From: Bacteroidota bacterium | GTDB taxonomy: Bacteria; Bacteroidota; Bacteroidia; Chitinophagales; Saprospiraceae | Assembly: GCA_030147525.1 (NCBI GenBank) | Contig: JASBVF010000003.1 | Location: 248,001 to 312,000 of the forward strand | DNA length: 64,000 nucleotides | Reading direction: 5' to 3' | Shown here: one piece after another, positions 1-64,000 of the stretch | How positions within the stretch are numbered: the first letter of the stretch is position 1 | Layout: each line of letters starts with the position of its first letter | Position numbers and translations under genes: made by a program | Notes under the pieces: generated by a model | Databases searched by the model: none | What the model was told of the DNA's origin: nothing | The model's input: only the letters and a program-made list of their open reading frames with translations

Positions 1-1075
1 CGGCGATGCTGTTGAGCATAGCCTGTTGCATAGAAATGCCGATAATAAAAGACGAAACCAGAAAAGTAAGTGCAGCAATGATGAGCACTACCGGCACGAA
101 CACGGCGCTGATGCGGTCGGCCAGCCGCTGGATTTGGGGTTTGTTTTGCTGGGCGGATTTCACTAGCTCGATCATCTGGCTCAACACCGTTTCACGGGTA
201 GTGGAGGTGGCGGCTATTGTCAAATTACCACTGACGATGATGGATCCGCCGATCACCTGTTCGTTTTTTGTCTTGCCGGCAGGAAGGCTTTCACCGGTAA
301 GCATAGCTTCGTCCACATCGGCATGGCCTTCGAGAACGACGCCGTCAACCGGGATTTTATCGCCTTCGTTTACCTGCAGCCAGTCGCCCGGCAGCACTTC
401 ATCCGCTTCGATAGTGACTACCGTGCCGGAAGGCATAATTTTCCTCGCCCAATCGACCTGGAGCCTGGTAAGGTCTTCGATGGCGGTGGTGGTTTGTTTG
501 ACAGCCCGTTTTTCCAGGTAATTTCCCAGCAGCACCAGAGTGATGATCATGGCGCTGGTTTCAAAAAATATGTAGTTTGGCTCGTTCAACACAGCCCCAA
601 TGACGCTATACACGAAGGCAGCCGTTGAACCGATGAAAATCAGCACATCCATGTGGGTCGTCCCATTGCGAACGGCATTGAGGCTGGTTTTACCAAAGTA
701 AAAGAACCCGATCAGATACACCGGCAAACAGATCGCAAACTGCACCCAGGGATCATGCAGGATGTGAATATCCGCCATCATGAGCAAATGCGCCAGCAGC
801 AGCGGTAAGGTGAAAATGGCGGACACGATCAGCCGCCGTTCCAGCGTCCAGAACGGTTTTTTGTCGTCGCCTTCCACTTTGTAGCCAAGCTTGTTGATGC
901 CTTCCCTGATGTCTTCCACTGGCACGTCAGCGCCGTTTTGAGCGAACCTTACTTCGCCTGTTGAAAAATTAACATCGATCTCTTTTAAACCTTTCTTCTC
1001 TAAAAACGTGGTTATATTGGCGGCGCAACTTGCACAACTCATGCCGTCCACTTTTAATTCTATCGTATTTTTCAT
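1..1075 (-). CDS. copA: Copper-translocating P-type ATPase, N-terminal part (runs off the left edge)
   Basis: Exports Cu(I) across the inner membrane using ATP. Reading from ATG at 1075, the first ~70 residues form a heavy-metal-associated domain with the metal site GMSCASC. Membrane helices follow (ERRLIVSAIFTLPLLLAHLL region), then the actuator domain with the TGES dephosphorylation motif. The phosphorylation and nucleotide-binding domains lie outside the window, so only ~358 residues are visible. A Bacteroidota-type -7 box lies about 32 bp upstream of the start. The lipoprotein gene at 1192 is divergent, so a shared metal-related role is possible but unproven. Family assignment is firm; copper specificity rests on the CxxC domain and overall similarity. 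Confidence 0.93.
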   Translation of the reverse strand, partial: MKNTIELKVDGMSCASCAANITTFLEKKGLKEIDVNFSTGEVRFAQNGADVPVEDIREGINKLGYKVEGDDKKPFWTLERRLIVSAIFTLPLLLAHLLMMADIHILHDPWVQFAICLPVYLIGFFYFGKTSLNAVRNGTTHMDVLIFIGSTAAFVYSVIGAVLNEPNYIFFETSAMIITLVLLGNYLEKRAVKQTTTAIEDLTRLQVDWARKIMPSGTVVTIEADEVLPGDWLQVNEGDKIPVDGVVLEGHADVDEAMLTGESLPAGKTKNEQVIGGSIIVSGNLTIAATSTTRETVLSQMIELVKSAQQNKPQIQRLADRISAVFVPVVLIIAALTFLVSSFIIGISMQQAMLNSIA

Positions 1076-1106
1076 TGAAATGACTTTTTAAATTCATTCA
1101 TCACTG

Positions 1107-1114
1107 CAAAGTTA
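1107..1114 (-). promoter_or_regulatory. -7 box of the copA promoter
   Basis: The minus strand reads TAACTTTG here, a perfect match to the Bacteroidota sigma-70 -7 consensus TAnnTTTG, about 32 bp upstream of the copA start. A TTTG lies upstream on the same strand but only 15 nt away, closer than the usual 19-21. Confidence 0.5.
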
Positions 1115-1191
1115 GCTTCTTGAGAAACCCAAATCTGACACAATTTTATTAATTAAGTATAAAATCATTAACCATAAAACGGACTATCAAA

Positions 1192-2019
1192 ATGATGAAC
1201 AGATTATTCACTTACCTAACAGTCTTTTGTGCTGCATGTTTTCTTTTTACCGCCTGCGGCGGCAATGCCGGTGATTCCGCCGATTCAGATCAAACGGCAA
1301 CCGACACCACCGCCGTGACAGCTGAACCCGCTGCGGAAGTCACGCTGACTGACTTTTCAGCCTCTCCCGAATTTCCGGAAGCCAAACTTTCCATGGATTA
1401 CAAGGGAGGTAAGTTCACCTTTAAAGTGGACAGCAAAACTTACAAACTCAGCGAACAAACTACTGATGCACCTCAGAAAATGTGCGCCAACTCGAAAGAT
1501 GGCCAGCACATTCACCTCATCATCGACAATGAGCCTTACTCCGCACTTTACAAGCCTGAACACGAACAAGAATTGGCCGATGGAGATCACTACATCCTCG
1601 CTTTTCTATCTCGTTCCTACCACGAAAGTATCAAGACGCCCACGGCGCACTCCCTCGTGAAAGGAACCGTTAAAGGCAATTCGCTGACCAAAGCGGAAAA
1701 GGTGACGGAACCGATGGTTTTCTATAGCCGTCCGAAAGGTAAGTACGTCGGCAAATCCGAAACGGACAAGGTCATGCTCGATTTTTACCTCGCCAACGTC
1801 ACCCTCAGCCCCGACGGCTACAAGGTGGTTGCTACGGTAAACGGCGACCGCAATTTCACCATCACAGAATGGAAGCCTTACTTCCTCGAAGGTCTGCCGA
1901 TGGGCGACAACAAGATCAAACTGACGCTGATTGATAAGGATGGCAACGCTGTAGCCTCACCGCTGAATCCGGTTGAGCGGGTGTTTACCCTCGTCGATGA
2001 TCCGGCTCCGGGACAGTAA
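1192..2019 (+). CDS. Lipoprotein of unknown function
   Basis: A 275-residue protein with a type II signal peptide; the lipobox FTAC puts the lipidated cysteine at residue 22. A Thr/Ala/Asp-rich linker (about 27-50) precedes a globular domain containing QHIHLIIDNEPYSALYKPEH and ending in a beta-rich region. No catalytic motif or named family is recognised. Tandem ATGs at 1192 and 1195 are equally possible starts. It is divergent from copA and convergent with cysQ. Two histidines in the QHIH stretch beside a copper pump suggest metal binding as a guess only. Confidence 0.85.
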   Translation: MMNRLFTYLTVFCAACFLFTACGGNAGDSADSDQTATDTTAVTAEPAAEVTLTDFSASPEFPEAKLSMDYKGGKFTFKVDSKTYKLSEQTTDAPQKMCANSKDGQHIHLIIDNEPYSALYKPEHEQELADGDHYILAFLSRSYHESIKTPTAHSLVKGTVKGNSLTKAEKVTEPMVFYSRPKGKYVGKSETDKVMLDFYLANVTLSPDGYKVVATVNGDRNFTITEWKPYFLEGLPMGDNKIKLTLIDKDGNAVASPLNPVERVFTLVDDPAPGQ

Positions 2020-2021
2020 TT

Positions 2022-2094
2022 AACGATGAACGATGAATGATGAATGATGAACAGGCTTACCTCGTTCATCATTCATCGTTTATAGTTCATCATT
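2022..2094. repeat. Imperfect hairpin of iterated GATGAA/GATGAAT words
   Basis: Near-tandem GATGAAC/GATGAAT words on the left are answered by TTCATCATTCATCG words on the right. The core arms 2036-2052 and 2064-2080 pair at 16 of 17 positions, and flanking words extend the stem less perfectly. The element fills the gap between the convergent lipoprotein and cysQ genes and touches the cysQ stop codon. It may act as a bidirectional terminator and resembles other word-repeat hairpins in this window. Confidence 0.75.
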
Positions 2095-2872
2095 ACTCAT
2101 TATTGCCATAGGCAACAAACGCCGGGTTTCTCAGATTCTCCCGGTTGTACACCATCGGTTCTCCTGTTTCAAAAAACAGGACCTTACCGCCTGCTTCTTC
2201 CAGCACGATTTGCGCAGCTGCGGTGTCCCATTCCATCGTCGGGGCGATGCGGGGATACACATGCGCCTCGCCTTTTGCCAGCAGCAGGAATTTCAGGGCA
2301 CTTCCGCGGGAAACGAGATTAGGATCGTTGTATCTGGCGATGAAATCCTCCGTCTCTTTCGTTAAATGTGAACGGGAACAAACGATGGCAAGGCCCGGGT
2401 CGCTTTCCTTGAAACGGGCAGCTTCGATGGGCATCTGATGGCCGTTTTTGATCATAAAAGCCCCCTCCCCTTTCACAGCCCAGCACAATTCGTCATGCAC
2501 AGGCACCAGCACGATGCCGAGCACCGCACGTCCATTTTCCACCAAAGCTATGTTGACGGTAAAATCGCCGTTTCGTTTGATGAACTCCTTCGTTCCGTCG
2601 AGCGGATCGACGAGCCAGCAGTGGGTCCAGGTTTTACGGGTTTCCCAGGGCAGCATTTTATTTTCTTCTGAAATGATGGGATACTGCACCGGCAGGTTCT
2701 CCAGCCCCCGGCAGATGATGTCGTTGGCAGCTTTGTCCGCTTTGGTGAGCGGGGAGTCGTCGGTTTTGTTTTCAACGCCGAAGTCTGCCTCGTTGGCGTA
2801 GATGTTGAGAATGGCTTCGCCGGCTTTGCGGGCGATCTTCAGCAGGCCTGGAATCAAATCGATGTGTTGCAC
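2093..2872 (-). CDS. cysQ: 3'(2'),5'-bisphosphate nucleotidase (CysQ, inositol monophosphatase family)
   Basis: Hydrolyses 3'-phosphoadenosine 5'-phosphate to AMP, recycling the by-product of sulfate assimilation and sulfotransfer. The 259 residues carry the family metal-site motifs in order: PIISEEN, then DPLDGTKEF followed by the CysQ-type FTVNIAL stretch, and near the C-terminus EWDTAAAQIVLEEAGG. Length is typical. It is divergent from galE across ~117 bp. The DGTKEF form favours CysQ over generic inositol monophosphatase. Confidence 0.93.
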   Translation of the reverse strand: MQHIDLIPGLLKIARKAGEAILNIYANEADFGVENKTDDSPLTKADKAANDIICRGLENLPVQYPIISEENKMLPWETRKTWTHCWLVDPLDGTKEFIKRNGDFTVNIALVENGRAVLGIVLVPVHDELCWAVKGEGAFMIKNGHQMPIEAARFKESDPGLAIVCSRSHLTKETEDFIARYNDPNLVSRGSALKFLLLAKGEAHVYPRIAPTMEWDTAAAQIVLEEAGGKVLFFETGEPMVYNRENLRNPAFVAYGNNE

Positions 2873-2884
2873 GAAATATTAGGT

Positions 2885-2914
2885 TTTGATAAAAAGTAAT
2901 TGAGTCTATTTTTG
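2885..2914 (+). promoter_or_regulatory. Promoter of galE
   Basis: TTTG at 2885-2888 and TATTTTTG at 2907-2914, separated by 18 nt, match the Bacteroidota -33/-7 consensus (TTTG, about 19-21 nt, TAnnTTTG). The predicted transcript would start near 2921, about 70 nt before the galE ATG. Confidence 0.6.
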
Positions 2915-2989
2915 CAATTCTGTAAAATTCAAGGTTAGCAGATTAAACGGACCATTCGCCTTGCTGCTGATCAAAATTTAAAAACACCA

Positions 2990-4012
2990 ATGAAAAAAGT
3001 ACTTGTCACCGGCGGCTGTGGATACATTGGCAGCCACACCATCGTAGATCTGATAAACAATGGCTTCGATGCCATTTCTATTGACAACCTGTCCAATTCG
3101 GATGAGTCTGCGCTCGAAGGCATTCGCCAAATTACCGGCAAAGCGGTGCGAAATTACGAGGTAGATCTTTGCGACCTGACAAAAACGAGGGAGGTTTTTG
3201 AAAAAAATCCTGACATCGTCGGCATCATTCATTTTGCGGCACTGAAAAGTGTGGGAGAATCGGTCTTTCAGCCGCTCCGGTATTTTCACAACAACCTCGA
3301 AAGCCTGATCAATATTCTGACTTGTGCGAAGGAGTTCGGCGTGCCGAATTTCATCTTTTCTTCCAGTTGCTCCGTCTACGGCAACACTGCCGAACTGCCC
3401 GTTACCGAAGATACGCCCTTCCAGGAAGCCGAATGCCCTTACGCCCGCACGAAGCAAATGGGTGAAAAAATTATCGAGGATTTCACCAAGGTAACCCCCG
3501 AAGTGAAAGCGGTGCTTCTTCGCTACTTCAACCCGGCAGGCGCCCACGAAAGCGCTCTCATCGGCGAATCGCCCCGAAACCTGGCCAACAACCTGGTACC
3601 TGTCATCACCGAAACAGCCATTGGAAAGCGGGAAAGTATGACCGTGTTTGGCAACGATTATGACACCCGTGACGGCAGCTGCATCCGGGACTACATTCAC
3701 GTGATGGACCTGGCAAATGCCCACACGAAATGCCTGGAGTATTTGATAAAAAATGAGGACACCAAGGCCTGCGAAATATTTAATGTCGGCATTGGCGAAG
3801 GCGTAACCGTGCTGGAAGCCGTCAATGCATTTGAAAAAGTGACCCGGCAAAAGCTGAACTATAAAATTGGTCCCCGCCGTGCAGGTGATGTGGTGGCGAT
3901 TTATGCCAATAAATCAAAGTCGGAAAATGTGCTGGGCTGGAATCCTACCCGTGGCATCGAAGAGATCATGAAAACTGCCTGGGCATGGGAACAGGCACGG
4001 ACGGCTGAATAG
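2990..4012 (+). CDS. galE: UDP-glucose 4-epimerase
   Basis: Interconverts UDP-galactose and UDP-glucose in the Leloir pathway and supplies UDP-galactose for surface glycans. The 340 residues start with the NAD-binding Rossmann loop VTGGCGYIGSH. The catalytic Ser region SSSCSVYG and the YARTK (YxxxK) pair follow, then the substrate loop PAGAHESALIGE. Length is standard. It faces galT, with a strong hairpin between the two stop codons. Proximity to galT, galK and two beta-galactosidases suggests a galactose catabolic unit. Confidence 0.96.
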   Translation: MKKVLVTGGCGYIGSHTIVDLINNGFDAISIDNLSNSDESALEGIRQITGKAVRNYEVDLCDLTKTREVFEKNPDIVGIIHFAALKSVGESVFQPLRYFHNNLESLINILTCAKEFGVPNFIFSSSCSVYGNTAELPVTEDTPFQEAECPYARTKQMGEKIIEDFTKVTPEVKAVLLRYFNPAGAHESALIGESPRNLANNLVPVITETAIGKRESMTVFGNDYDTRDGSCIRDYIHVMDLANAHTKCLEYLIKNEDTKACEIFNVGIGEGVTVLEAVNAFEKVTRQKLNYKIGPRRAGDVVAIYANKSKSENVLGWNPTRGIEEIMKTAWAWEQARTAE

Positions 4013-4030
4013 GCCGGGGTTGCTCTGTTG

Positions 4031-4107
4031 GAATTTAGAAATTGGAAATTGAGAAATTATGAAATTCACGAACCTCCTAATTTCTCAGTTTCCAATTTCT
4101 AAATTTC
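4031..4107. repeat. Long inverted repeat of AATTGGAAATT-type words between galE and galT
   Basis: Arm 4031-4058 and arm 4079-4107 are reverse complements over about 27 of 28 positions, with a ~20-nt loop. Each arm is itself made of iterated AGAAATT / GGAAATT / GAGAAATT words. It lies between two convergent stop codons, a position suited to a bidirectional terminator, although no poly-T run follows either arm. Confidence 0.85.
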
Positions 4108-5128
4108 AACCCTCACCCACCTCCCGCAGCTGTGCCGCAGCCATTTCCGCTGTGATGTCCCGTTGAGGATTGGCGAACATCTCGTAACCTACCATAAATT
4201 TTTTCACCGTGGCAGACCGCAGCAACGGCGGATAAAAAGCCATGTGGAAATGCCATTCCGGATGCTCCTTCCCATCGGTCGGGCTTTGATGGATGCCGGA
4301 AGAATACGGGAAGGAAGTATCGAAAATCCGGTCAAAGCGCTGCGTCAAGTTTTTGAGAATGGCAGCGAAGGATCGCTTTTCACCACCGGTCATCTGTCCG
4401 ATGTGCTGAAAATGCCGTTTCGGAATGATCATCGCTTCGTAGGGCCAGACAGCCCAGAAAGGCACCAGCGCCACAAAGTTTTCGTTCTCGCAAACTATTC
4501 TTTCACCTTCTGCTAATTCCTGGTTCAGGTAATCCAGCAAAAGGCTGCTTCCATTTTTTTCCCAATACTGGAATTGTTGTTTTGCCTTTTTGACAACCTC
4601 CTGCGGCACAGAGCTTTGTGCCCAGATCTGACCGTGCGGGTGCGGATTGCTGCAACCCATGATAGCGCCTTTGTTTTCAAAAATCTGAACGTGGTTAATG
4701 AAATCCAGATTGCCAAGTTCGAGGTATTCCCGTTGCCAGCAATCGACCACTTTTTCAATAGCTTCCACACGCATGCCGGGAATAGTTTTCGAGTGATCCG
4801 GCGAGAAACAAACTACTTTGCAAATGCCCCGCTCACCTTCTGCTTTCAGCAAGCCTTTGTTAAAAATGCCATTTCCACTATCGGGCATGAGCGCCGCAAA
4901 ATCGTTGGTGAAAATAAAGACATCCGTGTAAGCCGGGTTTTGATGTCCGCCTGCCCGCTCATTGCCGGGGCAGAGATAGCAGCCGGGATCGTACGAAGGC
5001 CGGTTTTCATCTGCTGCTTTTTCGGTCTTACCCTGCCAGGGACGCTTGGTACGGTGTGGGGAAACAAGTACCCACTCTCCGGTCAGGATGTTGTAGCGCC
5101 GGTGCGGATCTTCGGAAAAATTAAGCAT
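4106..5128 (-). CDS. galT: Galactose-1-phosphate uridylyltransferase
   Basis: Exchanges UMP between UDP-glucose and galactose-1-phosphate. The 340-residue HIT-superfamily protein opens with RRYNILTGEWVLVSPHR and has a zinc-site CYLCPGN. The active-site motif is NPHPHGQIWA, with the second His of HPH as the UMP-accepting nucleophile, and the C-terminal domain carries HPEWHFHMAFYPP. galK ends about 20 bp upstream on the same strand, so the two are probably one transcript. Confidence 0.96.
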   Translation of the reverse strand: MLNFSEDPHRRYNILTGEWVLVSPHRTKRPWQGKTEKAADENRPSYDPGCYLCPGNERAGGHQNPAYTDVFIFTNDFAALMPDSGNGIFNKGLLKAEGERGICKVVCFSPDHSKTIPGMRVEAIEKVVDCWQREYLELGNLDFINHVQIFENKGAIMGCSNPHPHGQIWAQSSVPQEVVKKAKQQFQYWEKNGSSLLLDYLNQELAEGERIVCENENFVALVPFWAVWPYEAMIIPKRHFQHIGQMTGGEKRSFAAILKNLTQRFDRIFDTSFPYSSGIHQSPTDGKEHPEWHFHMAFYPPLLRSATVKKFMVGYEMFANPQRDITAEMAAAQLREVGEG

Positions 5129-5149
5129 TGATTATCGTTTTGATACAGT

Positions 5150-6289
5150 TTAGCAAATGGATTTTGCGCCATCCTCAATGGCAACTTCGATAGGCGTCAG
5201 GTCCACGCCGAACGCTTGGCGGTAATTTTTTGAAACCTCCTCCAAAAACTCTTCTACCCTGCCCTTTTCGAGAATGTTGATCGTGCAGCCCCCAAAGCCG
5301 CCTCCCATCATACGGCTGCCCAGGACGTAGTCTTTTTCGATTGTCTGACGAACGAGGAAATCAAGCTCAGGGCAGCTCACTTCATAGTCATTTTGCAAGC
5401 TGAAATGAGATTCATACATCAACTCGCCCAGCGCTTTTTTATCGCCATCCAACAAGGCCTTTGTGGCATCGAGAACTCGCTTGTTTTCAGAAACGACGTG
5501 ATGGCAACGGCGAAAAATATGTTCCGGCAACTTATCCAAACTCGCCACAATCTGCCCGGTCGTTACGTCTCTGAGGTTGGTGATTTCAGGATATATTTTT
5601 TCTAAAACAGCTACCCCCTCTTCACACTCGCTTCTGCGGGTGTTGTATTCGGAGGAGGCGAGTGAATGAGAAACATTGGTGTTCAACAAAAGCAATTTAT
5701 GTGCTCCCAGTTCGAAAGGAAAATAGTCAAAATGCAAGCTGCGGCAGTCCAGTAGCATGACCTGATCCTTTTTGCCCATTACACTGGCAAACTGATCCAT
5801 GATGCCGCATTTGATACCGACGAAATTGTGTTCAGCCATTTGGGAAGCTTTGATCAGGTCCCATTTGCCGAGGTTCAGCCCGAAAAGCTCATTCAGAGCG
5901 ACGGCAAAGCTACACTCCAGCGCCGCCGAAGAACTCATGCCGCTGCCAATAGGCACGTCACCCTCAAATTCTGCATCAAAACCGGAAATCTCCACCCCCA
6001 ATTTCAGCAATTCATGCACTACACCCATTACGTAGTTGTGCCAGCCCTTGTCAAGCGGAGTGAAGTTTCGAAGATCGAACGAGAAAGATTTTTGTCGCTT
6101 TCGGTCAAGCACATTTGCTGTTGCAGGCGTGTTATTTCTGCGCATTGTCACCGTCAGCCTTCTATCGATGGCGGCAGGTAAAACAAAGCCGTCGTTATAA
6201 TCCGTGTGTTCTCCGATGATGTTGATACGACCGGGCGCCTGCACTGTAATTTCCTCTTTGGAGGAGATTTGTTTTTTTAAAATATCCAT
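5150..6289 (-). CDS. galK: Galactokinase
   Basis: Phosphorylates galactose at C1, the first Leloir step. GHMP kinase signatures are clear: substrate loop APGRINIIGEHTDYNDGF, ATP loop PIGSGMSSSAALE, and C-terminal MMGGGFGGCTINI. I start at the ATG at 6289, 17 residues before APGR. In-frame ATGs at 6310 and 6337 would give up to 395 residues; none has a clear Shine-Dalgarno site. galT follows closely in the same direction. The upstream gap holds a strong hairpin and probable operator half-sites shared with the divergent Nudix-type regulator. Confidence 0.95.
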   Translation of the reverse strand: MDILKKQISSKEEITVQAPGRINIIGEHTDYNDGFVLPAAIDRRLTVTMRRNNTPATANVLDRKRQKSFSFDLRNFTPLDKGWHNYVMGVVHELLKLGVEISGFDAEFEGDVPIGSGMSSSAALECSFAVALNELFGLNLGKWDLIKASQMAEHNFVGIKCGIMDQFASVMGKKDQVMLLDCRSLHFDYFPFELGAHKLLLLNTNVSHSLASSEYNTRRSECEEGVAVLEKIYPEITNLRDVTTGQIVASLDKLPEHIFRRCHHVVSENKRVLDATKALLDGDKKALGELMYESHFSLQNDYEVSCPELDFLVRQTIEKDYVLGSRMMGGGFGGCTINILEKGRVEEFLEEVSKNYRQAFGVDLTPIEVAIEDGAKSIC

Positions 6290-6407
6290 GTCAGTTGTTG
6301 GTGTTATCATATGATTGAGCAGAACGCGTTTTAACAAGCCGAACTAAAATTTGTGATCCTAAAACTTACTTCAACCTGCACATCGATAAAATTTTTCATG
6401 AAAAACA

Positions 6408-6433
6408 GCAATGCCGCTAAAAAGCGGCATTGC
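6408..6433. promoter_or_regulatory. Perfect hairpin in the galK leader
   Basis: GCAATGCCGCT at 6408-6418 and its exact reverse complement at 6423-6433 enclose an AAAA loop. On the minus strand the stem is followed by TGTTTTTC, which looks like a weak intrinsic terminator. No minus-strand gene precedes it, so it would sit in the 5' leader of galK as an attenuator, a stabilising stem, or a protein-binding dyad. Confidence 0.6.
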
Positions 6434-6486
6434 CACTGTAATGGTAATGTATGAAACTTAAAATTTTCAAATCTTCGCCGCTGCAA

Positions 6487-6537
6487 GTGTAATATTTACG
6501 CTTATACAGGAAAATGTAAATTAAACACATAATTTTG
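6487..6537 (+). promoter_or_regulatory. Probable operator dyad and -7 box upstream of the Nudix-type regulator
   Basis: GTGTAATATTTACG (6487-6500) and TGTAAATTAAACAC (6515-6528) are inverted copies matching at 10 of 14 positions. They sit directly upstream of the -7 box TAATTTTG at 6530-6537. A regulator bound here would cover the -33 region, fitting autoregulation and possibly control of the divergent galK. The link to the Nudix regulator is inferred from position. Confidence 0.45.
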
Positions 6538-6561
6538 GAGTTTCAAAATAAAGATATCATT

Positions 6562-7269
6562 ATGTTGAGACGCAAGGAAAAAACACCTTTTTACCCAGAT
6601 GCTACGCCAATTTTACAAGCAGTAGATTGCATCATTTTTGGCTTTGAGCGGGATGAAATCAAATTGCTTTTGTTCAAACGAAAGATTGAGCCGTTCAAAA
6701 ACGAATGGTCCCTCATCGGCAGTTTTGTGGAACCGGATGAAGCTGTGGATGATGCCGCAGTCAGGGTTCTGGAAGAGCACACCGGCCTTCAGAACATTTT
6801 CATGGAGTCATTGGGCTGTTACGGCGAAGTGGATCGGGATCCGGGGGCAAGGGTGATTTCTCAGGCTTATTTCGCCCTAATTCGCCTGGGTGAAGAGGAA
6901 ACACAAACTGTGGAAACACTTCAGGCCCGCTGGTTTGACTTTGATTCCATCCCTCCCCTCATACTCGATCACAACCAGATGGTGGAAGATGCACTCGAAA
7001 AAGTAAGGCGCAAAGCCCGTTACAGGCCGATCGGGTTCGAATTGCTACCTGAAAAGTTTACCATTCCCCAGTTACAAAAGTTATACGAGGCAATCTACCA
7101 GCGCGAACTGGACCGGCGCAATTTCTGGAAGAAAATACAATCCATGAATGTTCTCGAAAAGCTGGATGAAAAAGACAAATCAACCTCCAAAAAAGGCGCA
7201 TACCTGTATCGTTTTGTCCAGCACCGGTATGAAGAAATGGTAGAGCAGGGAATTGATTTTGTTTTATGA
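6562..7269 (+). CDS. Nudix-domain transcriptional regulator (NrtR/AraR-type)
   Basis: The N-terminal Nudix fold contains a degenerate Nudix box, GSFVEPDEAVDD...RVLEEHTGL. The RE pair of the catalytic REUxEE signature reads RV, so hydrolase activity is probably lost. The C-terminal ~90 residues (PEKFTIPQLQKLYEAIYQRE onward) match the winged-helix DNA-binding part of Nudix regulators. Such regulators control sugar catabolism in Bacteroidota, for example AraR for arabinose. Adjacent galK and a downstream GH2 gene only 56 bp away suggest it senses galactose or a galactoside. I use the ATG at 6562; an in-frame TTG at 6535 overlaps the -7 box. Confidence 0.85.
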   Translation: MLRRKEKTPFYPDATPILQAVDCIIFGFERDEIKLLLFKRKIEPFKNEWSLIGSFVEPDEAVDDAAVRVLEEHTGLQNIFMESLGCYGEVDRDPGARVISQAYFALIRLGEEETQTVETLQARWFDFDSIPPLILDHNQMVEDALEKVRRKARYRPIGFELLPEKFTIPQLQKLYEAIYQRELDRRNFWKKIQSMNVLEKLDEKDKSTSKKGAYLYRFVQHRYEEMVEQGIDFVL

Positions 7270-7325
7270 AACACCAGTGTGTTTTGCATAATGTTGTCTT
7301 CACTTCACCCTTAAACTTTTAACTG

Positions 7326-9782
7326 ATGGCGATTGAATCGAAAGTGGGTTTCGTAAAAAAAGTATCATTGCTGATACTTTTGATGGTAAGCAGTTCCATA
7401 TTCAGTTTTTCACAAAACAGAACCAGCGTTGTTTTAAGCAATGACTGGAAATTTAAAAAAGGAGAAATCGCAGGGGCTTTCCAGCAAGACTTAAATGACT
7501 CCGGCTGGGATGCAGTCACAATTCCTCATGACTGGGCAATCGCGGGGCCATTTATTTTGGATGGAAATGGAAGTACCGGTAAGTTACCCTGGAAAGGTCA
7601 GGGCTGGTATCGGCGGGCGTTGGACATTCCGGCATCAGCTGCCGGGAAGCGGCTTTACCTGATCTTTGACGGCGTCATGGCTTTTCCCAAAATCTATATC
7701 AATGGAAAATTAGCCGGCGAATGGGATTATGGCTACAACTCATTTTTTATCGATATCACAGATTTTGTTAATGCAGGTGGAAACAACCTGCTGGCGGTAC
7801 ATGCCGACACGAGGGAGTTTGACAGCCGTTGGTACCCTGGCGCCGGCATTTATCGAAAGGTACAATTGCTGACAGTCGACCCGGTTCATGTTGCAGTCTG
7901 GGGTACGCAGGTGATTACGCCGATTGTCAAACCACATTATGCGGAGGTCAGAATCAGTACAACTGTCAATAATTTTTCCGGATCAAAAGATTCGGTCCAG
8001 ATCATACATAAAATTCTGGCTCAGACCGGCAGCGTTGTCGCTACAGGAGAGGTGGCAGGATGGGTAAAGAACGGTCAAGGTACCGCCCTGGAGGCCACGC
8101 TAACCTTGTTGAACCCCATTCGGTGGGATACGGAGAACCCTTACCTGTATTCCATTCAGACTGAGGTAGTAAAAGATGGGCAAACAGTTGATCGGTACAA
8201 CACCGATTTTGGTGTTCGCACAATGCGCTTTGACCCTGATCACGGTTTTTTTCTCAATGAAAAACGGGTGCAACTCAAAGGTGTCAATTTACATCACGAT
8301 CACGGCCCGTTGGGTGCGGCATTTTATCCAAGAGCTATGGAACGCCAATTTGAAATTATGAAGTCAATGGGTGTCAATGCCATTCGCAACAGCCACAACA
8401 CTGCCGCCCCTGAAATGCTGGATCTGTGCGACCGGATGGGTCTTTTGTTTTTCAATGAAGTTTTTGATAAATACGATGCAAAAGCAGGCATTCAAGAAGA
8501 TACTGATTTTGAAGCGTTTGCGCATCGCAACATCCGGAACTTCGTTATCAGGGATAGAAATCATCCTTCGGTTTTTTTGTGGAGTGTCGGCAATGAAATT
8601 CCGGACGTTCAGAACAATGACAATAACGGTTTTCAGCGGTTACATACCATGGTCAACTATGTCAGAAAATATGACCCTACCCGCCCGGTCACGCTGGTCA
8701 ATGATCAGATGAATAATGCGAGCCGCCGGCATTTTGACTACTATGACGTGCATTGCTGGAATTATGCCAGGCGTTACCGACTGGCAAGACAAATGGAGCC
8801 TAATAAATCCGTGATAATCAGCGAGTCAGCATCCACAGTGAGCACCCGGGGTTTTTATGAATTTCCTTTGCCGGAAGATAAAACCGCTTTCACAAATTCT
8901 TTGCAGGTAAGCTCTTACGACCTACATGCGCCCTGGTGGGCAGAAATCGCCGATGATGATTTCATGTGGCAACAGGACGAAGCCTACATCGCCGGTGAAT
9001 TCGTATGGACCGGCTTTGATTACCTCGGCGAACCGACTCCTTACGACAATGAAACGGTCAGGAAGATGGGGTTCACTGACAAAGCAGCATCCCGAAGCTC
9101 TTACTTTGGAATTGTGGACCTGGTTGGCATTCCAAAAGACCGCTACTACCTGTATAAAAGTTACTGGAAGCCGGATGAAGATATGATTCACATTCTGCCT
9201 CACTGGAATTGGGAGGACAAAACCGGTCAGGCTGTCCCCATCTTCGTTTACACCAACGGAGATGAAGCCGAGCTTTTTCTCAATGGGCAATCGCAAGGTA
9301 AAAGGCGTAAAAATCCAACCTCCGACAACTCCGTCGAGCGGTTCAGGCTGATGTGGAAGGATGTGATTTATCGACCGGGCGAATTGAAAGTAGTGGCCTA
9401 CAAAGCAGGTAGAAAAATTGGTGAAAAAACGCTAAAAACGGCAGGAAATGCAACTCAACTTCGTCTAACCCCTGACCGGACCACAATCAAAAGCGACGGA
9501 CAGGATCTGTCATACGTACTGGTGGAAGCCCTTGACGCTGCCGGAAATACTGTACCGCTTGCCATGGATAGAATTAATTTAACCATCAACGGAGCGGGTC
9601 ATATTGCAGGAGTGGGCAACGGTAACCCGCAATCATTTGAACCTTTTCAGGCGAGTGTAGTCAACTTATTTTACGGAAAAGCAATGGTCATTGTCCGGTC
9701 GGAAAATTCAGCAGGACCGATACAGCTTGAAGCATCGGCGAAAGGATTAAAAAAAGCCCAGACCAACATCAATGTTGAATAA
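7326..9782 (+). CDS. GH2 glycoside hydrolase, beta-galactosidase-like (DUF4982-type architecture)
   Basis: An 818-residue secreted or periplasmic enzyme that probably removes terminal beta-linked galactose (or glucuronic acid) from oligosaccharides. After a signal peptide (residues 1-30) come the sugar-binding jelly roll, an immunoglobulin-like domain and the TIM barrel. The acid/base is Glu424 in SVGNEIPD; the nucleophile is probably Glu500 in ISESAST, the SETAS-like motif of this subgroup. GEFVWTGFDYLGEPTPY is the conserved barrel end. Two beta-sandwich domains follow, the first of DUF4982 type. It probably shares a transcript with the regulator just upstream and is convergent with a second GH2 gene. 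Exact specificity cannot be read from sequence. Confidence 0.9.
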   Translation: MAIESKVGFVKKVSLLILLMVSSSIFSFSQNRTSVVLSNDWKFKKGEIAGAFQQDLNDSGWDAVTIPHDWAIAGPFILDGNGSTGKLPWKGQGWYRRALDIPASAAGKRLYLIFDGVMAFPKIYINGKLAGEWDYGYNSFFIDITDFVNAGGNNLLAVHADTREFDSRWYPGAGIYRKVQLLTVDPVHVAVWGTQVITPIVKPHYAEVRISTTVNNFSGSKDSVQIIHKILAQTGSVVATGEVAGWVKNGQGTALEATLTLLNPIRWDTENPYLYSIQTEVVKDGQTVDRYNTDFGVRTMRFDPDHGFFLNEKRVQLKGVNLHHDHGPLGAAFYPRAMERQFEIMKSMGVNAIRNSHNTAAPEMLDLCDRMGLLFFNEVFDKYDAKAGIQEDTDFEAFAHRNIRNFVIRDRNHPSVFLWSVGNEIPDVQNNDNNGFQRLHTMVNYVRKYDPTRPVTLVNDQMNNASRRHFDYYDVHCWNYARRYRLARQMEPNKSVIISESASTVSTRGFYEFPLPEDKTAFTNSLQVSSYDLHAPWWAEIADDDFMWQQDEAYIAGEFVWTGFDYLGEPTPYDNETVRKMGFTDKAASRSSYFGIVDLVGIPKDRYYLYKSYWKPDEDMIHILPHWNWEDKTGQAVPIFVYTNGDEAELFLNGQSQGKRRKNPTSDNSVERFRLMWKDVIYRPGELKVVAYKAGRKIGEKTLKTAGNATQLRLTPDRTTIKSDGQDLSYVLVEALDAAGNTVPLAMDRINLTINGAGHIAGVGNGNPQSFEPFQASVVNLFYGKAMVIVRSENSAGPIQLEASAKGLKKAQTNINVE

Positions 9783-9820
9783 TCCGGTTAATATTTGAAG
9801 CTTACCTGTTTGTTCGCAAA

Positions 9821-9855
9821 CAAGATAAGGCATTGGAAACCAATGCCTTATCTTG
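9821..9855. terminator. Bidirectional terminator hairpin between convergent GH2 genes
   Basis: CAAGATAAGGCATTGG at 9821-9836 and its exact reverse complement at 9840-9855 form a 16-bp perfect stem with a 3-nt loop. It lies midway between two facing stop codons. Neither side has a real U-tract. Confidence 0.75.
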
Positions 9856-9875
9856 TATTATCCGGCAAGTTTTAT

Positions 9876-13100
<3,225 letters not shown>

Positions 13101-13144
13101 CTACCGGCTTACTCGCAAACTCGCCTACTTTAGCAATAAGTTGG

Positions 13145-14719
13145 TTAATCTTTCGTGATTTTACTCCCCCACCAATCGGGGTTGGGCTCATAATCATCCG
13201 ACGACATCTTTTTCCGTTCCGTTTCGAGCTTTGGCCAAAGTTCTTTAACGATTCGCTCGTCGTATTGCTTCCGTTTCTCCGGGTCAAACTGTTCATCTAC
13301 CCGGGGGTACGAGGCGTTCACTTCTTGCAGCCAGTTCTCCAGTTTTTGCCTCAGCCTCATGGTGATTTCCAGGAAATCACCGGCCACATTATTTTGCTCG
13401 TAAGGATCTTTTTCCAAATCATACAATTCGTCGCTGCCATCTTCGTAGTAGTGGATCAATTTCCAGTTGCCCTCCCTGATCACGGAGGAAGGATCGCCGC
13501 CCTGGTTCCCGTAATGCGGGTAATGCCAGTACAGCGGTCTTTCCGGCAGCGCTGAACCCTGCTCGATGATTGGCCTTAAGCTGATGCCGTCTGCATGTTG
13601 CTGTTTCAGCAATTCAAGATTGGCATAATCCAGGATCGTGGGGTAAAAATCAGCACCGGTGACGGGGTAGTCGCTTTGCTTGCCATTTGCAGTTTGCCAA
13701 GGCACGCAGATGAGGTAGGGAGCCCGGATACCGCCCTCCCATTGGTAGCCTTTTCCACCCCGGAACGGCAGGTTTGAAGTGGAAAAAGCATCCCCCGATG
13801 CGACCCCTCCATTATCGGAGGTGAAAATCACGATGGTATTTTCTGAAAGACCCAGCGATTCCAACTCCCCGAGTACGACACCGACGGCATCATCCATGCT
13901 TTCCACCAGACCGGCATAGACCGGGTTGTCCTGCGTCTGGCGGATGGGAAGCTTTCGCTCCATTACGAAACCTTGCTCACTGATTCCTTGCGCCTTGGCT
14001 TTTTGCTGGTACTTCGACCATTTTTCCTGCGTCGTTTGAATCGGGCCGTGCACTGCGTAAAATGACAACATGGCAAAGAAAGGCTCTTTTCCGGCTTGCT
14101 GCAAAAATTCAACGGTTTCTTTGGCTAAACGCATGGTGAGGTTTTCACCATGGTAGAGATCGACCAGTTTCGGATTTTTAAAAGGAGAAAAATAGCCGCC
14201 CATCGGACTTCCCTTATCCCAGCCGCCTTTGTTGAGGTCAAACCCGTGATCCTCGGGGTAAGACCCTTCATCCCCCAGGTGCCATTTGCCGGCAAAAAAA
14301 GTCCGGTATCCGTTGGCTTTCATCGCTTCTGCCAGCGTCACATCGTCGTGCGGCAACTGATGCCGGTATTCGGCAGGCAATAGTTTGTCGTGCCGGTCCA
14401 AAGCCCTCCATGCGGTGTCGGTTTTGGCGCCGATCCAATCGGTGATGCCGTGCCTTGCCGCAAATTTTCCTGTCAAAATGGTGGCACGGGATGGGCTGCA
14501 AACCCGGCTGCCGGCATAGCCTTCTGTGAAGATCATGCTCTGTGCAGCTAAGCGGTCAATGTTGGGCGTTTCATAAAATTCACTACTGGTGAAACCCAGG
14601 TCATTTAACCCCAGATCGTCCACCAAAATGAAAAGGACGTTTGGCTTTTCCTGGGCCTTTGCAGCTGCACAAGACAACAGAAATAACCCCAAAACCGATA
14701 GGCTGAAAAAAAAATTCAT
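13145..14719 (-). CDS. Sulfatase, family S1 (formylglycine type) 1
   Basis: Removes sulfate esters from a carbohydrate. A signal peptide (about residues 1-22) and metal site LFILVDDLGLNDLG are followed by the CxPSR maturation motif CSPSRATILTG, with Cys74 converted to formylglycine. GKWHLGDEGSYPEDHGFD, FTSDNGG and a C-terminal subdomain (NWKLIHYYEDGSDELYDL) complete the fold at 524 residues. Only 10 bp separate it from the next upstream sulfatase. The substrate position is not predictable from the motif; the differing flanks in the five sulfatases suggest different targets. No maturase gene is in the window. Confidence 0.93.
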   Translation of the reverse strand: MNFFFSLSVLGLFLLSCAAAKAQEKPNVLFILVDDLGLNDLGFTSSEFYETPNIDRLAAQSMIFTEGYAGSRVCSPSRATILTGKFAARHGITDWIGAKTDTAWRALDRHDKLLPAEYRHQLPHDDVTLAEAMKANGYRTFFAGKWHLGDEGSYPEDHGFDLNKGGWDKGSPMGGYFSPFKNPKLVDLYHGENLTMRLAKETVEFLQQAGKEPFFAMLSFYAVHGPIQTTQEKWSKYQQKAKAQGISEQGFVMERKLPIRQTQDNPVYAGLVESMDDAVGVVLGELESLGLSENTIVIFTSDNGGVASGDAFSTSNLPFRGGKGYQWEGGIRAPYLICVPWQTANGKQSDYPVTGADFYPTILDYANLELLKQQHADGISLRPIIEQGSALPERPLYWHYPHYGNQGGDPSSVIREGNWKLIHYYEDGSDELYDLEKDPYEQNNVAGDFLEITMRLRQKLENWLQEVNASYPRVDEQFDPEKRKQYDERIVKELWPKLETERKKMSSDDYEPNPDWWGSKITKD

Positions 14720-14729
14720 GTGTTGTCTA

Positions 14730-16166
14730 TTACCATTTAAACTCCTCCGAATCCGTTCTGGCGGATTCTAAAATTTGCGAAAGCTCATTCACTAAATCGG
14801 GATGTTCGGCGGCTAAATCCCGGCTTTCCGAAGGGTCTGTTTTCAAATTGTACAATTCATATTTCCCCCCTTCGTGGACACTGTTTTTAATCAGTTTCAG
14901 GTCTCCCTTGCGGATAGCCTGACGACCGCCAAGTTCGTGAAATTCCCAGTATAAATAGTCATGTTGAGCCTGATTTTCCTGCCCTGACAAAGCAGGTAAA
15001 AAAGAAATACCATCGGTGTATTCGTGTAAATCGACCTTCAGCATCTCGGCGAAGGTGGGCATAAAATCCCAGAAAGCGGAGACATGGGAATTCTGGCTGC
15101 CGGGCGCAATTTTACCGGGCCATTTTATGATCAAAGGCACCCTGATTCCGCCCTCGTACAAGTCTCGTTTGAAACCTCTCAATCCGGCATTGCTGTCAAA
15201 AAAATCAGGATCGGCCCCGCCTTCTTTGTGCGGGCCGTTGTCGGAGGTGAAAATAAATATCGTCCGGTCTTCCATTCCCAGGTCTTTCACCTTTTTCACC
15301 AGTTCGCCCACCTGGTCATCCAGTAGGGTAACCATGGCGGCGAAGGCGGCGTGGCTATATTTTTGCGAGCCGTATTTTCCCTTTTTGTAGTCGGGACCGT
15401 CATCGACTCCCTCGTATGCTTTTTCGGGCTCGAATTTTCCCGCAAACTGCTGCATGTACTTCTCCGGAGCGAATAATTCAGCGTGGGGAATAATGGTGGG
15501 ATAAAACAGAAAAAACGGCTCGTTTTTGTGCGCATCCATAAACGACAGGGCTTTAGTGTGAATGATTTCGGGAGCGTATTGCCCCTTGTTCAAACCCTGG
15601 TTTTCCTCCAGAACGACCACATCCTGGTTGTTCCACAAATAGTTCGGATAGTAATGATGCGCCAGCCGTTGATCGTGATAACCAAAAAACGTATCAAAAC
15701 CCTGCTTCACCGGATCACCCTCGGAGCCCGAAAATCCCAATCCCCATTTCCCGAAGGCACCCGTCTCGTAACCATTTTCCTTGAATAACTCAGCCAGGGT
15801 AAAGCTGATTTCCGGCAGAGGCATTTGCCCCATGCTGGTTGATTTGTTTCCCCTGATTGGCGTATGGCCGGTGTGCAAACCGGTCATCAGTGCAGAACGG
15901 GAAGGCGCACAAACGGTCGAGCCGGCGTAGTGCTGCAGGAATAACAATCCATCCGCTGCCAGTTTGTCAATGTTTGGTGTTTTAAAACGGGATTGGCCGT
16001 AACAGCTCAAATCACCATATCCCAGGTCATCGGCCATGATGAATACGACGTTGGGCTTTAAGCTGCTAAGGGTCGTGTTTTTGTGTTTATGATTGATGCA
16101 TGATGTCATCAAGGCCAGGAAAATCAGGGAATACGATATTTTTTTTTGGGAGAAACCTGGATCCAT
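14730..16166 (-). CDS. Sulfatase, family S1, 2
   Basis: An arylsulfatase A-like carbohydrate sulfatase. I begin at the ATG at 16166, which gives a compact lipoprotein signal with lipobox MTSC near residue 23; an in-frame ATG at 16193 would add nine residues. The metal site IMADDLGYGDLSCYG, the maturation motif CAPSRSALMTG (Cys86 from this start), GAFGKWGLG and FTSDNGPHKEGG are present. The HTGHTPIRGN segment after the maturation motif is shared with GALNS-like sulfatases, a weak hint only. It is probably co-transcribed with sulfatase 1. Confidence 0.92.
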   Translation of the reverse strand: MDPGFSQKKISYSLIFLALMTSCINHKHKNTTLSSLKPNVVFIMADDLGYGDLSCYGQSRFKTPNIDKLAADGLLFLQHYAGSTVCAPSRSALMTGLHTGHTPIRGNKSTSMGQMPLPEISFTLAELFKENGYETGAFGKWGLGFSGSEGDPVKQGFDTFFGYHDQRLAHHYYPNYLWNNQDVVVLEENQGLNKGQYAPEIIHTKALSFMDAHKNEPFFLFYPTIIPHAELFAPEKYMQQFAGKFEPEKAYEGVDDGPDYKKGKYGSQKYSHAAFAAMVTLLDDQVGELVKKVKDLGMEDRTIFIFTSDNGPHKEGGADPDFFDSNAGLRGFKRDLYEGGIRVPLIIKWPGKIAPGSQNSHVSAFWDFMPTFAEMLKVDLHEYTDGISFLPALSGQENQAQHDYLYWEFHELGGRQAIRKGDLKLIKNSVHEGGKYELYNLKTDPSESRDLAAEHPDLVNELSQILESARTDSEEFKW

Positions 16167-16220
16167 ATTATTTATTTTGAGATCAAAATTCAAATTGTAT
16201 CGTCGGCTTCAGCCGGCGGT

Positions 16221-16419
16221 AAAGTAGCGCTGGCTCAATGACTTTTTAAACGATTTTTTCCCATCCTGTTTTGTCATCGCCGCAGGACGACCTCCTACGT
16301 CGTGAGAGCTGTCAGGGAGGCACTTTCAGCACTCATGACGTAGCAGTTTGTCTTCGACAACGACAAGGTCCGAAGAAAAATCGCTAAAAAAGTCAATTTC
16401 AAACAGCCGACGTTACTTT
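16221..16419. repeat. ~200-bp imperfect palindrome overlapping a sulfatase stop codon
   Basis: The left arm 16221-16260 begins AAAGTAGCGCTGGCT and continues AATGACTTTTT...CGATTTTTTC. It is answered by the right arm 16372-16419, which ends AGCCGACGTTACTTT after AAAATCG...AAAAAAGTCAATT. Within it, CTACGTCGTGAG (near 16295) pairs with CTCATGACGTAG (near 16331) at 11 of 12 positions. A separate small stem (16201-16218) flanks the left end. The right terminus covers the stop codon of the sulfatase ending at 16413. It looks like a palindromic insertion element or decayed MITE. Confidence 0.7.
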
Positions 16420-17972
16420 AATTCCAGTTGCTTGATATTACCGTAATCCTCTCCTCTGATGGATTCAAAAATCTGAACCAATTCCTTCAGCTTCTCCGGG
16501 TTAGCCCCGGCGAGATTTTGTTGCTGCCCGATATCAGATTGCAGGTTGTACAATTGGTAATCCGGCGCTGTTCCGGTTTCGATATTCACCTGTTCATTTT
16601 TGGAAGGGCCTTTGAAAGGCGGGATCAGCACCCAGTCCCCGTGCCGCAGGGCTGTCCGGGTGGTGGCTTCTATGACCAGATTGCTGCGGCCTTTGTCGCT
16701 TTCCCCTAAAAATACCTCCATCAGATTTTCGCTGTCGGGCGCTTTTTCATCGCTGCCGGTGAGCGAAGCAATGGAATTAAAAAAGTCAAGCTGAGAGACC
16801 AACGCACCGGAAGTTCCCGGTTGGATCACCCCCGGCCAGGATACAATGAACGGAACCCTCGTCCCGGCCTCGAACAAACTGTACTTACCGCCCCGCAGGG
16901 GACCGGCAGGTTTGTGGTTGCCAATTTTTTCCACAGCGTCATCGTAGTACCCGTCATTCAATACAGGACCGTTGTCGCTCGTGAAAATGATCAGGGAGTT
17001 TTCCAGCAGACCTTCTTCCTCCAGCGTTTTCACAAACTCACCTACACACCAGTCCGCCTCGACGATCACGTCGCCCCTCGGCCCCATGCCGGAAGTGCCG
17101 GCAAAACGGGGATGCGGCGTCCGGGGCACATGCGGTTGCTGCATGGCGTAGTACAGGAAAAATGGTTCGTCCTTGTGCGCTCTGACGTAGCTTTTGGCTT
17201 CTTCCAAAAATTTATCCGCCATGTCCTCGTCCACCCATTTGGCCGATTCGCCGCCTTTCATGAATCCGATGCGGGGGATGCCGTTTACAATAGAATTATT
17301 GTGGCCGTGGTGCCATTTCATTTTCAACAGTTCGGGGTTGTCTTTTCCCGTTGGCTGACCTTCGAAATTTTGGTCGTAGTTGATCTCGATGGGATCGTTG
17401 GGATCAAGGTTGTCCACGTAGCCATTTTTAATGTAAACCGTGGGAACCCTGTCCTGCGTGGCCGCCATGATGTAGCTGTAATCGAAACCCACTTCGTTGG
17501 GTCCGGGGGTTATCTGTTTGTTCCAATCCACCTGTCCGGTCCCCAGGCCCAGGTGCCACTTTCCTACAATGCCGGTGTGATAGCCCTGCGACCTGAGCAT
17601 TTTGGGCAGGGTCGCCTGGGCCGTATCGATGAGCAGCGGAGCAGTGCCGGGAAGAATTTTAGCATCTTTATTCCGCCAGGGATAAACGCCAGTCAGCAGG
17701 GCGAAACGGCTCGGCGTGCAGGTGGCGGAGGATGCGTAGCCGTTCGTAAATTTCATGCCACCATTGGCGAGCGCATCAAAGTTGGGAGTCGACAGTTCAG
17801 TTGCACCATACGCACTCACGTCGCCGTAGCCCAGGTCATCCATGTAGATGATGACAATGTTGGGTTTACGGGTTTCTTCAGGTGGCGCTTCCGGTGTTTG
17901 CTTCCGGCTGCTTTCACAGGCCATCAGGCCTGCAAAGCAGAGTAGGAAAAAAATTGGTTTAAAGTTTTTCAT
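16413..17972 (-). CDS. Sulfatase, family S1, 3, lipoprotein
   Basis: A 519-residue sulfatase with lipobox LMAC (Cys19). Metal site IIYMDDLGYGDVSAYG, maturation motif CTPSRFALLTG with Cys85 as formylglycine precursor, GKWHLGLGTGQVDW and FTSDNGPV are intact. The motif is followed by GVYPWRNKDAKILPG, a PWR signature different from the other four copies, suggesting a different S1 subfamily and cleavage position. The last codons fall inside a ~200-bp palindrome, and the upstream gap carries a word-repeat hairpin. Confidence 0.93.
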   Translation of the reverse strand: MKNFKPIFFLLCFAGLMACESSRKQTPEAPPEETRKPNIVIIYMDDLGYGDVSAYGATELSTPNFDALANGGMKFTNGYASSATCTPSRFALLTGVYPWRNKDAKILPGTAPLLIDTAQATLPKMLRSQGYHTGIVGKWHLGLGTGQVDWNKQITPGPNEVGFDYSYIMAATQDRVPTVYIKNGYVDNLDPNDPIEINYDQNFEGQPTGKDNPELLKMKWHHGHNNSIVNGIPRIGFMKGGESAKWVDEDMADKFLEEAKSYVRAHKDEPFFLYYAMQQPHVPRTPHPRFAGTSGMGPRGDVIVEADWCVGEFVKTLEEEGLLENSLIIFTSDNGPVLNDGYYDDAVEKIGNHKPAGPLRGGKYSLFEAGTRVPFIVSWPGVIQPGTSGALVSQLDFFNSIASLTGSDEKAPDSENLMEVFLGESDKGRSNLVIEATTRTALRHGDWVLIPPFKGPSKNEQVNIETGTAPDYQLYNLQSDIGQQQNLAGANPEKLKELVQIFESIRGEDYGNIKQLELK

Positions 17973-18010
17973 GAAAGACAGGATTTAGTTTGGTGTCGTG
18001 TGAGAATTTG

Positions 18011-18072
18011 GGTTAAGATGGTTGAGAAAGTAGAGGTGGTTGAGCACTCAACCTTCTCAACCCCTCTTAACC
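18011..18072. repeat. Imperfect hairpin of GGTTGAG/GGTTAAG words
   Basis: GGTTAAGATGGTTGAGAA at 18011-18028 pairs with TTCTCAACCCCTCTTAACC at 18054-18072 with one indel. GGTTGAG at 18038-18044 and CTCAACC at 18047-18053 lie inside. Related TTTCAACCA words continue to the right up to 18092. It separates two same-strand sulfatase genes. Confidence 0.7.
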
Positions 18073-18092
18073 ATTTCAACCATTTCAACAAC

Positions 18093-19517
18093 TTACTCGT
18101 CTGGTTTCACAAACCGGTTTGGATGTTTTTGTGTGTACAACTTGTCGGATTGGAGACCCAGGAATGTTGGGTTGATCATTTGTGAATTCCAATTTTTATA
18201 AGCGTTTTTCAAAACCTCTGAACGAAGGTTGTCCTTAATTTCCAGCGCATTGTCTTCGCTGATATTTTCTTCCAGGTTAAACAACCTGGTGCGATCCTTC
18301 AGTGAAATGATTTTGTCCCCAGCCGCATTCCTGGCAGCATATTCATTTTGGTCAAATTTTCTCCAAAACAGCAACTCGTGGGGTGCGTCTGAGCGCTCAC
18401 CCAGCACAAAGGGAAGCAGGTCCACGCCGTCCAGCGGGTGTTTTGTTTCGAGGGGTTGCCGGGCCCGGGCAATCACCGTAGCGAAGATGTCCAGGGAAAT
18501 AACGGGGGCATGGTAAACCGTCCCTCCCTTGATTTTCGCCGGCCACCGCATGGCAAAAGGCACCCGTACCCCGCCCTCGAACAGGTCAGATTTTCCACCT
18601 CGTAGAATACCATTATCGGAAGCGTTGTGTTGTTCCGGACCGCCGTTGTCCGACAGGAAAAAAATGATGGTGTTCCGGGCGATATCCAGTTGCTCCAGCT
18701 TATCCAGTATCCTGCCGACTCCGTCGTCTACGGCGCTGACCATTGCAGCATAGGTTCTGCGTTTGGGATCTTCAATATTTTCAAACCGGCTCAGGTATTT
18801 TTCCGTGGCTTCCAGCGGTGCGTGGGGTGCATTGTATGCCAAATACATAAAAAACGGCCCCTCCCGGTATTGTCCGAGGTAATTAACCGCCGCCCGGGAA
18901 AGGGCATCCGTAAGGTATTCCTCTTCTTCAACCCGGTTGTTATTTCGCAGCAATTTCGTGCGGTAGGCTTCATACTGCGAGGTGACCTCATACTCATCCT
19001 GAAGCGTCCATGTTTCAGGAAAATAGGTATGCCCCCCGCTCAAAAAACCGAAAAATTCATCGAATCCCCGGTTCAAAGGACGCAGGGACTGGTGGGCCCC
19101 CAGGTGCCATTTTCCGATAGCAATCGATTTGTACCCGTCCTTTTTTAAAACATCCGCCAGAGTCTCCTCCGTCAGGGGGAGCCCCATCTCCGGGTCGTTT
19201 GGCGCAAACAGCGGATTGCGGCCAAAGCCAAACCGGTCCTGGTATCTTCCCGTGATCAATCCGGCCCGGCTCGGGCCGCAAACGGCGTAGCTGACATATC
19301 CTTGGGTGAATTTGACCCCCTCCGATGCGATCCGGTCGATATTCGGCGTGGGAATGTCACTGCACCCGTTGAAGCCTACATCCTCGTAGCCTAAATCATC
19401 CACCAGGATGAGAATCACATTGGGCGGGGCTGGTTTTTGTTCCAAAAAATTTTGGGCGATACCCGGCAAGAACTCCAAACAAACAAAAACCAAAACTGTA
19501 ATTCCCTTCTTTATCAT
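18093..19517 (-). CDS. Sulfatase, family S1, 4
   Basis: First gene of the minus-strand sulfatase/beta-galactosidase run. I use the ATG at 19517, which gives a signal peptide starting MIKKGITVLVFVCLEF. A longer frame to 19601 would read through a good promoter, so it is unlikely. LILVDDLGYEDVGFNG, maturation motif CGPSRAGLITG (Cys80), GKWHLGAHQSLRPLNRGFDE and FLSDNGGPEQHN are present. RYQDRFGFG after the motif resembles RYQQRFGFE in the plus-strand sulfatase at 31001, so these two are probably the closest relatives in the set. Confidence 0.93.
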   Translation of the reverse strand: MIKKGITVLVFVCLEFLPGIAQNFLEQKPAPPNVILILVDDLGYEDVGFNGCSDIPTPNIDRIASEGVKFTQGYVSYAVCGPSRAGLITGRYQDRFGFGRNPLFAPNDPEMGLPLTEETLADVLKKDGYKSIAIGKWHLGAHQSLRPLNRGFDEFFGFLSGGHTYFPETWTLQDEYEVTSQYEAYRTKLLRNNNRVEEEEYLTDALSRAAVNYLGQYREGPFFMYLAYNAPHAPLEATEKYLSRFENIEDPKRRTYAAMVSAVDDGVGRILDKLEQLDIARNTIIFFLSDNGGPEQHNASDNGILRGGKSDLFEGGVRVPFAMRWPAKIKGGTVYHAPVISLDIFATVIARARQPLETKHPLDGVDLLPFVLGERSDAPHELLFWRKFDQNEYAARNAAGDKIISLKDRTRLFNLEENISEDNALEIKDNLRSEVLKNAYKNWNSQMINPTFLGLQSDKLYTQKHPNRFVKPDE

Positions 19518-19555
19518 TGGATCAAATGATTGGTGAAACATACATTCCAAAGTCA

Positions 19556-19583
19556 CAAAGTTATTAGCATGCGAGAGGGTCAA
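19556..19583 (-). promoter_or_regulatory. Promoter of the minus-strand sulfatase/beta-galactosidase run
   Basis: The minus strand reads TAACTTTG at 19563-19556, with TTG 17 nt upstream at 19583-19581. It matches the Bacteroidota -7 consensus exactly and supports translation from the ATG at 19517. Confidence 0.5.
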
Positions 19584-19731
19584 TGGGTACTGTAAGATCA
19601 AATTGGGGTGGCAATCCGGTCAGAAACACTTTTCAGCCTCAATATCCGAAGTTTATCAGGTATAAAAACAAAAGTTTAACTCTCTTTGTGAAATCAAAAT
19701 TTCTGTCTGCAAAAACAGCATATTAATTTTA

Positions 19732-19739
19732 TAACTTTG
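19732..19739 (+). promoter_or_regulatory. -7 box of the hybrid two-component regulator gene
   Basis: TAACTTTG matches the TAnnTTTG consensus 55 bp upstream of the ATG. No convincing -33 element was found. Confidence 0.5.
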
Positions 19740-19793
19740 GAATGATGCATACTTTTCGCCATTCTTAAAGGCTTTATCAATCTGACACCAGGA

Positions 19794-22700
19794 ATGAAAA
19801 AAACACTTTTTTTTCTACATATTTTATTCTCATTCGCTGCACTTGGCCAGAATCAAGCCCCTACCTACATCATCGATTTTATCTCCACCAAACAAGGTTT
19901 GTCGCACAATTACGCCTCCAGTATTGTCAGTGATGCCCTGAACATGAAATGGGTCGGGACTGAAAACGGAATCACTAAGTTCAACGGATTTGACTTCGAA
20001 TACATCAAGCCAAGTGAAGAGTTCAGGGAGCTTTTGAATGAAAACATTGAAGTGCTTTTTATGGACAGGGACTTCAATTTATGGATCGGCACCAAGAGCG
20101 GCGGGCTGTCGTATCTGGACATAAAGCGCAATACAGTCAAGAACTTCAATTACCTGATCGACCTTGCCAATGAGGGAGACCTCAGAATTACCGCACTGTC
20201 GCAGGACCTGAAGGGAAACATCTGGGTAGGGACCTGGAGCCACGGCGTTTTTGTGATCGATGTGAAGGAAAACGACCTGCTCAAACACTACAATTTCAAC
20301 CAGGCTGTTTACAAAATCACCAGGGATTTCCAGGGGAAAATGTGGTTTTGCAGCGGAAACAGACTGAACGCCTACAATCCTGAAGCGGATGAAATAAAAG
20401 TTTACACCACGAGAGGACAAATCACCGATTTACTCCCGGACAGCACGAGAAACAAACTTTGGATTGCTTTGGGCGGCAGGCACACGAAGCTCTTCAGTTA
20501 CAATTATGACAGCAATAACTTCGATTCTTTGGAAACCTCCGTACAGACCAACTTTTCCAGAAAGCTATCCTTAGACCGGTACAACAGGATCTGGATCGGC
20601 ACCTGGGGTAAGGGCGTTTACCGGAGCAATGAAGATTTGTCCAAATTTGAAAAAATCGAACTGATCGCACGAGGCTCGGAACGGATCAGCGGGAATTATG
20701 ACATCATCCTCGACATTCACCAGGACCGGAATAACCTCACCTGGCTGGCCACCGCTCACGGCGGACTTGTTAAACTGCTGGAAGGAAACGGCTTCAAAAA
20801 TGCAGACAGGCTGATCACCAACAAAGATCTTGCGCAATACCTGAACTGTACCGCTTTTTATAAAAATGAAAAAAACCTGTTTGCCGGCACCTTCAACGGC
20901 GTTTACTACGGTAAGGACTTTTCTTCCCTTACCCACCTGGATGGCATAAGGAATGTAAAAGTGAATACCTTCTACGAGCACGACGGGAAATTGTACATCG
21001 GTACTGCGGACGGGTTCAATATTTTTGACTTAGCGACAGAAAAGCTGATTTTCAATTCAAAATCCAGGATTAATAAAGTAACCGCTTTTTACATCGAAGG
21101 CGCCACCCTCTACATCGGCACACAGCAAATGGGCCTGGCAGTGGTTGACATAAAAAATCTGGAAAATGAGGAGGCTTACGAATGGTATGCAGAAAATATT
21201 ACCGGAGACCGAAAGCTGGAGAGCAACCGCATTACGGAGATCAAGAAAGACGAAAGGAATCACATCTGGGTCAGCACTTACAATGGTTTGCACCTTTTTA
21301 ACCGGAACAAAAAAACGTTTACGCACCAATCCGGCCTGCTGGATGGCAGCTTACCTACCGTCATCGTGAATTCTATGCTGATAAAAGACGGCTTCATTTG
21401 GCTGGCGACGCCAAATGGTTTGATAAAACTGAAATTTGAGCATAATAAACTTCGCATCGAAGACCTGATCACCCGGAAAAACGGGCTGAACAGCGATTTT
21501 ATCTGCTCCGTAACTTTTGACCAGAACTCAAACCTGTGGCTGAGTACGCATACGGAGATCGTGAAATTCAGTGAAAACGACAGGTCCATTATCAGCTATG
21601 GCGATATCAACGGCGCAGGGACGACCTCATTCAACAACAAAAGTTTTTTCAGGGATAATGACGGGACGATCTTTTTCGGGGGCATCGATAACATTACCTT
21701 TTTCAGCCCGGAAACCTTGAGAGATTTTAGTGCTTTGCCTGAGGTTATTTTCACAAATCTGCGGGTGAACAACGAACTGGTCCGGTTCAAACCCGGACAA
21801 CTTGTTATCGATAAAAACTTCAATTACGCTGAGCAAATAAATTTGACCCACAGGCAAGGCTTTTTTTCCATCCGATTTGTGGCGAATGATTTCCTGGGCA
21901 ACCTCAACATCAAATACAGGTATCAATTGCAGGGGTACCAGGATGAATGGATCGACTTGCAAAACAGGAATGAGATCAATTTTGCCGGACTCGATCCGGG
22001 GAATTATACTTTAAATATTCAGGCTTCCCGCGACAATCAAAACTGGAGCCCTGCAAAAGCGATCAGCATAAAACTGCTCAGTTCTCCCTGGGTCAGTCCG
22101 CTGGCCATTTTGCTGTATTCCCTGGTGTTCATTTCAATTGTTTACTATTTGGTCCAGTCTTACAACGACCGGCTGAAACTGAAGAACAGCCTGGAAATTG
22201 CCAGAATTGACAAGGAAAAAGAGATGGAACTGGCCGAGTCCAAATTGAATTTCTTCACCAACATTTCCCACGAATTCAGAACGCCCCTTACCCTGATCAT
22301 CAGCCCGTTGAAAGAGCTGCTGGACATTGACAACCTGCCTCAGAAAGTTTACAAAAACCTAAGGTACATCGACAGGAATACCAACAGGCTCCTCAATCTT
22401 ACCAACCAGCTTCTGGATTTCAGAAAAGCCGACCGGGGGCTTCTGAAACTGGATGTCGCCCGGGGCAATTTTGTCCGCTTCTCCAGGGAGGTGCATTTAT
22501 ATTTTAAAGGAGCGGCAAAGACGAAGAACATTCAATATAAATTCAAGTCAAGCTGGGATGAAATCTTATTCCCTTTCGACCGCAACAAGATGGAAATCGT
22601 TTTATGCAACCTCTTGTCAAATGCCATTAAGTACACGCCGGACGGGGGAGAAATAACAATGGAAGTGGACCATGAGCCCGGAAATTGCATCGTGACCATC

Positions 22701-23804
22701 AAAGACACCGGCATAGGCATGAAGTCGGAGGATGCTGACAAAATATTTGACCGGTTTTTTCAGATAAAATCGTCCAACACGGCCAGACTGGTCGGCAGCG
22801 GTATTGGCCTGGCATTTTCAAAAGAAATCATCCAATTACACCATGGCAGCATCGATGTAGACAGCGAGCTAAACACCGGAACGACGTTTACGATCAGGCT
22901 ACCATTAGACCCCGGCCTCTACGGGTCCGAAATCAACGATGATTTCATCACCACGGACAACATCATGGGGTACAACACGGAGGAGGTGCTGAACAATGCT
23001 GAAACCATCAACGGCAGGCAAAAAGAACACTCTGTCCTGATCATCGACGACAATCCGGAGATCCTGGCATACCTCAACGACATCCTGTCGGACGATTACA
23101 AAGTTTTAAGGGCGGAAAATGGAGATGTCGGGCATGAAAAAGCTTCCAGTGAAATCCCCGACCTGATCGTCTGCGATGTGATGATGCCGGGGAAGGACGG
23201 GATCACACTTTCCAAAGAGTTGAAATCGCAAATCACCACCTCCCACATACCGATCATCCTGCTGACAGCCAGAACCGCTACCGTGTACGAAATTGAAGGA
23301 CTCCAGACAGGGGCCGACGATTACATCACCAAGCCGTTCAATTCCGCTGTCATCAAAGCCCGGATCAAAAATCTCCTGGAAAACAGAGAGAAAATGAAGG
23401 CTCACCTGCTCAACAAAGTGCGCTTCGAGCCTACAGCCGCTGAGCCGGAAGAAAATGCAAGCACGGAAGATGCATTCATCCACCAGGCTATTTTATTAGT
23501 TGAAAATAATCTCGACAACGCTGATTTTGGTATCGAGACCATGATGAGCGAACTTCACATGAGCCAATCGACGCTTTACCGCAAGATCAAATCCCTGACC
23601 GGTCTCTCCCTGACAGCTTTCATCCGGTCCATCCGTTTGAAAAAATCTGCGCAACTCATTCTCACCTCGGATATGAACCTCAATGAAATTGCCTACCAGG
23701 TCGGGTTCAACGATTACAAGTATTTCAAATCCTCTTTCAAAAAACAGTTCGATTGTGTGCCTTCCATGTACAAAGAGCACAAAAAAACAGTGGCAAATTC
23801 CTGA
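19794..23804 (+). CDS. Hybrid two-component system sensor/regulator (HTCS) of PUL 1
   Basis: A one-protein sensor and transcription factor that detects an oligosaccharide in the periplasm and activates the locus. The 1336 residues comprise a signal peptide (1-19), two-component propeller repeats (about 25-690, with recurrent NIWVGT / RIWIGTWGKGV blades), a Y_Y_Y domain (about 700-765) and one membrane helix near 775-800. A HisKA domain with His826 in NISHEFRTPLT, an ATPase domain (GIGMKSEDADKIFDRFFQ), a receiver with Asp1128 in CDVMMPGKDG and a C-terminal AraC-type HTH (about 1225-1335) follow. It lies between the divergent sulfatase run and susC, so it probably controls both arms. Confidence 0.96.
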   Translation: MKKTLFFLHILFSFAALGQNQAPTYIIDFISTKQGLSHNYASSIVSDALNMKWVGTENGITKFNGFDFEYIKPSEEFRELLNENIEVLFMDRDFNLWIGTKSGGLSYLDIKRNTVKNFNYLIDLANEGDLRITALSQDLKGNIWVGTWSHGVFVIDVKENDLLKHYNFNQAVYKITRDFQGKMWFCSGNRLNAYNPEADEIKVYTTRGQITDLLPDSTRNKLWIALGGRHTKLFSYNYDSNNFDSLETSVQTNFSRKLSLDRYNRIWIGTWGKGVYRSNEDLSKFEKIELIARGSERISGNYDIILDIHQDRNNLTWLATAHGGLVKLLEGNGFKNADRLITNKDLAQYLNCTAFYKNEKNLFAGTFNGVYYGKDFSSLTHLDGIRNVKVNTFYEHDGKLYIGTADGFNIFDLATEKLIFNSKSRINKVTAFYIEGATLYIGTQQMGLAVVDIKNLENEEAYEWYAENITGDRKLESNRITEIKKDERNHIWVSTYNGLHLFNRNKKTFTHQSGLLDGSLPTVIVNSMLIKDGFIWLATPNGLIKLKFEHNKLRIEDLITRKNGLNSDFICSVTFDQNSNLWLSTHTEIVKFSENDRSIISYGDINGAGTTSFNNKSFFRDNDGTIFFGGIDNITFFSPETLRDFSALPEVIFTNLRVNNELVRFKPGQLVIDKNFNYAEQINLTHRQGFFSIRFVANDFLGNLNIKYRYQLQGYQDEWIDLQNRNEINFAGLDPGNYTLNIQASRDNQNWSPAKAISIKLLSSPWVSPLAILLYSLVFISIVYYLVQSYNDRLKLKNSLEIARIDKEKEMELAESKLNFFTNISHEFRTPLTLIISPLKELLDIDNLPQKVYKNLRYIDRNTNRLLNLTNQLLDFRKADRGLLKLDVARGNFVRFSREVHLYFKGAAKTKNIQYKFKSSWDEILFPFDRNKMEIVLCNLLSNAIKYTPDGGEITMEVDHEPGNCIVTIKDTGIGMKSEDADKIFDRFFQIKSSNTARLVGSGIGLAFSKEIIQLHHGSIDVDSELNTGTTFTIRLPLDPGLYGSEINDDFITTDNIMGYNTEEVLNNAETINGRQKEHSVLIIDDNPEILAYLNDILSDDYKVLRAENGDVGHEKASSEIPDLIVCDVMMPGKDGITLSKELKSQITTSHIPIILLTARTATVYEIEGLQTGADDYITKPFNSAVIKARIKNLLENREKMKAHLLNKVRFEPTAAEPEENASTEDAFIHQAILLVENNLDNADFGIETMMSELHMSQSTLYRKIKSLTGLSLTAFIRSIRLKKSAQLILTSDMNLNEIAYQVGFNDYKYFKSSFKKQFDCVPSMYKEHKKTVANS

Positions 23805-23875
23805 TTTTCAGCACGATTGAACGATTTGAACCCCTGATTGATTGATTTCACCTACCTGATTTTCGATCTGGAGGC

Positions 23876-23883
23876 CACCTTTG
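23876..23883 (+). promoter_or_regulatory. Possible -7 box of the susC operon
   Basis: CACCTTTG, 67 bp before the susC ATG, differs from TAnnTTTG at one base. The same CCACCTTTGC string precedes dnaA. No -33 motif was found, as might be expected for an activator-dependent promoter. Confidence 0.3.
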
Positions 23884-23950
23884 CTATCGGGGTTATCGAG
23901 TTTTTTCTCCCTGAATTCTCTTCCTAAATACTCAAACATTTTATCAATCT

Positions 23951-26900
23951 ATGAAAGCGTTTTTACTCAATCTTTTAGTATTCCTGTCCTTTGGACAGCT
24001 TGCTTTTTCACAAAGCACCATTACAGGTTCGGTCAGCGATACCGATGGGCAGCCGCTGATAGGAGCCACAGTCCTGGTCGAAAATAAGAATACAGGTGAT
24101 GTAACCGATATCAACGGAAACTTCACTGTTGAAGCCTCAAAAGGAGAGGTGCTCTTAATTTCATACACCGGGTATGCGCCGACCAGGGTAACGGTCGGAG
24201 ATGAAACGAACTATTCCATTGTATTGCAGGTAGATGCTACCACCCTCAATGAAGTTGTGGTTGTGGGTTACGGCCAACAAAGAAAAGTAAACCTTACGGG
24301 CGCCGTGGAAACGGTGACCTTTAAGGATGAAGTCAACCAACCGGTCACAAACTCCGGCCAGTTGCTGTACGGCAGGTTTTCGGGAGTTCAATTGACCCAG
24401 ACTTCGGGAAACCCCGGCGCCGACGGATCATCCATCGTCATTCGGGGCATTGGCACTTTCGGCAACAGTACGCCACTCATTGTCATCGACAATATCCAGT
24501 ACGATGACCTTGCCGCATTCAACAACCTTGCACCGTCGGACATCGAGAGCATCACGGTACTCAAAGATGCATCCGCCAGTGCCATTTACGGAGCCAGGGG
24601 AGCCAACGGCGTCATCCTGGTAACCACGAGAAGAGGAACAAAAGACGCTTTTGAAATCAGCTACAACAGCTTTTACGGACGTCAGGATGCTACAGTAAGG
24701 CCTGAGTTTCTCGGTTCCCTCGATTACGCACTGCTCATGAATGAGAAATTCCAGAATCAGGACGGGGCCGGGTTTACGCCAAGGTATACGGATGAGCAGA
24801 TCGAAGCCATAAGAACAGGCAGCTTGCCGGATCAGTTTGCAAATACCAACTGGGCTGACGAGGTTTTGCAACCGGCCACCGTCCAGAATCACAACTTATC
24901 GCTGTCGGGTGGCAACGCCAGCACGACTTACCGCTTTTCGCTCGGATACCTCGGACAGGACGCCATCATTAAGAGTAAGTTTAAAACGGAGCGTTACAAC
25001 CTGAGTTTCAATATTAATTCCAACCTGAAGGACTGGCTTACCCTCAACACGGTTACCAACAGCTTTTGGAAAAGAAACGAAGGCCCTACGGGCGGCCAGA
25101 ATGCTTTCGACGGAGACAACGGCATCATTTATTCTTTCCAGCGGACAGCGCCTACCATCCCGTTATTTTACAGCAACGGCGAATACGGTATCGTGGATGG
25201 CGCCTACCTCGATGACAATGCGTCATTTCTTACGCAGAATCCTTTAAGAAGAGGATTTCTTGGAACCTTTGAAAATGATCAGATCAATTTAAGCCACAGA
25301 ACCGGCTTGAACTTCAAACTCACTGAAAACTTGTCGTTCGAAACAAGCGGCAGTGCCAACATCATTTACAACAATACCTCCGATTTTAGCCCAAGAACTG
25401 CGCTGAACGATTGGGAGGGTAACCTCGTCACCGGTAACCAGTTAAACAGCCTGAGCAATTCAACAAGCCTGCAGTACCGGCTGCTCAACGAAAATATTTT
25501 AAAATACAGCACAAGCTTTGCCGGCGCACACAACGTAAGTGTGTTGCTGGGACACTCGGCTTACCTTTTCAGAAACGATGGTTTCAGCGGTCAGCTGAGT
25601 GGATTCCCAACAGACAACTTACAGGAGTTTAACGCCGGCGGTGTGGTAGACCCAGCCGTTTCCGGCGGCGCTTTCGAAGAAGCGTACCAGTCATTTTTCG
25701 GAAGGATCAACTATGACTACGATGGCAAATACCTTGCGGAATTCAACCTGAGACGGGACGGTTCTTCCAAGTTCAACTCAGCGAACAGATACGGCAATTT
25801 TCCGTCGGCCTCCATCGGCTGGAGGATTTCCAAAGAGCGGTTCATGGAGGATGTTGCCTTCGTCACGAATTTCAAAGTAAGAGCGAGCTGGGGTATCAGC
25901 GGTAACGACAGGATCGGCAACTACATTTTTGCTCAAACCTACAATCCCGGCATTGACTATGTACTCGGCGATGACATGACCGTCGTCGGTGTGGCTATCA
26001 CCAGCCTCGCCAACCCATCCATTCGCTGGGAGGAAACAGAGCAATACGATATCGGTTTGGATTTGAGCCTGATGGATAACAGGATTGAAATCGTTGCTGA
26101 TTATTTCAACAGAAACAGCACTGATATCTTGTACACAAACTTCCCGATTCCGAACACCCTGGGTGTCACCAATCTGGAGGCACAGAATGCAGCTTCCATG
26201 GTAAACAGGGGATTGGAAATGGGTATCAATTACAGAGATAAAATTGGCGGCCTGCGGTATAGCGTGGGTGCGAATTTCACCAGATTCATTAAAAACGAAG
26301 TCACCGGCCTGGGCGACGGAGGAGAAGAAACGATCACGAATACGGACATCATTCGGGTTGGAGAACCATTCAGATCTTACTACGGATATCAGGCCATAGG
26401 AATTTTCCAAAGCCTGGATGAAATAGCGAATTCACCCACCCAGTTCGGAAATGCGAACACCGGCCCCGGTGATCTCAAGTATGCCGACATTTCAGGACCT
26501 GACGGCGAACCTGACGGCGTGGTGGATGCCTTTGACAGGGTCGTGATCGGCAACCCGAATCCTGATCTGCTGGTCAACTTCAACGGTTCTGTTGAATACA
26601 AAGGTTTTGATGTAAACCTGTTGTTCCAGGGTGTTTCCGGCGTGGATCGCCTGCTCATGGGGAATGGCAACTTACCGATGGTGGATGACAGGAGTAACGT
26701 GCTGAAATACTGGCTGGGCAGATGGACACCTGAAAATCCGAGCAACGACCTGCCTCGGGTCGGAGGGCAAAATAACGCAGTCGTATCTTCCTTCTACATC
26801 CAGGATGCCTCTTACCTGAGACTCAAAAACCTGGAGTTCGGATACTCCCTTCCTAATAATGTATTGGAGCGTGTCAACATTCAAAAACTCAGAGTTTTTG

Positions 26901-27031
26901 TGGGTGCTCAGAACCTGTTGACCTTCACTGGCCTCGAAAATTTTGATCCGGAACGAGCCAATGGAAGCCAGAGCAACCGGAACGCTCCTTTGTATAAAAC
27001 AGTAACCTTCGGCGTAAACTTAAAACTCTAA
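23951..27031 (+). CDS. SusC/RagA-type TonB-dependent outer-membrane glycan transporter (PUL 1)
   Basis: Imports oligosaccharides across the outer membrane using TonB energy. The 1026 residues have a signal peptide (1-20), a carboxypeptidase-regulatory-like domain (about 21-100, SVSDTDGQPLIGATV), the TonB-box-like EVVVVGYGQQ stretch, the plug (ISGARGANGVILVTT-type region, here IYGARGANGVILVTT) and a 22-strand barrel ending VTFGVNLKL. No N-terminal signalling extension is seen, fitting control by the HTCS rather than by an anti-sigma factor. The susD partner starts 5 bp after its stop. Confidence 0.96.
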   Translation: MKAFLLNLLVFLSFGQLAFSQSTITGSVSDTDGQPLIGATVLVENKNTGDVTDINGNFTVEASKGEVLLISYTGYAPTRVTVGDETNYSIVLQVDATTLNEVVVVGYGQQRKVNLTGAVETVTFKDEVNQPVTNSGQLLYGRFSGVQLTQTSGNPGADGSSIVIRGIGTFGNSTPLIVIDNIQYDDLAAFNNLAPSDIESITVLKDASASAIYGARGANGVILVTTRRGTKDAFEISYNSFYGRQDATVRPEFLGSLDYALLMNEKFQNQDGAGFTPRYTDEQIEAIRTGSLPDQFANTNWADEVLQPATVQNHNLSLSGGNASTTYRFSLGYLGQDAIIKSKFKTERYNLSFNINSNLKDWLTLNTVTNSFWKRNEGPTGGQNAFDGDNGIIYSFQRTAPTIPLFYSNGEYGIVDGAYLDDNASFLTQNPLRRGFLGTFENDQINLSHRTGLNFKLTENLSFETSGSANIIYNNTSDFSPRTALNDWEGNLVTGNQLNSLSNSTSLQYRLLNENILKYSTSFAGAHNVSVLLGHSAYLFRNDGFSGQLSGFPTDNLQEFNAGGVVDPAVSGGAFEEAYQSFFGRINYDYDGKYLAEFNLRRDGSSKFNSANRYGNFPSASIGWRISKERFMEDVAFVTNFKVRASWGISGNDRIGNYIFAQTYNPGIDYVLGDDMTVVGVAITSLANPSIRWEETEQYDIGLDLSLMDNRIEIVADYFNRNSTDILYTNFPIPNTLGVTNLEAQNAASMVNRGLEMGINYRDKIGGLRYSVGANFTRFIKNEVTGLGDGGEETITNTDIIRVGEPFRSYYGYQAIGIFQSLDEIANSPTQFGNANTGPGDLKYADISGPDGEPDGVVDAFDRVVIGNPNPDLLVNFNGSVEYKGFDVNLLFQGVSGVDRLLMGNGNLPMVDDRSNVLKYWLGRWTPENPSNDLPRVGGQNNAVVSSFYIQDASYLRLKNLEFGYSLPNNVLERVNIQKLRVFVGAQNLLTFTGLENFDPERANGSQSNRNAPLYKTVTFGVNLKL

Positions 27032-27036
27032 ATTTC

Positions 27037-28581
27037 ATGAAAAAGATATTATTAATCATTCTGCTCCCTTTCACACTCATCCAATGCAGTGATGATTTTC
27101 TGGAGCGTTCCTCACCCACCCAAATAGCTGAGGACAATTTCTGGACGAGCGAGTCTGATGCGTTTCTTGCACTGAACGCAGTGTATTCCTCGCTGCAGTC
27201 GAGGTCTTTGTACGGCGGCAACCTGAACGGCTGGCAAGGATTCCCCGGCTTTGATAATTTAGGTGACAACGCCTTCAATCAGTATAAATGGGAAGGCCCC
27301 GGCCTGTTCATGGAAGGCACTGTTGATCCTTCCAGCGGCCCGATTGGAGCGATTTGGAATAACCTCTATGAAGGCGTTGCACGGGTCAATTCGGTCATCA
27401 AAAATGTGAATGAAATATCTGAAGAATTGATCTCCAAAGAAACGAAAAATGCCTTGTCCGGGCAGGCGTATTTTCTCCGGGGATTGCTTTATTTCAACCT
27501 GGCAGTCTATTTTGAAGATGTTCCGCTGATCACTGCACCTCAAACGCTGGAGGAAGCTTTTGTGCCTAAAAACACCTATGCGGAAGTTACTGCACAGATA
27601 GTGGAAGACTTGAAACTGGCCATCCAATACCTGCCTGAATCCCATCCTAACAGCTTATACGGATATGCTACAAAAGGGGCTGCCCTGTCATTGCTGGCGA
27701 GGGTTCAGTTGTACAACAAACAGTACACCGGCGAATTCGGCGTACTGTCCCTGACGGAGCAGGTCATGGAATTGGGCTATTCCCTGCACCCCGATTATGC
27801 GGAACTCTTTACCCCCGCAGGGGAAATGTCTCCCGAAATCGTGTTTTCCGTCCGGTTTTTAAGAGGCGACGATACGAACAATGGTGAAACATTCTCGGCC
27901 ACCTTCCTGGGAACGCCAAAAGTTGATCAGCGGCCCATGAAAAACCTTGTGAACGACTACTACTGCACGGATGGTTTACCGGTCACTGAATCGCCTTTAT
28001 ACAATCCGGACGACGAACGGGAAAACAGGGATCCAAGAGCCCTGGCCACCATCTATTTCAAAGATGATCAATACCTGGACGACCCGGTAAGAGTCTTTCC
28101 CGGCAATGGCCCGACCGGATACGGCATGAGGAAATATATCAGGAGAGGACCCGATGCGGAAGGCAATGCCGTTTTCGGTGAAGGATCCCAGGATTTTTAC
28201 GTGATCCGCTATGCTGATGTACTACTGATGCGTGCCGAAGCCCTTGCCGAGACAGGCGACGTGAGCGGTGCGACCCAGTTGGTGAACCAGGTTAGAGAAC
28301 GTGTGAATATGCCACGTGTAGAAGACGTCGAAGGAGCCGTAGGTCAGGCACAAATGGTTGAAATTGTAAGGCACGAACGCCGTGTCGAGCTGGCACTGGA
28401 AGGACTCCGGTTCATGGATTTGAAACGCTGGGGAACCGTGGAACAGGCTTTCCAGCGGGCAGCCGCTGACCCAGTGGGTCCATACAATCCGCAATATCTG
28501 GGGAAAAGATCGGAGGTTTTCCCGATCCCACAGTCTGAAATTGATGTGAATCCAAATCTGGTTCAGCATCCTGCCTGGTAA
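27037..28581 (+). CDS. SusD/RagB-type surface glycan-binding lipoprotein (PUL 1)
   Basis: Forms the lid of the SusC pore and binds the glycan at the cell surface. Lipobox LIQC lipidates Cys17, and CSDDFLERSSPTQIAEDNFW is the typical SusD start. Alpha-helical TPR-like repeats follow (GQAYFLRGLLYFNLAVYF), and the C-terminus has RYADVLLMRAEALAE and RHERRVELALEGLRFMDLKRW. Length 514. It is coupled to the preceding susC by a 5-bp gap. Confidence 0.96.
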   Translation: MKKILLIILLPFTLIQCSDDFLERSSPTQIAEDNFWTSESDAFLALNAVYSSLQSRSLYGGNLNGWQGFPGFDNLGDNAFNQYKWEGPGLFMEGTVDPSSGPIGAIWNNLYEGVARVNSVIKNVNEISEELISKETKNALSGQAYFLRGLLYFNLAVYFEDVPLITAPQTLEEAFVPKNTYAEVTAQIVEDLKLAIQYLPESHPNSLYGYATKGAALSLLARVQLYNKQYTGEFGVLSLTEQVMELGYSLHPDYAELFTPAGEMSPEIVFSVRFLRGDDTNNGETFSATFLGTPKVDQRPMKNLVNDYYCTDGLPVTESPLYNPDDERENRDPRALATIYFKDDQYLDDPVRVFPGNGPTGYGMRKYIRRGPDAEGNAVFGEGSQDFYVIRYADVLLMRAEALAETGDVSGATQLVNQVRERVNMPRVEDVEGAVGQAQMVEIVRHERRVELALEGLRFMDLKRWGTVEQAFQRAAADPVGPYNPQYLGKRSEVFPIPQSEIDVNPNLVQHPAW

Positions 28582-28622
28582 TTACAAATCAGCACTCAGA
28601 GGGCTGAAGCGAAATAAAAAGA

Positions 28623-28690
28623 AGATGGTTTGATGGCTTGGTTGTTGGATGGTGGCGCAAGCCCATGCCATCCGGCAATCCAACCATTTA
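28623..28690. repeat. Imperfect inverted repeat of GGTTGGATGG-type words
   Basis: GATGGTTTGATGG, GGTTGTTGGATGG on the left are matched by CCATCCGGCAATCCAACC on the right around a GGCGCAAGCCC centre. Pairing is imperfect. It lies between susD and the GH128-type gene and could separate their expression. Confidence 0.5.
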
Positions 28691-28728
28691 CCAGCGACCA
28701 AACGCTAACCGGAAATAAGCCAAAATCT

Positions 28729-30063
28729 ATGATTATGAAAAAGTATTTAGTACTACTACTCTCTTTATTTTTCATCATAAGCTGCAAGAAGAATGAAATT
28801 GGCGGCTTCGATGAACCACCATTTGTGAACGAACCCCAGGATACTACAGCTTTAAGTAAAAAAGGGGCTGCATTTGCCAATCAGACTAAAGCCTGGTCTC
28901 ACAAAACAAGTCAATTGGGCGCCCACTGGATGTACAGCTGGGGAAATGTCCTGAGAGATGAAATCCCGGAAAACGTTGAGTTCGTCCCGATGTTCTGGGG
29001 AAAAGGATCCGTGAATCAGGATAACATCGACCGCATCAAACAGCTTGTGGCCGATGGCAAAGTAAAGTATGTACTTGGCTTCAACGAGCCCGACGGCGCC
29101 GCCCAGGCCAACATGACTGTGGATGAGGCAATCGCCCTCTGGCCGGAGTTGGAAAAAATCGGCGTGCCGCTCGTATCACCCGCTACAGTTAACCCGAACA
29201 ACGACTGGATGAAGGAGTTCATGAACAAAGCTGATGCGTTGGGCCTTCGGGTGGATTATGTAGCAGTACATCATTACGGCGGCACGAGCGTACTGAACTT
29301 TATCAACAAACTTAAAGAAACACACGAGGCATACAACCGGCCCATCTGGATCACCGAATTTGCAGTGGCCGACTGGAATGCCACCACACCTGAAAACAAC
29401 AAGTACACGGAGGCACAGGTGAGGCAGTTTATGGGACAGGTGCTGCCCGCTCTGGATGACATCGAGTATATTTTTCGCTATGCCTGGTTCGACGGTAAAA
29501 ATGCACCGCTGCATACCTCTGCGTTGTTTGACGAAGATGCCAACATTACACCGCTGGGCGAATTATACGCCGCCCATACTCCCAACCTGAACATCGGCCC
29601 CGGGGTGGACACCGAATTCGAACCGGTAAACGATCCTGATGAATTACTAATCAACGGCGGTTTCGAAACCGGGCAGATTGCCCCCTGGCAGGGCTTCAAG
29701 AATGGCGTCGTCACCTCTGCTACAACTGAAACGCACACCGGAAACTTCTGCGGCCGCATTGAAAACGGTGACGGCTCTTTATTCTACGTTATCGACGTAG
29801 AACCCGAGACCACCTACATCCTGAAATTCTTTTCAAAATGGCGGGAAGCGGTTACCCAATCCTTCTCCGGTAAGATTCGGGACAACGCTGATAACGGATT
29901 GATCTATTCACTGCCCGACATGCCGTCTTCCGATCAATGGCAGGAGACTATCTATGAATTCACCGTACCCGACACAGTGAATCAATTGAAAATGGTCTTT
30001 TACAAAGGCCAGGGATTCCCGCCGTTTTTCATGGATGATGTTTCCCTGAAAGTCAAAGAATAA
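28729..30063 (+). CDS. GH128-type glycoside hydrolase (Asl1-like catalytic domain) with C-terminal carbohydrate-binding-type module
   Basis: GH128 enzymes cleave beta-1,3-glucan. I start at ATG 28729 (MIMKKYLVLLL), giving a lipobox ISC and Cys19; 28735 is equally possible and the frame is open to 28630. The catalytic core (about 55-300) has Glu120 in GFNEPDG as acid/base and Glu210 in WITEFAVADW as nucleophile, with VHHYGG between. Residues from about 305 (ELLINGGFETGQIAPWQGF) form a jelly-roll module like that of the next gene. The GH128 label rests on these motifs; a beta-1,3-linked galactan cannot be excluded as substrate. Confidence 0.82.
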   Translation: MIMKKYLVLLLSLFFIISCKKNEIGGFDEPPFVNEPQDTTALSKKGAAFANQTKAWSHKTSQLGAHWMYSWGNVLRDEIPENVEFVPMFWGKGSVNQDNIDRIKQLVADGKVKYVLGFNEPDGAAQANMTVDEAIALWPELEKIGVPLVSPATVNPNNDWMKEFMNKADALGLRVDYVAVHHYGGTSVLNFINKLKETHEAYNRPIWITEFAVADWNATTPENNKYTEAQVRQFMGQVLPALDDIEYIFRYAWFDGKNAPLHTSALFDEDANITPLGELYAAHTPNLNIGPGVDTEFEPVNDPDELLINGGFETGQIAPWQGFKNGVVTSATTETHTGNFCGRIENGDGSLFYVIDVEPETTYILKFFSKWREAVTQSFSGKIRDNADNGLIYSLPDMPSSDQWQETIYEFTVPDTVNQLKMVFYKGQGFPPFFMDDVSLKVKE

Positions 30064-30073
30064 CACCAACTAA

Positions 30074-30111
30074 AGTCCTTCAAAAGGATGCATGCATCCT
30101 TTTGAAGGACT
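30074..30111. terminator. 38-bp perfect palindrome after the GH128-type gene
   Basis: AGTCCTTCAAAAGGATGCA at 30074-30092 is followed directly by its exact reverse complement to 30111. It starts 11 bp after the stop codon and has no U-tract. It could terminate, or protect the upstream mRNA 3' end. Confidence 0.65.
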
Positions 30112-30142
30112 GGATAAACTGTAACACTTAAACTAATTTGGT

Positions 30143-30916
30143 ATGACAAAAATTAATCTACTCCTTGCTTTTTTACTTACTACTGCTTTTGCCTTTGGGC
30201 AAAATTTAATTGAAAACGGGGATTTTGAAAGCCCCGGAATGTCAGTCGAGGAAGTCCCTGCGCCATGGGGTGGTTTCAAGAACAGAATCGTGATGGATAC
30301 GATCACGAATTCGTTCGCCGGCCAGGTCGAAAACGGGGATGGCTCGCTTTTCCAGGAGTTTTCCGTCGTGGAAGGAGATACCTACAATATCGTATTTGAT
30401 TACAGATGGGTCACTTCCGCTGCCGCCGGTGCTACGCTGAATGTGAGGGTTAAAGGCGCTGCTGACTTGCCGAATAACCTGAACTTGATCGGAGGCATAA
30501 CCGACAACGGATACCTGCTGAACGATACCGTCGATGTATGGCATGTAGGCGCTTTTTCATTTACACCGCCAGCAGGAATAGACAAAGTAAGACTGCTGTT
30601 TTACAAAGCGAATGGCAACCAACCGCTCAACCTGGACAATGTCAGCGTAAACTTACAGGTGGTATCTTCAGTTGCTGATGTGCAGCAGTTCGACGTCGGC
30701 GTATTTCCTAATCCGGCGGCTGACTTCATCCGGTTATCAACCGATAAAATCCTGGATAAAGTTGAAATCTACAACATCACAGGGCAGCTTGCCATGCAGG
30801 AGATTACCCATAACAGCAATGTCTGGATGGATGTCAGCGGACTTCACAAAGGCATTTACATCGTAAAAGTTTACACCGGAGGGGCAGTAGGTTCCTGTAA
30901 GTTGATTAAAGAATAG
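30143..30916 (+). CDS. Secreted carbohydrate-binding-type protein with type IX secretion sorting domain
   Basis: No enzyme motif is visible in its 257 residues. After a signal peptide (1-19) comes a module (about 20-170) clearly related to the C-terminus of the preceding hydrolase: both contain PW-GFKN, then ENGDGSLF, then a YKANGNQPLNLDNVSV / YKGQGFPPFFMDDVSL ending. The last ~75 residues (VFPNPAADFIRLSTD ... GIYIVKVYTGG) are a type IX secretion C-terminal sorting domain. It probably presents the binding module on the cell surface or releases it. Confidence 0.85.
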   Translation: MTKINLLLAFLLTTAFAFGQNLIENGDFESPGMSVEEVPAPWGGFKNRIVMDTITNSFAGQVENGDGSLFQEFSVVEGDTYNIVFDYRWVTSAAAGATLNVRVKGAADLPNNLNLIGGITDNGYLLNDTVDVWHVGAFSFTPPAGIDKVRLLFYKANGNQPLNLDNVSVNLQVVSSVADVQQFDVGVFPNPAADFIRLSTDKILDKVEIYNITGQLAMQEITHNSNVWMDVSGLHKGIYIVKVYTGGAVGSCKLIKE

Positions 30917-30937
30917 TATCAGCTCCGCTGTGAGTTT

Positions 30938-30972
30938 AAATCATGGTGGTTTTTGAAAAACCACCATGATTT
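30938..30972. terminator. 17-bp perfect hairpin after the secreted binding protein
   Basis: AAATCATGGTGGTTTTT at 30938-30954 and its exact complement at 30956-30972 around a single G. The stem arm ends in a T-run but no U-tract follows. It separates the binding-protein gene from the next sulfatase. Confidence 0.65.
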
Positions 30973-31000
30973 ATCCTCAATCCAAATCAAACTCCTGTAA

Positions 31001-32422
31001 ATGAAGAAGGTTTTCTTTTTTCTGGCTGTCGCTTCACTGGGCTGGGCCTGCAATTCCGGCTCAGACGGCAGCAACTCATTGCTTACGAACAAAGCGCAGG
31101 AAAACAAGCAGCCAAACATCATTGTCATCGTCATCGACGACGCCGGTTATGCCGATTTTGGTTTTATGGGTTGCCAGGACCTCGATACGCCGCAAATTGA
31201 CAGCCTGGCCAATGATGGCGTGGTGTTTACCGATGCGCACGTCAGCGCCTCCGTTTGCGCCCCTTCGAGAGCGGGTCTGATGACCGGGAAGTACCAGCAA
31301 CGGTTCGGGTTTGAAGCCAACGGAACCGGCTACGGCGATTCGGGCGATATCGGGCTGTCCGATGATGTGGTGACGATGGCCGATGTTTTTCAAAAAAACA
31401 ATTACAAAACCATCGCCATCGGCAAATGGCACCTTGGAGGCACTGTTTCCGATCATCCCAACAACCGGGGCTTTGATGAATTTTTTGGGTTCATCGCCGG
31501 TAGCCGGTCTTATTTCCCTATGGAAAACGCCTCCCCGGAGCACATGCTGCAACGTAACGGGGAACGGGTGGAATTCGACGGATACCTGACGGATGTGCTG
31601 GGTGACCGATCGGTCAGTTTTATCGAAGAAAATAAAGACCAGCCCTTCTTTATGTACCTGGCCTACAACGCCGTTCACACGCCGATGGAGGCTAAAGCAA
31701 CCGACCTCGAAAAATATAAAGATCACCCCCGCCAATACCTGGCAGCCATGACCTGGTCGCTGGATGAGAATATCGGTAAACTGCGAAATAAACTGCGGGA
31801 GTTAAACCTCCTGGAAAACACCCTGATTTACTTCATCAGCGACAACGGCGGCGCCGCTAACAATGACTCCCAAAACGGGCCCCTTAAGGGATGGAAAGGC
31901 AACAAATTCGAGGGGGGGCAACGGGTACCGTTCATCGTGAGCTGGCCTGCCAGGATCAAGGGTCAGCAACAATTTGAGGGACTGACGTCTTCTCTGGATA
32001 TTTTCAGCACCTCGCTGGCCGCAGCCGGCATTGAACCCGGCGATACAGTAGCCCTTGACGGCGTTGACCTCCTACCCTACCTGACGGGAGCAAAAACGGG
32101 AGACCCGCACGAGGCGCTTTTTTGGAGAAAACTGGAGGAGTCGGCCGCAAGGGTTGGCGATTTTAAATTGATCCACCTCAAGGATTACGGTTCAACCCTG
32201 TACGACCTGTCGGACGACCTCAGCGAGATGAACGACCTTTCATCGAAAGATACCGTGATGTTTAATCTTTTGATGAAACAACTATCCGGCTGGGAATCTG
32301 AAATGGCCGAACCGCTCTGGGACGAAGGCCGGCCCTGGATGGACGTTACTTATCATATCCACCAACGATTGATGCAAAACAAAAAAGTTCTGTATAAGTC
32401 ACCTGCCGAAAAAAGCAAATAA
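31001..32422 (+). CDS. Sulfatase, family S1, 5, lipoprotein
   Basis: The only sulfatase on the plus strand of the locus. Lipobox GWAC gives Cys17. IVIDDAGYADFGFMG, maturation motif CAPSRAGLMTG (Cys86), GKWHLGGTVSDHPNNRGFDE, FISDNGGAANND and FWRKLEESAARVGDFKLIH are present in 473 residues. RYQQRFGFE-type sequence (KYQQRFGFEANG) follows the motif, like sulfatase 4. Lipidation and its place after susCD suggest it acts at the surface or periplasm on the imported glycan. Confidence 0.93.
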   Translation: MKKVFFFLAVASLGWACNSGSDGSNSLLTNKAQENKQPNIIVIVIDDAGYADFGFMGCQDLDTPQIDSLANDGVVFTDAHVSASVCAPSRAGLMTGKYQQRFGFEANGTGYGDSGDIGLSDDVVTMADVFQKNNYKTIAIGKWHLGGTVSDHPNNRGFDEFFGFIAGSRSYFPMENASPEHMLQRNGERVEFDGYLTDVLGDRSVSFIEENKDQPFFMYLAYNAVHTPMEAKATDLEKYKDHPRQYLAAMTWSLDENIGKLRNKLRELNLLENTLIYFISDNGGAANNDSQNGPLKGWKGNKFEGGQRVPFIVSWPARIKGQQQFEGLTSSLDIFSTSLAAAGIEPGDTVALDGVDLLPYLTGAKTGDPHEALFWRKLEESAARVGDFKLIHLKDYGSTLYDLSDDLSEMNDLSSKDTVMFNLLMKQLSGWESEMAEPLWDEGRPWMDVTYHIHQRLMQNKKVLYKSPAEKSK

Positions 32423-32499
32423 CCTCCCAATGACGAACCATCCACCACTTTTTGAGCCAAAAAAAAAATAACACCTTCCTCTGTTAAAATCATACATCT

Positions 32500-34143
32500 A
32501 TGCCTGTCTTCAAAACTTTATTGGCGCTTGTCTTGATCGTTTGCCACCTTGGCTTAGCATGCGGCACAGATTATTACGTTCACCCCATCCACGGCAACGA
32601 TGCCTATTCCGGAAAATCAAAACAAGAGGCCTTCAGAACGTTGAAGCAGGCCTCACAGGTGAATTTCCGTCCGGGCGACCGAATCCTGTTGGCTTCCGGT
32701 GAGACCTACCACGGCGGACTGAGCCTTGTCAATCAAAGCGGTAGTCCGGAAAAACCCATAACAGTCACGACCATAGCCTGGGACAGATCGAAGGAATTTG
32801 TCCCTGCATTGATCGATTTCAAAAGTGAACCCAACGGAGTTTTGCTGGACGGTTCCAGTTTTATCCAAATTTCAAATATCCGGTTGACCGGTGACGGGTT
32901 TCACCCGGATTCTGCCATGAATCACAATATGCGATGCGGTGTTTTAATAACCAGCAAGAGCGGCAGGCAGGTCAGTGACATTACGCTGAATGACCTCTAC
33001 CTGTTCAATATTTTCTTTGAAAACGAAGGCTTTACCCGGGGTGAGGACGAAGTGAAAACCGCTAACGGAACGCAGCGGTACGGCTGGGGCATCCGAGTGA
33101 TCAACAATGCCCCCAAATCGTCGATGACATCCATCCGCATCGAGAATTGTGTGGTAAAAAATGTATCGCATACAGGGATCAAGTTTACCGGAGAAGACCA
33201 AAATATCCACCAGATTCACGTGATGGGAAACGAGGTCCGGGAAACCGGCGGCCCTGGAATCCAAATGTCGGAAGTCCGGGATGCTCAGGTGGCAAACAAC
33301 ACCGTCAGCCATACCGGGAGCAACGATGACACCAGGAAATGGGGACGAGGCAGCGGGTTATGGACCTGGGGTAGTTCGAAAGTTTTGATCGAAAAGAATT
33401 CGTTCACGTATGCCAACGGCCCGGGCGATTCTGCCGGAGCGCACATTGATTTTAACTGCGACAACATCATTCTGCAATACAATCTCAGCGCTTACAACGC
33501 CGGCGGCTTTTGCGAGGTGCTGGGCAACACCTACAATTGCGCCTACCGCTACAACGTGAGCATCAACGACGGCCATCGCATCAAAGGGGTGGATGGCGCT
33601 TTTCAGGAGGGTAAAATTTTCTGGCTTAGTGGTTATCAGGGAAATTCCAGAAAAAGAAAGGGGCCGGTGAATTTCTATTTTTACAACAATACCATCTATT
33701 GTGATTCGTCGCTGGTTTCAAAAATCGCCATTGACAATACGAGCAGGGGAATATTCATCGCCAACAACATTTTCTACCTGAAAGGCGGCACCAAAGTGGT
33801 TTTGGGCGATCAATACAAACCTGACACCGGGAACGACGCTCTGGCAGAGAACGTGATCTTTCAGAACAACCTGTTCTTAGATCAAGCCAGTTGGCCGGAG
33901 GGCATTGGCATTAAAGATGCAGCACCCTTGTTCGGCGATCCTGAGTTTAAAAATGGCGGCGGAGGCAGCATCAGAGACTACATTCCGGGAAATGCAAGCC
34001 TCATCCAACGCAATGGTATGGAAGTAAATTTACTTCCGGGAGACAGCACCGGGCTTTGGCAGCCCCTGCATTTGACAAAAGACATTTTGGGAAATCCCGT
34101 CAGTGACACACCTTGCATCGGAGCAGTGAAGCCGTTACCTTAA
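32500..34143 (+). CDS. Right-handed parallel beta-helix protein, putative polysaccharide-degrading enzyme
   Basis: A 547-residue exported protein; GLAC near residue 21 could be a lipobox. The start of the mature part, DYYVHPIHGNDAYSGKSKQE, is the usual opening of secreted beta-helix enzymes. Repeated coils carry Asn-ladder motifs such as VMGNEVRETGGPGIQM, VANNTVSHTG and VLIEKNSFTYANGPGD. This fold is used by PL6 lyases, GH110 alpha-1,3-galactosidases, GH82 iota-carrageenases and others; I cannot choose among them. As the last PUL 1 gene, with no other obvious endo-enzyme for a galactan, it is the best candidate backbone enzyme. Confidence 0.8.
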   Translation: MPVFKTLLALVLIVCHLGLACGTDYYVHPIHGNDAYSGKSKQEAFRTLKQASQVNFRPGDRILLASGETYHGGLSLVNQSGSPEKPITVTTIAWDRSKEFVPALIDFKSEPNGVLLDGSSFIQISNIRLTGDGFHPDSAMNHNMRCGVLITSKSGRQVSDITLNDLYLFNIFFENEGFTRGEDEVKTANGTQRYGWGIRVINNAPKSSMTSIRIENCVVKNVSHTGIKFTGEDQNIHQIHVMGNEVRETGGPGIQMSEVRDAQVANNTVSHTGSNDDTRKWGRGSGLWTWGSSKVLIEKNSFTYANGPGDSAGAHIDFNCDNIILQYNLSAYNAGGFCEVLGNTYNCAYRYNVSINDGHRIKGVDGAFQEGKIFWLSGYQGNSRKRKGPVNFYFYNNTIYCDSSLVSKIAIDNTSRGIFIANNIFYLKGGTKVVLGDQYKPDTGNDALAENVIFQNNLFLDQASWPEGIGIKDAAPLFGDPEFKNGGGGSIRDYIPGNASLIQRNGMEVNLLPGDSTGLWQPLHLTKDILGNPVSDTPCIGAVKPLP

Positions 34144-34206
34144 ACCACTGAACCAGAGGTGGAGGTTTGCAAAACTTAGTTCGTCAGCGTTTTCAAAAAT
34201 GAATCA

Positions 34207-36081
34207 CTATTGCTGTGCTAAACGCATTTGTTCGCTATCCCAATGGTGGTCGTCTGTGAAAAAGCCCCTGCGCAAATCTTCTTCCAGCAACTTTTCCTGC
34301 ATGGCGATTTCTTCCCTGGCTTTAAAAATATATTCCTCCTCATGCCTTGACTGTTTGGCCAGCCTTCGAAGCCCTTCCTCATCGGATTTGATAAACTTTT
34401 GGGCCTGTCGGTGCAGGGTATATTTTCTGAAACCCATCCGGCTCAATACATCACAGGCCAGTTTGACGGAAGTGTCGAGCGACTCCCGGTAGATGTTTTC
34501 CACGCCCATGTTAATCAGTTCGTAGGCGTCATAACGGTTTCTGGCCCTAACCATCAGTTTAACGTTCGGGTATTTCTTTTTGACGAGTTCCACCAGCTTG
34601 AAAGTAGTATCCGGATAGTCAACTGCGCTGATTAAAATGTCCGCATCAGCAATCCCGGCGGACTCCAGCAAATCCATCCTTGTGGCATCTCCATAGTACA
34701 CTTCGAAGCCCATTTTTCTTAAGAAATCCACCCTGCCTGAATCATGGTCAAGGATGGTGGCCTCTACGCCGTATGACCGGAGAAACCTTCCGACCGTACT
34801 TCCAAAATGACCAAAGCCGACCAGGATGACCTTGTGTTTTTTGGCGATATGGTCCACAGGCCTTTTCTCGGATTCTTTGGTGCCATAGCGAGGCAATATC
34901 AATCGCTCGTTGAGGATGGCCAGTATAGGCGTGAGTGTCATTGTGAGGGCAGTGACTACCAGCATCATGTCCATAAGAACTTTGTCCAAAATATTCAGTT
35001 GAAAAGCAAATGAGAGTAATACGAAAGCGAATTCGCCGATTTGCGCAAGGCCGACAGTCAGCAGGAGGCGCTGGTCCAGTTTCATTTTAAAAATAGCGCC
35101 CACCATGAACAAAACAACGGCTTTCAAAACAATGACGGCGACCAGAATACCACTGATCATCCCGGGGTTTTCACGAATCACCATAAAATTGATGGAAGCA
35201 CCGACTGCCATAAAAAATAAGCCCAGCAATAAATCCTTGAAGGGTTCGAGGGTGCTTTCCAGTTCATGCTTGAACTCACTGTTGGCCAATACCACGCCGC
35301 CCAAAAACGCACCCAGTGCCGGACTCAGCCCCACCAACTCCATCAAAAATGAAATACCCAAAACGATAAGCAGCGCCGATGCCGTCAGTAATTCTCTGAC
35401 CCGTGTCCTGGCAGCCAATCTGAGCATCGGAACAATCAAATACCGACCCGCAGAAATGATGGCCACCACGGACAAAAGTATGGCCAGGGTCTGGAGCCAC
35501 AGAGGAAGATTATCCAGTAAATTTACACCGTCTCCATGGCTGTCGGTCGAGTGGCTCGGTGCTACGGTTGACAAGAGAGGAAGCGCACCCAACATAAAAA
35601 TCACAATGATGTCCTGAAAAAGCAGGATAGAAAAGGACGACGCCCCGTAAGTGGTGTTAAACAGCCCTTTCTCTTTGAGCGTTTGCAGCGTGATGGCTGT
35701 TGACGAAAGCGACACGGCCATCGAAACAGTCAGGGCTACTTTCCAGTCAAAACCCATGATCAGGAATAACCCATGGGAAAGAAGCATGGTAACGGCGACC
35801 TGAGCGCCGCCCATTCCCACGATGGTTTTTCGCATTTTCCAAAAGTCCTTCGGGTCGATTTCAAGACCAATGAGAAAAAGCATCATCACTACCCCGAACT
35901 CCGCAAAGTGGAGAATGTCTCCGCCCTCTTCCCCCACAAAACCCAACAGGAAAGGGCCTATGAGAATGCCTGCCAGCAAATAGCCGAGTACGGAAGACAA
36001 ACCGAAGCGTTTGGCAATCGGCACACAAAATACCGCTCCGGCAAGAAATACGATCGCTTGGAATAGAATACTTCCCGTCAT
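34207..36081 (-). CDS. Kef-type K+:H+ antiporter (CPA2 family) with TrkA-N domain
   Basis: A 624-residue inner-membrane antiporter. About 12 hydrophobic segments fill residues 1-390, including LGYLLAGILIGPFLLGF and SPALGAFLGGVVLANSEF. A cytoplasmic NAD-binding TrkA-N domain follows (about 415-530, VILVGFGHFGSTVGRFL) and then a charged C-terminal tail. In enterobacteria KefC and KefB export K+ to acidify the cytoplasm when toxic electrophiles deplete glutathione. A KefF-like gene ends 2 bp upstream. A kefB versus kefC label is not justified. Confidence 0.92.
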   Translation of the reverse strand: MTGSILFQAIVFLAGAVFCVPIAKRFGLSSVLGYLLAGILIGPFLLGFVGEEGGDILHFAEFGVVMMLFLIGLEIDPKDFWKMRKTIVGMGGAQVAVTMLLSHGLFLIMGFDWKVALTVSMAVSLSSTAITLQTLKEKGLFNTTYGASSFSILLFQDIIVIFMLGALPLLSTVAPSHSTDSHGDGVNLLDNLPLWLQTLAILLSVVAIISAGRYLIVPMLRLAARTRVRELLTASALLIVLGISFLMELVGLSPALGAFLGGVVLANSEFKHELESTLEPFKDLLLGLFFMAVGASINFMVIRENPGMISGILVAVIVLKAVVLFMVGAIFKMKLDQRLLLTVGLAQIGEFAFVLLSFAFQLNILDKVLMDMMLVVTALTMTLTPILAILNERLILPRYGTKESEKRPVDHIAKKHKVILVGFGHFGSTVGRFLRSYGVEATILDHDSGRVDFLRKMGFEVYYGDATRMDLLESAGIADADILISAVDYPDTTFKLVELVKKKYPNVKLMVRARNRYDAYELINMGVENIYRESLDTSVKLACDVLSRMGFRKYTLHRQAQKFIKSDEEGLRRLAKQSRHEEEYIFKAREEIAMQEKLLEEDLRRGFFTDDHHWDSEQMRLAQQ

Positions 36082-36083
36082 GT

Positions 36084-36683
36084 TTAATTCAGATTTTTGA
36101 GTTCAGGTAAATCATTTTGGAAAACGCAATCTTTCAGCGACTGGATAGGTTGGTCGTTTTGGAGGCAGGTTAGTATTTGCCGGTATTGAGTGGCGTAATT
36201 CTCCAGCTCTTTTTCGGAAAGCCGGTGTGTGCCCATGACTGCGAAGGGCGAAAGATATTTCATGCCGCACAACCTGGCCGTCTGTTCGAATGGCCGTAAA
36301 AATTGATTGACAGAGTACATATTCCGCCCTTCGGCACAGTACACTTTTTCCGAGCCGCCCGTAGTGATGACCTGCAATACCTTTTTGCCGGCCAGGGCAT
36401 TTCCCTCCGGACCATAGGCCCAACCATACTCCAATACCAAATCAATCCATTGTTTCATCAAAGGCGGGCAACTGTACCAGTAAAACGGGTGGTGCCAGAT
36501 AATCACCTCATGCTCTTCCAACAGCTGTTTTTCGTAGTCTACATCTATATCAAAATCAGGGTAACGCTCATACAAATCATGGAACGTCACCGCCTGCTTG
36601 CTCTTGACATTCTGAACGAGTGTTTTGTTGGTGCGTGATTGCTCGAATTTCGGGTGAGCAAATATTATCAGTACTTCTTTCAT
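36084..36683 (-). CDS. KefF-like NAD(P)H oxidoreductase, ancillary to the Kef antiporter
   Basis: A 199-residue flavodoxin-fold quinone-reductase family protein. It opens LIIFAHPKFEQSRTN and carries the KefF/NQO1-type active-site segment WHHPFYWYSCPPLMKQWIDL, then GKKVLQVITTGGSEKVYC. KefF proteins bind and activate KefC and reduce quinones. The gene abuts the antiporter with a 2-bp gap, the same pairing as enterobacterial kefF-kefC, which supports the ancillary role. Confidence 0.9.
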   Translation of the reverse strand: MKEVLIIFAHPKFEQSRTNKTLVQNVKSKQAVTFHDLYERYPDFDIDVDYEKQLLEEHEVIIWHHPFYWYSCPPLMKQWIDLVLEYGWAYGPEGNALAGKKVLQVITTGGSEKVYCAEGRNMYSVNQFLRPFEQTARLCGMKYLSPFAVMGTHRLSEKELENYATQYRQILTCLQNDQPIQSLKDCVFQNDLPELKNLN

Positions 36684-36829
36684 CGGATAAAAATGAATTG
36701 GGTAAAGTAGAAAGCCTAAAAACCGATGACAAGATGATGAGTTTAACGTGTAGCCTGATCAAATTGAATTAAAAAAGAAGAAGAAGCCTTATTTTACCGA
36801 CAATGAAACCTGTAGATAGTTGTTGTAAT

Positions 36830-36946
36830 TTAATTAAGCTGACGATACTCCCCCGGGCTCATCCCCACCTTCGCCTTGAACATTTTGCTGAAATGCTGCG
36901 GGTACTCAAAACCCAAATCATAGGCAATCACGCTGATCGGTTCCGG
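36830..36946 (-). pseudogene. AraC-family regulator remnant (C-terminal HTH only)
   Basis: Only the last ~38 residues survive, EPISVIAYDLGFEYPQHFSK and MFKAKVGMSPGEYRQLN, the second helix-turn-helix of an AraC regulator with its stop codon at 36830. Directly upstream on the same strand the frame runs into a tRNA-like sequence, so the rest of the gene is gone. The reading frame stays open through the tRNA-like region to 37099, but that extension is not AraC-like. Confidence 0.8.
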
Positions 36947-36949
36947 CAA

Positions 36950-37008
36950 TCGGAGCAACAGGATTCGAACCTGCGGCCCTCCCGATCTAAATCGGGATGC
37001 GCTCCCAA
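36950..37008 (-). pseudogene. tRNA remnant lacking its 5' end
   Basis: The minus strand has a T-arm (CAGGTTCGAATCCTG), a 3' acceptor half ending TGCTCCG plus A, and an anticodon-like stem CCCGA/TCGGG. That stem encloses 6 nt, not 7, and the 5' acceptor half and most of the D-arm are missing. It shares AGGATTCGAACCTGCGGCCC (plus strand) with tRNA-Pro about 110 bp away. It is unlikely to be functional. Confidence 0.7.
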
Positions 37009-37015
37009 TCAGACA

Positions 37016-37049
37016 CAAAAAAAGGGAAGCAGCTAAATTGCTACTTCCC
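37016..37049 (-). terminator. Intrinsic terminator downstream of tRNA-Pro
   Basis: On the minus strand GGGAAGTAGC and GCTGCTTCCC (10 pairs including one G-U) enclose AATTTA, followed by eight T residues. It lies 10 bp after the tRNA-Pro 3' end. Confidence 0.85.
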
Positions 37050-37058
37050 TCGTGACGG

Positions 37059-37133
37059 TCGGGGTGGCAGGATTCGAACCTGCGGCCCCCTGCTCCCAAA
37101 GCAGGTGCGCTAACCGGACTGCGCTACACCCCG
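37059..37133 (-). tRNA. tRNA-Pro (anticodon TGG)
   Basis: A 75-nt cloverleaf on the minus strand with acceptor stem CGGGGTG/CACCCCG and discriminator A. The anticodon stem CCTGC/GCAGG encloses loop TTTGGGA, with TGG at positions 34-36. The T-arm is GCAGGTTCGAATCCTGC. CCA is not encoded. Confidence 0.95.
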
Positions 37134-37245
37134 TAATTTTATTTTGAAAAAACACTTTCGCTTTTTCGATTGGGACACTTCAACCGGATTTTGATGCATC
37201 CCTTTGTTGACGTTAAACTCTTACGTTCAACTTTATCTTTTGTTG

Positions 37246-37332
37246 CGGTGAGGGCGGGATTCGAACCCGCGGTACCTGTTACAGTACGTCGGTTTAGCAA
37301 ACCGGTGGTTTAAGCCACTCACCCACCTCACC
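37246..37332 (-). tRNA. tRNA-Ser (anticodon GCT)
   Basis: An 87-nt class II tRNA on the minus strand. The acceptor stem is GGTGAGG/CCTCACC with discriminator G. The anticodon loop TTGCTAA gives GCT, the long variable arm pairs GTAC...GTAC, and the T-arm is GCGGGTTCGAATCCCGC. It lies 112 bp upstream of tRNA-Pro in the same direction. Confidence 0.94.
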
Positions 37333-37397
37333 CGGATTTTCGAGCTGCGCTTTCTTTCAAAGCGGCGGCAAATGTATAAGGAGTTTTTTTAAAAACC

Positions 37398-37453
37398 AAA
37401 TGGGTTTTGTCATTATTGAAAAAAAAATTCAAAGCCTATGACAAAACCCATTT
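37398..37453 (-). terminator. Terminator hairpin of dnaA
   Basis: AAATGGGTTTTGTCAT (37398-37413) and ATGACAAAACCCATTT (37438-37453) are exact reverse complements. On the minus strand the stem starts 3 nt after the dnaA stop codon and is followed by GGTTTTT. Confidence 0.75.
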
Positions 37454-37456
37454 TTG

Positions 37457-38893
37457 TTACTTTTCATTCAAACTCAACCGGAGTTTTTTCTCCAGTTCTG
37501 CCACTGTATCCTTGAAAACAAGATCTGTTTCCATCAAATCCTGCACTGTTTTAATAGAATAAATGACGGTGCTGTGGTCTCTTCCTCCAAACATTTCCCC
37601 AATTGCTTTCAGGGATTTGTCTGTGAGATTTTTGGCGAGATACATAGATAATTGTCTTGCAATTACAATCTGCCGCTTACGGGTCTTGCCACCAAGTTTT
37701 TCTACCGGTACGTCAAAATACTCTGCTACGAGGCTTTTGATGAAATCCAGGGTGATTTCTTTATTGATTTGAGTTACAAAGTTTTTAACCACATCTTTTG
37801 CAAGCTCCACATCCATTTCCCGGCTGTTCAGCGAAGACTGAGCAACGAGAGATACCAACACTCCTTCCAACTCACGGATATTGTTCTGAATGTTGTAGCA
37901 GATGAACTCTACGACATCCGAGGGTAATTCCACGCCTTCCCTGTTCATTTTTGCTTCAAGGATGGCGACTTTGGTTTCAAAGTCAGGAATTTGCAGATCC
38001 GCTGAAAGTCCCCACTTAAATCTGGAGATCAACCTTTCCTCCATGCCGTCCAAATCTTTTGGCGGACGGTCAGATGTCAGAATGATCTGTTTGCCGCTTT
38101 GATGCAATTGATTGAAGATGTGGAAGAAAATTTCCTGTGTTTTCTGCTTGTTTGCGAGAAACTGTATGTCATCGACAATCAGCACATCTACCATTTGGTA
38201 GAAGGTCACAAAATCATTGACTGCATTATTTTTGATAGATTCAATAATCTGGCTGGTGAATTTTTCAGAAGAAACGTACAAAACGGTTTTTCCTTCGTGC
38301 AATTTAAGCACTTCGTTGCCAACCGCATGCGCCAGGTGGGTTTTACCTAACCCAACATCACCGAAAATAACCAGTGGGTTAAAAGCGGTACCTCCCGGCT
38401 TTTTGGCAACCGCATACCCTGCCGAACGGGCGAGCCGGTTACAATCACCCTCAATGAAAGATTTGAAAGTGTAGGTAGGATTAAGCTGTGGGTCAACACT
38501 CAACTTTTTAATCCCGGGAATTACAAATGGGTTTTTGATATTAGCAGTATCGAGGCTGCCGGGCATGAACCCGCCGCCCGAATGGCCGTTTTTACCATTT
38601 GTTTCTTCAATTTTTTTGGATTCCTGTCTTTGCCGCAGAGCAGACGTAAGAATTTGGTATTCCAACCTTCCTTTGTCGCCTAACTCTTTCCGGATAGTCA
38701 TTTTTAATAGTGCTACATAGTGCTCCTCAAGCCATTCGTAGAAAAACTTATTGGGCACCTGAATAGTCAAAGCATTGTTTTCCAACCTGATAGGCCGGAT
38801 AGGTTCAAACCAGGTCTTAAAGCTCTGACCATTGACATTCCTTCTGATGATCTGAAGACAATTATCCCAAACTGTTACGCAATCCTTTATCAT
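37457..38893 (-). CDS. dnaA: Chromosomal replication initiator DnaA
   Basis: Binds DnaA boxes at oriC and melts the origin. The 478 residues comprise an N-terminal domain (VWDNCLQIIRRNVNGQSFKT), a Gly/Lys-rich linker (about 110-135), the AAA+ core with Walker A GDVGLGKTH and Walker B VLIVDDIQF, and the C-terminal DNA-binding domain with GGRDHSTVIYS. Length is standard. No ribosomal protein or dnaN genes adjoin it, so the canonical dnaA-dnaN order is absent here. Confidence 0.97.
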   Translation of the reverse strand: MIKDCVTVWDNCLQIIRRNVNGQSFKTWFEPIRPIRLENNALTIQVPNKFFYEWLEEHYVALLKMTIRKELGDKGRLEYQILTSALRQRQESKKIEETNGKNGHSGGGFMPGSLDTANIKNPFVIPGIKKLSVDPQLNPTYTFKSFIEGDCNRLARSAGYAVAKKPGGTAFNPLVIFGDVGLGKTHLAHAVGNEVLKLHEGKTVLYVSSEKFTSQIIESIKNNAVNDFVTFYQMVDVLIVDDIQFLANKQKTQEIFFHIFNQLHQSGKQIILTSDRPPKDLDGMEERLISRFKWGLSADLQIPDFETKVAILEAKMNREGVELPSDVVEFICYNIQNNIRELEGVLVSLVAQSSLNSREMDVELAKDVVKNFVTQINKEITLDFIKSLVAEYFDVPVEKLGGKTRKRQIVIARQLSMYLAKNLTDKSLKAIGEMFGGRDHSTVIYSIKTVQDLMETDLVFKDTVAELEKKLRLSLNEK

Positions 38894-39062
38894 TTTCCAA
38901 GTTTGACTGGAAGTTAAAAAATAAGGTTTCAGTTCCCCGCAAAACGGGAATTAGAAAGCATCAGTAAATTAGGAATTAACTCCGAGTGAAAGCCCTGGGT
39001 GTGCCCTTACACTAGTCGCTTACCTGTTGAAGAAAGATTTAACTTCATCGATTGGAGAGATG

Positions 39063-39092
39063 CAAAGGTGGGGAATTTTTTTTCAACCCAAA
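39063..39092 (-). promoter_or_regulatory. Probable dnaA promoter
   Basis: The minus strand has TTTG at 39092-39089, an 18-nt spacer and CACCTTTG at 39070-39063, followed by CA. It differs from TAnnTTTG at one base and lies ~170 bp upstream of the dnaA start. Confidence 0.4.
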
Positions 39093-39193
39093 AGGACGAT
39101 GAGCCCTTTTTTTTAATTTTTTTTTTGCCTTGTTTTCTCACGATCAGAAGTCGTTGCATAACCGCCTAAGAATCAGTAAAATAGAAATAACTG

Positions 39194-39247
39194 TTTCATA
39201 AACGACTGATTATCAATAGCTTTTATGAAAGCCTACTGATAATCAGT
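39194..39247. repeat. Cluster of interleaved palindromes upstream of dnaA
   Basis: TTTCATAAA (39194-39202) pairs with TTTATGAAA (39222-39230). ACTGATTATCA (39205-39215) pairs with TGATAATCAGT (39237-39247). The latter is part of ACTGATAATCAGT, itself a 13-bp palindrome. AATCAGT also occurs at 39171-39177. This sits in the 370-bp gap between dnaA and the next gene; it may bind a regulator or end the adjacent minus-strand transcript. Confidence 0.6.
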
Positions 39248-39265
39248 TAGTTAAGTTAATTAATG

Positions 39266-39802
39266 TCACCCAAATAAAATTGACGCTTCCTTTTTTATTG
39301 CAACGAGCGCTTTGTCAAGAGCAGATGCTGGCTGATTATCCATAAATTTCAGCATCATTCCTGCCAACTCTTTGGAGGGAGCTTTGGGATCTACCTTCTC
39401 AGCAATCCCGTTAATCAGGTTGACTGTATCGTCTCTTGAAATTTTGATGATCTGCCAAAGTTGCTCAGAGACATATACCTGCTGGGTGATGTTGTATTCA
39501 AATTCCTGCTGAATCGTTAGAAGCATTGATACTCGTAAAGCGGCTGAGGTCTGATCTTTTTCCTGAAGTCGAAGCACCAAACCCGAAATACTGATCCTTT
39601 CGCAAAAAAGGGATAGTCTTTCATAAGCCTGCAAACGTAAGGGTATTGTTGTGGATTGTTGCTTGTGTCTGAATTCCAATGCTCGAAGCTGATATTGTTT
39701 GTCAAGGTAAGTCTTGAGCAAATAATACACCGTGGCGAAGACGATCAGAGCAGGAACTGTAATTTTTATGATCTCGAGAATGACTGACAACCAGGTAGGC
39801 AT
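39266..39802 (-). CDS. Small membrane-anchored protein of unknown function
   Basis: About 178 residues from the ATG at 39802; an in-frame TTG at 39832 would add ten. One N-terminal membrane helix (about ILEIIKITVPALIVFATVYY) is followed by a helical cytoplasmic domain starting KTYLDKQYQLRALEFRHKQQ and including RLQAYERLSLFCERISISGL. Comparable single-helix proteins are common in Bacteroidota, but I know no function. It has its own well-formed promoter and lies between dnaA and iscA. Confidence 0.82.
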   Translation of the reverse strand: MPTWLSVILEIIKITVPALIVFATVYYLLKTYLDKQYQLRALEFRHKQQSTTIPLRLQAYERLSLFCERISISGLVLRLQEKDQTSAALRVSMLLTIQQEFEYNITQQVYVSEQLWQIIKISRDDTVNLINGIAEKVDPKAPSKELAGMMLKFMDNQPASALDKALVAIKKEASILFG

Positions 39803-39893
39803 AGACTGATTTTTAAACTGGATTTTCAACAATCATGTCAACCTAAAAGTGACATTTTTATTGATGACGCAGCTGCTTTTGTTAAAAAGTTCG

Positions 39894-39925
39894 CAAAAAT
39901 AATTTTGTGGTTCGTTTTTCCAAAA
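39894..39925 (-). promoter_or_regulatory. Promoter of the small membrane protein gene
   Basis: The minus strand reads TTTG at 39925-39922, a 20-nt spacer and TATTTTTG at 39901-39894, a near-ideal Bacteroidota promoter. Its start point would give a ~85-nt leader before the ATG at 39802. Confidence 0.55.
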
Positions 39926-39989
39926 ATGGTTTTTGGTTCAACCTTACGCCCAAAGGTATTGTTTCACCTCTGAAAAAAATTTTTGTTGT

Positions 39990-39997
39990 TAACTTTG
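39990..39997 (+). promoter_or_regulatory. -7 box of the iscA-type gene
   Basis: TAACTTTG followed by CG, 23 bp before the ATG at 40020. It is an exact consensus match with no clear -33 element. Confidence 0.5.
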
Positions 39998-40019
39998 CGA
40001 ACAGAAATTTAAAATAATT

Positions 40020-40367
40020 ATGCCAGCAACTACTGAAATTACTCCCGTAACACTGACAAACGGGGCTCTTACACAACTTAAAAGAATCCGTGAGGAACAG
40101 AACATTCCTGATGACCATGGCTTGAGAATAGGCGTCAAAGGAGGCGGCTGCTCGGGTTTTTCCTACGTCCTTGGTTTTGACCTCAAGACGGACAATGATG
40201 ATGAGTTCGAGTTCGAAGGTCTGAAAGTCTTCATGCAGAAATCACATGCTATCTATCTGCTCGGAATGGAGATTGATTGGGTAGATGGTCTCAACAACCG
40301 GGGATTTTCTTTTAATAACCCCAACGCCTCTTCCACCTGCGGATGCGGCACTTCCTTTTCAGCCTGA
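40020..40367 (+). CDS. HesB/IscA-type iron-sulfur cluster carrier
   Basis: An A-type carrier that transfers Fe-S clusters to target enzymes. The 115 residues contain the three conserved cysteines: GGGCSGFSY in the middle and STCGCGTSF at the C-terminus. Length and spacing are typical of IscA/ErpA. It stands alone with its own promoter and terminator, so iscA versus erpA cannot be decided. Confidence 0.93.
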   Translation: MPATTEITPVTLTNGALTQLKRIREEQNIPDDHGLRIGVKGGGCSGFSYVLGFDLKTDNDDEFEFEGLKVFMQKSHAIYLLGMEIDWVDGLNNRGFSFNNPNASSTCGCGTSFSA

Positions 40368-40395
40368 ATATTCCTTGAAAAAATAAAATACAAAA

Positions 40396-40426
40396 GCCCG
40401 GAAGGTTTCCCCGCCGGGCTTTTTTT
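40396..40426 (+). terminator. Intrinsic terminator of the iscA-type gene
   Basis: AGCCCGG (40396-40402) and CCGGGCT (40415-40421) with a 12-nt loop, followed by a run of six T, about 30 bp after the stop codon. Confidence 0.9.
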
Positions 40427-40846
40427 CGTTGGAAGATGAAGTTAACCTGATTGGGTATTCTCATGCGGTTTAATCGGTTCAAATTCTATTGAACTAATTC
40501 CTCCAAAATCCAACTTTGTCAAACGAATTGACAGATTTCAATACATTTTTGATCGTGGTTTGAATCTCGAATAAGATAAAAATACAAAGGGGGTAAAAGG
40601 GGGAATCCGATCTTTTTTCCGAAAACTTGTTACTAAAACCGGAAATTCCCTGTGTCCGCAAATGTAGTGAAAATTACCGTTTCTTTTCGATTTGATTCTG
40701 CCGCACATTCAAGGCTTTCCGGCGGGTCTCCGGCCTGATACAGCAGACTCTTTGACTCTCAAAATTTTATACACAGCAATAAATCGCCATCGGTAATTTT
40801 TTTATCTGAAAAAATCTAACGGCCGAAAGGATTCATAGATTTTGAC
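40427..40846. other. 420-bp gap with one consensus DnaA box
   Basis: No gene seen. TTATACACA at 40767-40775 matches the DnaA box TTATNCACA exactly, about 1.9 kb from dnaA. Two G-runs (GGGGGTAAAAGGGGG, near 40590) and AT-rich stretches are present. A single box is not enough to call an origin. Confidence 0.35.
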
Positions 40847-43800
40847 TTACTCCCTGGCATCGTTGAGGTTCTCCTCCCCTACTTCCGTGTTGCCATTTTT
40901 CGCAGGTTTAAATTTTGAATCATGCTTGATGACCCTGCTGGCAAGCCACCTCGCTTCCTGAACAGGATTTTTCAACCAGTTGGCCGACCAGACTAATTGA
41001 TACTGCATTCCCGCATTTTTAATTCTGTCCCGTTGTTCCTGCTCCCAAAGACAGGATGTAAAAGTAGTATCGGCAAAAAAGCCGTCGGGGTGAATAACCA
41101 CAGGGCACTCCTCTTCGTAGATTGGCTTAACACTCAGAGGCAATGGGATGTCATCCAGGTGGGCACTTCTTGTTAAGCGATGCTCATCGATGTAGGGGCG
41201 AAGTGAATTTCTGACCTCGTGCGCAAATACTGACTTAACCGGCTTTGCTTTCTGGCGCATTCCAAGCGCTTCCATGGATGCCCTGACCTGGGTTTTGTTA
41301 TTGGCAATTTTTGCCTCAGCAAGGCTGATCAAATGAGAAAGTAGCCAGGTGCCTTCATCCCATTTTTTACCTTCATATTTTTCAAGGAATTCGGCCGGAA
41401 TGGAGTGAACAATGTACAACGATTCCAATGGCTTATTGATCAGCATTCTAATTTGACTTGCGCCTTCGGGTGTATTCAGGAAGATCATTTTTTTTGTCAT
41501 CACTCCCTTCAGGTTGACCATGCCAAAGGTGCAAGACAGAATAATAATGTCAAACTGCTGGCCAAACAACTCATCGATGTGAAAGACGCCCATGCCGTTT
41601 CTCTCAAGCTGCAGAATTTTTTCGCTTGCCAGCGAATTTTGCTGTTTGAGTTTAAGCAGGTAATTTGAGATCAGATCACGCTGTTCAACAGTCAGGGTGA
41701 CAATTCCTACTGTCGGGTAAATCCGCTGTGGCGTCTGTTTTATTTGATTCAGTAACCGGATGATGTGCTGTGCTTCCACATCATTCGTTCCGTCCAGCTC
41801 GTGAAAACGTCCCTCTACATTTTCCAAATGGTAATCAACGGAATGGTGGTAAAAATCGAGTTGTTCGCCTGCAGGATACGCCGACGGCGGGTGGTACCGG
41901 TTGGTGACTTTGACCGATGCAACCTCGTTTTCAAGGGCATACTGAATCAGGCTGGTCTCATTGCCGTAGCTGTCATTGCTTCCAAACAGCACGATATTTT
42001 TCCCAAGCGGAGCAATGACCGTGGCAGATTCTACCGAAAACTTGTTGGCCTCATCAAAAACGACAAAATCAAAATATCCTTTTTTTAAGGGTAAAACATT
42101 CATCGCCACGTGGGGTGTGACGAATAGGACAGGCAGAAATGCGCTTACCGCATCAAATCCTTCCTCCAGAATCTTATCCAATGGAAGCGCCTGGCTTTGT
42201 TTATTGCCTGCTTTTTCAAATATCAACTGATAGCCCCGCTTGTTCTGACGCTTCAGGTTTTTCAATTCAGCCGACTGCCGCCCCTGCCAATGGCTTGAAA
42301 TCTGGTTCAGAATAAGCGGCTTCAAAGCATGCCAGGCGGCTGCACAATTTTCAACAAGCGATTCATCTGTGGGTAAATCCGGAGACTGGTATTTGGCGAG
42401 CAGGTGGCTGAAATACCAGCTTTCGAAAGCGGCCATCCAGTCTTTGGGTTTTACTTTCACCAAAGCACGTACGATCTTTTGCCCCAATACCCCAAGCTCG
42501 AGCCAGCTGGATTGCCATTGATGGAACAACTCGAAATCCCGCAAATTCAGGTGGGTGGTTTCCAGTTGCTCAATGATGGATTCGAGGTATTTCTGGCGTT
42601 GGGGAATGGTCAGCGTTTTATTCTCCAACTGTTTTTGATATAACTTTGCACCGTTCAACTCTTCGAGCAAAACATCAAGCGAATACTCCAACTCCGTAAC
42701 CTGTTCTTTGACATCGAGACTTGGATGCGCTGTTTTACTATTCAATCGCATGACCTCATCCTGAACCTGTGTCTCGATTTTATTTTTCCATTGTAAAAGT
42801 GCCACTTGAAAATTCTGAAGGTTAGCAGCAGTTTTCGGGATGTTCATGCCATCCTTGCATGGTTCAAATTGAAAGTCAAAATACTGCCTGGCGGCGTATT
42901 CCTTCAGAAGCCTGCGATAGCTCTGACTAACTTCCGACTGCGCTTTTTTTACCTGCTTCTTCCTCGAGGAAAAAAATGAAGGGAATTGAAATGCTCCTGA
43001 GCCTGCCTCACGGAAATCATTTCCAAACTGATCACCATAACTCAGCATCTGATCGCTCAGCTTGCTCACCCGGTCATTCAATTCTTCGAAATGCTGATCA
43101 TAATGTGCTTTGAGCCGTGCTGAATACGCATCTGTTTTGCTGATGTAACGGTGCTGCAGCCGGGCAGTTTTTTCAAGAAAAAGCTTCAGCTGTTTTTTTA
43201 CAAACTTCAAACCCTCCCCGGCATCGTAATTCGTAAAAATATCATGGTGCAAACTGCTCAGCGGGTGAGACAATGTTTTCACCTTCAGGAAAAGCGGCTG
43301 ACAGTTGAGGATGCCTTGTTTCAACTGCTCGTATTCATTGCTTGTATATTCAAAATCACCTGCATTTAACTGGCTTGCCAGCAATTCTTTACCTTCAATC
43401 CGGTTGCTTGCAAGAAAAAGCCCTACGGTCTCCGTCCAGTCATGCGCTCCGAAAACCTTGGTTTTGACGGCTTTATAAGCGGCGTCGGCTTTGGCTTTTT
43501 CCCGGATGTATTTGTTTTTCTTCTGTTGAAACTCATCTTCGTTTAACGGTACAGATTTTCCACCGCCGGCTGCTACCCTCAGCAGTTCCAGCAAAGGGAT
43601 TTTATCATTCATCGCATCATCCAGCAGAAAGTTAAGCTGGTTGAGTCCCGTCCGGGCAAGCATATTTTGCGTATACTTCAGCGCCGGGGCCCTCTCGGAA
43701 ACGACCAGGCATTTATGACCATTTGAAAGGGCGTTGAGGAGTAAGTTGACGATAGTCTGCGTTTTACCCAAAGCATCTTCACCCTCTACCACGCTGATTT

Positions 43801-44596
43801 TATGGCGGAAAATCGTCTCCAGCGCTGCTGCCTGTTCGGGATCGGCAGGCAGGAAGGGGAATACGAGATTTTCAGGTTCCTGCATTTGTGTGTCTGCACT
43901 GAGCACCTCTTCGGGTTTCAGTTCTTCCGAGTGAAGACGGGAATTCTGAGGAGGGTACAAACTCAAAATTCCGGACCAGTGCAGCGCTCCTTTTTCCGTA
44001 AAATTTCCAATTTCATCAATCCCCGGCGATGAAATGATTTCGTCTTCGCTGCCGATTTCCTCGAAGTGCAGTCGGGTTGCAATTTCATGACTAAGCTGGG
44101 CAAGCGCTTGCTTGTTCATTTGCCGGCCGTAGGCCATATCCTCCATTCGCTGCCTGAAATCCAGTCCGTATTTTTCATCCAAATAACTGATGATACGATA
44201 ATTAGGTAAAATGTGGAGCTGATCGGAAAATTTTATCACCCAGGAATCTACCCGGGTTTGAGCCGGCTCAATGGTGAGAAACCAATTGAAAAGCGGCGCC
44301 ACAAGCAGGTCGCCGTTGTAGGTATCAACGATCAAAGGATAGCCGAATCCGAAGGTTTTTGCGCCGTATGTTTTTTCGTAATTGCGGGATTCGAAGTAAA
44401 GATGCCTGACCTTGTCAGCCGCCAGGCTGGATGCATTCAGCTGAACAGAGAGTTTATTCTGCAATAAATCCTTCACAAATTGCTGCGCAAAAGCGACATC
44501 AGTTTCATCCACAGAGCTAATGTCAGCCCGGTCAAGGTAAAACGGGAGCGAGTTGTGATAAATCGAGTAAATAGATGGAGACTGACTATTCCTCAT
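40847..44596 (-). CDS. Large SF1-type helicase/ATPase with C-terminal Vsr-like nuclease domain
   Basis: A 1249-residue protein not assigned to a named family. Walker A is VVEGEDALGKTQT (Lys278) and Walker B is VVFDEANKFS with the following FGSNDSYG motif III-like segment. A long helical insertion (about 330-700) separates them. The helicase C-terminal part includes VGIVTLTVEQRDLI and IIILSCTFGM. The last ~110 residues (IHPDGFFADT ... QRDRIKNAGMQYQLVWSANW) match the Vsr-like/MTES_1575 nuclease fold attached to DUF4011-type helicases. Such fusions occur in defence islands, but the neighbours here are housekeeping. A -7-like TAAATTTG lies on the minus strand at 44710-44703. Confidence 0.78.
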   Translation of the reverse strand: MRNSQSPSIYSIYHNSLPFYLDRADISSVDETDVAFAQQFVKDLLQNKLSVQLNASSLAADKVRHLYFESRNYEKTYGAKTFGFGYPLIVDTYNGDLLVAPLFNWFLTIEPAQTRVDSWVIKFSDQLHILPNYRIISYLDEKYGLDFRQRMEDMAYGRQMNKQALAQLSHEIATRLHFEEIGSEDEIISSPGIDEIGNFTEKGALHWSGILSLYPPQNSRLHSEELKPEEVLSADTQMQEPENLVFPFLPADPEQAAALETIFRHKISVVEGEDALGKTQTIVNLLLNALSNGHKCLVVSERAPALKYTQNMLARTGLNQLNFLLDDAMNDKIPLLELLRVAAGGGKSVPLNEDEFQQKKNKYIREKAKADAAYKAVKTKVFGAHDWTETVGLFLASNRIEGKELLASQLNAGDFEYTSNEYEQLKQGILNCQPLFLKVKTLSHPLSSLHHDIFTNYDAGEGLKFVKKQLKLFLEKTARLQHRYISKTDAYSARLKAHYDQHFEELNDRVSKLSDQMLSYGDQFGNDFREAGSGAFQFPSFFSSRKKQVKKAQSEVSQSYRRLLKEYAARQYFDFQFEPCKDGMNIPKTAANLQNFQVALLQWKNKIETQVQDEVMRLNSKTAHPSLDVKEQVTELEYSLDVLLEELNGAKLYQKQLENKTLTIPQRQKYLESIIEQLETTHLNLRDFELFHQWQSSWLELGVLGQKIVRALVKVKPKDWMAAFESWYFSHLLAKYQSPDLPTDESLVENCAAAWHALKPLILNQISSHWQGRQSAELKNLKRQNKRGYQLIFEKAGNKQSQALPLDKILEEGFDAVSAFLPVLFVTPHVAMNVLPLKKGYFDFVVFDEANKFSVESATVIAPLGKNIVLFGSNDSYGNETSLIQYALENEVASVKVTNRYHPPSAYPAGEQLDFYHHSVDYHLENVEGRFHELDGTNDVEAQHIIRLLNQIKQTPQRIYPTVGIVTLTVEQRDLISNYLLKLKQQNSLASEKILQLERNGMGVFHIDELFGQQFDIIILSCTFGMVNLKGVMTKKMIFLNTPEGASQIRMLINKPLESLYIVHSIPAEFLEKYEGKKWDEGTWLLSHLISLAEAKIANNKTQVRASMEALGMRQKAKPVKSVFAHEVRNSLRPYIDEHRLTRSAHLDDIPLPLSVKPIYEEECPVVIHPDGFFADTTFTSCLWEQEQRDRIKNAGMQYQLVWSANWLKNPVQEARWLASRVIKHDSKFKPAKNGNTEVGEENLNDARE

Positions 44597-44815
44597 AGAA
44601 ATTTGATGTTTTGTTCATTCAGTTCTTCGAAGGATTTTCTCGGATCAAGAATCATAACTCGTTAAATGTGAATGAAAAAGGAGCCAGGAAAACCTGCAAA
44701 CCCAAATTTATTGTTTACTTTTTAAAGAATTCGAATTTAAACGCTTGAAGTGGCGGAAATTTAAACTATTTTTAATGAAATGGTTTCCAACCCTTCTCTT
44801 TTTAAAAAACGTCAT

Positions 44816-44823
44816 TATTTTTG
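44816..44823 (+). promoter_or_regulatory. -7 box upstream of the cytochrome c peroxidase gene
   Basis: TATTTTTG followed by CA matches the Bacteroidota consensus. The leader to the ATG at 44959 would be ~130 nt. The rest of the 362-bp divergent gap shows nothing else recognisable. Confidence 0.45.
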
Positions 44824-44958
44824 CAGAGACGTTTTTCACTCACCATGCTCAATTGCCGAGCCAATTAGAAAGTATTTACCGGTTTTTTTTCATTTGGCCG
44901 GATTTTCGTGAATATTGCTGGACAAATTTGACAGATCCCATAACATATTAATAGTGCC

Positions 44959-46296
44959 ATGAAAAAACTTTTACTTGGAGCAATTGGATTAATGCTATTG
45001 CTTTACGCATGTTCTTCTGACGAACTTAAGAACCCGCTGGATGTAGAACTCAGGAAATTGGTTCTCAGAGCCTCTCCTACGAACGACCTTGACCACTTTA
45101 TCCTTCCGGATGCGAATGATTTCGACAATATTCCGCAAGAACCCGCCAACCCTCTGAATGCTATCAAGGTGGAGCTTGGCAAAATGCTTTTTTATGAAAC
45201 AGGGCTTGCATTGGATCCAAAATACCCGGAAGCAAAAAACTCCTATTCCTGCGCAACCTGCCACATACCTGAAGCAGGATTCATGCCCGGCAGAGCTCAG
45301 GGTATCGCCGACGGAGGCACCGGTTTTGGTCTTAATGGAGAAGGCAGAACGAAATTCTTCTTCTATGCTGATAATGAACCCGACGTTCAGGGTGCAAGAG
45401 CGCTCAATGTCTGCAATGTAGCTTTCGTACCGAATACTACCTGGGCCGGCATGTTCGGCGCAACGGATAACAACATTGGCACCGAATCAAAATGGACCGG
45501 CGACCTTACTTTTAATCACCTGGGCCTGCAAGGTCTGGAAACTCAGGCCATCGCTGTCCAATCTGTTCACCGGATGTTGATTAACAAAGATATTGTGGAC
45601 ACGCTAGGTTACAAGCACTACTTCGACGCAGCTTTCCCGCAATTTCCTGAATCAGAACGCTACTCAGAAGTGACGCTTGCCTACGCACTTTCGGCGTATC
45701 TAAGGGCGTTAATTCCACACAAAGCGCCATTTCAGAACTGGTTAAAAGGGAATGAAAGTGCCATGACAGATCAGGAAAAACGAGGCGGTATTCTGTTTTT
45801 CTCCAAAGCCGGTTGCTACAAATGCCACAACGGTAAAGCTTTACATAATCCTAATCAGTTTTATGCTGTCGGGGTTAAGGACCTATACGAAGCAGAAGGC
45901 GAAGTCAATAAAACCGGGCTTAACGACAAACGAAATTTAGGTCGTGGCGGCTTCACTGAAAAAGCGGAAGACATGTTCAAGTTTAAAGTGCCACAGCTTT
46001 ACAACATGCACGGTGGATCACACTTTTTTCATGGAAGCAGCAAGAAATCATTGCGGGAAGTAGTTGAGTATTTCAACGATGCCATCCCTGAAAACTCAAG
46101 GGTTCCTGCCTCTCAGATTGCGCCACAATTCCGGGCGCTGAACCTGACCCCTGAAGAAATTGACGACCTGGTGATTTTCCTTGAAAGGTCGCTTTACGAT
46201 CCGCAAATGAACCGCTTTGTCCCGCAGGAAGTTTTGTCGGGATTCTGCTTTCCCAACAATGATATTCAGTCTCAGAACGACCTCGGCTGCAATTGA
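44959..46296 (+). CDS. Di-haem cytochrome c peroxidase (CcpA/MauG family), lipoprotein
   Basis: Reduces hydrogen peroxide with electrons from a c-type cytochrome, outside the inner membrane. Lipobox LYAC gives Cys18. Two haem-binding motifs are present, CATCH at 98-102 and CYKCH at 286-290, and the typical KVPQLYNMHGGSHFFHGSS segment lies near the C-terminal haem's distal side. The 445 residues are longer than classical CcpA (~330), with an extra segment around residues 110-170, as often in Bacteroidota homologues. A MauG-like modifying role cannot be excluded. Confidence 0.92.
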   Translation: MKKLLLGAIGLMLLLYACSSDELKNPLDVELRKLVLRASPTNDLDHFILPDANDFDNIPQEPANPLNAIKVELGKMLFYETGLALDPKYPEAKNSYSCATCHIPEAGFMPGRAQGIADGGTGFGLNGEGRTKFFFYADNEPDVQGARALNVCNVAFVPNTTWAGMFGATDNNIGTESKWTGDLTFNHLGLQGLETQAIAVQSVHRMLINKDIVDTLGYKHYFDAAFPQFPESERYSEVTLAYALSAYLRALIPHKAPFQNWLKGNESAMTDQEKRGGILFFSKAGCYKCHNGKALHNPNQFYAVGVKDLYEAEGEVNKTGLNDKRNLGRGGFTEKAEDMFKFKVPQLYNMHGGSHFFHGSSKKSLREVVEYFNDAIPENSRVPASQIAPQFRALNLTPEEIDDLVIFLERSLYDPQMNRFVPQEVLSGFCFPNNDIQSQNDLGCN

Positions 46297-46317
46297 TTTT
46301 CGACAGGTTTTCAGTAT

Positions 46318-46352
46318 AAAAAAAGCCGTGGAATCCCTCCACGGCTTTTTTT
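46318..46352. terminator. Bidirectional intrinsic terminator
   Basis: AAAAAAAGCCGTGG, loop AATCCCT, CCACGGCTTTTTTT: a 7-bp GC-rich stem flanked by A- and T-runs, placed between the convergent peroxidase and YwqK-type genes. Confidence 0.93.
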
Positions 46353-46376
46353 ATGCCTACGGCTTTTGACGAAAGC

Positions 46377-46988
46377 TTATCGTGAGGAAGTTGCGTTGTC
46401 TACGATTCCCCCACGGATTTTCTCACCGTTTTCGTAAATATATTCCATCACCACATCACCTGCCTCGTTGAAATACTTCATGGTACCATGAATTTTTCCA
46501 TCCTTGTACTGCACCTCCTGCTGTACGGCATCTTTCCGGTCAAAATACTTTTTGTAAACACCGTCCAACTGCCCGTTTTTGTAATATCCTGATTCAACCT
46601 TGCGGCTGCTGGCGTAACGGACGAATTGTCCATCGAGTAAATTATTACTGTAAGAACACATCAGCTCCAGTTGGCCAAATTTGTTGTACTCGAGTAAGGG
46701 CCCATGATAAACATCGTCCACAAAGCTTACAATTTTGGCAGGCACCTCTTTAGTTTCGTTGTAGGTAATCCAGGTACCGTTTCGTTTGCCATTCCGAAGA
46801 ATTCCCTCCTCCATGACTCGCCCGTTTTCATCGAAACGCTCCGCTTTTTGCAAACCGGAACCGTAAATCTCACGAACCTGGAAGGAGGTAAGGTCCACCG
46901 GAGGCACTGCATTTCCGGAAGCTGGGCCATTGTTTCCGCAGGCGTACATTGCCAAAATTGCACTGAAGAGAAACACTATTTTTTTCAT
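46377..46988 (-). CDS. YwqK/MORN-repeat-type lipoprotein
   Basis: A 203-residue lipoprotein (lipobox MYAC, Cys17) made mostly of MORN-like repeats of ~23 residues: NGKRNGTWITYNE, DVYHGPLLEYNKFGQLE, NLLDGQFVRYASSRK, GQLDGVYKKYFDRKDA and GKIHGTMKYFNEAGD. This family is often named after YwqK, an antitoxin of a Bacillus LXG toxin. In Bacteroidota most are solitary envelope proteins with no known toxin partner, and none is seen here. Confidence 0.85.
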   Translation of the reverse strand: MKKIVFLFSAILAMYACGNNGPASGNAVPPVDLTSFQVREIYGSGLQKAERFDENGRVMEEGILRNGKRNGTWITYNETKEVPAKIVSFVDDVYHGPLLEYNKFGQLELMCSYSNNLLDGQFVRYASSRKVESGYYKNGQLDGVYKKYFDRKDAVQQEVQYKDGKIHGTMKYFNEAGDVVMEYIYENGEKIRGGIVDNATSSR

Positions 46989-47116
46989 AAAACTATTGAT
47001 TTGAGAAGGTTTAGAAATAAAAAATACCGGGTCAAAATCCTCATTTTAAAAAGCAAACCTCAGACCGAACGAATCGATTTTCGAGCAAAATTCTTCCTGT
47101 TTTTATGGCTGTATGA

Positions 47117-47124
47117 TAATTTTG
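47117..47124 (+). promoter_or_regulatory. -7 box of the gldAFG transcript
   Basis: TAATTTTG followed by CG matches the consensus 68 bp upstream of the gldA start. No clear -33 motif was found. Confidence 0.45.
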
Positions 47125-47191
47125 CGCCCGTTTTTAATCTCTACGGCAACGAATAAGCCAAATTTCTCTCCAGGGACAATCTGATTAAATT

Positions 47192-48115
47192 ATGGACATT
47201 AAAATTCAAAACCTGTCAAAAAGCTACGGCCTCCAGAAAGCGGTAAACGACATCTCTTTCGAAGTGAGAACAGGCGAAATCGTGGGTTTTTTGGGACCAA
47301 ACGGAGCCGGTAAGACCACCACCATGAAAATGATCACCGGCTACCTCGACGCTGACGCCGGCGATGTTACGATTGGTGGCAAGTCCGTAAAATCCGGCGA
47401 TACAAAACAACACATCGGGTACCTGCCCGAACACAACCCGCTCTACCTCGAAATGCCGGTGCTCGACTACCTCACATTTTGCGCCTCCGTACAGGGCATG
47501 AATAAGGCCGGCATCCCCGACCGGCTTCGCAAAATGGTTCGGGAATGTGGGCTCGATGCTGAAAAGCACAAAAAAATCGGCGAATTATCCAAAGGCTACC
47601 GGCAACGGGTTGGCCTGGCGCAAGCCCTGATCCACGACCCTGAAATTCTCATTCTCGACGAACCTACAACCGGCCTCGACCCAAATCAAATCGTCGAAAT
47701 CAGGGAGCTGATCAAAAATATCGGTAAAGAAAAAACAGTCATCCTCAGTACCCACATTCTTCCGGAAGTGGAAGCTACCTGCGACCGCATTCTCATCATC
47801 AACAATGGCAGCATCGTGGCCGACGGTACCGCCGCCACCTTGCGCAAGCAGGCAAAAGGCCAGCAAGTGTTACACGTCCGGATTGAAGATGGAGAACAAA
47901 ACGAGGTTTTTGAAAAACTACGAAATCTGCCTTCCGTAGCGATGGTCGATTTCCTCGACCGGGAGGCTGGCCGTTTTGAGGTGCAAAGCCAGCAGGAAGC
48001 AACTGCCAACCGTGAGATTTTTGAGCTCTGCGTTAAGCAAAAATGGGCACTCACAGAAATGGTTCCTTTCGAAACCAGACTGGAAGATATCTTCCGGGAC
48101 CTTACTTTAAATTAG
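47192..48115 (+). CDS. gldA: Gliding-motility ABC transporter ATP-binding protein GldA
   Basis: ATPase subunit of the GldAFG ABC transporter required for gliding in Flavobacterium. The 307 residues carry Walker A GPNGAGKTTT, signature LSKGYRQRVGLA, Walker B ILILDEPTTGLD and the H-loop in LSTHILPE, with the C-terminal extension usual for GldA. The gldF and gldG genes follow in order, which identifies it better than the ATPase sequence alone. Confidence 0.92.
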   Translation: MDIKIQNLSKSYGLQKAVNDISFEVRTGEIVGFLGPNGAGKTTTMKMITGYLDADAGDVTIGGKSVKSGDTKQHIGYLPEHNPLYLEMPVLDYLTFCASVQGMNKAGIPDRLRKMVRECGLDAEKHKKIGELSKGYRQRVGLAQALIHDPEILILDEPTTGLDPNQIVEIRELIKNIGKEKTVILSTHILPEVEATCDRILIINNGSIVADGTAATLRKQAKGQQVLHVRIEDGEQNEVFEKLRNLPSVAMVDFLDREAGRFEVQSQQEATANREIFELCVKQKWALTEMVPFETRLEDIFRDLTLN

Positions 48116-48199
48116 AAGTTTGTAAATCCGGGTGTTTGGGCTTATTTCCAATCACGTTTCACCAAACAACACCCCTCAAATTTCAAAAACACAAAAATC

Positions 48200-48916
48200 A
48201 TGAATCCAACTTGGGTAATTGCTAAACGAGAACTGAGCAGCTATTTCGATTCCCTCGTGGCGTACATTCTGCTCGTCATCTTCCTGGGCCTTACCGGTTT
48301 CTTCACCTGGCTGGTGGGAGCTGATATTTTTATCAGAAAACAGGTGGACCTGCGGGTGTTTTTCGAAGTGGCGCAACTGACACTTTTGCTTTTTATCCCT
48401 GCCATCACCATGCGCCAATTTGCCGAAGAAAAACGGACCGGAACGATCGAACTGTTGCTGACGAAAAACGTAACAAACCGCCAGGTCGTTCTCGGCAAAT
48501 TTTTATCCTGCCTGCTCATGGTGGGCATAGCATTGGCCTTCACACTACCCTACTACATTTCAGTGGCACAGCTGGGAAATATCGACCACGGCGCTACCAT
48601 CAGCGGTTACCTCGGCCTCATCCTGCTGAGTGCATCTTACATCAGCATTGGCCTGTTTACGAGCACCCTGACCGACAACCAGGTGGTTGCGTTTCTGCTG
48701 GCGCTTTTCACCGGGCTGATGTTTCACTTTTTATTTGATGCCATTGCGATGGGGCTCTCCGGCTGGGCCGGTGAAATTGCCGGCATGTTAAGCTTGTCCA
48801 GGCATTTCGATTCGATATCGAGAGGGCTGCTAGACAGCAAGGACTTGATTTATTTTTTGACCATCATCGTATTGGGGCTGCTGCTGGCTGAGTGGAAAAT
48901 TTCAAAACGCCGGTAA
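48200..48916 (+). CDS. gldF: Gliding-motility ABC transporter permease GldF
   Basis: Membrane subunit of GldAFG. The 238 residues have about six hydrophobic segments (YILLVIFLGLTGFFTWLVGA, FLALFTGLMFHFLFDA-like regions) and the conserved MRQFAEEKRTGTIELLLTKN loop of the ABC-2 permease type. It sits 84 bp after gldA and ~107 bp before gldG. Confidence 0.9.
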   Translation: MNPTWVIAKRELSSYFDSLVAYILLVIFLGLTGFFTWLVGADIFIRKQVDLRVFFEVAQLTLLLFIPAITMRQFAEEKRTGTIELLLTKNVTNRQVVLGKFLSCLLMVGIALAFTLPYYISVAQLGNIDHGATISGYLGLILLSASYISIGLFTSTLTDNQVVAFLLALFTGLMFHFLFDAIAMGLSGWAGEIAGMLSLSRHFDSISRGLLDSKDLIYFLTIIVLGLLLAEWKISKRR

Positions 48917-49023
48917 AAGTCAGGAGTCGCTTTGAAGACAAAAACCTGATCATCAACATCTGAATTTTAGAATCCTGTTGAAAACATGGGCATTTGCCAC
49001 CCGGAATTTTTAACCAGAAAAAA

Positions 49024-50526
49024 ATGAAAAAATTAAACGCTACTACCCTGCTGATATTCGCCGGCATTCTGCTGGTTATCAATATTTTATCGCAACATTT
49101 CTTCACACGCATTGACCTGACGGAGGGTCAGCAATACACCCTGAGCAATGCTACCAGGAATATTTTAAAAGAACTGGAGGAGGAAGTCACCATCACAGCC
49201 TACTTTTCCGAAGGCATTTCCCAGGATGTCAAGAAAATCAAGCAGGACTTCCAGGAAATGCTGCTCGAATACAAGAATATTTCCAAAGGAAAAGTCGATT
49301 ACACTTTTGTCGATCCTTCCAAAAAGGAGGAACTAAAAGCCGAGGCTGCTCAAAACCAGATACCTGAACTGCTCGTTAGCGTCAGGGAGAAGGACCAGAG
49401 CAAACAGGCCAAAGCTTTCATGGGGGCGGTTTTGAAAATGGGTGATAAAAAGGAAATATTACCCACGATCTTATCGACTGACGGCCTGGAATATTCCCTG
49501 ACTACCAGCATCAAAAAAATGGCCGTGAAGGACAAGCCCTTCGTCGGCATCATCCAGGGGCACGGCGAGCCCGGGCCGCAGGAACTCGGACAAATTTACC
49601 AGACGCTCAGCATCCTCGACTCGGTAGAGCTGGTCAATCTCGCAGTCCCTGGCGACCTGAACAGCTACGCAGCGCTGGTAATCCTGGCGCCATCGGACAG
49701 TATTCCACCGGGCCAGCTGGTGCTGCTCGATCAGTATGTTTCAAATGGCGGAAATCTTTTCCTCGGGATCAACAGGGTAACCGGCGACCTGCAAAGCCAA
49801 ACCGGCAGCCTGGTTTCGACGGGACTGGAAGACTGGTTGCATCAAAAAGGCATCAACGTTGATAGTTCGTTTGTGCTGGATGCCCAATGCGGCACCGTCA
49901 ACGTACAGCAGCAACAAGGCTTTTTTGTGATGAATACACCGGTACAGTTTCCCTACCTGCCGCTCATCACGCAATTTCCGGAACACCCGATCACAGATGG
50001 CCTGGAGCAGGTCATTCTGCCCTTTGCGAGTCCGATCAATTTCAAGGGGCCGACAGGAACTTTCACAACGATTTTGCAAAGCTCTTCCAAGTCAGCTGCA
50101 TCGATTGCTCCGACCAGTTTTGACGTGCTGAATAAAAAATGGACTGCCGCAGATTTTACCATGTCCAATATTCCGCTGGGAGGAATTCTTGAAGGATTGC
50201 CGGGAGGAGGTAAAATCGTGGTGATTGGCGACGGCGATTTTCCGTTCGCCGGCCAGCGGGGACAAAACAACGACAACGTGAGCCTGCTGGTGAACGCCAT
50301 CGACTGGCTGATCGACGATACCGGGTTGATTGCATTGCGTACGAAAAGCATTGCGACCCGCCCCATCAGTGAAGAATATCTTGGCGATGAAAATACCGGG
50401 AAACGTAATTTCCTTAAATATCTGAACTTTGGGCTGCCAATTCTTCTGGTGTTATTCGTTTGGGTATTGCGGTCGCAACGGCAACGCAGCCTTCGGGCGA
50501 AAAGACAACTGGAACGGTTCGTTTAA
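49024..50526 (+). CDS. gldG: Gliding-motility-associated ABC transporter substrate-binding protein GldG
   Basis: A 500-residue protein with one N-terminal membrane helix (TTLLIFAGILLVINIL), a large extracytoplasmic ABC_transp_aux-type domain (RIDLTEGQQYTLSNATRNIL, IQGHGEPG) and a C-terminal helix (FGLPILLVLFVWVLR). I chose ATG 49024 because it gives a normal MKKLNATT N-terminus; an in-frame ATG at 48994 adds ten residues. It completes the gldAFG operon. Confidence 0.9.
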   Translation: MKKLNATTLLIFAGILLVINILSQHFFTRIDLTEGQQYTLSNATRNILKELEEEVTITAYFSEGISQDVKKIKQDFQEMLLEYKNISKGKVDYTFVDPSKKEELKAEAAQNQIPELLVSVREKDQSKQAKAFMGAVLKMGDKKEILPTILSTDGLEYSLTTSIKKMAVKDKPFVGIIQGHGEPGPQELGQIYQTLSILDSVELVNLAVPGDLNSYAALVILAPSDSIPPGQLVLLDQYVSNGGNLFLGINRVTGDLQSQTGSLVSTGLEDWLHQKGINVDSSFVLDAQCGTVNVQQQQGFFVMNTPVQFPYLPLITQFPEHPITDGLEQVILPFASPINFKGPTGTFTTILQSSSKSAASIAPTSFDVLNKKWTAADFTMSNIPLGGILEGLPGGGKIVVIGDGDFPFAGQRGQNNDNVSLLVNAIDWLIDDTGLIALRTKSIATRPISEEYLGDENTGKRNFLKYLNFGLPILLVLFVWVLRSQRQRSLRAKRQLERFV

Positions 50527-50613
50527 AATTGAAAATGGGTTGATGATCAATGAACTTTACCGTTCCTGGATTTTACAATCTCTTTTCATTATTCATTTTT
50601 CATCATCCATACC

Positions 50614-51822
50614 ATGAAATACGCCTACATCTACGACGCACTGCGCACCCCCCGGGGTAAGGGCAAGCCCGGCGGCTCTCTCTACGAAGTAAAACCTCTG
50701 GACCTGCTGAACGCCTGCCTCCAGGCGCTTCAAAAACGAAACCACCTCGATACCGCATTGGTCGATGACCTCATCATCGGTTGCGTTACTCCCGTGGGCG
50801 ATCAGGGCTACAACGTGGCCAAAGCTGCCTTGCTTTACGCAGGCTGGCCTGACAGCGTCCCCGGGTTTCAGCTGAATCGTTACTGCTCATCCGGATTGGA
50901 AGCCGTCAACCTGGCAGCCATGAAAATTACCTCCGGCTGGGAGCACCTGATCGTAGCCGGCGGCATTGAGAGCATGAGCCGGATACCCATGGGCAGCGAT
51001 GGCGGAGCCCTGCTGTTCGATCCGGAAGTCATTAATAAAGTGAGCCACATCCCCCAGGGTGTATCCGCTGACCTGATCGCAACGTTGGAAGGCTTCACCC
51101 GGGAGATGGTCGACACCTACGCCCTTCAGTCACAAATGCGGGCAAAAACAGCCTGGGAAAATGGCTGGTTTTCAAAGTCAATCGTTCCGATTTACGATCC
51201 GAACGGATTGCTCATTCTCGACAAGGATGAACATATGCGACCTGATTCCACCCTTGAAAACCTGATGGCGTTAAAGCCTGCATTTACCAAACTTGGCAAG
51301 ATGGGTTTTGATGAAATGGCCATTCAGAAATACCCCATGGTTGAAAGGATTGAACACGTCCACACCCCTGGGAATGCTTCAGGAATCGTCGACGGGGCTG
51401 CACTCGTGCTCGTTGGCAGCGAAGAGATGGGTAAAAAACTTGACCTGAAACCGAGGGCCAGAATTCGCTCCGTAGCAACTGTCAGCGTGGAGCCTACCAT
51501 CATGCTGACCGGACCGGCCCCTGCCTCCCGCAAAGCACTTGAACGTGCCGGCGGCATGACGGTTGCCGATATTGATCTCTGGGAAATGAACGAAGCATTT
51601 TCTTCGCCCGTTTTAAAATTTCAAAAAGACATGGGCCTGGATGGCCAAACTGTAAACGTCAACGGTGGCGCTATCGCCATGGGTCATCCGTTGGGAGCCA
51701 CCGGAGCCATGCTTTTAGGTACCCTGTTGGATGAGTTGGAACGCCGGGATCTGAACACCGGACTCGTTACGCTCTGCGTCGGCGGCGGCATGGGTGTGGC
51801 AACGATTATTGAACGGGTTTGA
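50614..51822 (+). CDS. Acetyl-CoA acyltransferase (thiolase)
   Basis: Condenses or cleaves acyl-CoA in fatty-acid oxidation or acetoacetyl-CoA formation. The 402 residues contain the nucleophile Cys91 in [11 protein letters not shown], the His motif [16 protein letters not shown] and the C-terminal Cys in LCVGGGMG. No beta-oxidation partner adjoins it, so degradative (FadA-type) versus biosynthetic function is undecided. The gap from gldG contains weak AATTGAAAAT/GATGAT repeat words. Confidence 0.93.
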
Positions 51823-51872
51823 TCCGGCGGCTGGCTTTTTCACTATTGTTTCACTAAAAAATCAATCGAGTT

Positions 51873-52310
51873 ATGCGTTTTACAATCAATAAATTCCTGC
51901 TGGCTCTTTGCCTCTTTTCTTTCTGTTTTGCCGGGTCAGCACATGCCCAAAAAGCGCCCAAGTGCGTAAAAGTGGCTAAATCTCACCGGCCAAACTGGCT
52001 CCGTATTCAGCCAAAAACGCTGACTAATTTTTACAACAACTTCGGCGGAGATGTCTCATTTCAGGACATGAAAATTGTGAAATCGGAATTGTCGTACTAC
52101 CTCATTGCCTCAACAAAAAACGACAAAAGGATTTTCGCCTTCGAGCTGGAGCTAAAAGGAAAACGGCTGTTTTTAAATAAATTTTTTCCGGTACAAAGCT
52201 GCGACCAGGGAGAATTGTCACTCGATACCTTCCTGCAACTCGACGGCAAGATACAGGGATGCCGCAAGGGGCAGCACACGATTACTCAACTTGAAAAAGG
52301 TAAGGGTTGA
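51873..52310 (+). CDS. Small secreted protein of unknown function
   Basis: A 145-residue protein with a clear signal peptide ending GSAHAQ near residue 25. The mature part has three cysteines and a basic stretch (CVKVAKSHRPNWLRIQPKTL), with SYYLIASTKNDKRIFAFELE as a probable beta-hairpin region. No family recognised. It follows the thiolase by 50 bp, but no functional link is evident. Confidence 0.75.
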   Translation: MRFTINKFLLALCLFSFCFAGSAHAQKAPKCVKVAKSHRPNWLRIQPKTLTNFYNNFGGDVSFQDMKIVKSELSYYLIASTKNDKRIFAFELELKGKRLFLNKFFPVQSCDQGELSLDTFLQLDGKIQGCRKGQHTITQLEKGKG

Positions 52311-52372
52311 AGTCTACTGGTGAATTACCTTTTTCTGCGTCCCAGTGAATGAAATCAAGTGCAAACCTGTTG

Positions 52373-52394
52373 AAAAAAAAGCCCGAAAGCGGGC
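52373..52394 (-). terminator. Strong minus-strand terminator with no adjacent gene
   Basis: On the minus strand GCCCG, loop CTTT, CGGGC is followed by eight T residues. The nearest minus-strand gene ends ~600 bp upstream at 52990, so either that transcript has a long 3' tail or an unannotated RNA ends here. Confidence 0.65.
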
Positions 52395-52472
52395 AGAAAA
52401 ATCAGAAAAGGCTAAAAAGAATCTTGAAAGGCTGGCTAAAAAAGTCGAAAACAGCAAAATAGCACCCTTTTG

Positions 52473-52533
52473 CTTAGTCGGAAAAGTCAGAGTTACCAAA
52501 TTCTGTCGTTTTTACTTAGTCGGAAAAGTCAGA
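52473..52533. repeat. 19-bp direct repeat in a gene-free gap
   Basis: CTTAGTCGGAAAAGTCAGA occurs at 52473-52491 and 52515-52533, 42 bp apart. Just beyond, AATCAGGTC (52533-52541) and GACCTGATT (52571-52579) form an inverted pair around a T-run. The gap 52311-52989 otherwise holds a minus-strand terminator and a nested palindrome. Confidence 0.7.
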
Positions 52534-52643
52534 ATCAGGTCAGGGCTTTTTTTTTGCTATAACTATAAAAGACCTGATTATTATTTGTTGTTTTTCATCC
52601 TGTTATAGATAAACGCATTAAGAATTGATAAGAGATGATGTGA

Positions 52644-52884
52644 TTGATAAACATGAGTCATCCCGGATTCTTTAGTTGTGTATTAGGATCAAAAGAGCCC
52701 CGGAGGGGCGGCTATGTTTGTAGTAAAATGACCAGATAATAAAAAATGGAGCCCCAGCGGGGTGGCAATCGATTGATGACCGCCCCGCTGGGGCTCCATT
52801 TTTGGATAAAATTAATGCTACAAACATGATCGCCCCTCTGAGGCTAAAATGTCAGTAAGGTCCGGGATGACTCATGCTTATCAA
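52644..52884. repeat. 241-bp triple-nested palindromic element
   Basis: Three inverted repeats are nested. The outer arms 52644-52667 and 52861-52884 match at 23 of 24 positions (TTGATAAACATGAGTCATCC...). The middle arms, about 52694-52724 and 52816-52847, share GAGGGGCG and ATGTTTGTAG. The inner arms, about 52743-52767 and 52779-52803, share ATGGAGCCCCAGCGGGG. No coding capacity or obvious target-site duplication. It looks like palindromic mobile repeats inserted one in another. Confidence 0.85.
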
Positions 52885-52989
52885 CTTTCAATGCGACCCT
52901 CTCTAATAAAGGCCAAAACATCCTCCATGTCCGTTTTAAATCTTCAAATTGGCCGGTAAATGTGAACCGGGGGAAGTTGTCTTTAAAAC

Positions 52990-54300
52990 TCAGCCTTTTA
53001 CCAAAAATGGAATGTTGGCATGAGCTGCATGGTCATTTCCATCAAAAACATAAATAAACAAACGGTACGGCCCCGGCTTTTGCGGTGCTTTGAGCATCAC
53101 CTCGGCGCCACTGCCCGTGACAAGGCCAGGTAAGCTCGGCGGCACAGATTCACGATCACCACCATCGCCAAGGTCTGTGCTTTCAGGTTTGACATCCCAG
53201 AAATAGGTCAACGCATCGCCTTCGGGGTCGCTGGCCTCCACCCTGGATTTGTAATTTTCACCTGGCATAAGGGTTACGTTCTGGTATGCGGTTTTACCAT
53301 TCAACAAAAAGGAATCAAGGCGAGGAGACCGGTTGACCGGCCATTCGCCATTCCAGATGTAATGCATCACGTCGACAGACTCCGTTGCTTCACCGGATTC
53401 GAGGAAAATGCCATACCAGGTAGGTGTCCGTTCCTGTTTTTGTCCCCAGAGGAAAACGTATGACCCGACGCATTGGTCTTTGTAGGGTTCAATAGCGGCT
53501 TTGTAACGTTTCAGGTAAAAATCGGCTTTCGTGCTGCTGTTATTTTCGATTGGAACGTCCCATGCGGTTTTTTCAATTTCCCAATGCCCGGTAGCGCCCC
53601 ATTCCGTGATCATGTAGGCTTTATCCCACCCTGACTCCTGGATATATTTTGGTAAGTTGACGATGTTGGCATATATCTGAAAACTGAGCAGGTCGAGGTC
53701 CGGAGCCCGCTGTCTAATATCATCCACAAGTTCTTTCCCGATACCTGCAAGTGTGGTTGTGGTCAGGTGGTTGGTATCTACCTCGTGGATAAATTCGGAG
53801 ATTTGATTGACAGCATCCCAGACTTTTGGGTTCGTCGACCGGAGGTTCAATTCATTTCCAATGGCCCAAATGATGAGAGCCGGGTGATCTTTATACCGCA
53901 GCACCTCCTTTTTTATGCGTTCAAATTGTTCAGCTACTGCTTCAGGGTCGTTGTAATCAAATCCATGGCGTTCCCTGGCGACATTGAGCCCCATGGTAAC
54001 ATAAAGTCCGTGCTTATGCGCCTCATCCAAAACTTCCTGCCCGGTCCGCTGGCCATTGTCAGTGCTCCAGGTCCGGAATGAATTGCCTCCATGCTCCGCC
54101 AGTTTTGCAATGTTGCCATACTCAAGTCCGGCGCCTTTGATGTAAAAAGGCTTGCCCTCTATGTAGAGTTGGTATTTGCCGTCCTCATTTTTCAGTTCAA
54201 TTTTTACCGGCCTGGCAGTTTCATTGGCCGGGTTCTCAACACTTTGTTTGCACTGACTAAACAACAGAGAGGTAAAAAGAAGTATCGTCAATATTTTCAT
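52990..54300 (-). CDS. Clan GH-A glycoside hydrolase (GH2/GH5-like TIM barrel), lipoprotein
   Basis: A 436-residue surface or periplasmic enzyme, lipobox FSQC (Cys17). The barrel (about 45-330) has acid/base Glu150 in WAIGNELN and nucleophile Glu233 in ITEWGATG, with GNSFRTWSTDNGQ at an early strand. It lacks the GH2 jelly roll, so it is a barrel-only relative. The C-terminal ~90 residues (DPEGDALTYFWDVKPES) form an immunoglobulin/PKD-like domain. As the distal gene of PUL 2 it probably acts on beta-1,3-glucan oligosaccharides or side chains; the family number is uncertain. Confidence 0.82.
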   Translation of the reverse strand: MKILTILLFTSLLFSQCKQSVENPANETARPVKIELKNEDGKYQLYIEGKPFYIKGAGLEYGNIAKLAEHGGNSFRTWSTDNGQRTGQEVLDEAHKHGLYVTMGLNVARERHGFDYNDPEAVAEQFERIKKEVLRYKDHPALIIWAIGNELNLRSTNPKVWDAVNQISEFIHEVDTNHLTTTTLAGIGKELVDDIRQRAPDLDLLSFQIYANIVNLPKYIQESGWDKAYMITEWGATGHWEIEKTAWDVPIENNSSTKADFYLKRYKAAIEPYKDQCVGSYVFLWGQKQERTPTWYGIFLESGEATESVDVMHYIWNGEWPVNRSPRLDSFLLNGKTAYQNVTLMPGENYKSRVEASDPEGDALTYFWDVKPESTDLGDGGDRESVPPSLPGLVTGSGAEVMLKAPQKPGPYRLFIYVFDGNDHAAHANIPFLVKG

Positions 54301-54375
54301 GATTAATTGTTAAAGATTGCAGTCAGTGCTGTCGATGAATTGCACTGGGTTTTCAACGCAGAGCGGCGAAGACTG

Positions 54376-54421
54376 CCCTCGCCGGATTTTAACATGATAG
54401 CTGCACAAAATCCGGCAAGGG
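54376..54421. terminator. Hairpin between the sugar symporter and clan GH-A hydrolase genes
   Basis: CCCTCGCCGGATTTT (54376-54390) and AAAATCCGGCAAGGG (54407-54421) pair at 14 of 15 positions with a 16-nt loop. No U-tract. It separates two same-strand PUL genes. Confidence 0.6.
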
Positions 54422-54445
54422 AACAAAAGGTAGCTTTGAACGAGG

Positions 54446-55999
54446 TTAATTTTTCACCAGCTGTTTTTCCAGCTCCTCAAGGGACTTACCCTTGGTTTCA
54501 GGAACAACCAGCAGGACAAATACCAAACCGATGGCGCCAAAAACGCCATAGATCAGGAAGGTGGTCGCACTTCCGAGGTTGGCAAGTTCCCAGGGGAATA
54601 CTAATTGCACTAAAAAGCTCACCCCTGAATTGATGAGGCCCACGAAAGAAATGGCCAGACCTCTGACTTTATTCGGAAATAACTCAGAGAAAAGCACCCA
54701 CATGACTGGCCCGATGGAAATAGCGAATGAGGCTACGAAACCAAGAATTCCGATCAAAACGAGAATCGGGTTCATGGTAATGGCTGCGGTGATTAGGTTG
54801 GATTCGTAAACCGTCGCAGCATCGCCCAAAGCCTGTGAGATACCTGCTTTGAAAGCCAGGTCGCTGTCAAAAGTTTGTCCGGCAAGCGAAGCAAGCGCTT
54901 CCCGGTTTACCTCAACAGGCAGGGATTGGATGGACTCGGTGGTAAGTGTGTAAGTCGCATCGCTGAAGCTGTACGACAGGATAAACATACTCACTGCAAT
55001 ACCTGTCAAACCGATAATCAGCAATGGTTTTCTTCCCAGACGATCGATGAAAGCGATGGCAAGCAAGGTAAAAACGAGGTTGACCAGCCCTACAAGAATG
55101 GCCTGAGAGAAAGAAGCATCCGTGCCGATACCAGATTGCTCGAAAATCATGGGGGCATAGAAAAATACCGAGTTGATACCCGTGATTTGCTGAATGATGC
55201 CGATAACAACCCCAATGGTGAGCACCAGCGTCATTGATTTTTTGAACAAATCCTTGAACGGCATTGCCTCCTTCACCGATTCAGCTTCAATGGTAGCCTT
55301 AATATTTTTGAGTTCCTCGGTTGCATTGGCTTCTCCGGTGGCTTTTTTCATTACTTCGAGCGCCTCGTCCCACCTGCTTTTCATGATCAGCCAGCGGGGA
55401 CTGCGAGGCACAAATAAAAGACCGATGAAGTACAACACTGCCGGGAGCGTCTCCAGGCCAAGCATCCAGCGCCAGTTCCACTCATTGAATTTCAGTGACT
55501 GAGCCCAGGATGCATCCGATTTGCCCAACTGCAAGATGAGGTAGTTGCTGAAAAATGCTACGGAAATCCCGATGACGATGTTCAGCTGATTGAACGAAAC
55601 CATGCGCCCACGCATGTCAGGAGGAGCGATTTCAGCAATGTACATCGGAGCGATGATGAGTGAAGCTCCAACTCCTAAACCACCGACCATCCTTGCGATG
55701 ACCAAGGTGATAAAATCAGGCGCAAGGGCGGAGCCAATTGCCGAAACTGCGTAAAGAACAGCTGCATATTTTAAAACAGTACGTCTGCCAACACGGTCGC
55801 TCAGCGGCCCCGAGACAAGCATGGCCAGGGTGGATGTAAGCGTGAGTGAGCTGACAGCCCATCCCAGTTCAATTTTGTTAAGATTGAACTCTGGCTCTAT
55901 GAATTTTACCACACCGGAAATGACGGAAGCATCAAACCCCATCAAAAAACCACCCAGCGCAACGATCAGGGCGGTCACTACGACGTACTTGTTTTTCAT
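54446..55999 (-). CDS. Sugar:H+ symporter, MFS sugar porter family
   Basis: Carries a monosaccharide or small oligosaccharide across the inner membrane. The 517 residues contain the sugar-porter signatures DRVGRRTVLKYAA, VPRSPRWLIMKSRWDEA, QQITGINSVFFYAP and the C-terminal PETKGKSLEELE, with about 12 hydrophobic segments. XylE/GalP-type transporters are the nearest known group. Its place in PUL 2 suggests glucose uptake after laminarin breakdown. A loop of ~60 extra residues between helices 8 and 9 is longer than in XylE. Confidence 0.93.
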   Translation of the reverse strand: MKNKYVVVTALIVALGGFLMGFDASVISGVVKFIEPEFNLNKIELGWAVSSLTLTSTLAMLVSGPLSDRVGRRTVLKYAAVLYAVSAIGSALAPDFITLVIARMVGGLGVGASLIIAPMYIAEIAPPDMRGRMVSFNQLNIVIGISVAFFSNYLILQLGKSDASWAQSLKFNEWNWRWMLGLETLPAVLYFIGLLFVPRSPRWLIMKSRWDEALEVMKKATGEANATEELKNIKATIEAESVKEAMPFKDLFKKSMTLVLTIGVVIGIIQQITGINSVFFYAPMIFEQSGIGTDASFSQAILVGLVNLVFTLLAIAFIDRLGRKPLLIIGLTGIAVSMFILSYSFSDATYTLTTESIQSLPVEVNREALASLAGQTFDSDLAFKAGISQALGDAATVYESNLITAAITMNPILVLIGILGFVASFAISIGPVMWVLFSELFPNKVRGLAISFVGLINSGVSFLVQLVFPWELANLGSATTFLIYGVFGAIGLVFVLLVVPETKGKSLEELEKQLVKN

Positions 56000-56050
56000 A
56001 AAATGACTTGTTTAAAGTTGGTGAAAGTAGTAAGCAGCAAAAGCTGCTTT

Positions 56051-57229
56051 TTATTGAAAAACCCGGATATAATCCACGTACATGCGCTGTGGGAAAACCG
56101 TTGAGGCATCCGGGTAGCCGGGCCAGTTTCCTCCCACCGCAACATTGAAAATAAAGAAAAACTCCTGTTGGAATTCACTCATTCCGGCAGGTGTAATATT
56201 TACTTCATTATACTGGACGTCATCCAGCAACCACCTGATCTTTTGATTATCCCAGATCAGGGTAAAAACGTGAAACTCATCCGAAAACTTGCCGCTGTTC
56301 AGCGTAGTAGAGTTACCGTAGCTGGCATAACTGCCGTTGTTATCCCAGTGGACAGTCCCGTGCAAAGTGGAGGGTTTGTTACCGATAATCTCCATGATAT
56401 CAATTTCTCCGCACTGCGGCCACCCTGTGGTAAAAAAGTTTGAGCCGAGCATCCACAATGCCGGCCAGATCCCCTGTCCTTCCGGAAGTTTCGCCCGGAT
56501 GTCGATCCTGCCGTACTTAAACTCCTGAAGCCCGGAGGTAATCATTCTGGCTGAAGTGTAGTTACTGCCGCCAAAGGTTTCTTTTCTTGCTTCAATGACA
56601 AGTGTACCATCGGAGATGTAAGAGTTTTCGGGGCGAGCGGTATAATTCTGCCATTCGTTGTTGCCCCAGCCATGATTGCCGGTTTCGTGCTTCCAGTTAG
56701 AGGTATTGATGGACGAACCATTGAATTCGTCTCGCCAGACCAGCGTGTAGCCGGCATAGCTGTCAGGGGTGATATAACCATCATTGCTAACGGGCAGATA
56801 ATTATCATCATTACGAATGGTGCCGATGCCTGTGTCAGTGGTGATAATGCCGTTTACCGGGTTGGAAAGAACGACTTTAAATTCTTCATCTCCCTCCCGG
56901 AGCGTGTCCGTCATGATTTGAACGGTCACTTTCAATTCTGTGACTCCTTTGTCAAATGTGAGTGTTCCGCTGGTAGCAACGTAGTCTTCACCAGCAACGG
57001 CTGACATATCCTCGGTAGTGTAATCCACCTTGACCACCTCGTCGCTGGAAACTGACAGACGCACACTGAAATCGAAGAAAGTTTCTGCGTTGCCTTCAAA
57101 TTTACTGACTGAATTAATAGTGATTTGGGAAAAAGTGCTGGCGGGTGTGCCATCATCTTCTTTGTTGCCGCAGGCAACAACTAAAATAGTTAGAGAAAAC
57201 AAGAGCGGTCTTAAAAATATCCTTTTCAT
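56051..57229 (-). CDS. GH16 endo-beta-1,3-glucanase (laminarinase type) with Calx-beta domain, lipoprotein
   Basis: Cleaves internal beta-1,3 linkages of laminarin-like glucans at the cell surface. Lipobox VVAC gives Cys20. A Calx-beta domain spans about 33-135 (SVRLSVSSDEVVKVDYTTED). The GH16 jelly roll starts near residue 155 (YTLVWRDEFNGSSINTSNW) and carries the catalytic set Glu275, Asp277 and Glu280 in GEIDIMEIIG; the extra residue (beta-bulge) is typical of laminarinases rather than kappa-carrageenases. Length 392. It is the diagnostic enzyme of PUL 2. Confidence 0.94.
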   Translation of the reverse strand: MKRIFLRPLLFSLTILVVACGNKEDDGTPASTFSQITINSVSKFEGNAETFFDFSVRLSVSSDEVVKVDYTTEDMSAVAGEDYVATSGTLTFDKGVTELKVTVQIMTDTLREGDEEFKVVLSNPVNGIITTDTGIGTIRNDDNYLPVSNDGYITPDSYAGYTLVWRDEFNGSSINTSNWKHETGNHGWGNNEWQNYTARPENSYISDGTLVIEARKETFGGSNYTSARMITSGLQEFKYGRIDIRAKLPEGQGIWPALWMLGSNFFTTGWPQCGEIDIMEIIGNKPSTLHGTVHWDNNGSYASYGNSTTLNSGKFSDEFHVFTLIWDNQKIRWLLDDVQYNEVNITPAGMSEFQQEFFFIFNVAVGGNWPGYPDASTVFPQRMYVDYIRVFQ

Positions 57230-57259
57230 TTCTGATCGTATTTTGGTTTTATAAATATT

Positions 57260-57291
57260 TGTAGCCCGGCTAAGTTACTACCCGGGCTACA
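57260..57291. terminator. Hairpin between the PKD lipoprotein and GH16 genes
   Basis: TGTAGCCCGG (57260-57269) and CCGGGCTACA (57282-57291) form a 10-bp perfect stem with a 12-nt loop. On the minus strand it is followed by AATATTTATAAAA, not a true U-tract. Confidence 0.6.
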
Positions 57292-57317
57292 ATTAATAAA
57301 TTCTTTCGCTTACAGGT

Positions 57318-58190
57318 TTAAATTTCAACGTAAATAAATCTCCAAACGCCCGGACCAAAGTTGACCTGAATTTCAAACTCACGCTTGCCATCCACCATTT
57401 CCCAACGGCGGATATCGTAAGTTACAGAAGTCTGAGGGTCGGTTACTTCAGCGCCATTGGCAGCTTTAGGGATGCCGAGGAATGCACCCAGCCCGACTAC
57501 TTTCAGTTTATTAGGGCTTCCTTCGATTAACTCAAAGTTATGTGTGCCATCTCCCCATGGGGCTTTGTCAGGCCCTAAGGCTGTCACATCCGCACATTCA
57601 AAGTCAAAGCCCATGTAAGGCTCGCCAAATACGTCGCCTTTTGTATCATAGATCATTTGACCGTCTTTGGTAAATGTCCACTCATCATTAAAAGCACAAG
57701 GCCGGCCTGCGATGTCCGCCTCCGGAATAGCCCACCAGGTGGTACCTGAGCCGTCGCCGGGACCTACCCATAGGCTACCGGGTACAGGCTTTATCTTCCA
57801 GGTGCGTTCATTACAATCAGTGAAAAACTTGTAAAGCTGGTCGCTTTCACAATCGAAAGGAGCATCTTCAGTAACGTTCAGCTGCTTTTCGGTGGAAGCC
57901 GAGCCACCCTCACCGAATACCGTCAGCGAAATGGTGTAATTGCCTTTCAAAGGATAATATGCTTCAACTTCTTTACCTGTGGCCGTTTCACCAGTGCCAA
58001 AATCCCAAAAATACTGGAAAACGTCAGGCGTAGTGTTGGTCAATATGTAACGATTGGGCGTCGAAGAAGGAGTAATAGTAAAATCGACATTTGCCGGCGG
58101 TCCTCCAATGTCGATTTTATCATCGAGCTGCGGGTCGCAGGCCAAAAAAAGCGTTGAAAACAACGTCAGGATGATTAATATCTTTTTCAT
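57318..58190 (-). CDS. PKD-domain surface glycan-binding lipoprotein (PUL 2)
   Basis: A 290-residue lipoprotein (lipobox LAC, Cys18) directly after susD, the usual place of a surface glycan-binding protein. A PKD domain covers about 33-110 (FQYFWDFGTGETATGKEVEA). The C-terminal domain (about 120-290) is rich in aromatic residues, for example SGTTWWAIPEADI and RTWKIKPVPGSLW, suited to sugar stacking. PKD proteins of this layout are common in laminarin loci of marine Bacteroidota. No catalytic motif is seen. Confidence 0.85.
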   Translation of the reverse strand: MKKILIILTLFSTLFLACDPQLDDKIDIGGPPANVDFTITPSSTPNRYILTNTTPDVFQYFWDFGTGETATGKEVEAYYPLKGNYTISLTVFGEGGSASTEKQLNVTEDAPFDCESDQLYKFFTDCNERTWKIKPVPGSLWVGPGDGSGTTWWAIPEADIAGRPCAFNDEWTFTKDGQMIYDTKGDVFGEPYMGFDFECADVTALGPDKAPWGDGTHNFELIEGSPNKLKVVGLGAFLGIPKAANGAEVTDPQTSVTYDIRRWEMVDGKREFEIQVNFGPGVWRFIYVEI

Positions 58191-58340
58191 TTTATTTCAG
58201 TTAAGTAAAATCTTGATGATCGTGCGGAATCCGGGCATAGCGCCCTTCAATCAGCAGTTTGTGTTAAAAAACTATCAAATCATTGATCCGATGCAATTGG
58301 TGTAGAATGAAATGAGAGCGTGTTTTTGCATTTTTCGATA

Positions 58341-59873
58341 TCAATAGTTAGGGTTTTGGACAAGGGCACCTTGCGACAAGTCAATTTCCTGTTGAGGAAT
58401 CGGCAGGTATTCATGCTTGCCTGCCTGGTAACCATCCAAAACTTCACTTGCACCGCCAGTGCGCACGAGATCCCAAAAGCGATGACCTTCCGTTGCAAGC
58501 TCCAAACGACGCTCCCGGTAGATCGCATTCAGCAAGGTCTGTCCGGAAACGTTACCGACGTAAGGCTGAAGACCAACCCTGGTACGCACCTGGTTAACAT
58601 ACTGACGTGCTTTGGCCTGGTCGCCGTTTCCTCTGACAAGCGCCTCTGCTGCCATCAGCAGTACATCAGCGTATCGGATTTCACGGATATTTTCAGCCCA
58701 TTCAAGCGCAATTACACCGTCAGTTGCCTGATTACTGGCTAAAGGAGCATATTTTTTAATAAAATAATCTGTGTTCTGGAAGCCTGCTGTGTAGGAAGCA
58801 CCGGCTTGCTTCAGCGCATTTCCATCGACGATGGTGTGTTTGAAACGAGGATCGTTTTTCATAAAATCAACCAGATCGTTCGTCACCGGGCAAAAGCTCC
58901 AGCCTGAAGCATACACCGGGCCGGAATAATCCCGCATTCCGAAAAACTGAACGTTGTAGTTTCCTTCCGTCGCATTGCTCACCGGACCGGAAGCGAAACA
59001 GCACCCCCAGTCGCCCGGGCGGTTGTCGGCAAACTGAATTTCAAAAACAGACTCAGGTCCCCACTCATTCTCACGCTTAAAAATGTCGCCGTATTCGGGC
59101 ATCAGGAAGTAATTGCCGGAATTGATGACATCTTCAAGATGACCAGCAGCCTCCAGCATTCTGCCTTCGTTGTTTTGAAAAAGGATGACTTTGCCAAGCA
59201 TGGCAGAAACTACCCCTTGCGTCAACCGTCCAAGTTCGTTAGGCGGTACGGTTTCAGGAAGTTCAGACGTGTTTTTTGCATCCGTCAAATCTTTTTCGAT
59301 CTGTGCGTACACTGCCTGCGGCGTGGCTTGTTTTACAGAAAAAATTTCATCGCCGCTGACAGGCTTTGTGAACAACGGCACATTGCCAAATAAACGGACA
59401 AGATCAAAGTAAAACCATGCACGGAGCGTTTTTGCTTCAGCAATTGTCCGGGCTTTAAAAACAGGATCTATGTCTTCGATCTCTTCAATTTTTTGCAATA
59501 CAAGATTGGCCCGGTACACGCCTGCGTAATATTTTTTCCACAATCCCAATTGTGGTCCGAGCAGCGGATTCAACGTGAAGCCGTCCCATGCCACCCAGTT
59601 TGGCTGGTCGGAAGCATCGCTACCACCTGCAAAACAATCATCGGAAGCAGCATTGAGTAGACCGAGCAACATCGTCCACCCTTCTGTACCCTGCCAGCCA
59701 AGCACATCGTACGTAGCGACAAGCCCCTGAAAAATTTCTTCCTGGGTTTGATAAAAATTAGTCTCCAACTGGGTACCTCTTGGCTTCAGCTCAAGGAAGT
59801 CCTTACCACAGGAAGTGGCCATTCCGAGTGCCAGCAAGAGGAATACATATTTTGATAAAATTTGCTTTTTCAT
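58341..59873 (-). CDS. SusD/RagB-type surface glycan-binding lipoprotein (PUL 2)
   Basis: Partner of the SusC just upstream (83-bp gap). Lipobox ATSC gives Cys22, followed by GKDFLELKPRGTQ. SusD features include EAKTLRAWFYFDLVRLFGN, EIRYADVLLMAAEALVRGNG and YRERRLELATEGHRFWDLVR near the C-terminus. The 510 residues are normal length. An unusual Cys pair (WGCCFASGP) lies in the middle. Confidence 0.96.
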   Translation of the reverse strand: MKKQILSKYVFLLLALGMATSCGKDFLELKPRGTQLETNFYQTQEEIFQGLVATYDVLGWQGTEGWTMLLGLLNAASDDCFAGGSDASDQPNWVAWDGFTLNPLLGPQLGLWKKYYAGVYRANLVLQKIEEIEDIDPVFKARTIAEAKTLRAWFYFDLVRLFGNVPLFTKPVSGDEIFSVKQATPQAVYAQIEKDLTDAKNTSELPETVPPNELGRLTQGVVSAMLGKVILFQNNEGRMLEAAGHLEDVINSGNYFLMPEYGDIFKRENEWGPESVFEIQFADNRPGDWGCCFASGPVSNATEGNYNVQFFGMRDYSGPVYASGWSFCPVTNDLVDFMKNDPRFKHTIVDGNALKQAGASYTAGFQNTDYFIKKYAPLASNQATDGVIALEWAENIREIRYADVLLMAAEALVRGNGDQAKARQYVNQVRTRVGLQPYVGNVSGQTLLNAIYRERRLELATEGHRFWDLVRTGGASEVLDGYQAGKHEYLPIPQQEIDLSQGALVQNPNY

Positions 59874-59955
59874 GATAATCTTTTTTTTGAGAGACGGGAT
59901 TTGCAGTCTAAAAATTTAGCGAAAGCCAAAAACTACGATTCCCCTCGTGTTAAAA

Positions 59956-62900
59956 TCACTTTCCAAAAGTTACATTCAAACCTGCCAGGTAGAACCTTGG
60001 CTGTGGATAAATTCCTTTGTCAACTCCTGCGCCTGCACCAATCTCAGGGTCGAAGCCTTTGTATTGAGTGATAGTGAACAGATTGTTGGCGGAAACATAA
60101 ACCCGTGCTCTTCTCATCCCGGCACGCTGTGCGACGGATGATGGCAGGTTATAACCAATCTGAAGTGTTTTAATCCTGAAAAATGCACCGTTCTGCAGCC
60201 AGAAATCACTGCTACGGGTCAGGTTTTGGTTGCTGGTGCCGGGGTCACCGTCGTTCAGCGTCAGCCGTGGAAAGTAAGTAGAAGTTCCTTCGCCTGTCCA
60301 GCGGCCCAGTGCATCGCCTGTAAAGTTTGCTTTAGGCAAATCAAAGCGGCGGGTAGCGTTGTAAATTTCATTACCCCAGACGCCCTGACCGAACATCACA
60401 ATGTCGAACCCTTTGTAATTTACGCTCATATTGAAGCCGTATGTCCAGTTAGGCGTTGGATCGCCAATAATCGTACGGTCGTCTTCATTCAGCACACCAT
60501 CCCCGTTGACGTCCACGAAGCGGATATCTCCCGGCTGTGCATTGGGCTGTAGCAACTGTCCATCTGCATTGGTGTGAGCAGCTACGTCTGAGTCGTTTTG
60601 GAAAAGGCCATTGGTTTTGTAACCATAAAAAGACTCGTAAGCGAAACCTTCCACCGTACGTGTCAGTTCGATGCCCTGTGGCCCGAAGCGCTGCAGGCCG
60701 GGAAGGAAGGTTTTGTCTTCCCCGAGGTTGAGGATCTTGTTTTCAACGTAGGAAATATTACCGGCAAAGCTGAAGTTAACATCCCCGATTTTGTTGTCGT
60801 AACCAAGTTCCAGTTCGTAGCCTTTGTTTTCCAGCTTGGCGATGTTGCCAATCGGGCCGACGTTACCGACATAACCAGGCACTTCGATCTGCAGCAGCAT
60901 GCCATCTGTGGTTTTGTTGAAATAATCCAGCGTAACACTAAACTGCTTAAAGACTTTTGCATCGAATCCGATATTGATCTCAGTAGTTTCTTCCCACCTC
61001 AAATCAGGGTTAGCGATAGCGTTCGGGCTGACTCCATTCACGAGGTCGTTGCTGGTGCCAAATGTATAGCTGCGCCCGCCGCCTACCGTTGAAACGTAGC
61101 GGAAATCACCGATCCGGTCGTTGCCATTTACGCCGTAAGAACCTCTGAATTTCAGGAAGTTAATCACAGGATTTCTACGGAGGAATTGCTCCTCGGTAAG
61201 CACCCAACCCACCGATACGGATGGGAAGTATCCATACTTGTTATTGGTACCAAAACGGCTGGAGCCGTCTGCTCTCATGAGCGCCGTGAACAGGTATTTT
61301 GATTTGTAATTGTAGTTGACACGGCCAAAGTAGCTGGTCAGTGCATTTTCATATTCGTAGCCGTAAAAAACCTGGCTTGCCGGGTCGGTTGGGAAGCTCA
61401 AAGAAGCGTCTTCCGGGTCGGTGACAGGAATGTTGTTGATGTTACCACCCTGCCATTTTCCGGCTGAGTGTTTGGCGGTAGTACCTGCCAGCAAAGTAAG
61501 TTTGTGATCGCCCAGCTGACGGTCGTAGGTCAAAGTATTTTCCCAGTTCCAGAGCAAGCCACGGGCCGAGTTTCTGCTATAGCTGTTTTGATCCGCCCGG
61601 TTTGCAGCGTTCAGGTAGTGAACAGGAGTAAAGCCTTCCCCACCCCAGAATGCAAGGTCAGTTCCCATGTTGGACCGAAAACGCAGGCCATCGATAATTT
61701 CCCACTCGCCGAATACGGTTCCGACAAATTTATCTGCCCATCCTTCACCCCATGCTACTTCCAAGGCTGCAACCGGATTCAGAATTTCAGAAGTGATCAG
61801 GTCGGAAATCCCGTAAATCATACCGTTTTTGTCACGTACCAGCATATCGAAGTTGTTTGCGTAGCGTGGTTGTGAAAGAACGGTCGGGTCTGTTTCGAAA
61901 AGTGGCGTGATCGGATCAAGATTAATGGCACGGCCCAGTGGAGAGCCAAACTCTGTGTTTTCAGCAACACCACGGCTCAGATTACGGGTATAGCTTACAG
62001 TATTTCCGAATTTAATCCGATCTGTTACGTTGTGATTAGAATTGAGGCGGACCGAAAAGCGCTGGTAGCGACTATCTTCTTTCGAACCGACAATACCGTG
62101 CTGGTCGAAATAACCAAAGGAGGCGTAGTAGTTACTGCGCTCATTACCAGCGGTGAGGCTCAATTCGTGATTCTGGATCGGGGCATCGTAGTTGAAAACA
62201 GCATCCTGCCAGTCGGTACCTTCACCTAAAGATGCGGGGTCTTCGAACAGAATACTTTGCCCGGCAGCCGCAGATGCTTCGTTCATCAAAACTGCGTATT
62301 CACGGGCATTTAATAAATTCAGTTTACGCCAGGGGTTTTGCGTACCGTAGTAGGTTGCGTAGTTCACTTCCATGGTACCGGCCTTGCCTGTTTTGGTTGT
62401 AACAAGTACTACACCATTAGCAGCACGGGCTCCGTAGATCGCCGCTGAAGCTGCGTCTTTTAACACTTCGATAGATTCGATATCATTTTGGTTCAGGTAG
62501 TCAATACCGCCTTCAATTGGCACACCGTCCACGATGTACAGCGGATTTGAATCACCAATTGTAGTTGTACCCCTGATACGTACTGTAGCGCCGGCGCCAG
62601 GCTGACCACTACTTGAAGTTACCCTCACACCTGAGGTACGGCCTTGCAGAGATTGTTCCAGTCGAACGACCGGCATGTCTTCAAGGTCTGCTGCTTTAAC
62701 TTTTGAGATGGAGCCGGTTACCACACTTTTTTTCTGGACGCCGTATCCGACTACAATGATCTCATCCAAAAGTGTGGAGCCACTTTCCAGTTTGATGTTT
62801 ATTTCAGTGCGTCCGTCAACTGATATTTCCCGGTCCTGGTATCCGGTGTATGTTATCACCAATACCGCATCAGGGGTTTCGTAGGTTAATTCGTAGGAGC

Positions 62901-63069
62901 CATCAATGTCGGTAATCGTGCCAGTGTTGGCACCTTTAATGGCAATAGTAGCGCCGATCAAAGGATCGCCGTTGGAGGCATCTGTTACAATACCTCGGAC
63001 CGTGTTTTGTGCCTGAATGGACGTGAAGGCAGCCAAAACAAGCATAAAAATGTTAAGTAAAGATTTCAT
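59956..63069 (-). CDS. SusC/RagA-type TonB-dependent outer-membrane glycan transporter (PUL 2)
   Basis: A 1037-residue importer with signal peptide (about 1-20), carboxypeptidase-regulatory-like domain (VRGIVTDASNGDPLIGATI), TonB-box-like DEIIVVGYGVQKKS, plug region (AAIYGARAANGVVLVTT) and barrel ending in FYLAGLNVTFGK, a terminal-Lys variant of the usual aromatic end. First complete gene of PUL 2. The 154-bp gap upstream carries two hairpins, so it is probably separated from the preceding secreted-protein transcript and has its own promoter. Confidence 0.96.
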   Translation of the reverse strand: MKSLLNIFMLVLAAFTSIQAQNTVRGIVTDASNGDPLIGATIAIKGANTGTITDIDGSYELTYETPDAVLVITYTGYQDREISVDGRTEINIKLESGSTLLDEIIVVGYGVQKKSVVTGSISKVKAADLEDMPVVRLEQSLQGRTSGVRVTSSSGQPGAGATVRIRGTTTIGDSNPLYIVDGVPIEGGIDYLNQNDIESIEVLKDAASAAIYGARAANGVVLVTTKTGKAGTMEVNYATYYGTQNPWRKLNLLNAREYAVLMNEASAAAGQSILFEDPASLGEGTDWQDAVFNYDAPIQNHELSLTAGNERSNYYASFGYFDQHGIVGSKEDSRYQRFSVRLNSNHNVTDRIKFGNTVSYTRNLSRGVAENTEFGSPLGRAINLDPITPLFETDPTVLSQPRYANNFDMLVRDKNGMIYGISDLITSEILNPVAALEVAWGEGWADKFVGTVFGEWEIIDGLRFRSNMGTDLAFWGGEGFTPVHYLNAANRADQNSYSRNSARGLLWNWENTLTYDRQLGDHKLTLLAGTTAKHSAGKWQGGNINNIPVTDPEDASLSFPTDPASQVFYGYEYENALTSYFGRVNYNYKSKYLFTALMRADGSSRFGTNNKYGYFPSVSVGWVLTEEQFLRRNPVINFLKFRGSYGVNGNDRIGDFRYVSTVGGGRSYTFGTSNDLVNGVSPNAIANPDLRWEETTEINIGFDAKVFKQFSVTLDYFNKTTDGMLLQIEVPGYVGNVGPIGNIAKLENKGYELELGYDNKIGDVNFSFAGNISYVENKILNLGEDKTFLPGLQRFGPQGIELTRTVEGFAYESFYGYKTNGLFQNDSDVAAHTNADGQLLQPNAQPGDIRFVDVNGDGVLNEDDRTIIGDPTPNWTYGFNMSVNYKGFDIVMFGQGVWGNEIYNATRRFDLPKANFTGDALGRWTGEGTSTYFPRLTLNDGDPGTSNQNLTRSSDFWLQNGAFFRIKTLQIGYNLPSSVAQRAGMRRARVYVSANNLFTITQYKGFDPEIGAGAGVDKGIYPQPRFYLAGLNVTFGK

Positions 63070-63093
63070 GATATTGACTTAAAGGAGAGAGGA

Positions 63094-63119
63094 GCAACAC
63101 GGGAAGATTCCCGTGTTGC
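63094..63119. terminator. Perfect 12-bp hairpin in the susC leader (PUL 2)
   Basis: GCAACACGGGAA (63094-63105) and its exact complement (63108-63119) around GA, 25 nt upstream of the susC start. With no U-tract, it may act in the leader rather than as a terminator. Confidence 0.6.
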
Positions 63120-63159
63120 CAATTGTTATGAATGAAACTTATTCGACTGCTTGTGTTAG

Positions 63160-63197
63160 TTGTGGCTCATCTTCATATAACAAAAAGACGAGCCGCA
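63160..63197. terminator. Hairpin downstream of the secreted-protein gene
   Basis: TTGTGGCTCATCTT (63160-63173) and AAGACGAGCCGCAA (63185-63198 region) pair at 12 of 14 positions. On the minus strand it begins ~26 nt after the stop codon of the type IX-secreted protein and contains a TTTTTG run in its loop. Confidence 0.6.
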
Positions 63198-63223
63198 ACC
63201 AATACTGTTTTCGATGAAGAAAA

Positions 63224-64000
63224 TTATTGTTTCACAATTTTCTTGGTCGCCATACGATTACCGGCTTGCAGGTAAACGAGGTACATACCTGTTCCCAACT
63301 CGCTCAGGTTCAGGCGTTGCTCTGTTACGTCAGCTCCCAGTGTAAGTTCTTTTACCAGAGTTCCGGTAGTGTTGTAAAGGCGCAGCATTTTGTTTTCACG
63401 AAGGTCCTTGTTGAAATAAACCATGGTGAAATCGCTGGCCATCGTCGGAGAAATGGAGAAAAGGGAAGCATCGAATACCGGATTGTTTACGCCTGTAGTC
63501 AAACAGGAAGTACAGGTATTCCACTCGAAACAAACAGTCGCATCGCCACTCACTTCAAGTACCCGATTAACAAACTGGCCGGATGGATCGGTAACGGTAC
63601 ATGGTGCACCATCCATGAATTGCTCATCGACAGACCAGTTGTCCAGCTGGAATTTGTATTCGTAAGTATTAGGCTGCAGATTGATCGTTGTTTCCCAGAC
63701 ACCATCACCGTCAGCATCGGTAAGCGGATTGGCATCACCAGCCCAGCCGTTGAAGCTACCTGAAACATAGACAGTTGTAAATGTACCTGTGTAACCGCTC
63801 ATGTCGACCTGGAAGGTAACATCGCCTGACATGTTGCCACCGCATTCAGTGTCTGTGGTGCAAATTTCAAAACAGGTAGCAATGGTTGTATCCTGCATAA
63901 CCGGCGGGAAGGAGCGGTCGTTGAAGTTGTCAGGGTCAGCACAATCCTGGCCGGCAATATTTTCCTTGCAGGAATAATCCGGGCAAGCACCATTTGTGAA
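63224..64000 (-). CDS. Type IX-secreted protein with starch/glycogen-binding-like E-set domain (N-terminus beyond the right edge)
   Basis: The frame is open to the edge; 258 residues are visible. A Cys-rich stretch (GACPDYSCKENIAGQDC) is followed by an immunoglobulin-like domain with VYVSGSFNGWAG and DGDGVWETTINLQPNTYEYK, the pattern of AMPK/CBM48-type glycan-binding domains. The end is a type IX secretion sorting domain (LFSISPTMASDF ... GTGMYLVYLQAGNRMATKK). An enzyme domain, perhaps GH16, may lie outside the window. It reads toward susC and is probably part of PUL 2. Confidence 0.82.
   Translation of the reverse strand, partial: FTNGACPDYSCKENIAGQDCADPDNFNDRSFPPVMQDTTIATCFEICTTDTECGGNMSGDVTFQVDMSGYTGTFTTVYVSGSFNGWAGDANPLTDADGDGVWETTINLQPNTYEYKFQLDNWSVDEQFMDGAPCTVTDPSGQFVNRVLEVSGDATVCFEWNTCTSCLTTGVNNPVFDASLFSISPTMASDFTMVYFNKDLRENKMLRLYNTTGTLVKELTLGADVTEQRLNLSELGTGMYLVYLQAGNRMATKKIVKQ

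Follow-up and report, generated by a model that had tools for sequence, protein, structure and literature searches.

The analysed window, a DNA stretch of 64,000 nucleotides, carries a PUL-type gene set (Table 1) that, judging from sequence and fold comparisons, probably serves to degrade a sulfated, probably beta-1,3-linked galactan of green-algal type, and not agar or carrageenan. The reading that we favor, with a probability of about 0.58, is a PUL for a Codium-like sulfated beta-galactan without 3,6-anhydrogalactose, the backbone of which is likely beta-1,3-linked. This reading draws on the sulfatase types, the conservation of the locus, the galactose genes, the GH43_24-type genes of related loci, the bond type cleaved by GH128 enzymes and a CBM close to a porphyran-binding one. 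According to PMC8406133, the backbone of the galactan from Codium is a sulfated beta-1,3-galactan, and GH43_24 enzymes are exo-beta-1,3-galactanases. A sequence-only reading had already proposed a sulfated galactan without 3,6-anhydrogalactose, possibly similar to lambda-carrageenan. The galactan class is supported by the sulfatase relatives, the GH2 pair, the adjacent galE, galT and galK and the GH43 of related loci, but the lambda-carrageenan suggestion is not supported (see Alternative substrates).

Gene content of the locus

As in Sus-type PULs, adjacent SusC and SusD genes are accompanied by a regulator and CAZymes (Pfam). Pfam recovered all the genes that had been listed before (five S1 sulfatases, two GH2 enzymes, a beta-helix protein and a Leloir set with its regulator), but that list had overlooked the GH128 protein with its CBM4_9 and the T9SS-tail protein, and its start at 7326 has to be displaced, as the set including the Leloir genes begins near 2990. 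The claimed absence of GH16 holds: Pfam found none among the proteins of 7326-34143 and no agarase or porphyranase family in the locus, and neither of the two GH16 matches in the whole genome lies inside it. The window's GH16 (56051-57229) is part of a separate SusC/D locus (52990-63898) that probably serves beta-glucan. The T9SS-tail protein, in which Pfam recognised no catalytic domain, has a CBM-like domain that by eye resembles the CBM of the GH128-type protein; relatives have homologous proteins of the make-up CBM+GH16+T9SS.

Table 1 Genes of the locus and the matches on which their annotation is based
Feature	Position	Strand	Evidence
galE-like NAD-dependent epimerase	2990..4012	+	Pfam GDP_Man_Dehyd 180 bits, Epimerase 161 bits
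galT, galactose-1-phosphate uridylyltransferase	4106..5128	-	Pfam PF01087/PF02744
galK, galactokinase	5150..6337	-	Pfam PF00288/PF10509/PF08544
NUDIX + winged-helix regulator, NrtR/AraR type	6535..7269	+	PF21906 (NrtR_WHD) 99 bits, PF00293, PF19368
GH2, beta-galactosidase type	7326..9782	+	Solved relatives 5t98 658 bits, 9bey 624 bits
GH2, LacZ-type beta-galactosidase	9876..13022	-	NCBIfam NF052611 1048 bits
S1 sulfatase, S1_16 type (4S-Gal/GalNAc predicted)	13145..14719	-	PF00884; 6ust, 9fo1
S1 sulfatase, S1_20 type (3S-Gal predicted)	14730..16193	-	PF00884; 7ana, 7an1
S1 sulfatase, S1_15 type (6S-Gal predicted)	16413..17972	-	PF00884; 7ozc, 9bas
S1 sulfatase, S1_19 type, first	18093..19601	-	PF00884; 6prm 354 bits
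HTCS (hybrid two-component sensor/regulator)	19794..23804	+	Reg_prop, Y_Y_Y, HisKA, HATPase, receiver, HTH_18
SusC-like TonB-dependent transporter	23951..27031	+	PF07715, PF13715
SusD-like lipoprotein	27037..28581	+	PF07980 176 bits
GH128-type hydrolase + CBM4_9	28735..30063	+	PF11790; 6uaq 134 bits; Foldseek
T9SS C-terminal-tail protein with CBM-like domain	30143..30916	+	PF18962 46 bits, sole Pfam match
S1 sulfatase, S1_19 type, second	31001..32422	+	PF00884; 6prm 377 bits
GH136-like right-handed beta-helix enzyme	32500..34143	+	Foldseek; active-site residues

Sulfatases

In the 7.08 Mb genome, PF00884 gives 13 matches, of which one spans just 42 residues. Five of the 13 lie within 21 kb; none of 200000 random placements gave such an arrangement, so the clustering is not a product of chance. 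All five have the C-x-P-S-R formylglycine motif, and six PF03781 (FGE-type) matches are present in the genome. Subfamilies were assigned by the nearest solved PDB relative, with clear score gaps and with labels taken from papers rather than from SulfAtlas; on this basis the five proteins appear nearest to galactose-type enzymes. The S1_15-type sulfatase matches 7ozc (669 bits) and 9bas (S1_15A, 527 bits), the next group scoring 175, and the S1_20-type one matches 7ana (394 bits) and 7an1 (385 bits), followed at 216. The 7an1 sequence is that of 7oqd, 9thu, 9thv and 9thw, namely the S1_20 enzyme BT1636 (PMC13383068). The S1_16-type sulfatase is related to 6ust (408 bits) and 9fo1 (S1_16, 377 bits) and has a Trp at Cys+21 (W95), the spacing that separates W79 from C58 in an S1_16 enzyme (PMC11760155); against this assignment, its top relative 6ust is described as a 6S-GalNAc sulfatase. 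Both S1_19-type proteins are closest to 6prm, an exo-4S-kappa-carrageenan sulfatase, with only moderate similarity. In PMC10154612, S1_15 is assigned to 6S-Gal/GalNAc, S1_16 to 4S-Gal/GalNAc and S1_20 to 3S-Gal(/GalNAc). An exo-3S-Gal activity is ill-suited to mid-chain 3-linked galactose and fits only chain ends or 6-linked branches. None of the five is of S1_8 type by its nearest solved relatives: among the best 60 for each, 9bb9 (S1_8A) appears only for the second S1_19-type protein, at 70 bits. Sulfatases typical of fucan, ulvan or heparan sulfate had been named beforehand as evidence against a galactan; the nearest solved relatives do not refute the galactan reading.

Glycoside hydrolases and galactose genes

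The first GH2 protein is related to 9bey, named a GH2 beta-galactosidase, and scores 863 bits with NCBIfam GalB, below the cut-off of 900; the LacZ-type protein passes the NF052611 cut-off of 999. The linked sugar-catabolic genes are exclusively galactose genes, and in genomes G395, G402 and G404 the locus likewise includes or adjoins homologues of galK and galT. Among the window proteins scanned, Pfam recognised neither a hexosaminidase nor a sialidase nor a GlcNAc-catabolic family.

The GH128-type gene is directly behind SusD; its ORF opens at 28630 and the ATG of the signal peptide is at 28735. This peptide is by eye of lipoprotein type, and the protein is predicted to be a surface endo-enzyme. 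It has an (alpha/beta) barrel, both catalytic Glu and the conserved subsite residues. The top Foldseek match, CBM6E (8j3x, GH128+CBM6, 6e-22), is a curdlan endoglucanase; AmGH128_I follows (TMt 0.85, 32% identity), and the GH128 structures among the matches listed are titled glucanases or oligosaccharide-binding proteins. GH128 enzymes cleave beta-1,3 bonds. Since 20 of 22 compared positions, aromatic subsite residues included, equal those of the beta-1,3-glucanase AmGH128_I (the differences are S148/A and W214/F), sequence cannot separate a galactanase from a glucanase here. The CBM part is near 8xmz, a porphyran-binding CBM (Foldseek, TMt 0.85).

The beta-helix protein noticed earlier can be narrowed to a GH136-like enzyme. 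GH136 structures take the first six places among its Foldseek matches (E 1.7e-15 to 3.8e-13), and the following match is at 1.6e-7. If chain index and published numbering are taken to differ by 2 throughout, W290, D310 and D317 align with W548, D568 and D575 of ErLnb136; they are invariant in 9/9 and correspond to the Gal-stacking Trp and the acid/base and nucleophile Asp of the family. According to PMC7335108, GH136 enzymes depend on a further helical domain or subunit; with general Pfam models, none was recognised among the scanned window proteins.

Related loci

Flavobacteriaceae, Balneolaceae and other groups have comparable loci, with carrier strains in Leeuwenhoekiella, Paucihalobacter, Aestuariivivens and Yeosuana. 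An S1 sulfatase homologue is found in 15 of 18 GH128-anchored loci (the exceptions are L022, L027 and L023, the last a 5.7 kb contig). In 14 of the 18, the DNA examined contains homologues of both SusC and SusD at 63% or more. Five newly annotated SusD-anchored loci all have an S1 homologue; four have a GH128-type gene (two of the second clade only) and two an exo-beta-1,3-galactanase-type GH43. The GH43 of G395 matches 6eug/6eui (327 bits), 6euf, 3vsf, 7bys and 5flw, and its nearest characterised relatives are GH43_24 enzymes: 6eui is BT3683 and 3vsf is Ct1,3Gal43A, both subfamily 24 beta-1,3-galactan enzymes (PMC7939473). Its homologues in other loci share 52-70% identity, three of them having been checked with Pfam. 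In G395, G398, G401 and G404 the gene is part of the locus, beside LacZ or one gene away from it; in G397 it is about 36 kb off, where it adjoins an S1_19 gene and LacZ. G396 and G253 have it outside the locus. It is wanting in 9 of the 16 genome entries searched (G127 and G402 are apparently a single genome). As the window's own genome has no match at E 1e-20, the linkage argument is taken over from relatives. Balneolaceae have a fusion of an S1_19 sulfatase with a GH16, in a cluster that also contains galM, galT and galK; this GH16 is nearest to 6t2n, and its next relatives are laminarinases. The code 6t2n comes from a paper on GH16 mucin O-glycanases, also active on keratan sulfate (PMC7419316).

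Proposed degradation route

Families, nearest relatives, folds, active-site residues and conserved gene order were observed; the linkage, the sites of cleavage, the localisation, the order in which the enzymes act and the source of the substrate are inferred. At the cell surface, the GH128-type lipoprotein, tethered to the polymer by its CBM, would cut the chain. SusC/D would import the oligosaccharides, which the HTCS may sense, and the S1_15, S1_16, S1_20 and two S1_19 sulfatases would strip 6-, 4- and 3-O-sulfates. The GH136-like enzyme might trim the chain, perhaps as a biosidase, and the two GH2 enzymes would free galactose, which galK, galT and galE would pass to metabolism.

Alternative substrates

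The GH128 enzyme could be an ordinary beta-1,3-glucanase, the locus then serving a polymer of beta-1,3-glucose and sulfated galactose, or two polymers. The near identity of its compared positions with AmGH128_I and its curdlan endoglucanase fold match agree with this, as does G253, where a related GH128 pair accompanies SusC/D and a GH5 without recognised sulfatases. Nevertheless, we consider it unlikely given the sulfatase homologues in most GH128-anchored loci, the GH128-type gene in four of the five further SusD-anchored loci with sulfatases, the CBM near a porphyran-binding one, and the separate GH16 locus, which probably takes beta-glucan.

A locus for lambda-carrageenan-like or precursor (mu/nu) carrageenan, highly sulfated chains of alternating alpha-1,3/beta-1,4 galactose lacking anhydrogalactose, seems quite improbable. 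Sulfation at 4S and 6S would fit mu-carrageenan, the S1_15 and GH2 proteins resemble enzymes of the lambda cascade (9bas and 9bey), and relatives of the S1_19 and S1_16 types act on kappa-carrageenan. However, that cascade uses three S1_8 sulfatases, GH150 and GH110; none of the five locus sulfatases has an S1_8-named enzyme as its best relative, and alpha-galactosidase, GH150 and GH110 were unrecognised among the scanned window proteins by Pfam, which may lack GH150. GH128 and GH43_24-type enzymes are not known to us to act on alpha-1,3/beta-1,4 chains. Somewhat more doubtful still is a keratan sulfate or mucin-type glycan. The S1_15, S1_16, S1_20, GH136-like and GH2 proteins, with the GH16 and GH29 of relatives, are of the kinds used on sulfated Gal-GlcNAc chains: the three sulfatase families are among those of B. 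theta for colonic mucin, GH136 releases lacto-N-biose, and 6t2n is the top relative of the Balneolaceae GH16. Yet laminarinases rank next among the relatives of that GH16, none of the five sulfatases has an S1_11-type (6S-GlcNAc) best relative, the hexosaminidase, sialidase and GlcNAc-catabolic families are unrecognised among the scanned window proteins, and GH43_24-type and GH128 enzymes are unsuited to such chains. Finally, a locus of porphyran or agar type from which the agarase and anhydrogalactose genes have been lost is very improbable: an S1_15 relative (68% identity) is near a gene annotated as beta-agarase on Microscilla plasmid pSD15 and the CBM is suggestive, but agarase and porphyranase families are unrecognised in the locus (Pfam), and the exo-L-galactose-6-sulfatase 7lha, which we take to be of porphyran type, reaches no more than 66 to 86 bits with the five sulfatases.

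Sulfated galactans from green algae and comparable sources are part of marine carbon, and to our knowledge few routes for their degradation have been described. A conserved locus with defined 6S, 4S and 3S sulfatase types, a candidate endo-enzyme and named carrier strains allows the question to be tested directly. Should the GH128 or GH136-like enzymes prove active on galactan, this would be a new substrate for two CAZyme families, and counting GH128 genes as laminarinases (PMC11573768) would be partly wrong.

Comparison with known systems

PUL5/PUL13 of Bacteroides plebeius (sulfated arabinogalactan, Codium/wine) share with the locus, on the favored reading, a sulfated beta-1,3-galactan target, S1 sulfatases and desulfation before backbone cutting. 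They have a GH43_24 exo-beta-1,3-galactanase, a type found in relatives of the locus but not in the window's genome, and S1_8 and S1_14 instead of the S1_15/16/19/20 types; GH128 and GH136 are not named in PMC8406133. The Pseudoalteromonas lambda-carrageenan PUL also targets an anhydrogalactose-free sulfated galactan with related GH2 and S1_15 enzymes. Its ten cloned enzymes (two GH150, two GH110, one GH2, three S1_8 and two S1_15; PMC12549532) include GH150, GH110 and S1_8, unrecognised in the window, and neither GH128 nor GH136. Kappa/iota-carrageenan PULs share the S1_19 type, active on 4S-galactose, but use GH16 carrageenases, GH167 and anhydrogalactose (PMC6923384), whereas no GH16 was recognised in 2990-34143. 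The GH136 lacto-N-biosidases LnbX and ErLnb136 have the same beta-helix, Gal-stacking Trp and two catalytic Asp at about 20% identity; the window protein differs in having no recognised helical domain I or nearby GlcNAc genes. The GH128 endo-beta-1,3-glucanases AmGH128_I and Saccharophagus CBM6E resemble the window enzyme in fold, and AmGH128_I also in the compared positions, but the window enzyme has another CBM and belongs to loci with galactose sulfatases.

Gene content of the locus

The window lies on contig C19 (248001-312000) of a 7.08 Mb genome. The genes named in the sequence-only reading are backed by Pfam, which agrees on the two GH2 enzymes, the five PF00884 sulfatases, the HTCS, SusC, SusD and the beta-helix protein, as well as on galK, galT and the NUDIX/winged-helix regulator beside galK. 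The enzyme list drawn from them stands, except that it overlooked a gene encoding GH128-type and CBM domains (Table). The genome has 13 sulfatase matches, five of them inside about 20 kb; none of 200000 random placements brought five within 21 kb. From its position between galK and a GH2 gene, the NUDIX-NrtR/AraR-type regulator could govern both.

Features of the window and of related stretches (L-numbers)
Feature	Position	Strand	Remarks
galE-like epimerase	2990-4012	+	
NUDIX-NrtR/AraR-type regulator	6535-7269		
Sulfatase	13145-14719		nearest 6ust (408 bits), 9fo1 (377)
Sulfatase	14730-16193		nearest 7ana/7an1 (394/385 bits), next 216
Sulfatase	16413-17972		nearest 7ozc (669 bits), 9bas S1_15A (527); next group 175
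Sulfatase	18093-19601		nearest 6prm (354 bits)
GH128-type protein	28735-30063		directly behind susD; PF11790 and CBM4_9 domains (Pfam)
Sulfatase	31001-32422		nearest 6prm (377 bits)
1249-aa protein	40847-44596		sole match AAA_12, sub-threshold (26.9 vs 27 bits)
Second SusC/D locus	52990-63898		
Balneolaceae fusion	L039:7092-10385	-	S1 sulfatase, GH16, Fib_succ_major, T9SS tail
Second-clade GH128-type proteins	L031:8690-10993; L037:12139-14436; L054:432-4304; L071:7907-11791; L070:8314-14766		

The second SusC/D locus of the window, probably for beta-glucan, comprises a GH16 (Calx-beta), a GH5/GH2-core-like protein, an MFS sugar transporter, a PKD protein and a CBM48-like T9SS protein. Genome G253 harbours a related SusC/D set, in which a GH128 pair and GH5 are present. 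Outside the window, three sulfatases, an FGE-type protein and GH2-type and GH16 matches (G000:C46:110147-126094) are possibly a second sulfated-glycan locus.

The GH128-type enzyme

The product of the gene behind susD has a lipoprotein-type signal when judged by eye; a script run on a longer ORF did not flag one. By sequence, the solved structures nearest to it carry the title of GH128 glucanases (6uaq, 134 bits). The predicted model (pLDDT 81, pTM 0.61) first matches CBM6E of Saccharophagus (6e-22), a GH128+CBM6 curdlan endoglucanase (PMC10956234), and then GH128 subgroup I (TMt 0.85, 32% identity). The modelled CBM part resembles 8xmz, whose title is that of a porphyran-binding module (TMt 0.85), with CBM16 structures of similar rank; 8xmz was also recovered by phmmer (E 1.1e-6).

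The two catalytic Glu, N117, Q124, H179, Y181, W65, W69 and W88 are identical across 25 GH128-type domains, including the glucanase AmGH128_I, from which the window protein differs at two of the 22 positions compared (S148/A, W214/F). Because these catalytic and subsite residues are kept in the 25 domains and 20 of 22 positions are as in the glucanase, sequence comparison indicates an intact catalytic site of the beta-1,3 kind; the same comparison does not tell glucose from galactose specificity. The tree of the 25 domains, which has long branches, does not separate the sulfatase-locus members from the others (4 changes needed, with shuffles equally low in 500/500). A second, deeply separate clade of long GH128-type proteins, found in the same loci, does not have the D213-W214 pair (Table); both of the two members scanned with Pfam end in a T9SS tail.

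The sulfatases and the beta-helix protein

The sulfatases were assigned by their nearest solved relatives (Table). 6ust and 9fo1 are both S1_16 (PMC11760155), and the Trp of this subfamily is present as W95 in the corresponding sulfatase; the 7an1 sequence is BT1636, an S1_20 enzyme (PMC13383068), and 6prm is an S1_19B exo-4S-kappa-carrageenan sulfatase. On galacto-configured substrates, S1_15, S1_16 and S1_20 act on 6S-, 4S- and 3S-sugars, respectively (PMC10154612). Because 6ust is said to act on 6S-GalNAc (PMC11760155), the exact sulfate position predicted for the S1_16-type enzyme is uncertain.

The model of the beta-helix protein (pLDDT 75.8, pTM 0.83) has GH136 lacto-N-biosidase chains as its top six structural matches (E 1.7e-15 to 3.8e-13; next 1.6e-7). 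In ErLnb136 (PMC7335108), W548 stacks against Gal, D568 is the acid/base and D575 the nucleophile. Assuming a constant, inferred offset of 2 between chain index and published numbering, they align with W290, D310 and D317 of the window protein, and these three residues are invariant in 9/9 sequences. The NCBIfam LnbX match is weak (2.1e-7, far below the cut-off) and covers an N-terminal stretch only. GH136 enzymes require helical domain I (PMC7335108), and Pfam recognised none among the window proteins scanned. On paper the beta-helix protein behaves as a GH136 enzyme, and it is a putative member of the family.

Conservation among relatives

Eighteen loci were recovered when species genomes were searched with the GH128 protein as bait, so that GH128 is present in them by construction. 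Within the DNA stretches examined, 14 of them have SusC and SusD homologues at at least 63%, and 15 have an S1 sulfatase homologue. Neither is found in L022 and L027; L016, L019 and L023 are short contigs where absences mean little, and no sulfatase is visible in L023 (5.7 kb). Wider stretches were compared for 11 loci, some extended further, and Pfam was run on 25 proteins of the relatives, the others being labelled by BLAST against the window proteins or left unlabelled. Most flavobacterial loci have a divergent layout, with S1_19-S1_15, often S1_20, S1_16 and GH2/LacZ on one arm and HTCS-SusC-SusD-GH128-CBM-S1_19-beta-helix on the other. The first arm consists of S1_19, S1_15 and LacZ only, within the stretch examined, in an uncultured Flavobacteriaceae (G400) and both Aestuariivivens. 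The Leeuwenhoekiella locus is rearranged, and that of G253 differs, with no sulfatase recognised.

Because GH128 had been the bait, SusD was taken as a second one. At strict limits it matched in 4/395 genomes of the phylum and 7/397 of the Leeuwenhoekiella family, adding only five loci (G033, G194, G422 and two in G724), of which G194 was also hit by the GH128 search. One or more S1 homologues occur in each of the five, a GH128-type gene in four (in G033 and G194 of the second clade only) and a galactanase-type GH43 in two, again G033 and G194. A related locus of G724 (contig C1, L077/L078) has SusC/D at 54-56%, a GH136-like gene and several S1 genes, with no GH128-type gene seen. A Flammeovirga plasmid bears a similar cluster with GH128-type, GH2, GH16 and two sulfatase genes.

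Accessory enzymes and the probable substrate

In a Flavobacteriales MAG (G395; GH128 at 68%), galT/galK and LacZ flank the gene of a GH43 protein. Among solved structures, its relatives are 6eug/6euh/6eui (327 bits), 6euf (191), 3vsf (152), 7bys (132), 5flw (99) and then 3nqh (75), some deposited under other names (6eug as a beta-glucanase); 6eui is BT3683 and 3vsf is Ct1,3Gal43A, both beta-1,3-galactan enzymes of GH43 subfamily 24 (PMC7939473). At 1e-20, this type was matched in 7 of the 16 handles searched and had no match in the window's genome. It adjoins LacZ or lies one gene away in G395, G398, G401 and G404; in G397 it has LacZ and S1_19 beside it and is separated from the GH128 gene by about 36 kb, and in the Leeuwenhoekiella genome and G253 it is located elsewhere. 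Balneolaceae carry a fusion of an S1_19 sulfatase with a GH16 domain, the latter closest to 6t2n, from a mucin O-glycanase paper (PMC7419316), and then to laminarinases; galM, galT and galK are in the same cluster. Esterases (SASA, BD-FAE, GDSL) and a GH29-type protein in some relatives hint at acyl groups or other decorations on the substrate.

The analysis establishes the families, folds, residues and order of the genes and, with the linkage inferred from these relatives, favours a sulfated beta-1,3-galactan as the predicted substrate. In that case, the GH128 enzyme would cut the polymer at the cell surface, the fragments would be imported, sulfates at O6, O4 and O3 would be removed, and the desulfated chain would be degraded to galactose entering the Leloir pathway.

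The sequence-only reading had suggested a sulfated galactan free of 3,6-anhydrogalactose, perhaps resembling lambda-carrageenan. The latter suggestion lacks support, since the published cascade uses S1_8, GH150 and GH110 (PMC12549532), and S1_8, its 2S type, is the nearest solved relative of none of the five locus sulfatases. Keratan or mucin is likewise disfavoured, as Pfam recognised no family directed at GlcNAc among the window proteins scanned. Agar or porphyran is weakened as well, neither of the two GH16 matches of the genome falling inside the locus.

Comparison with known systems

Judged by titles and the start of abstracts, no paper among those listed from the open-licence PMC literature, whether on GH128 or on Codium and GH43_24 loci, describes this locus; the listed ones on GH128 deal with secretomes of fungi, surveys of rumen or gut, and similar topics. 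PULs, the S1 sulfatase families found here, GH128 and GH136 are all already known, and it is their combination, with GH128 in a galactose-sulfatase locus, that we call a new variant.
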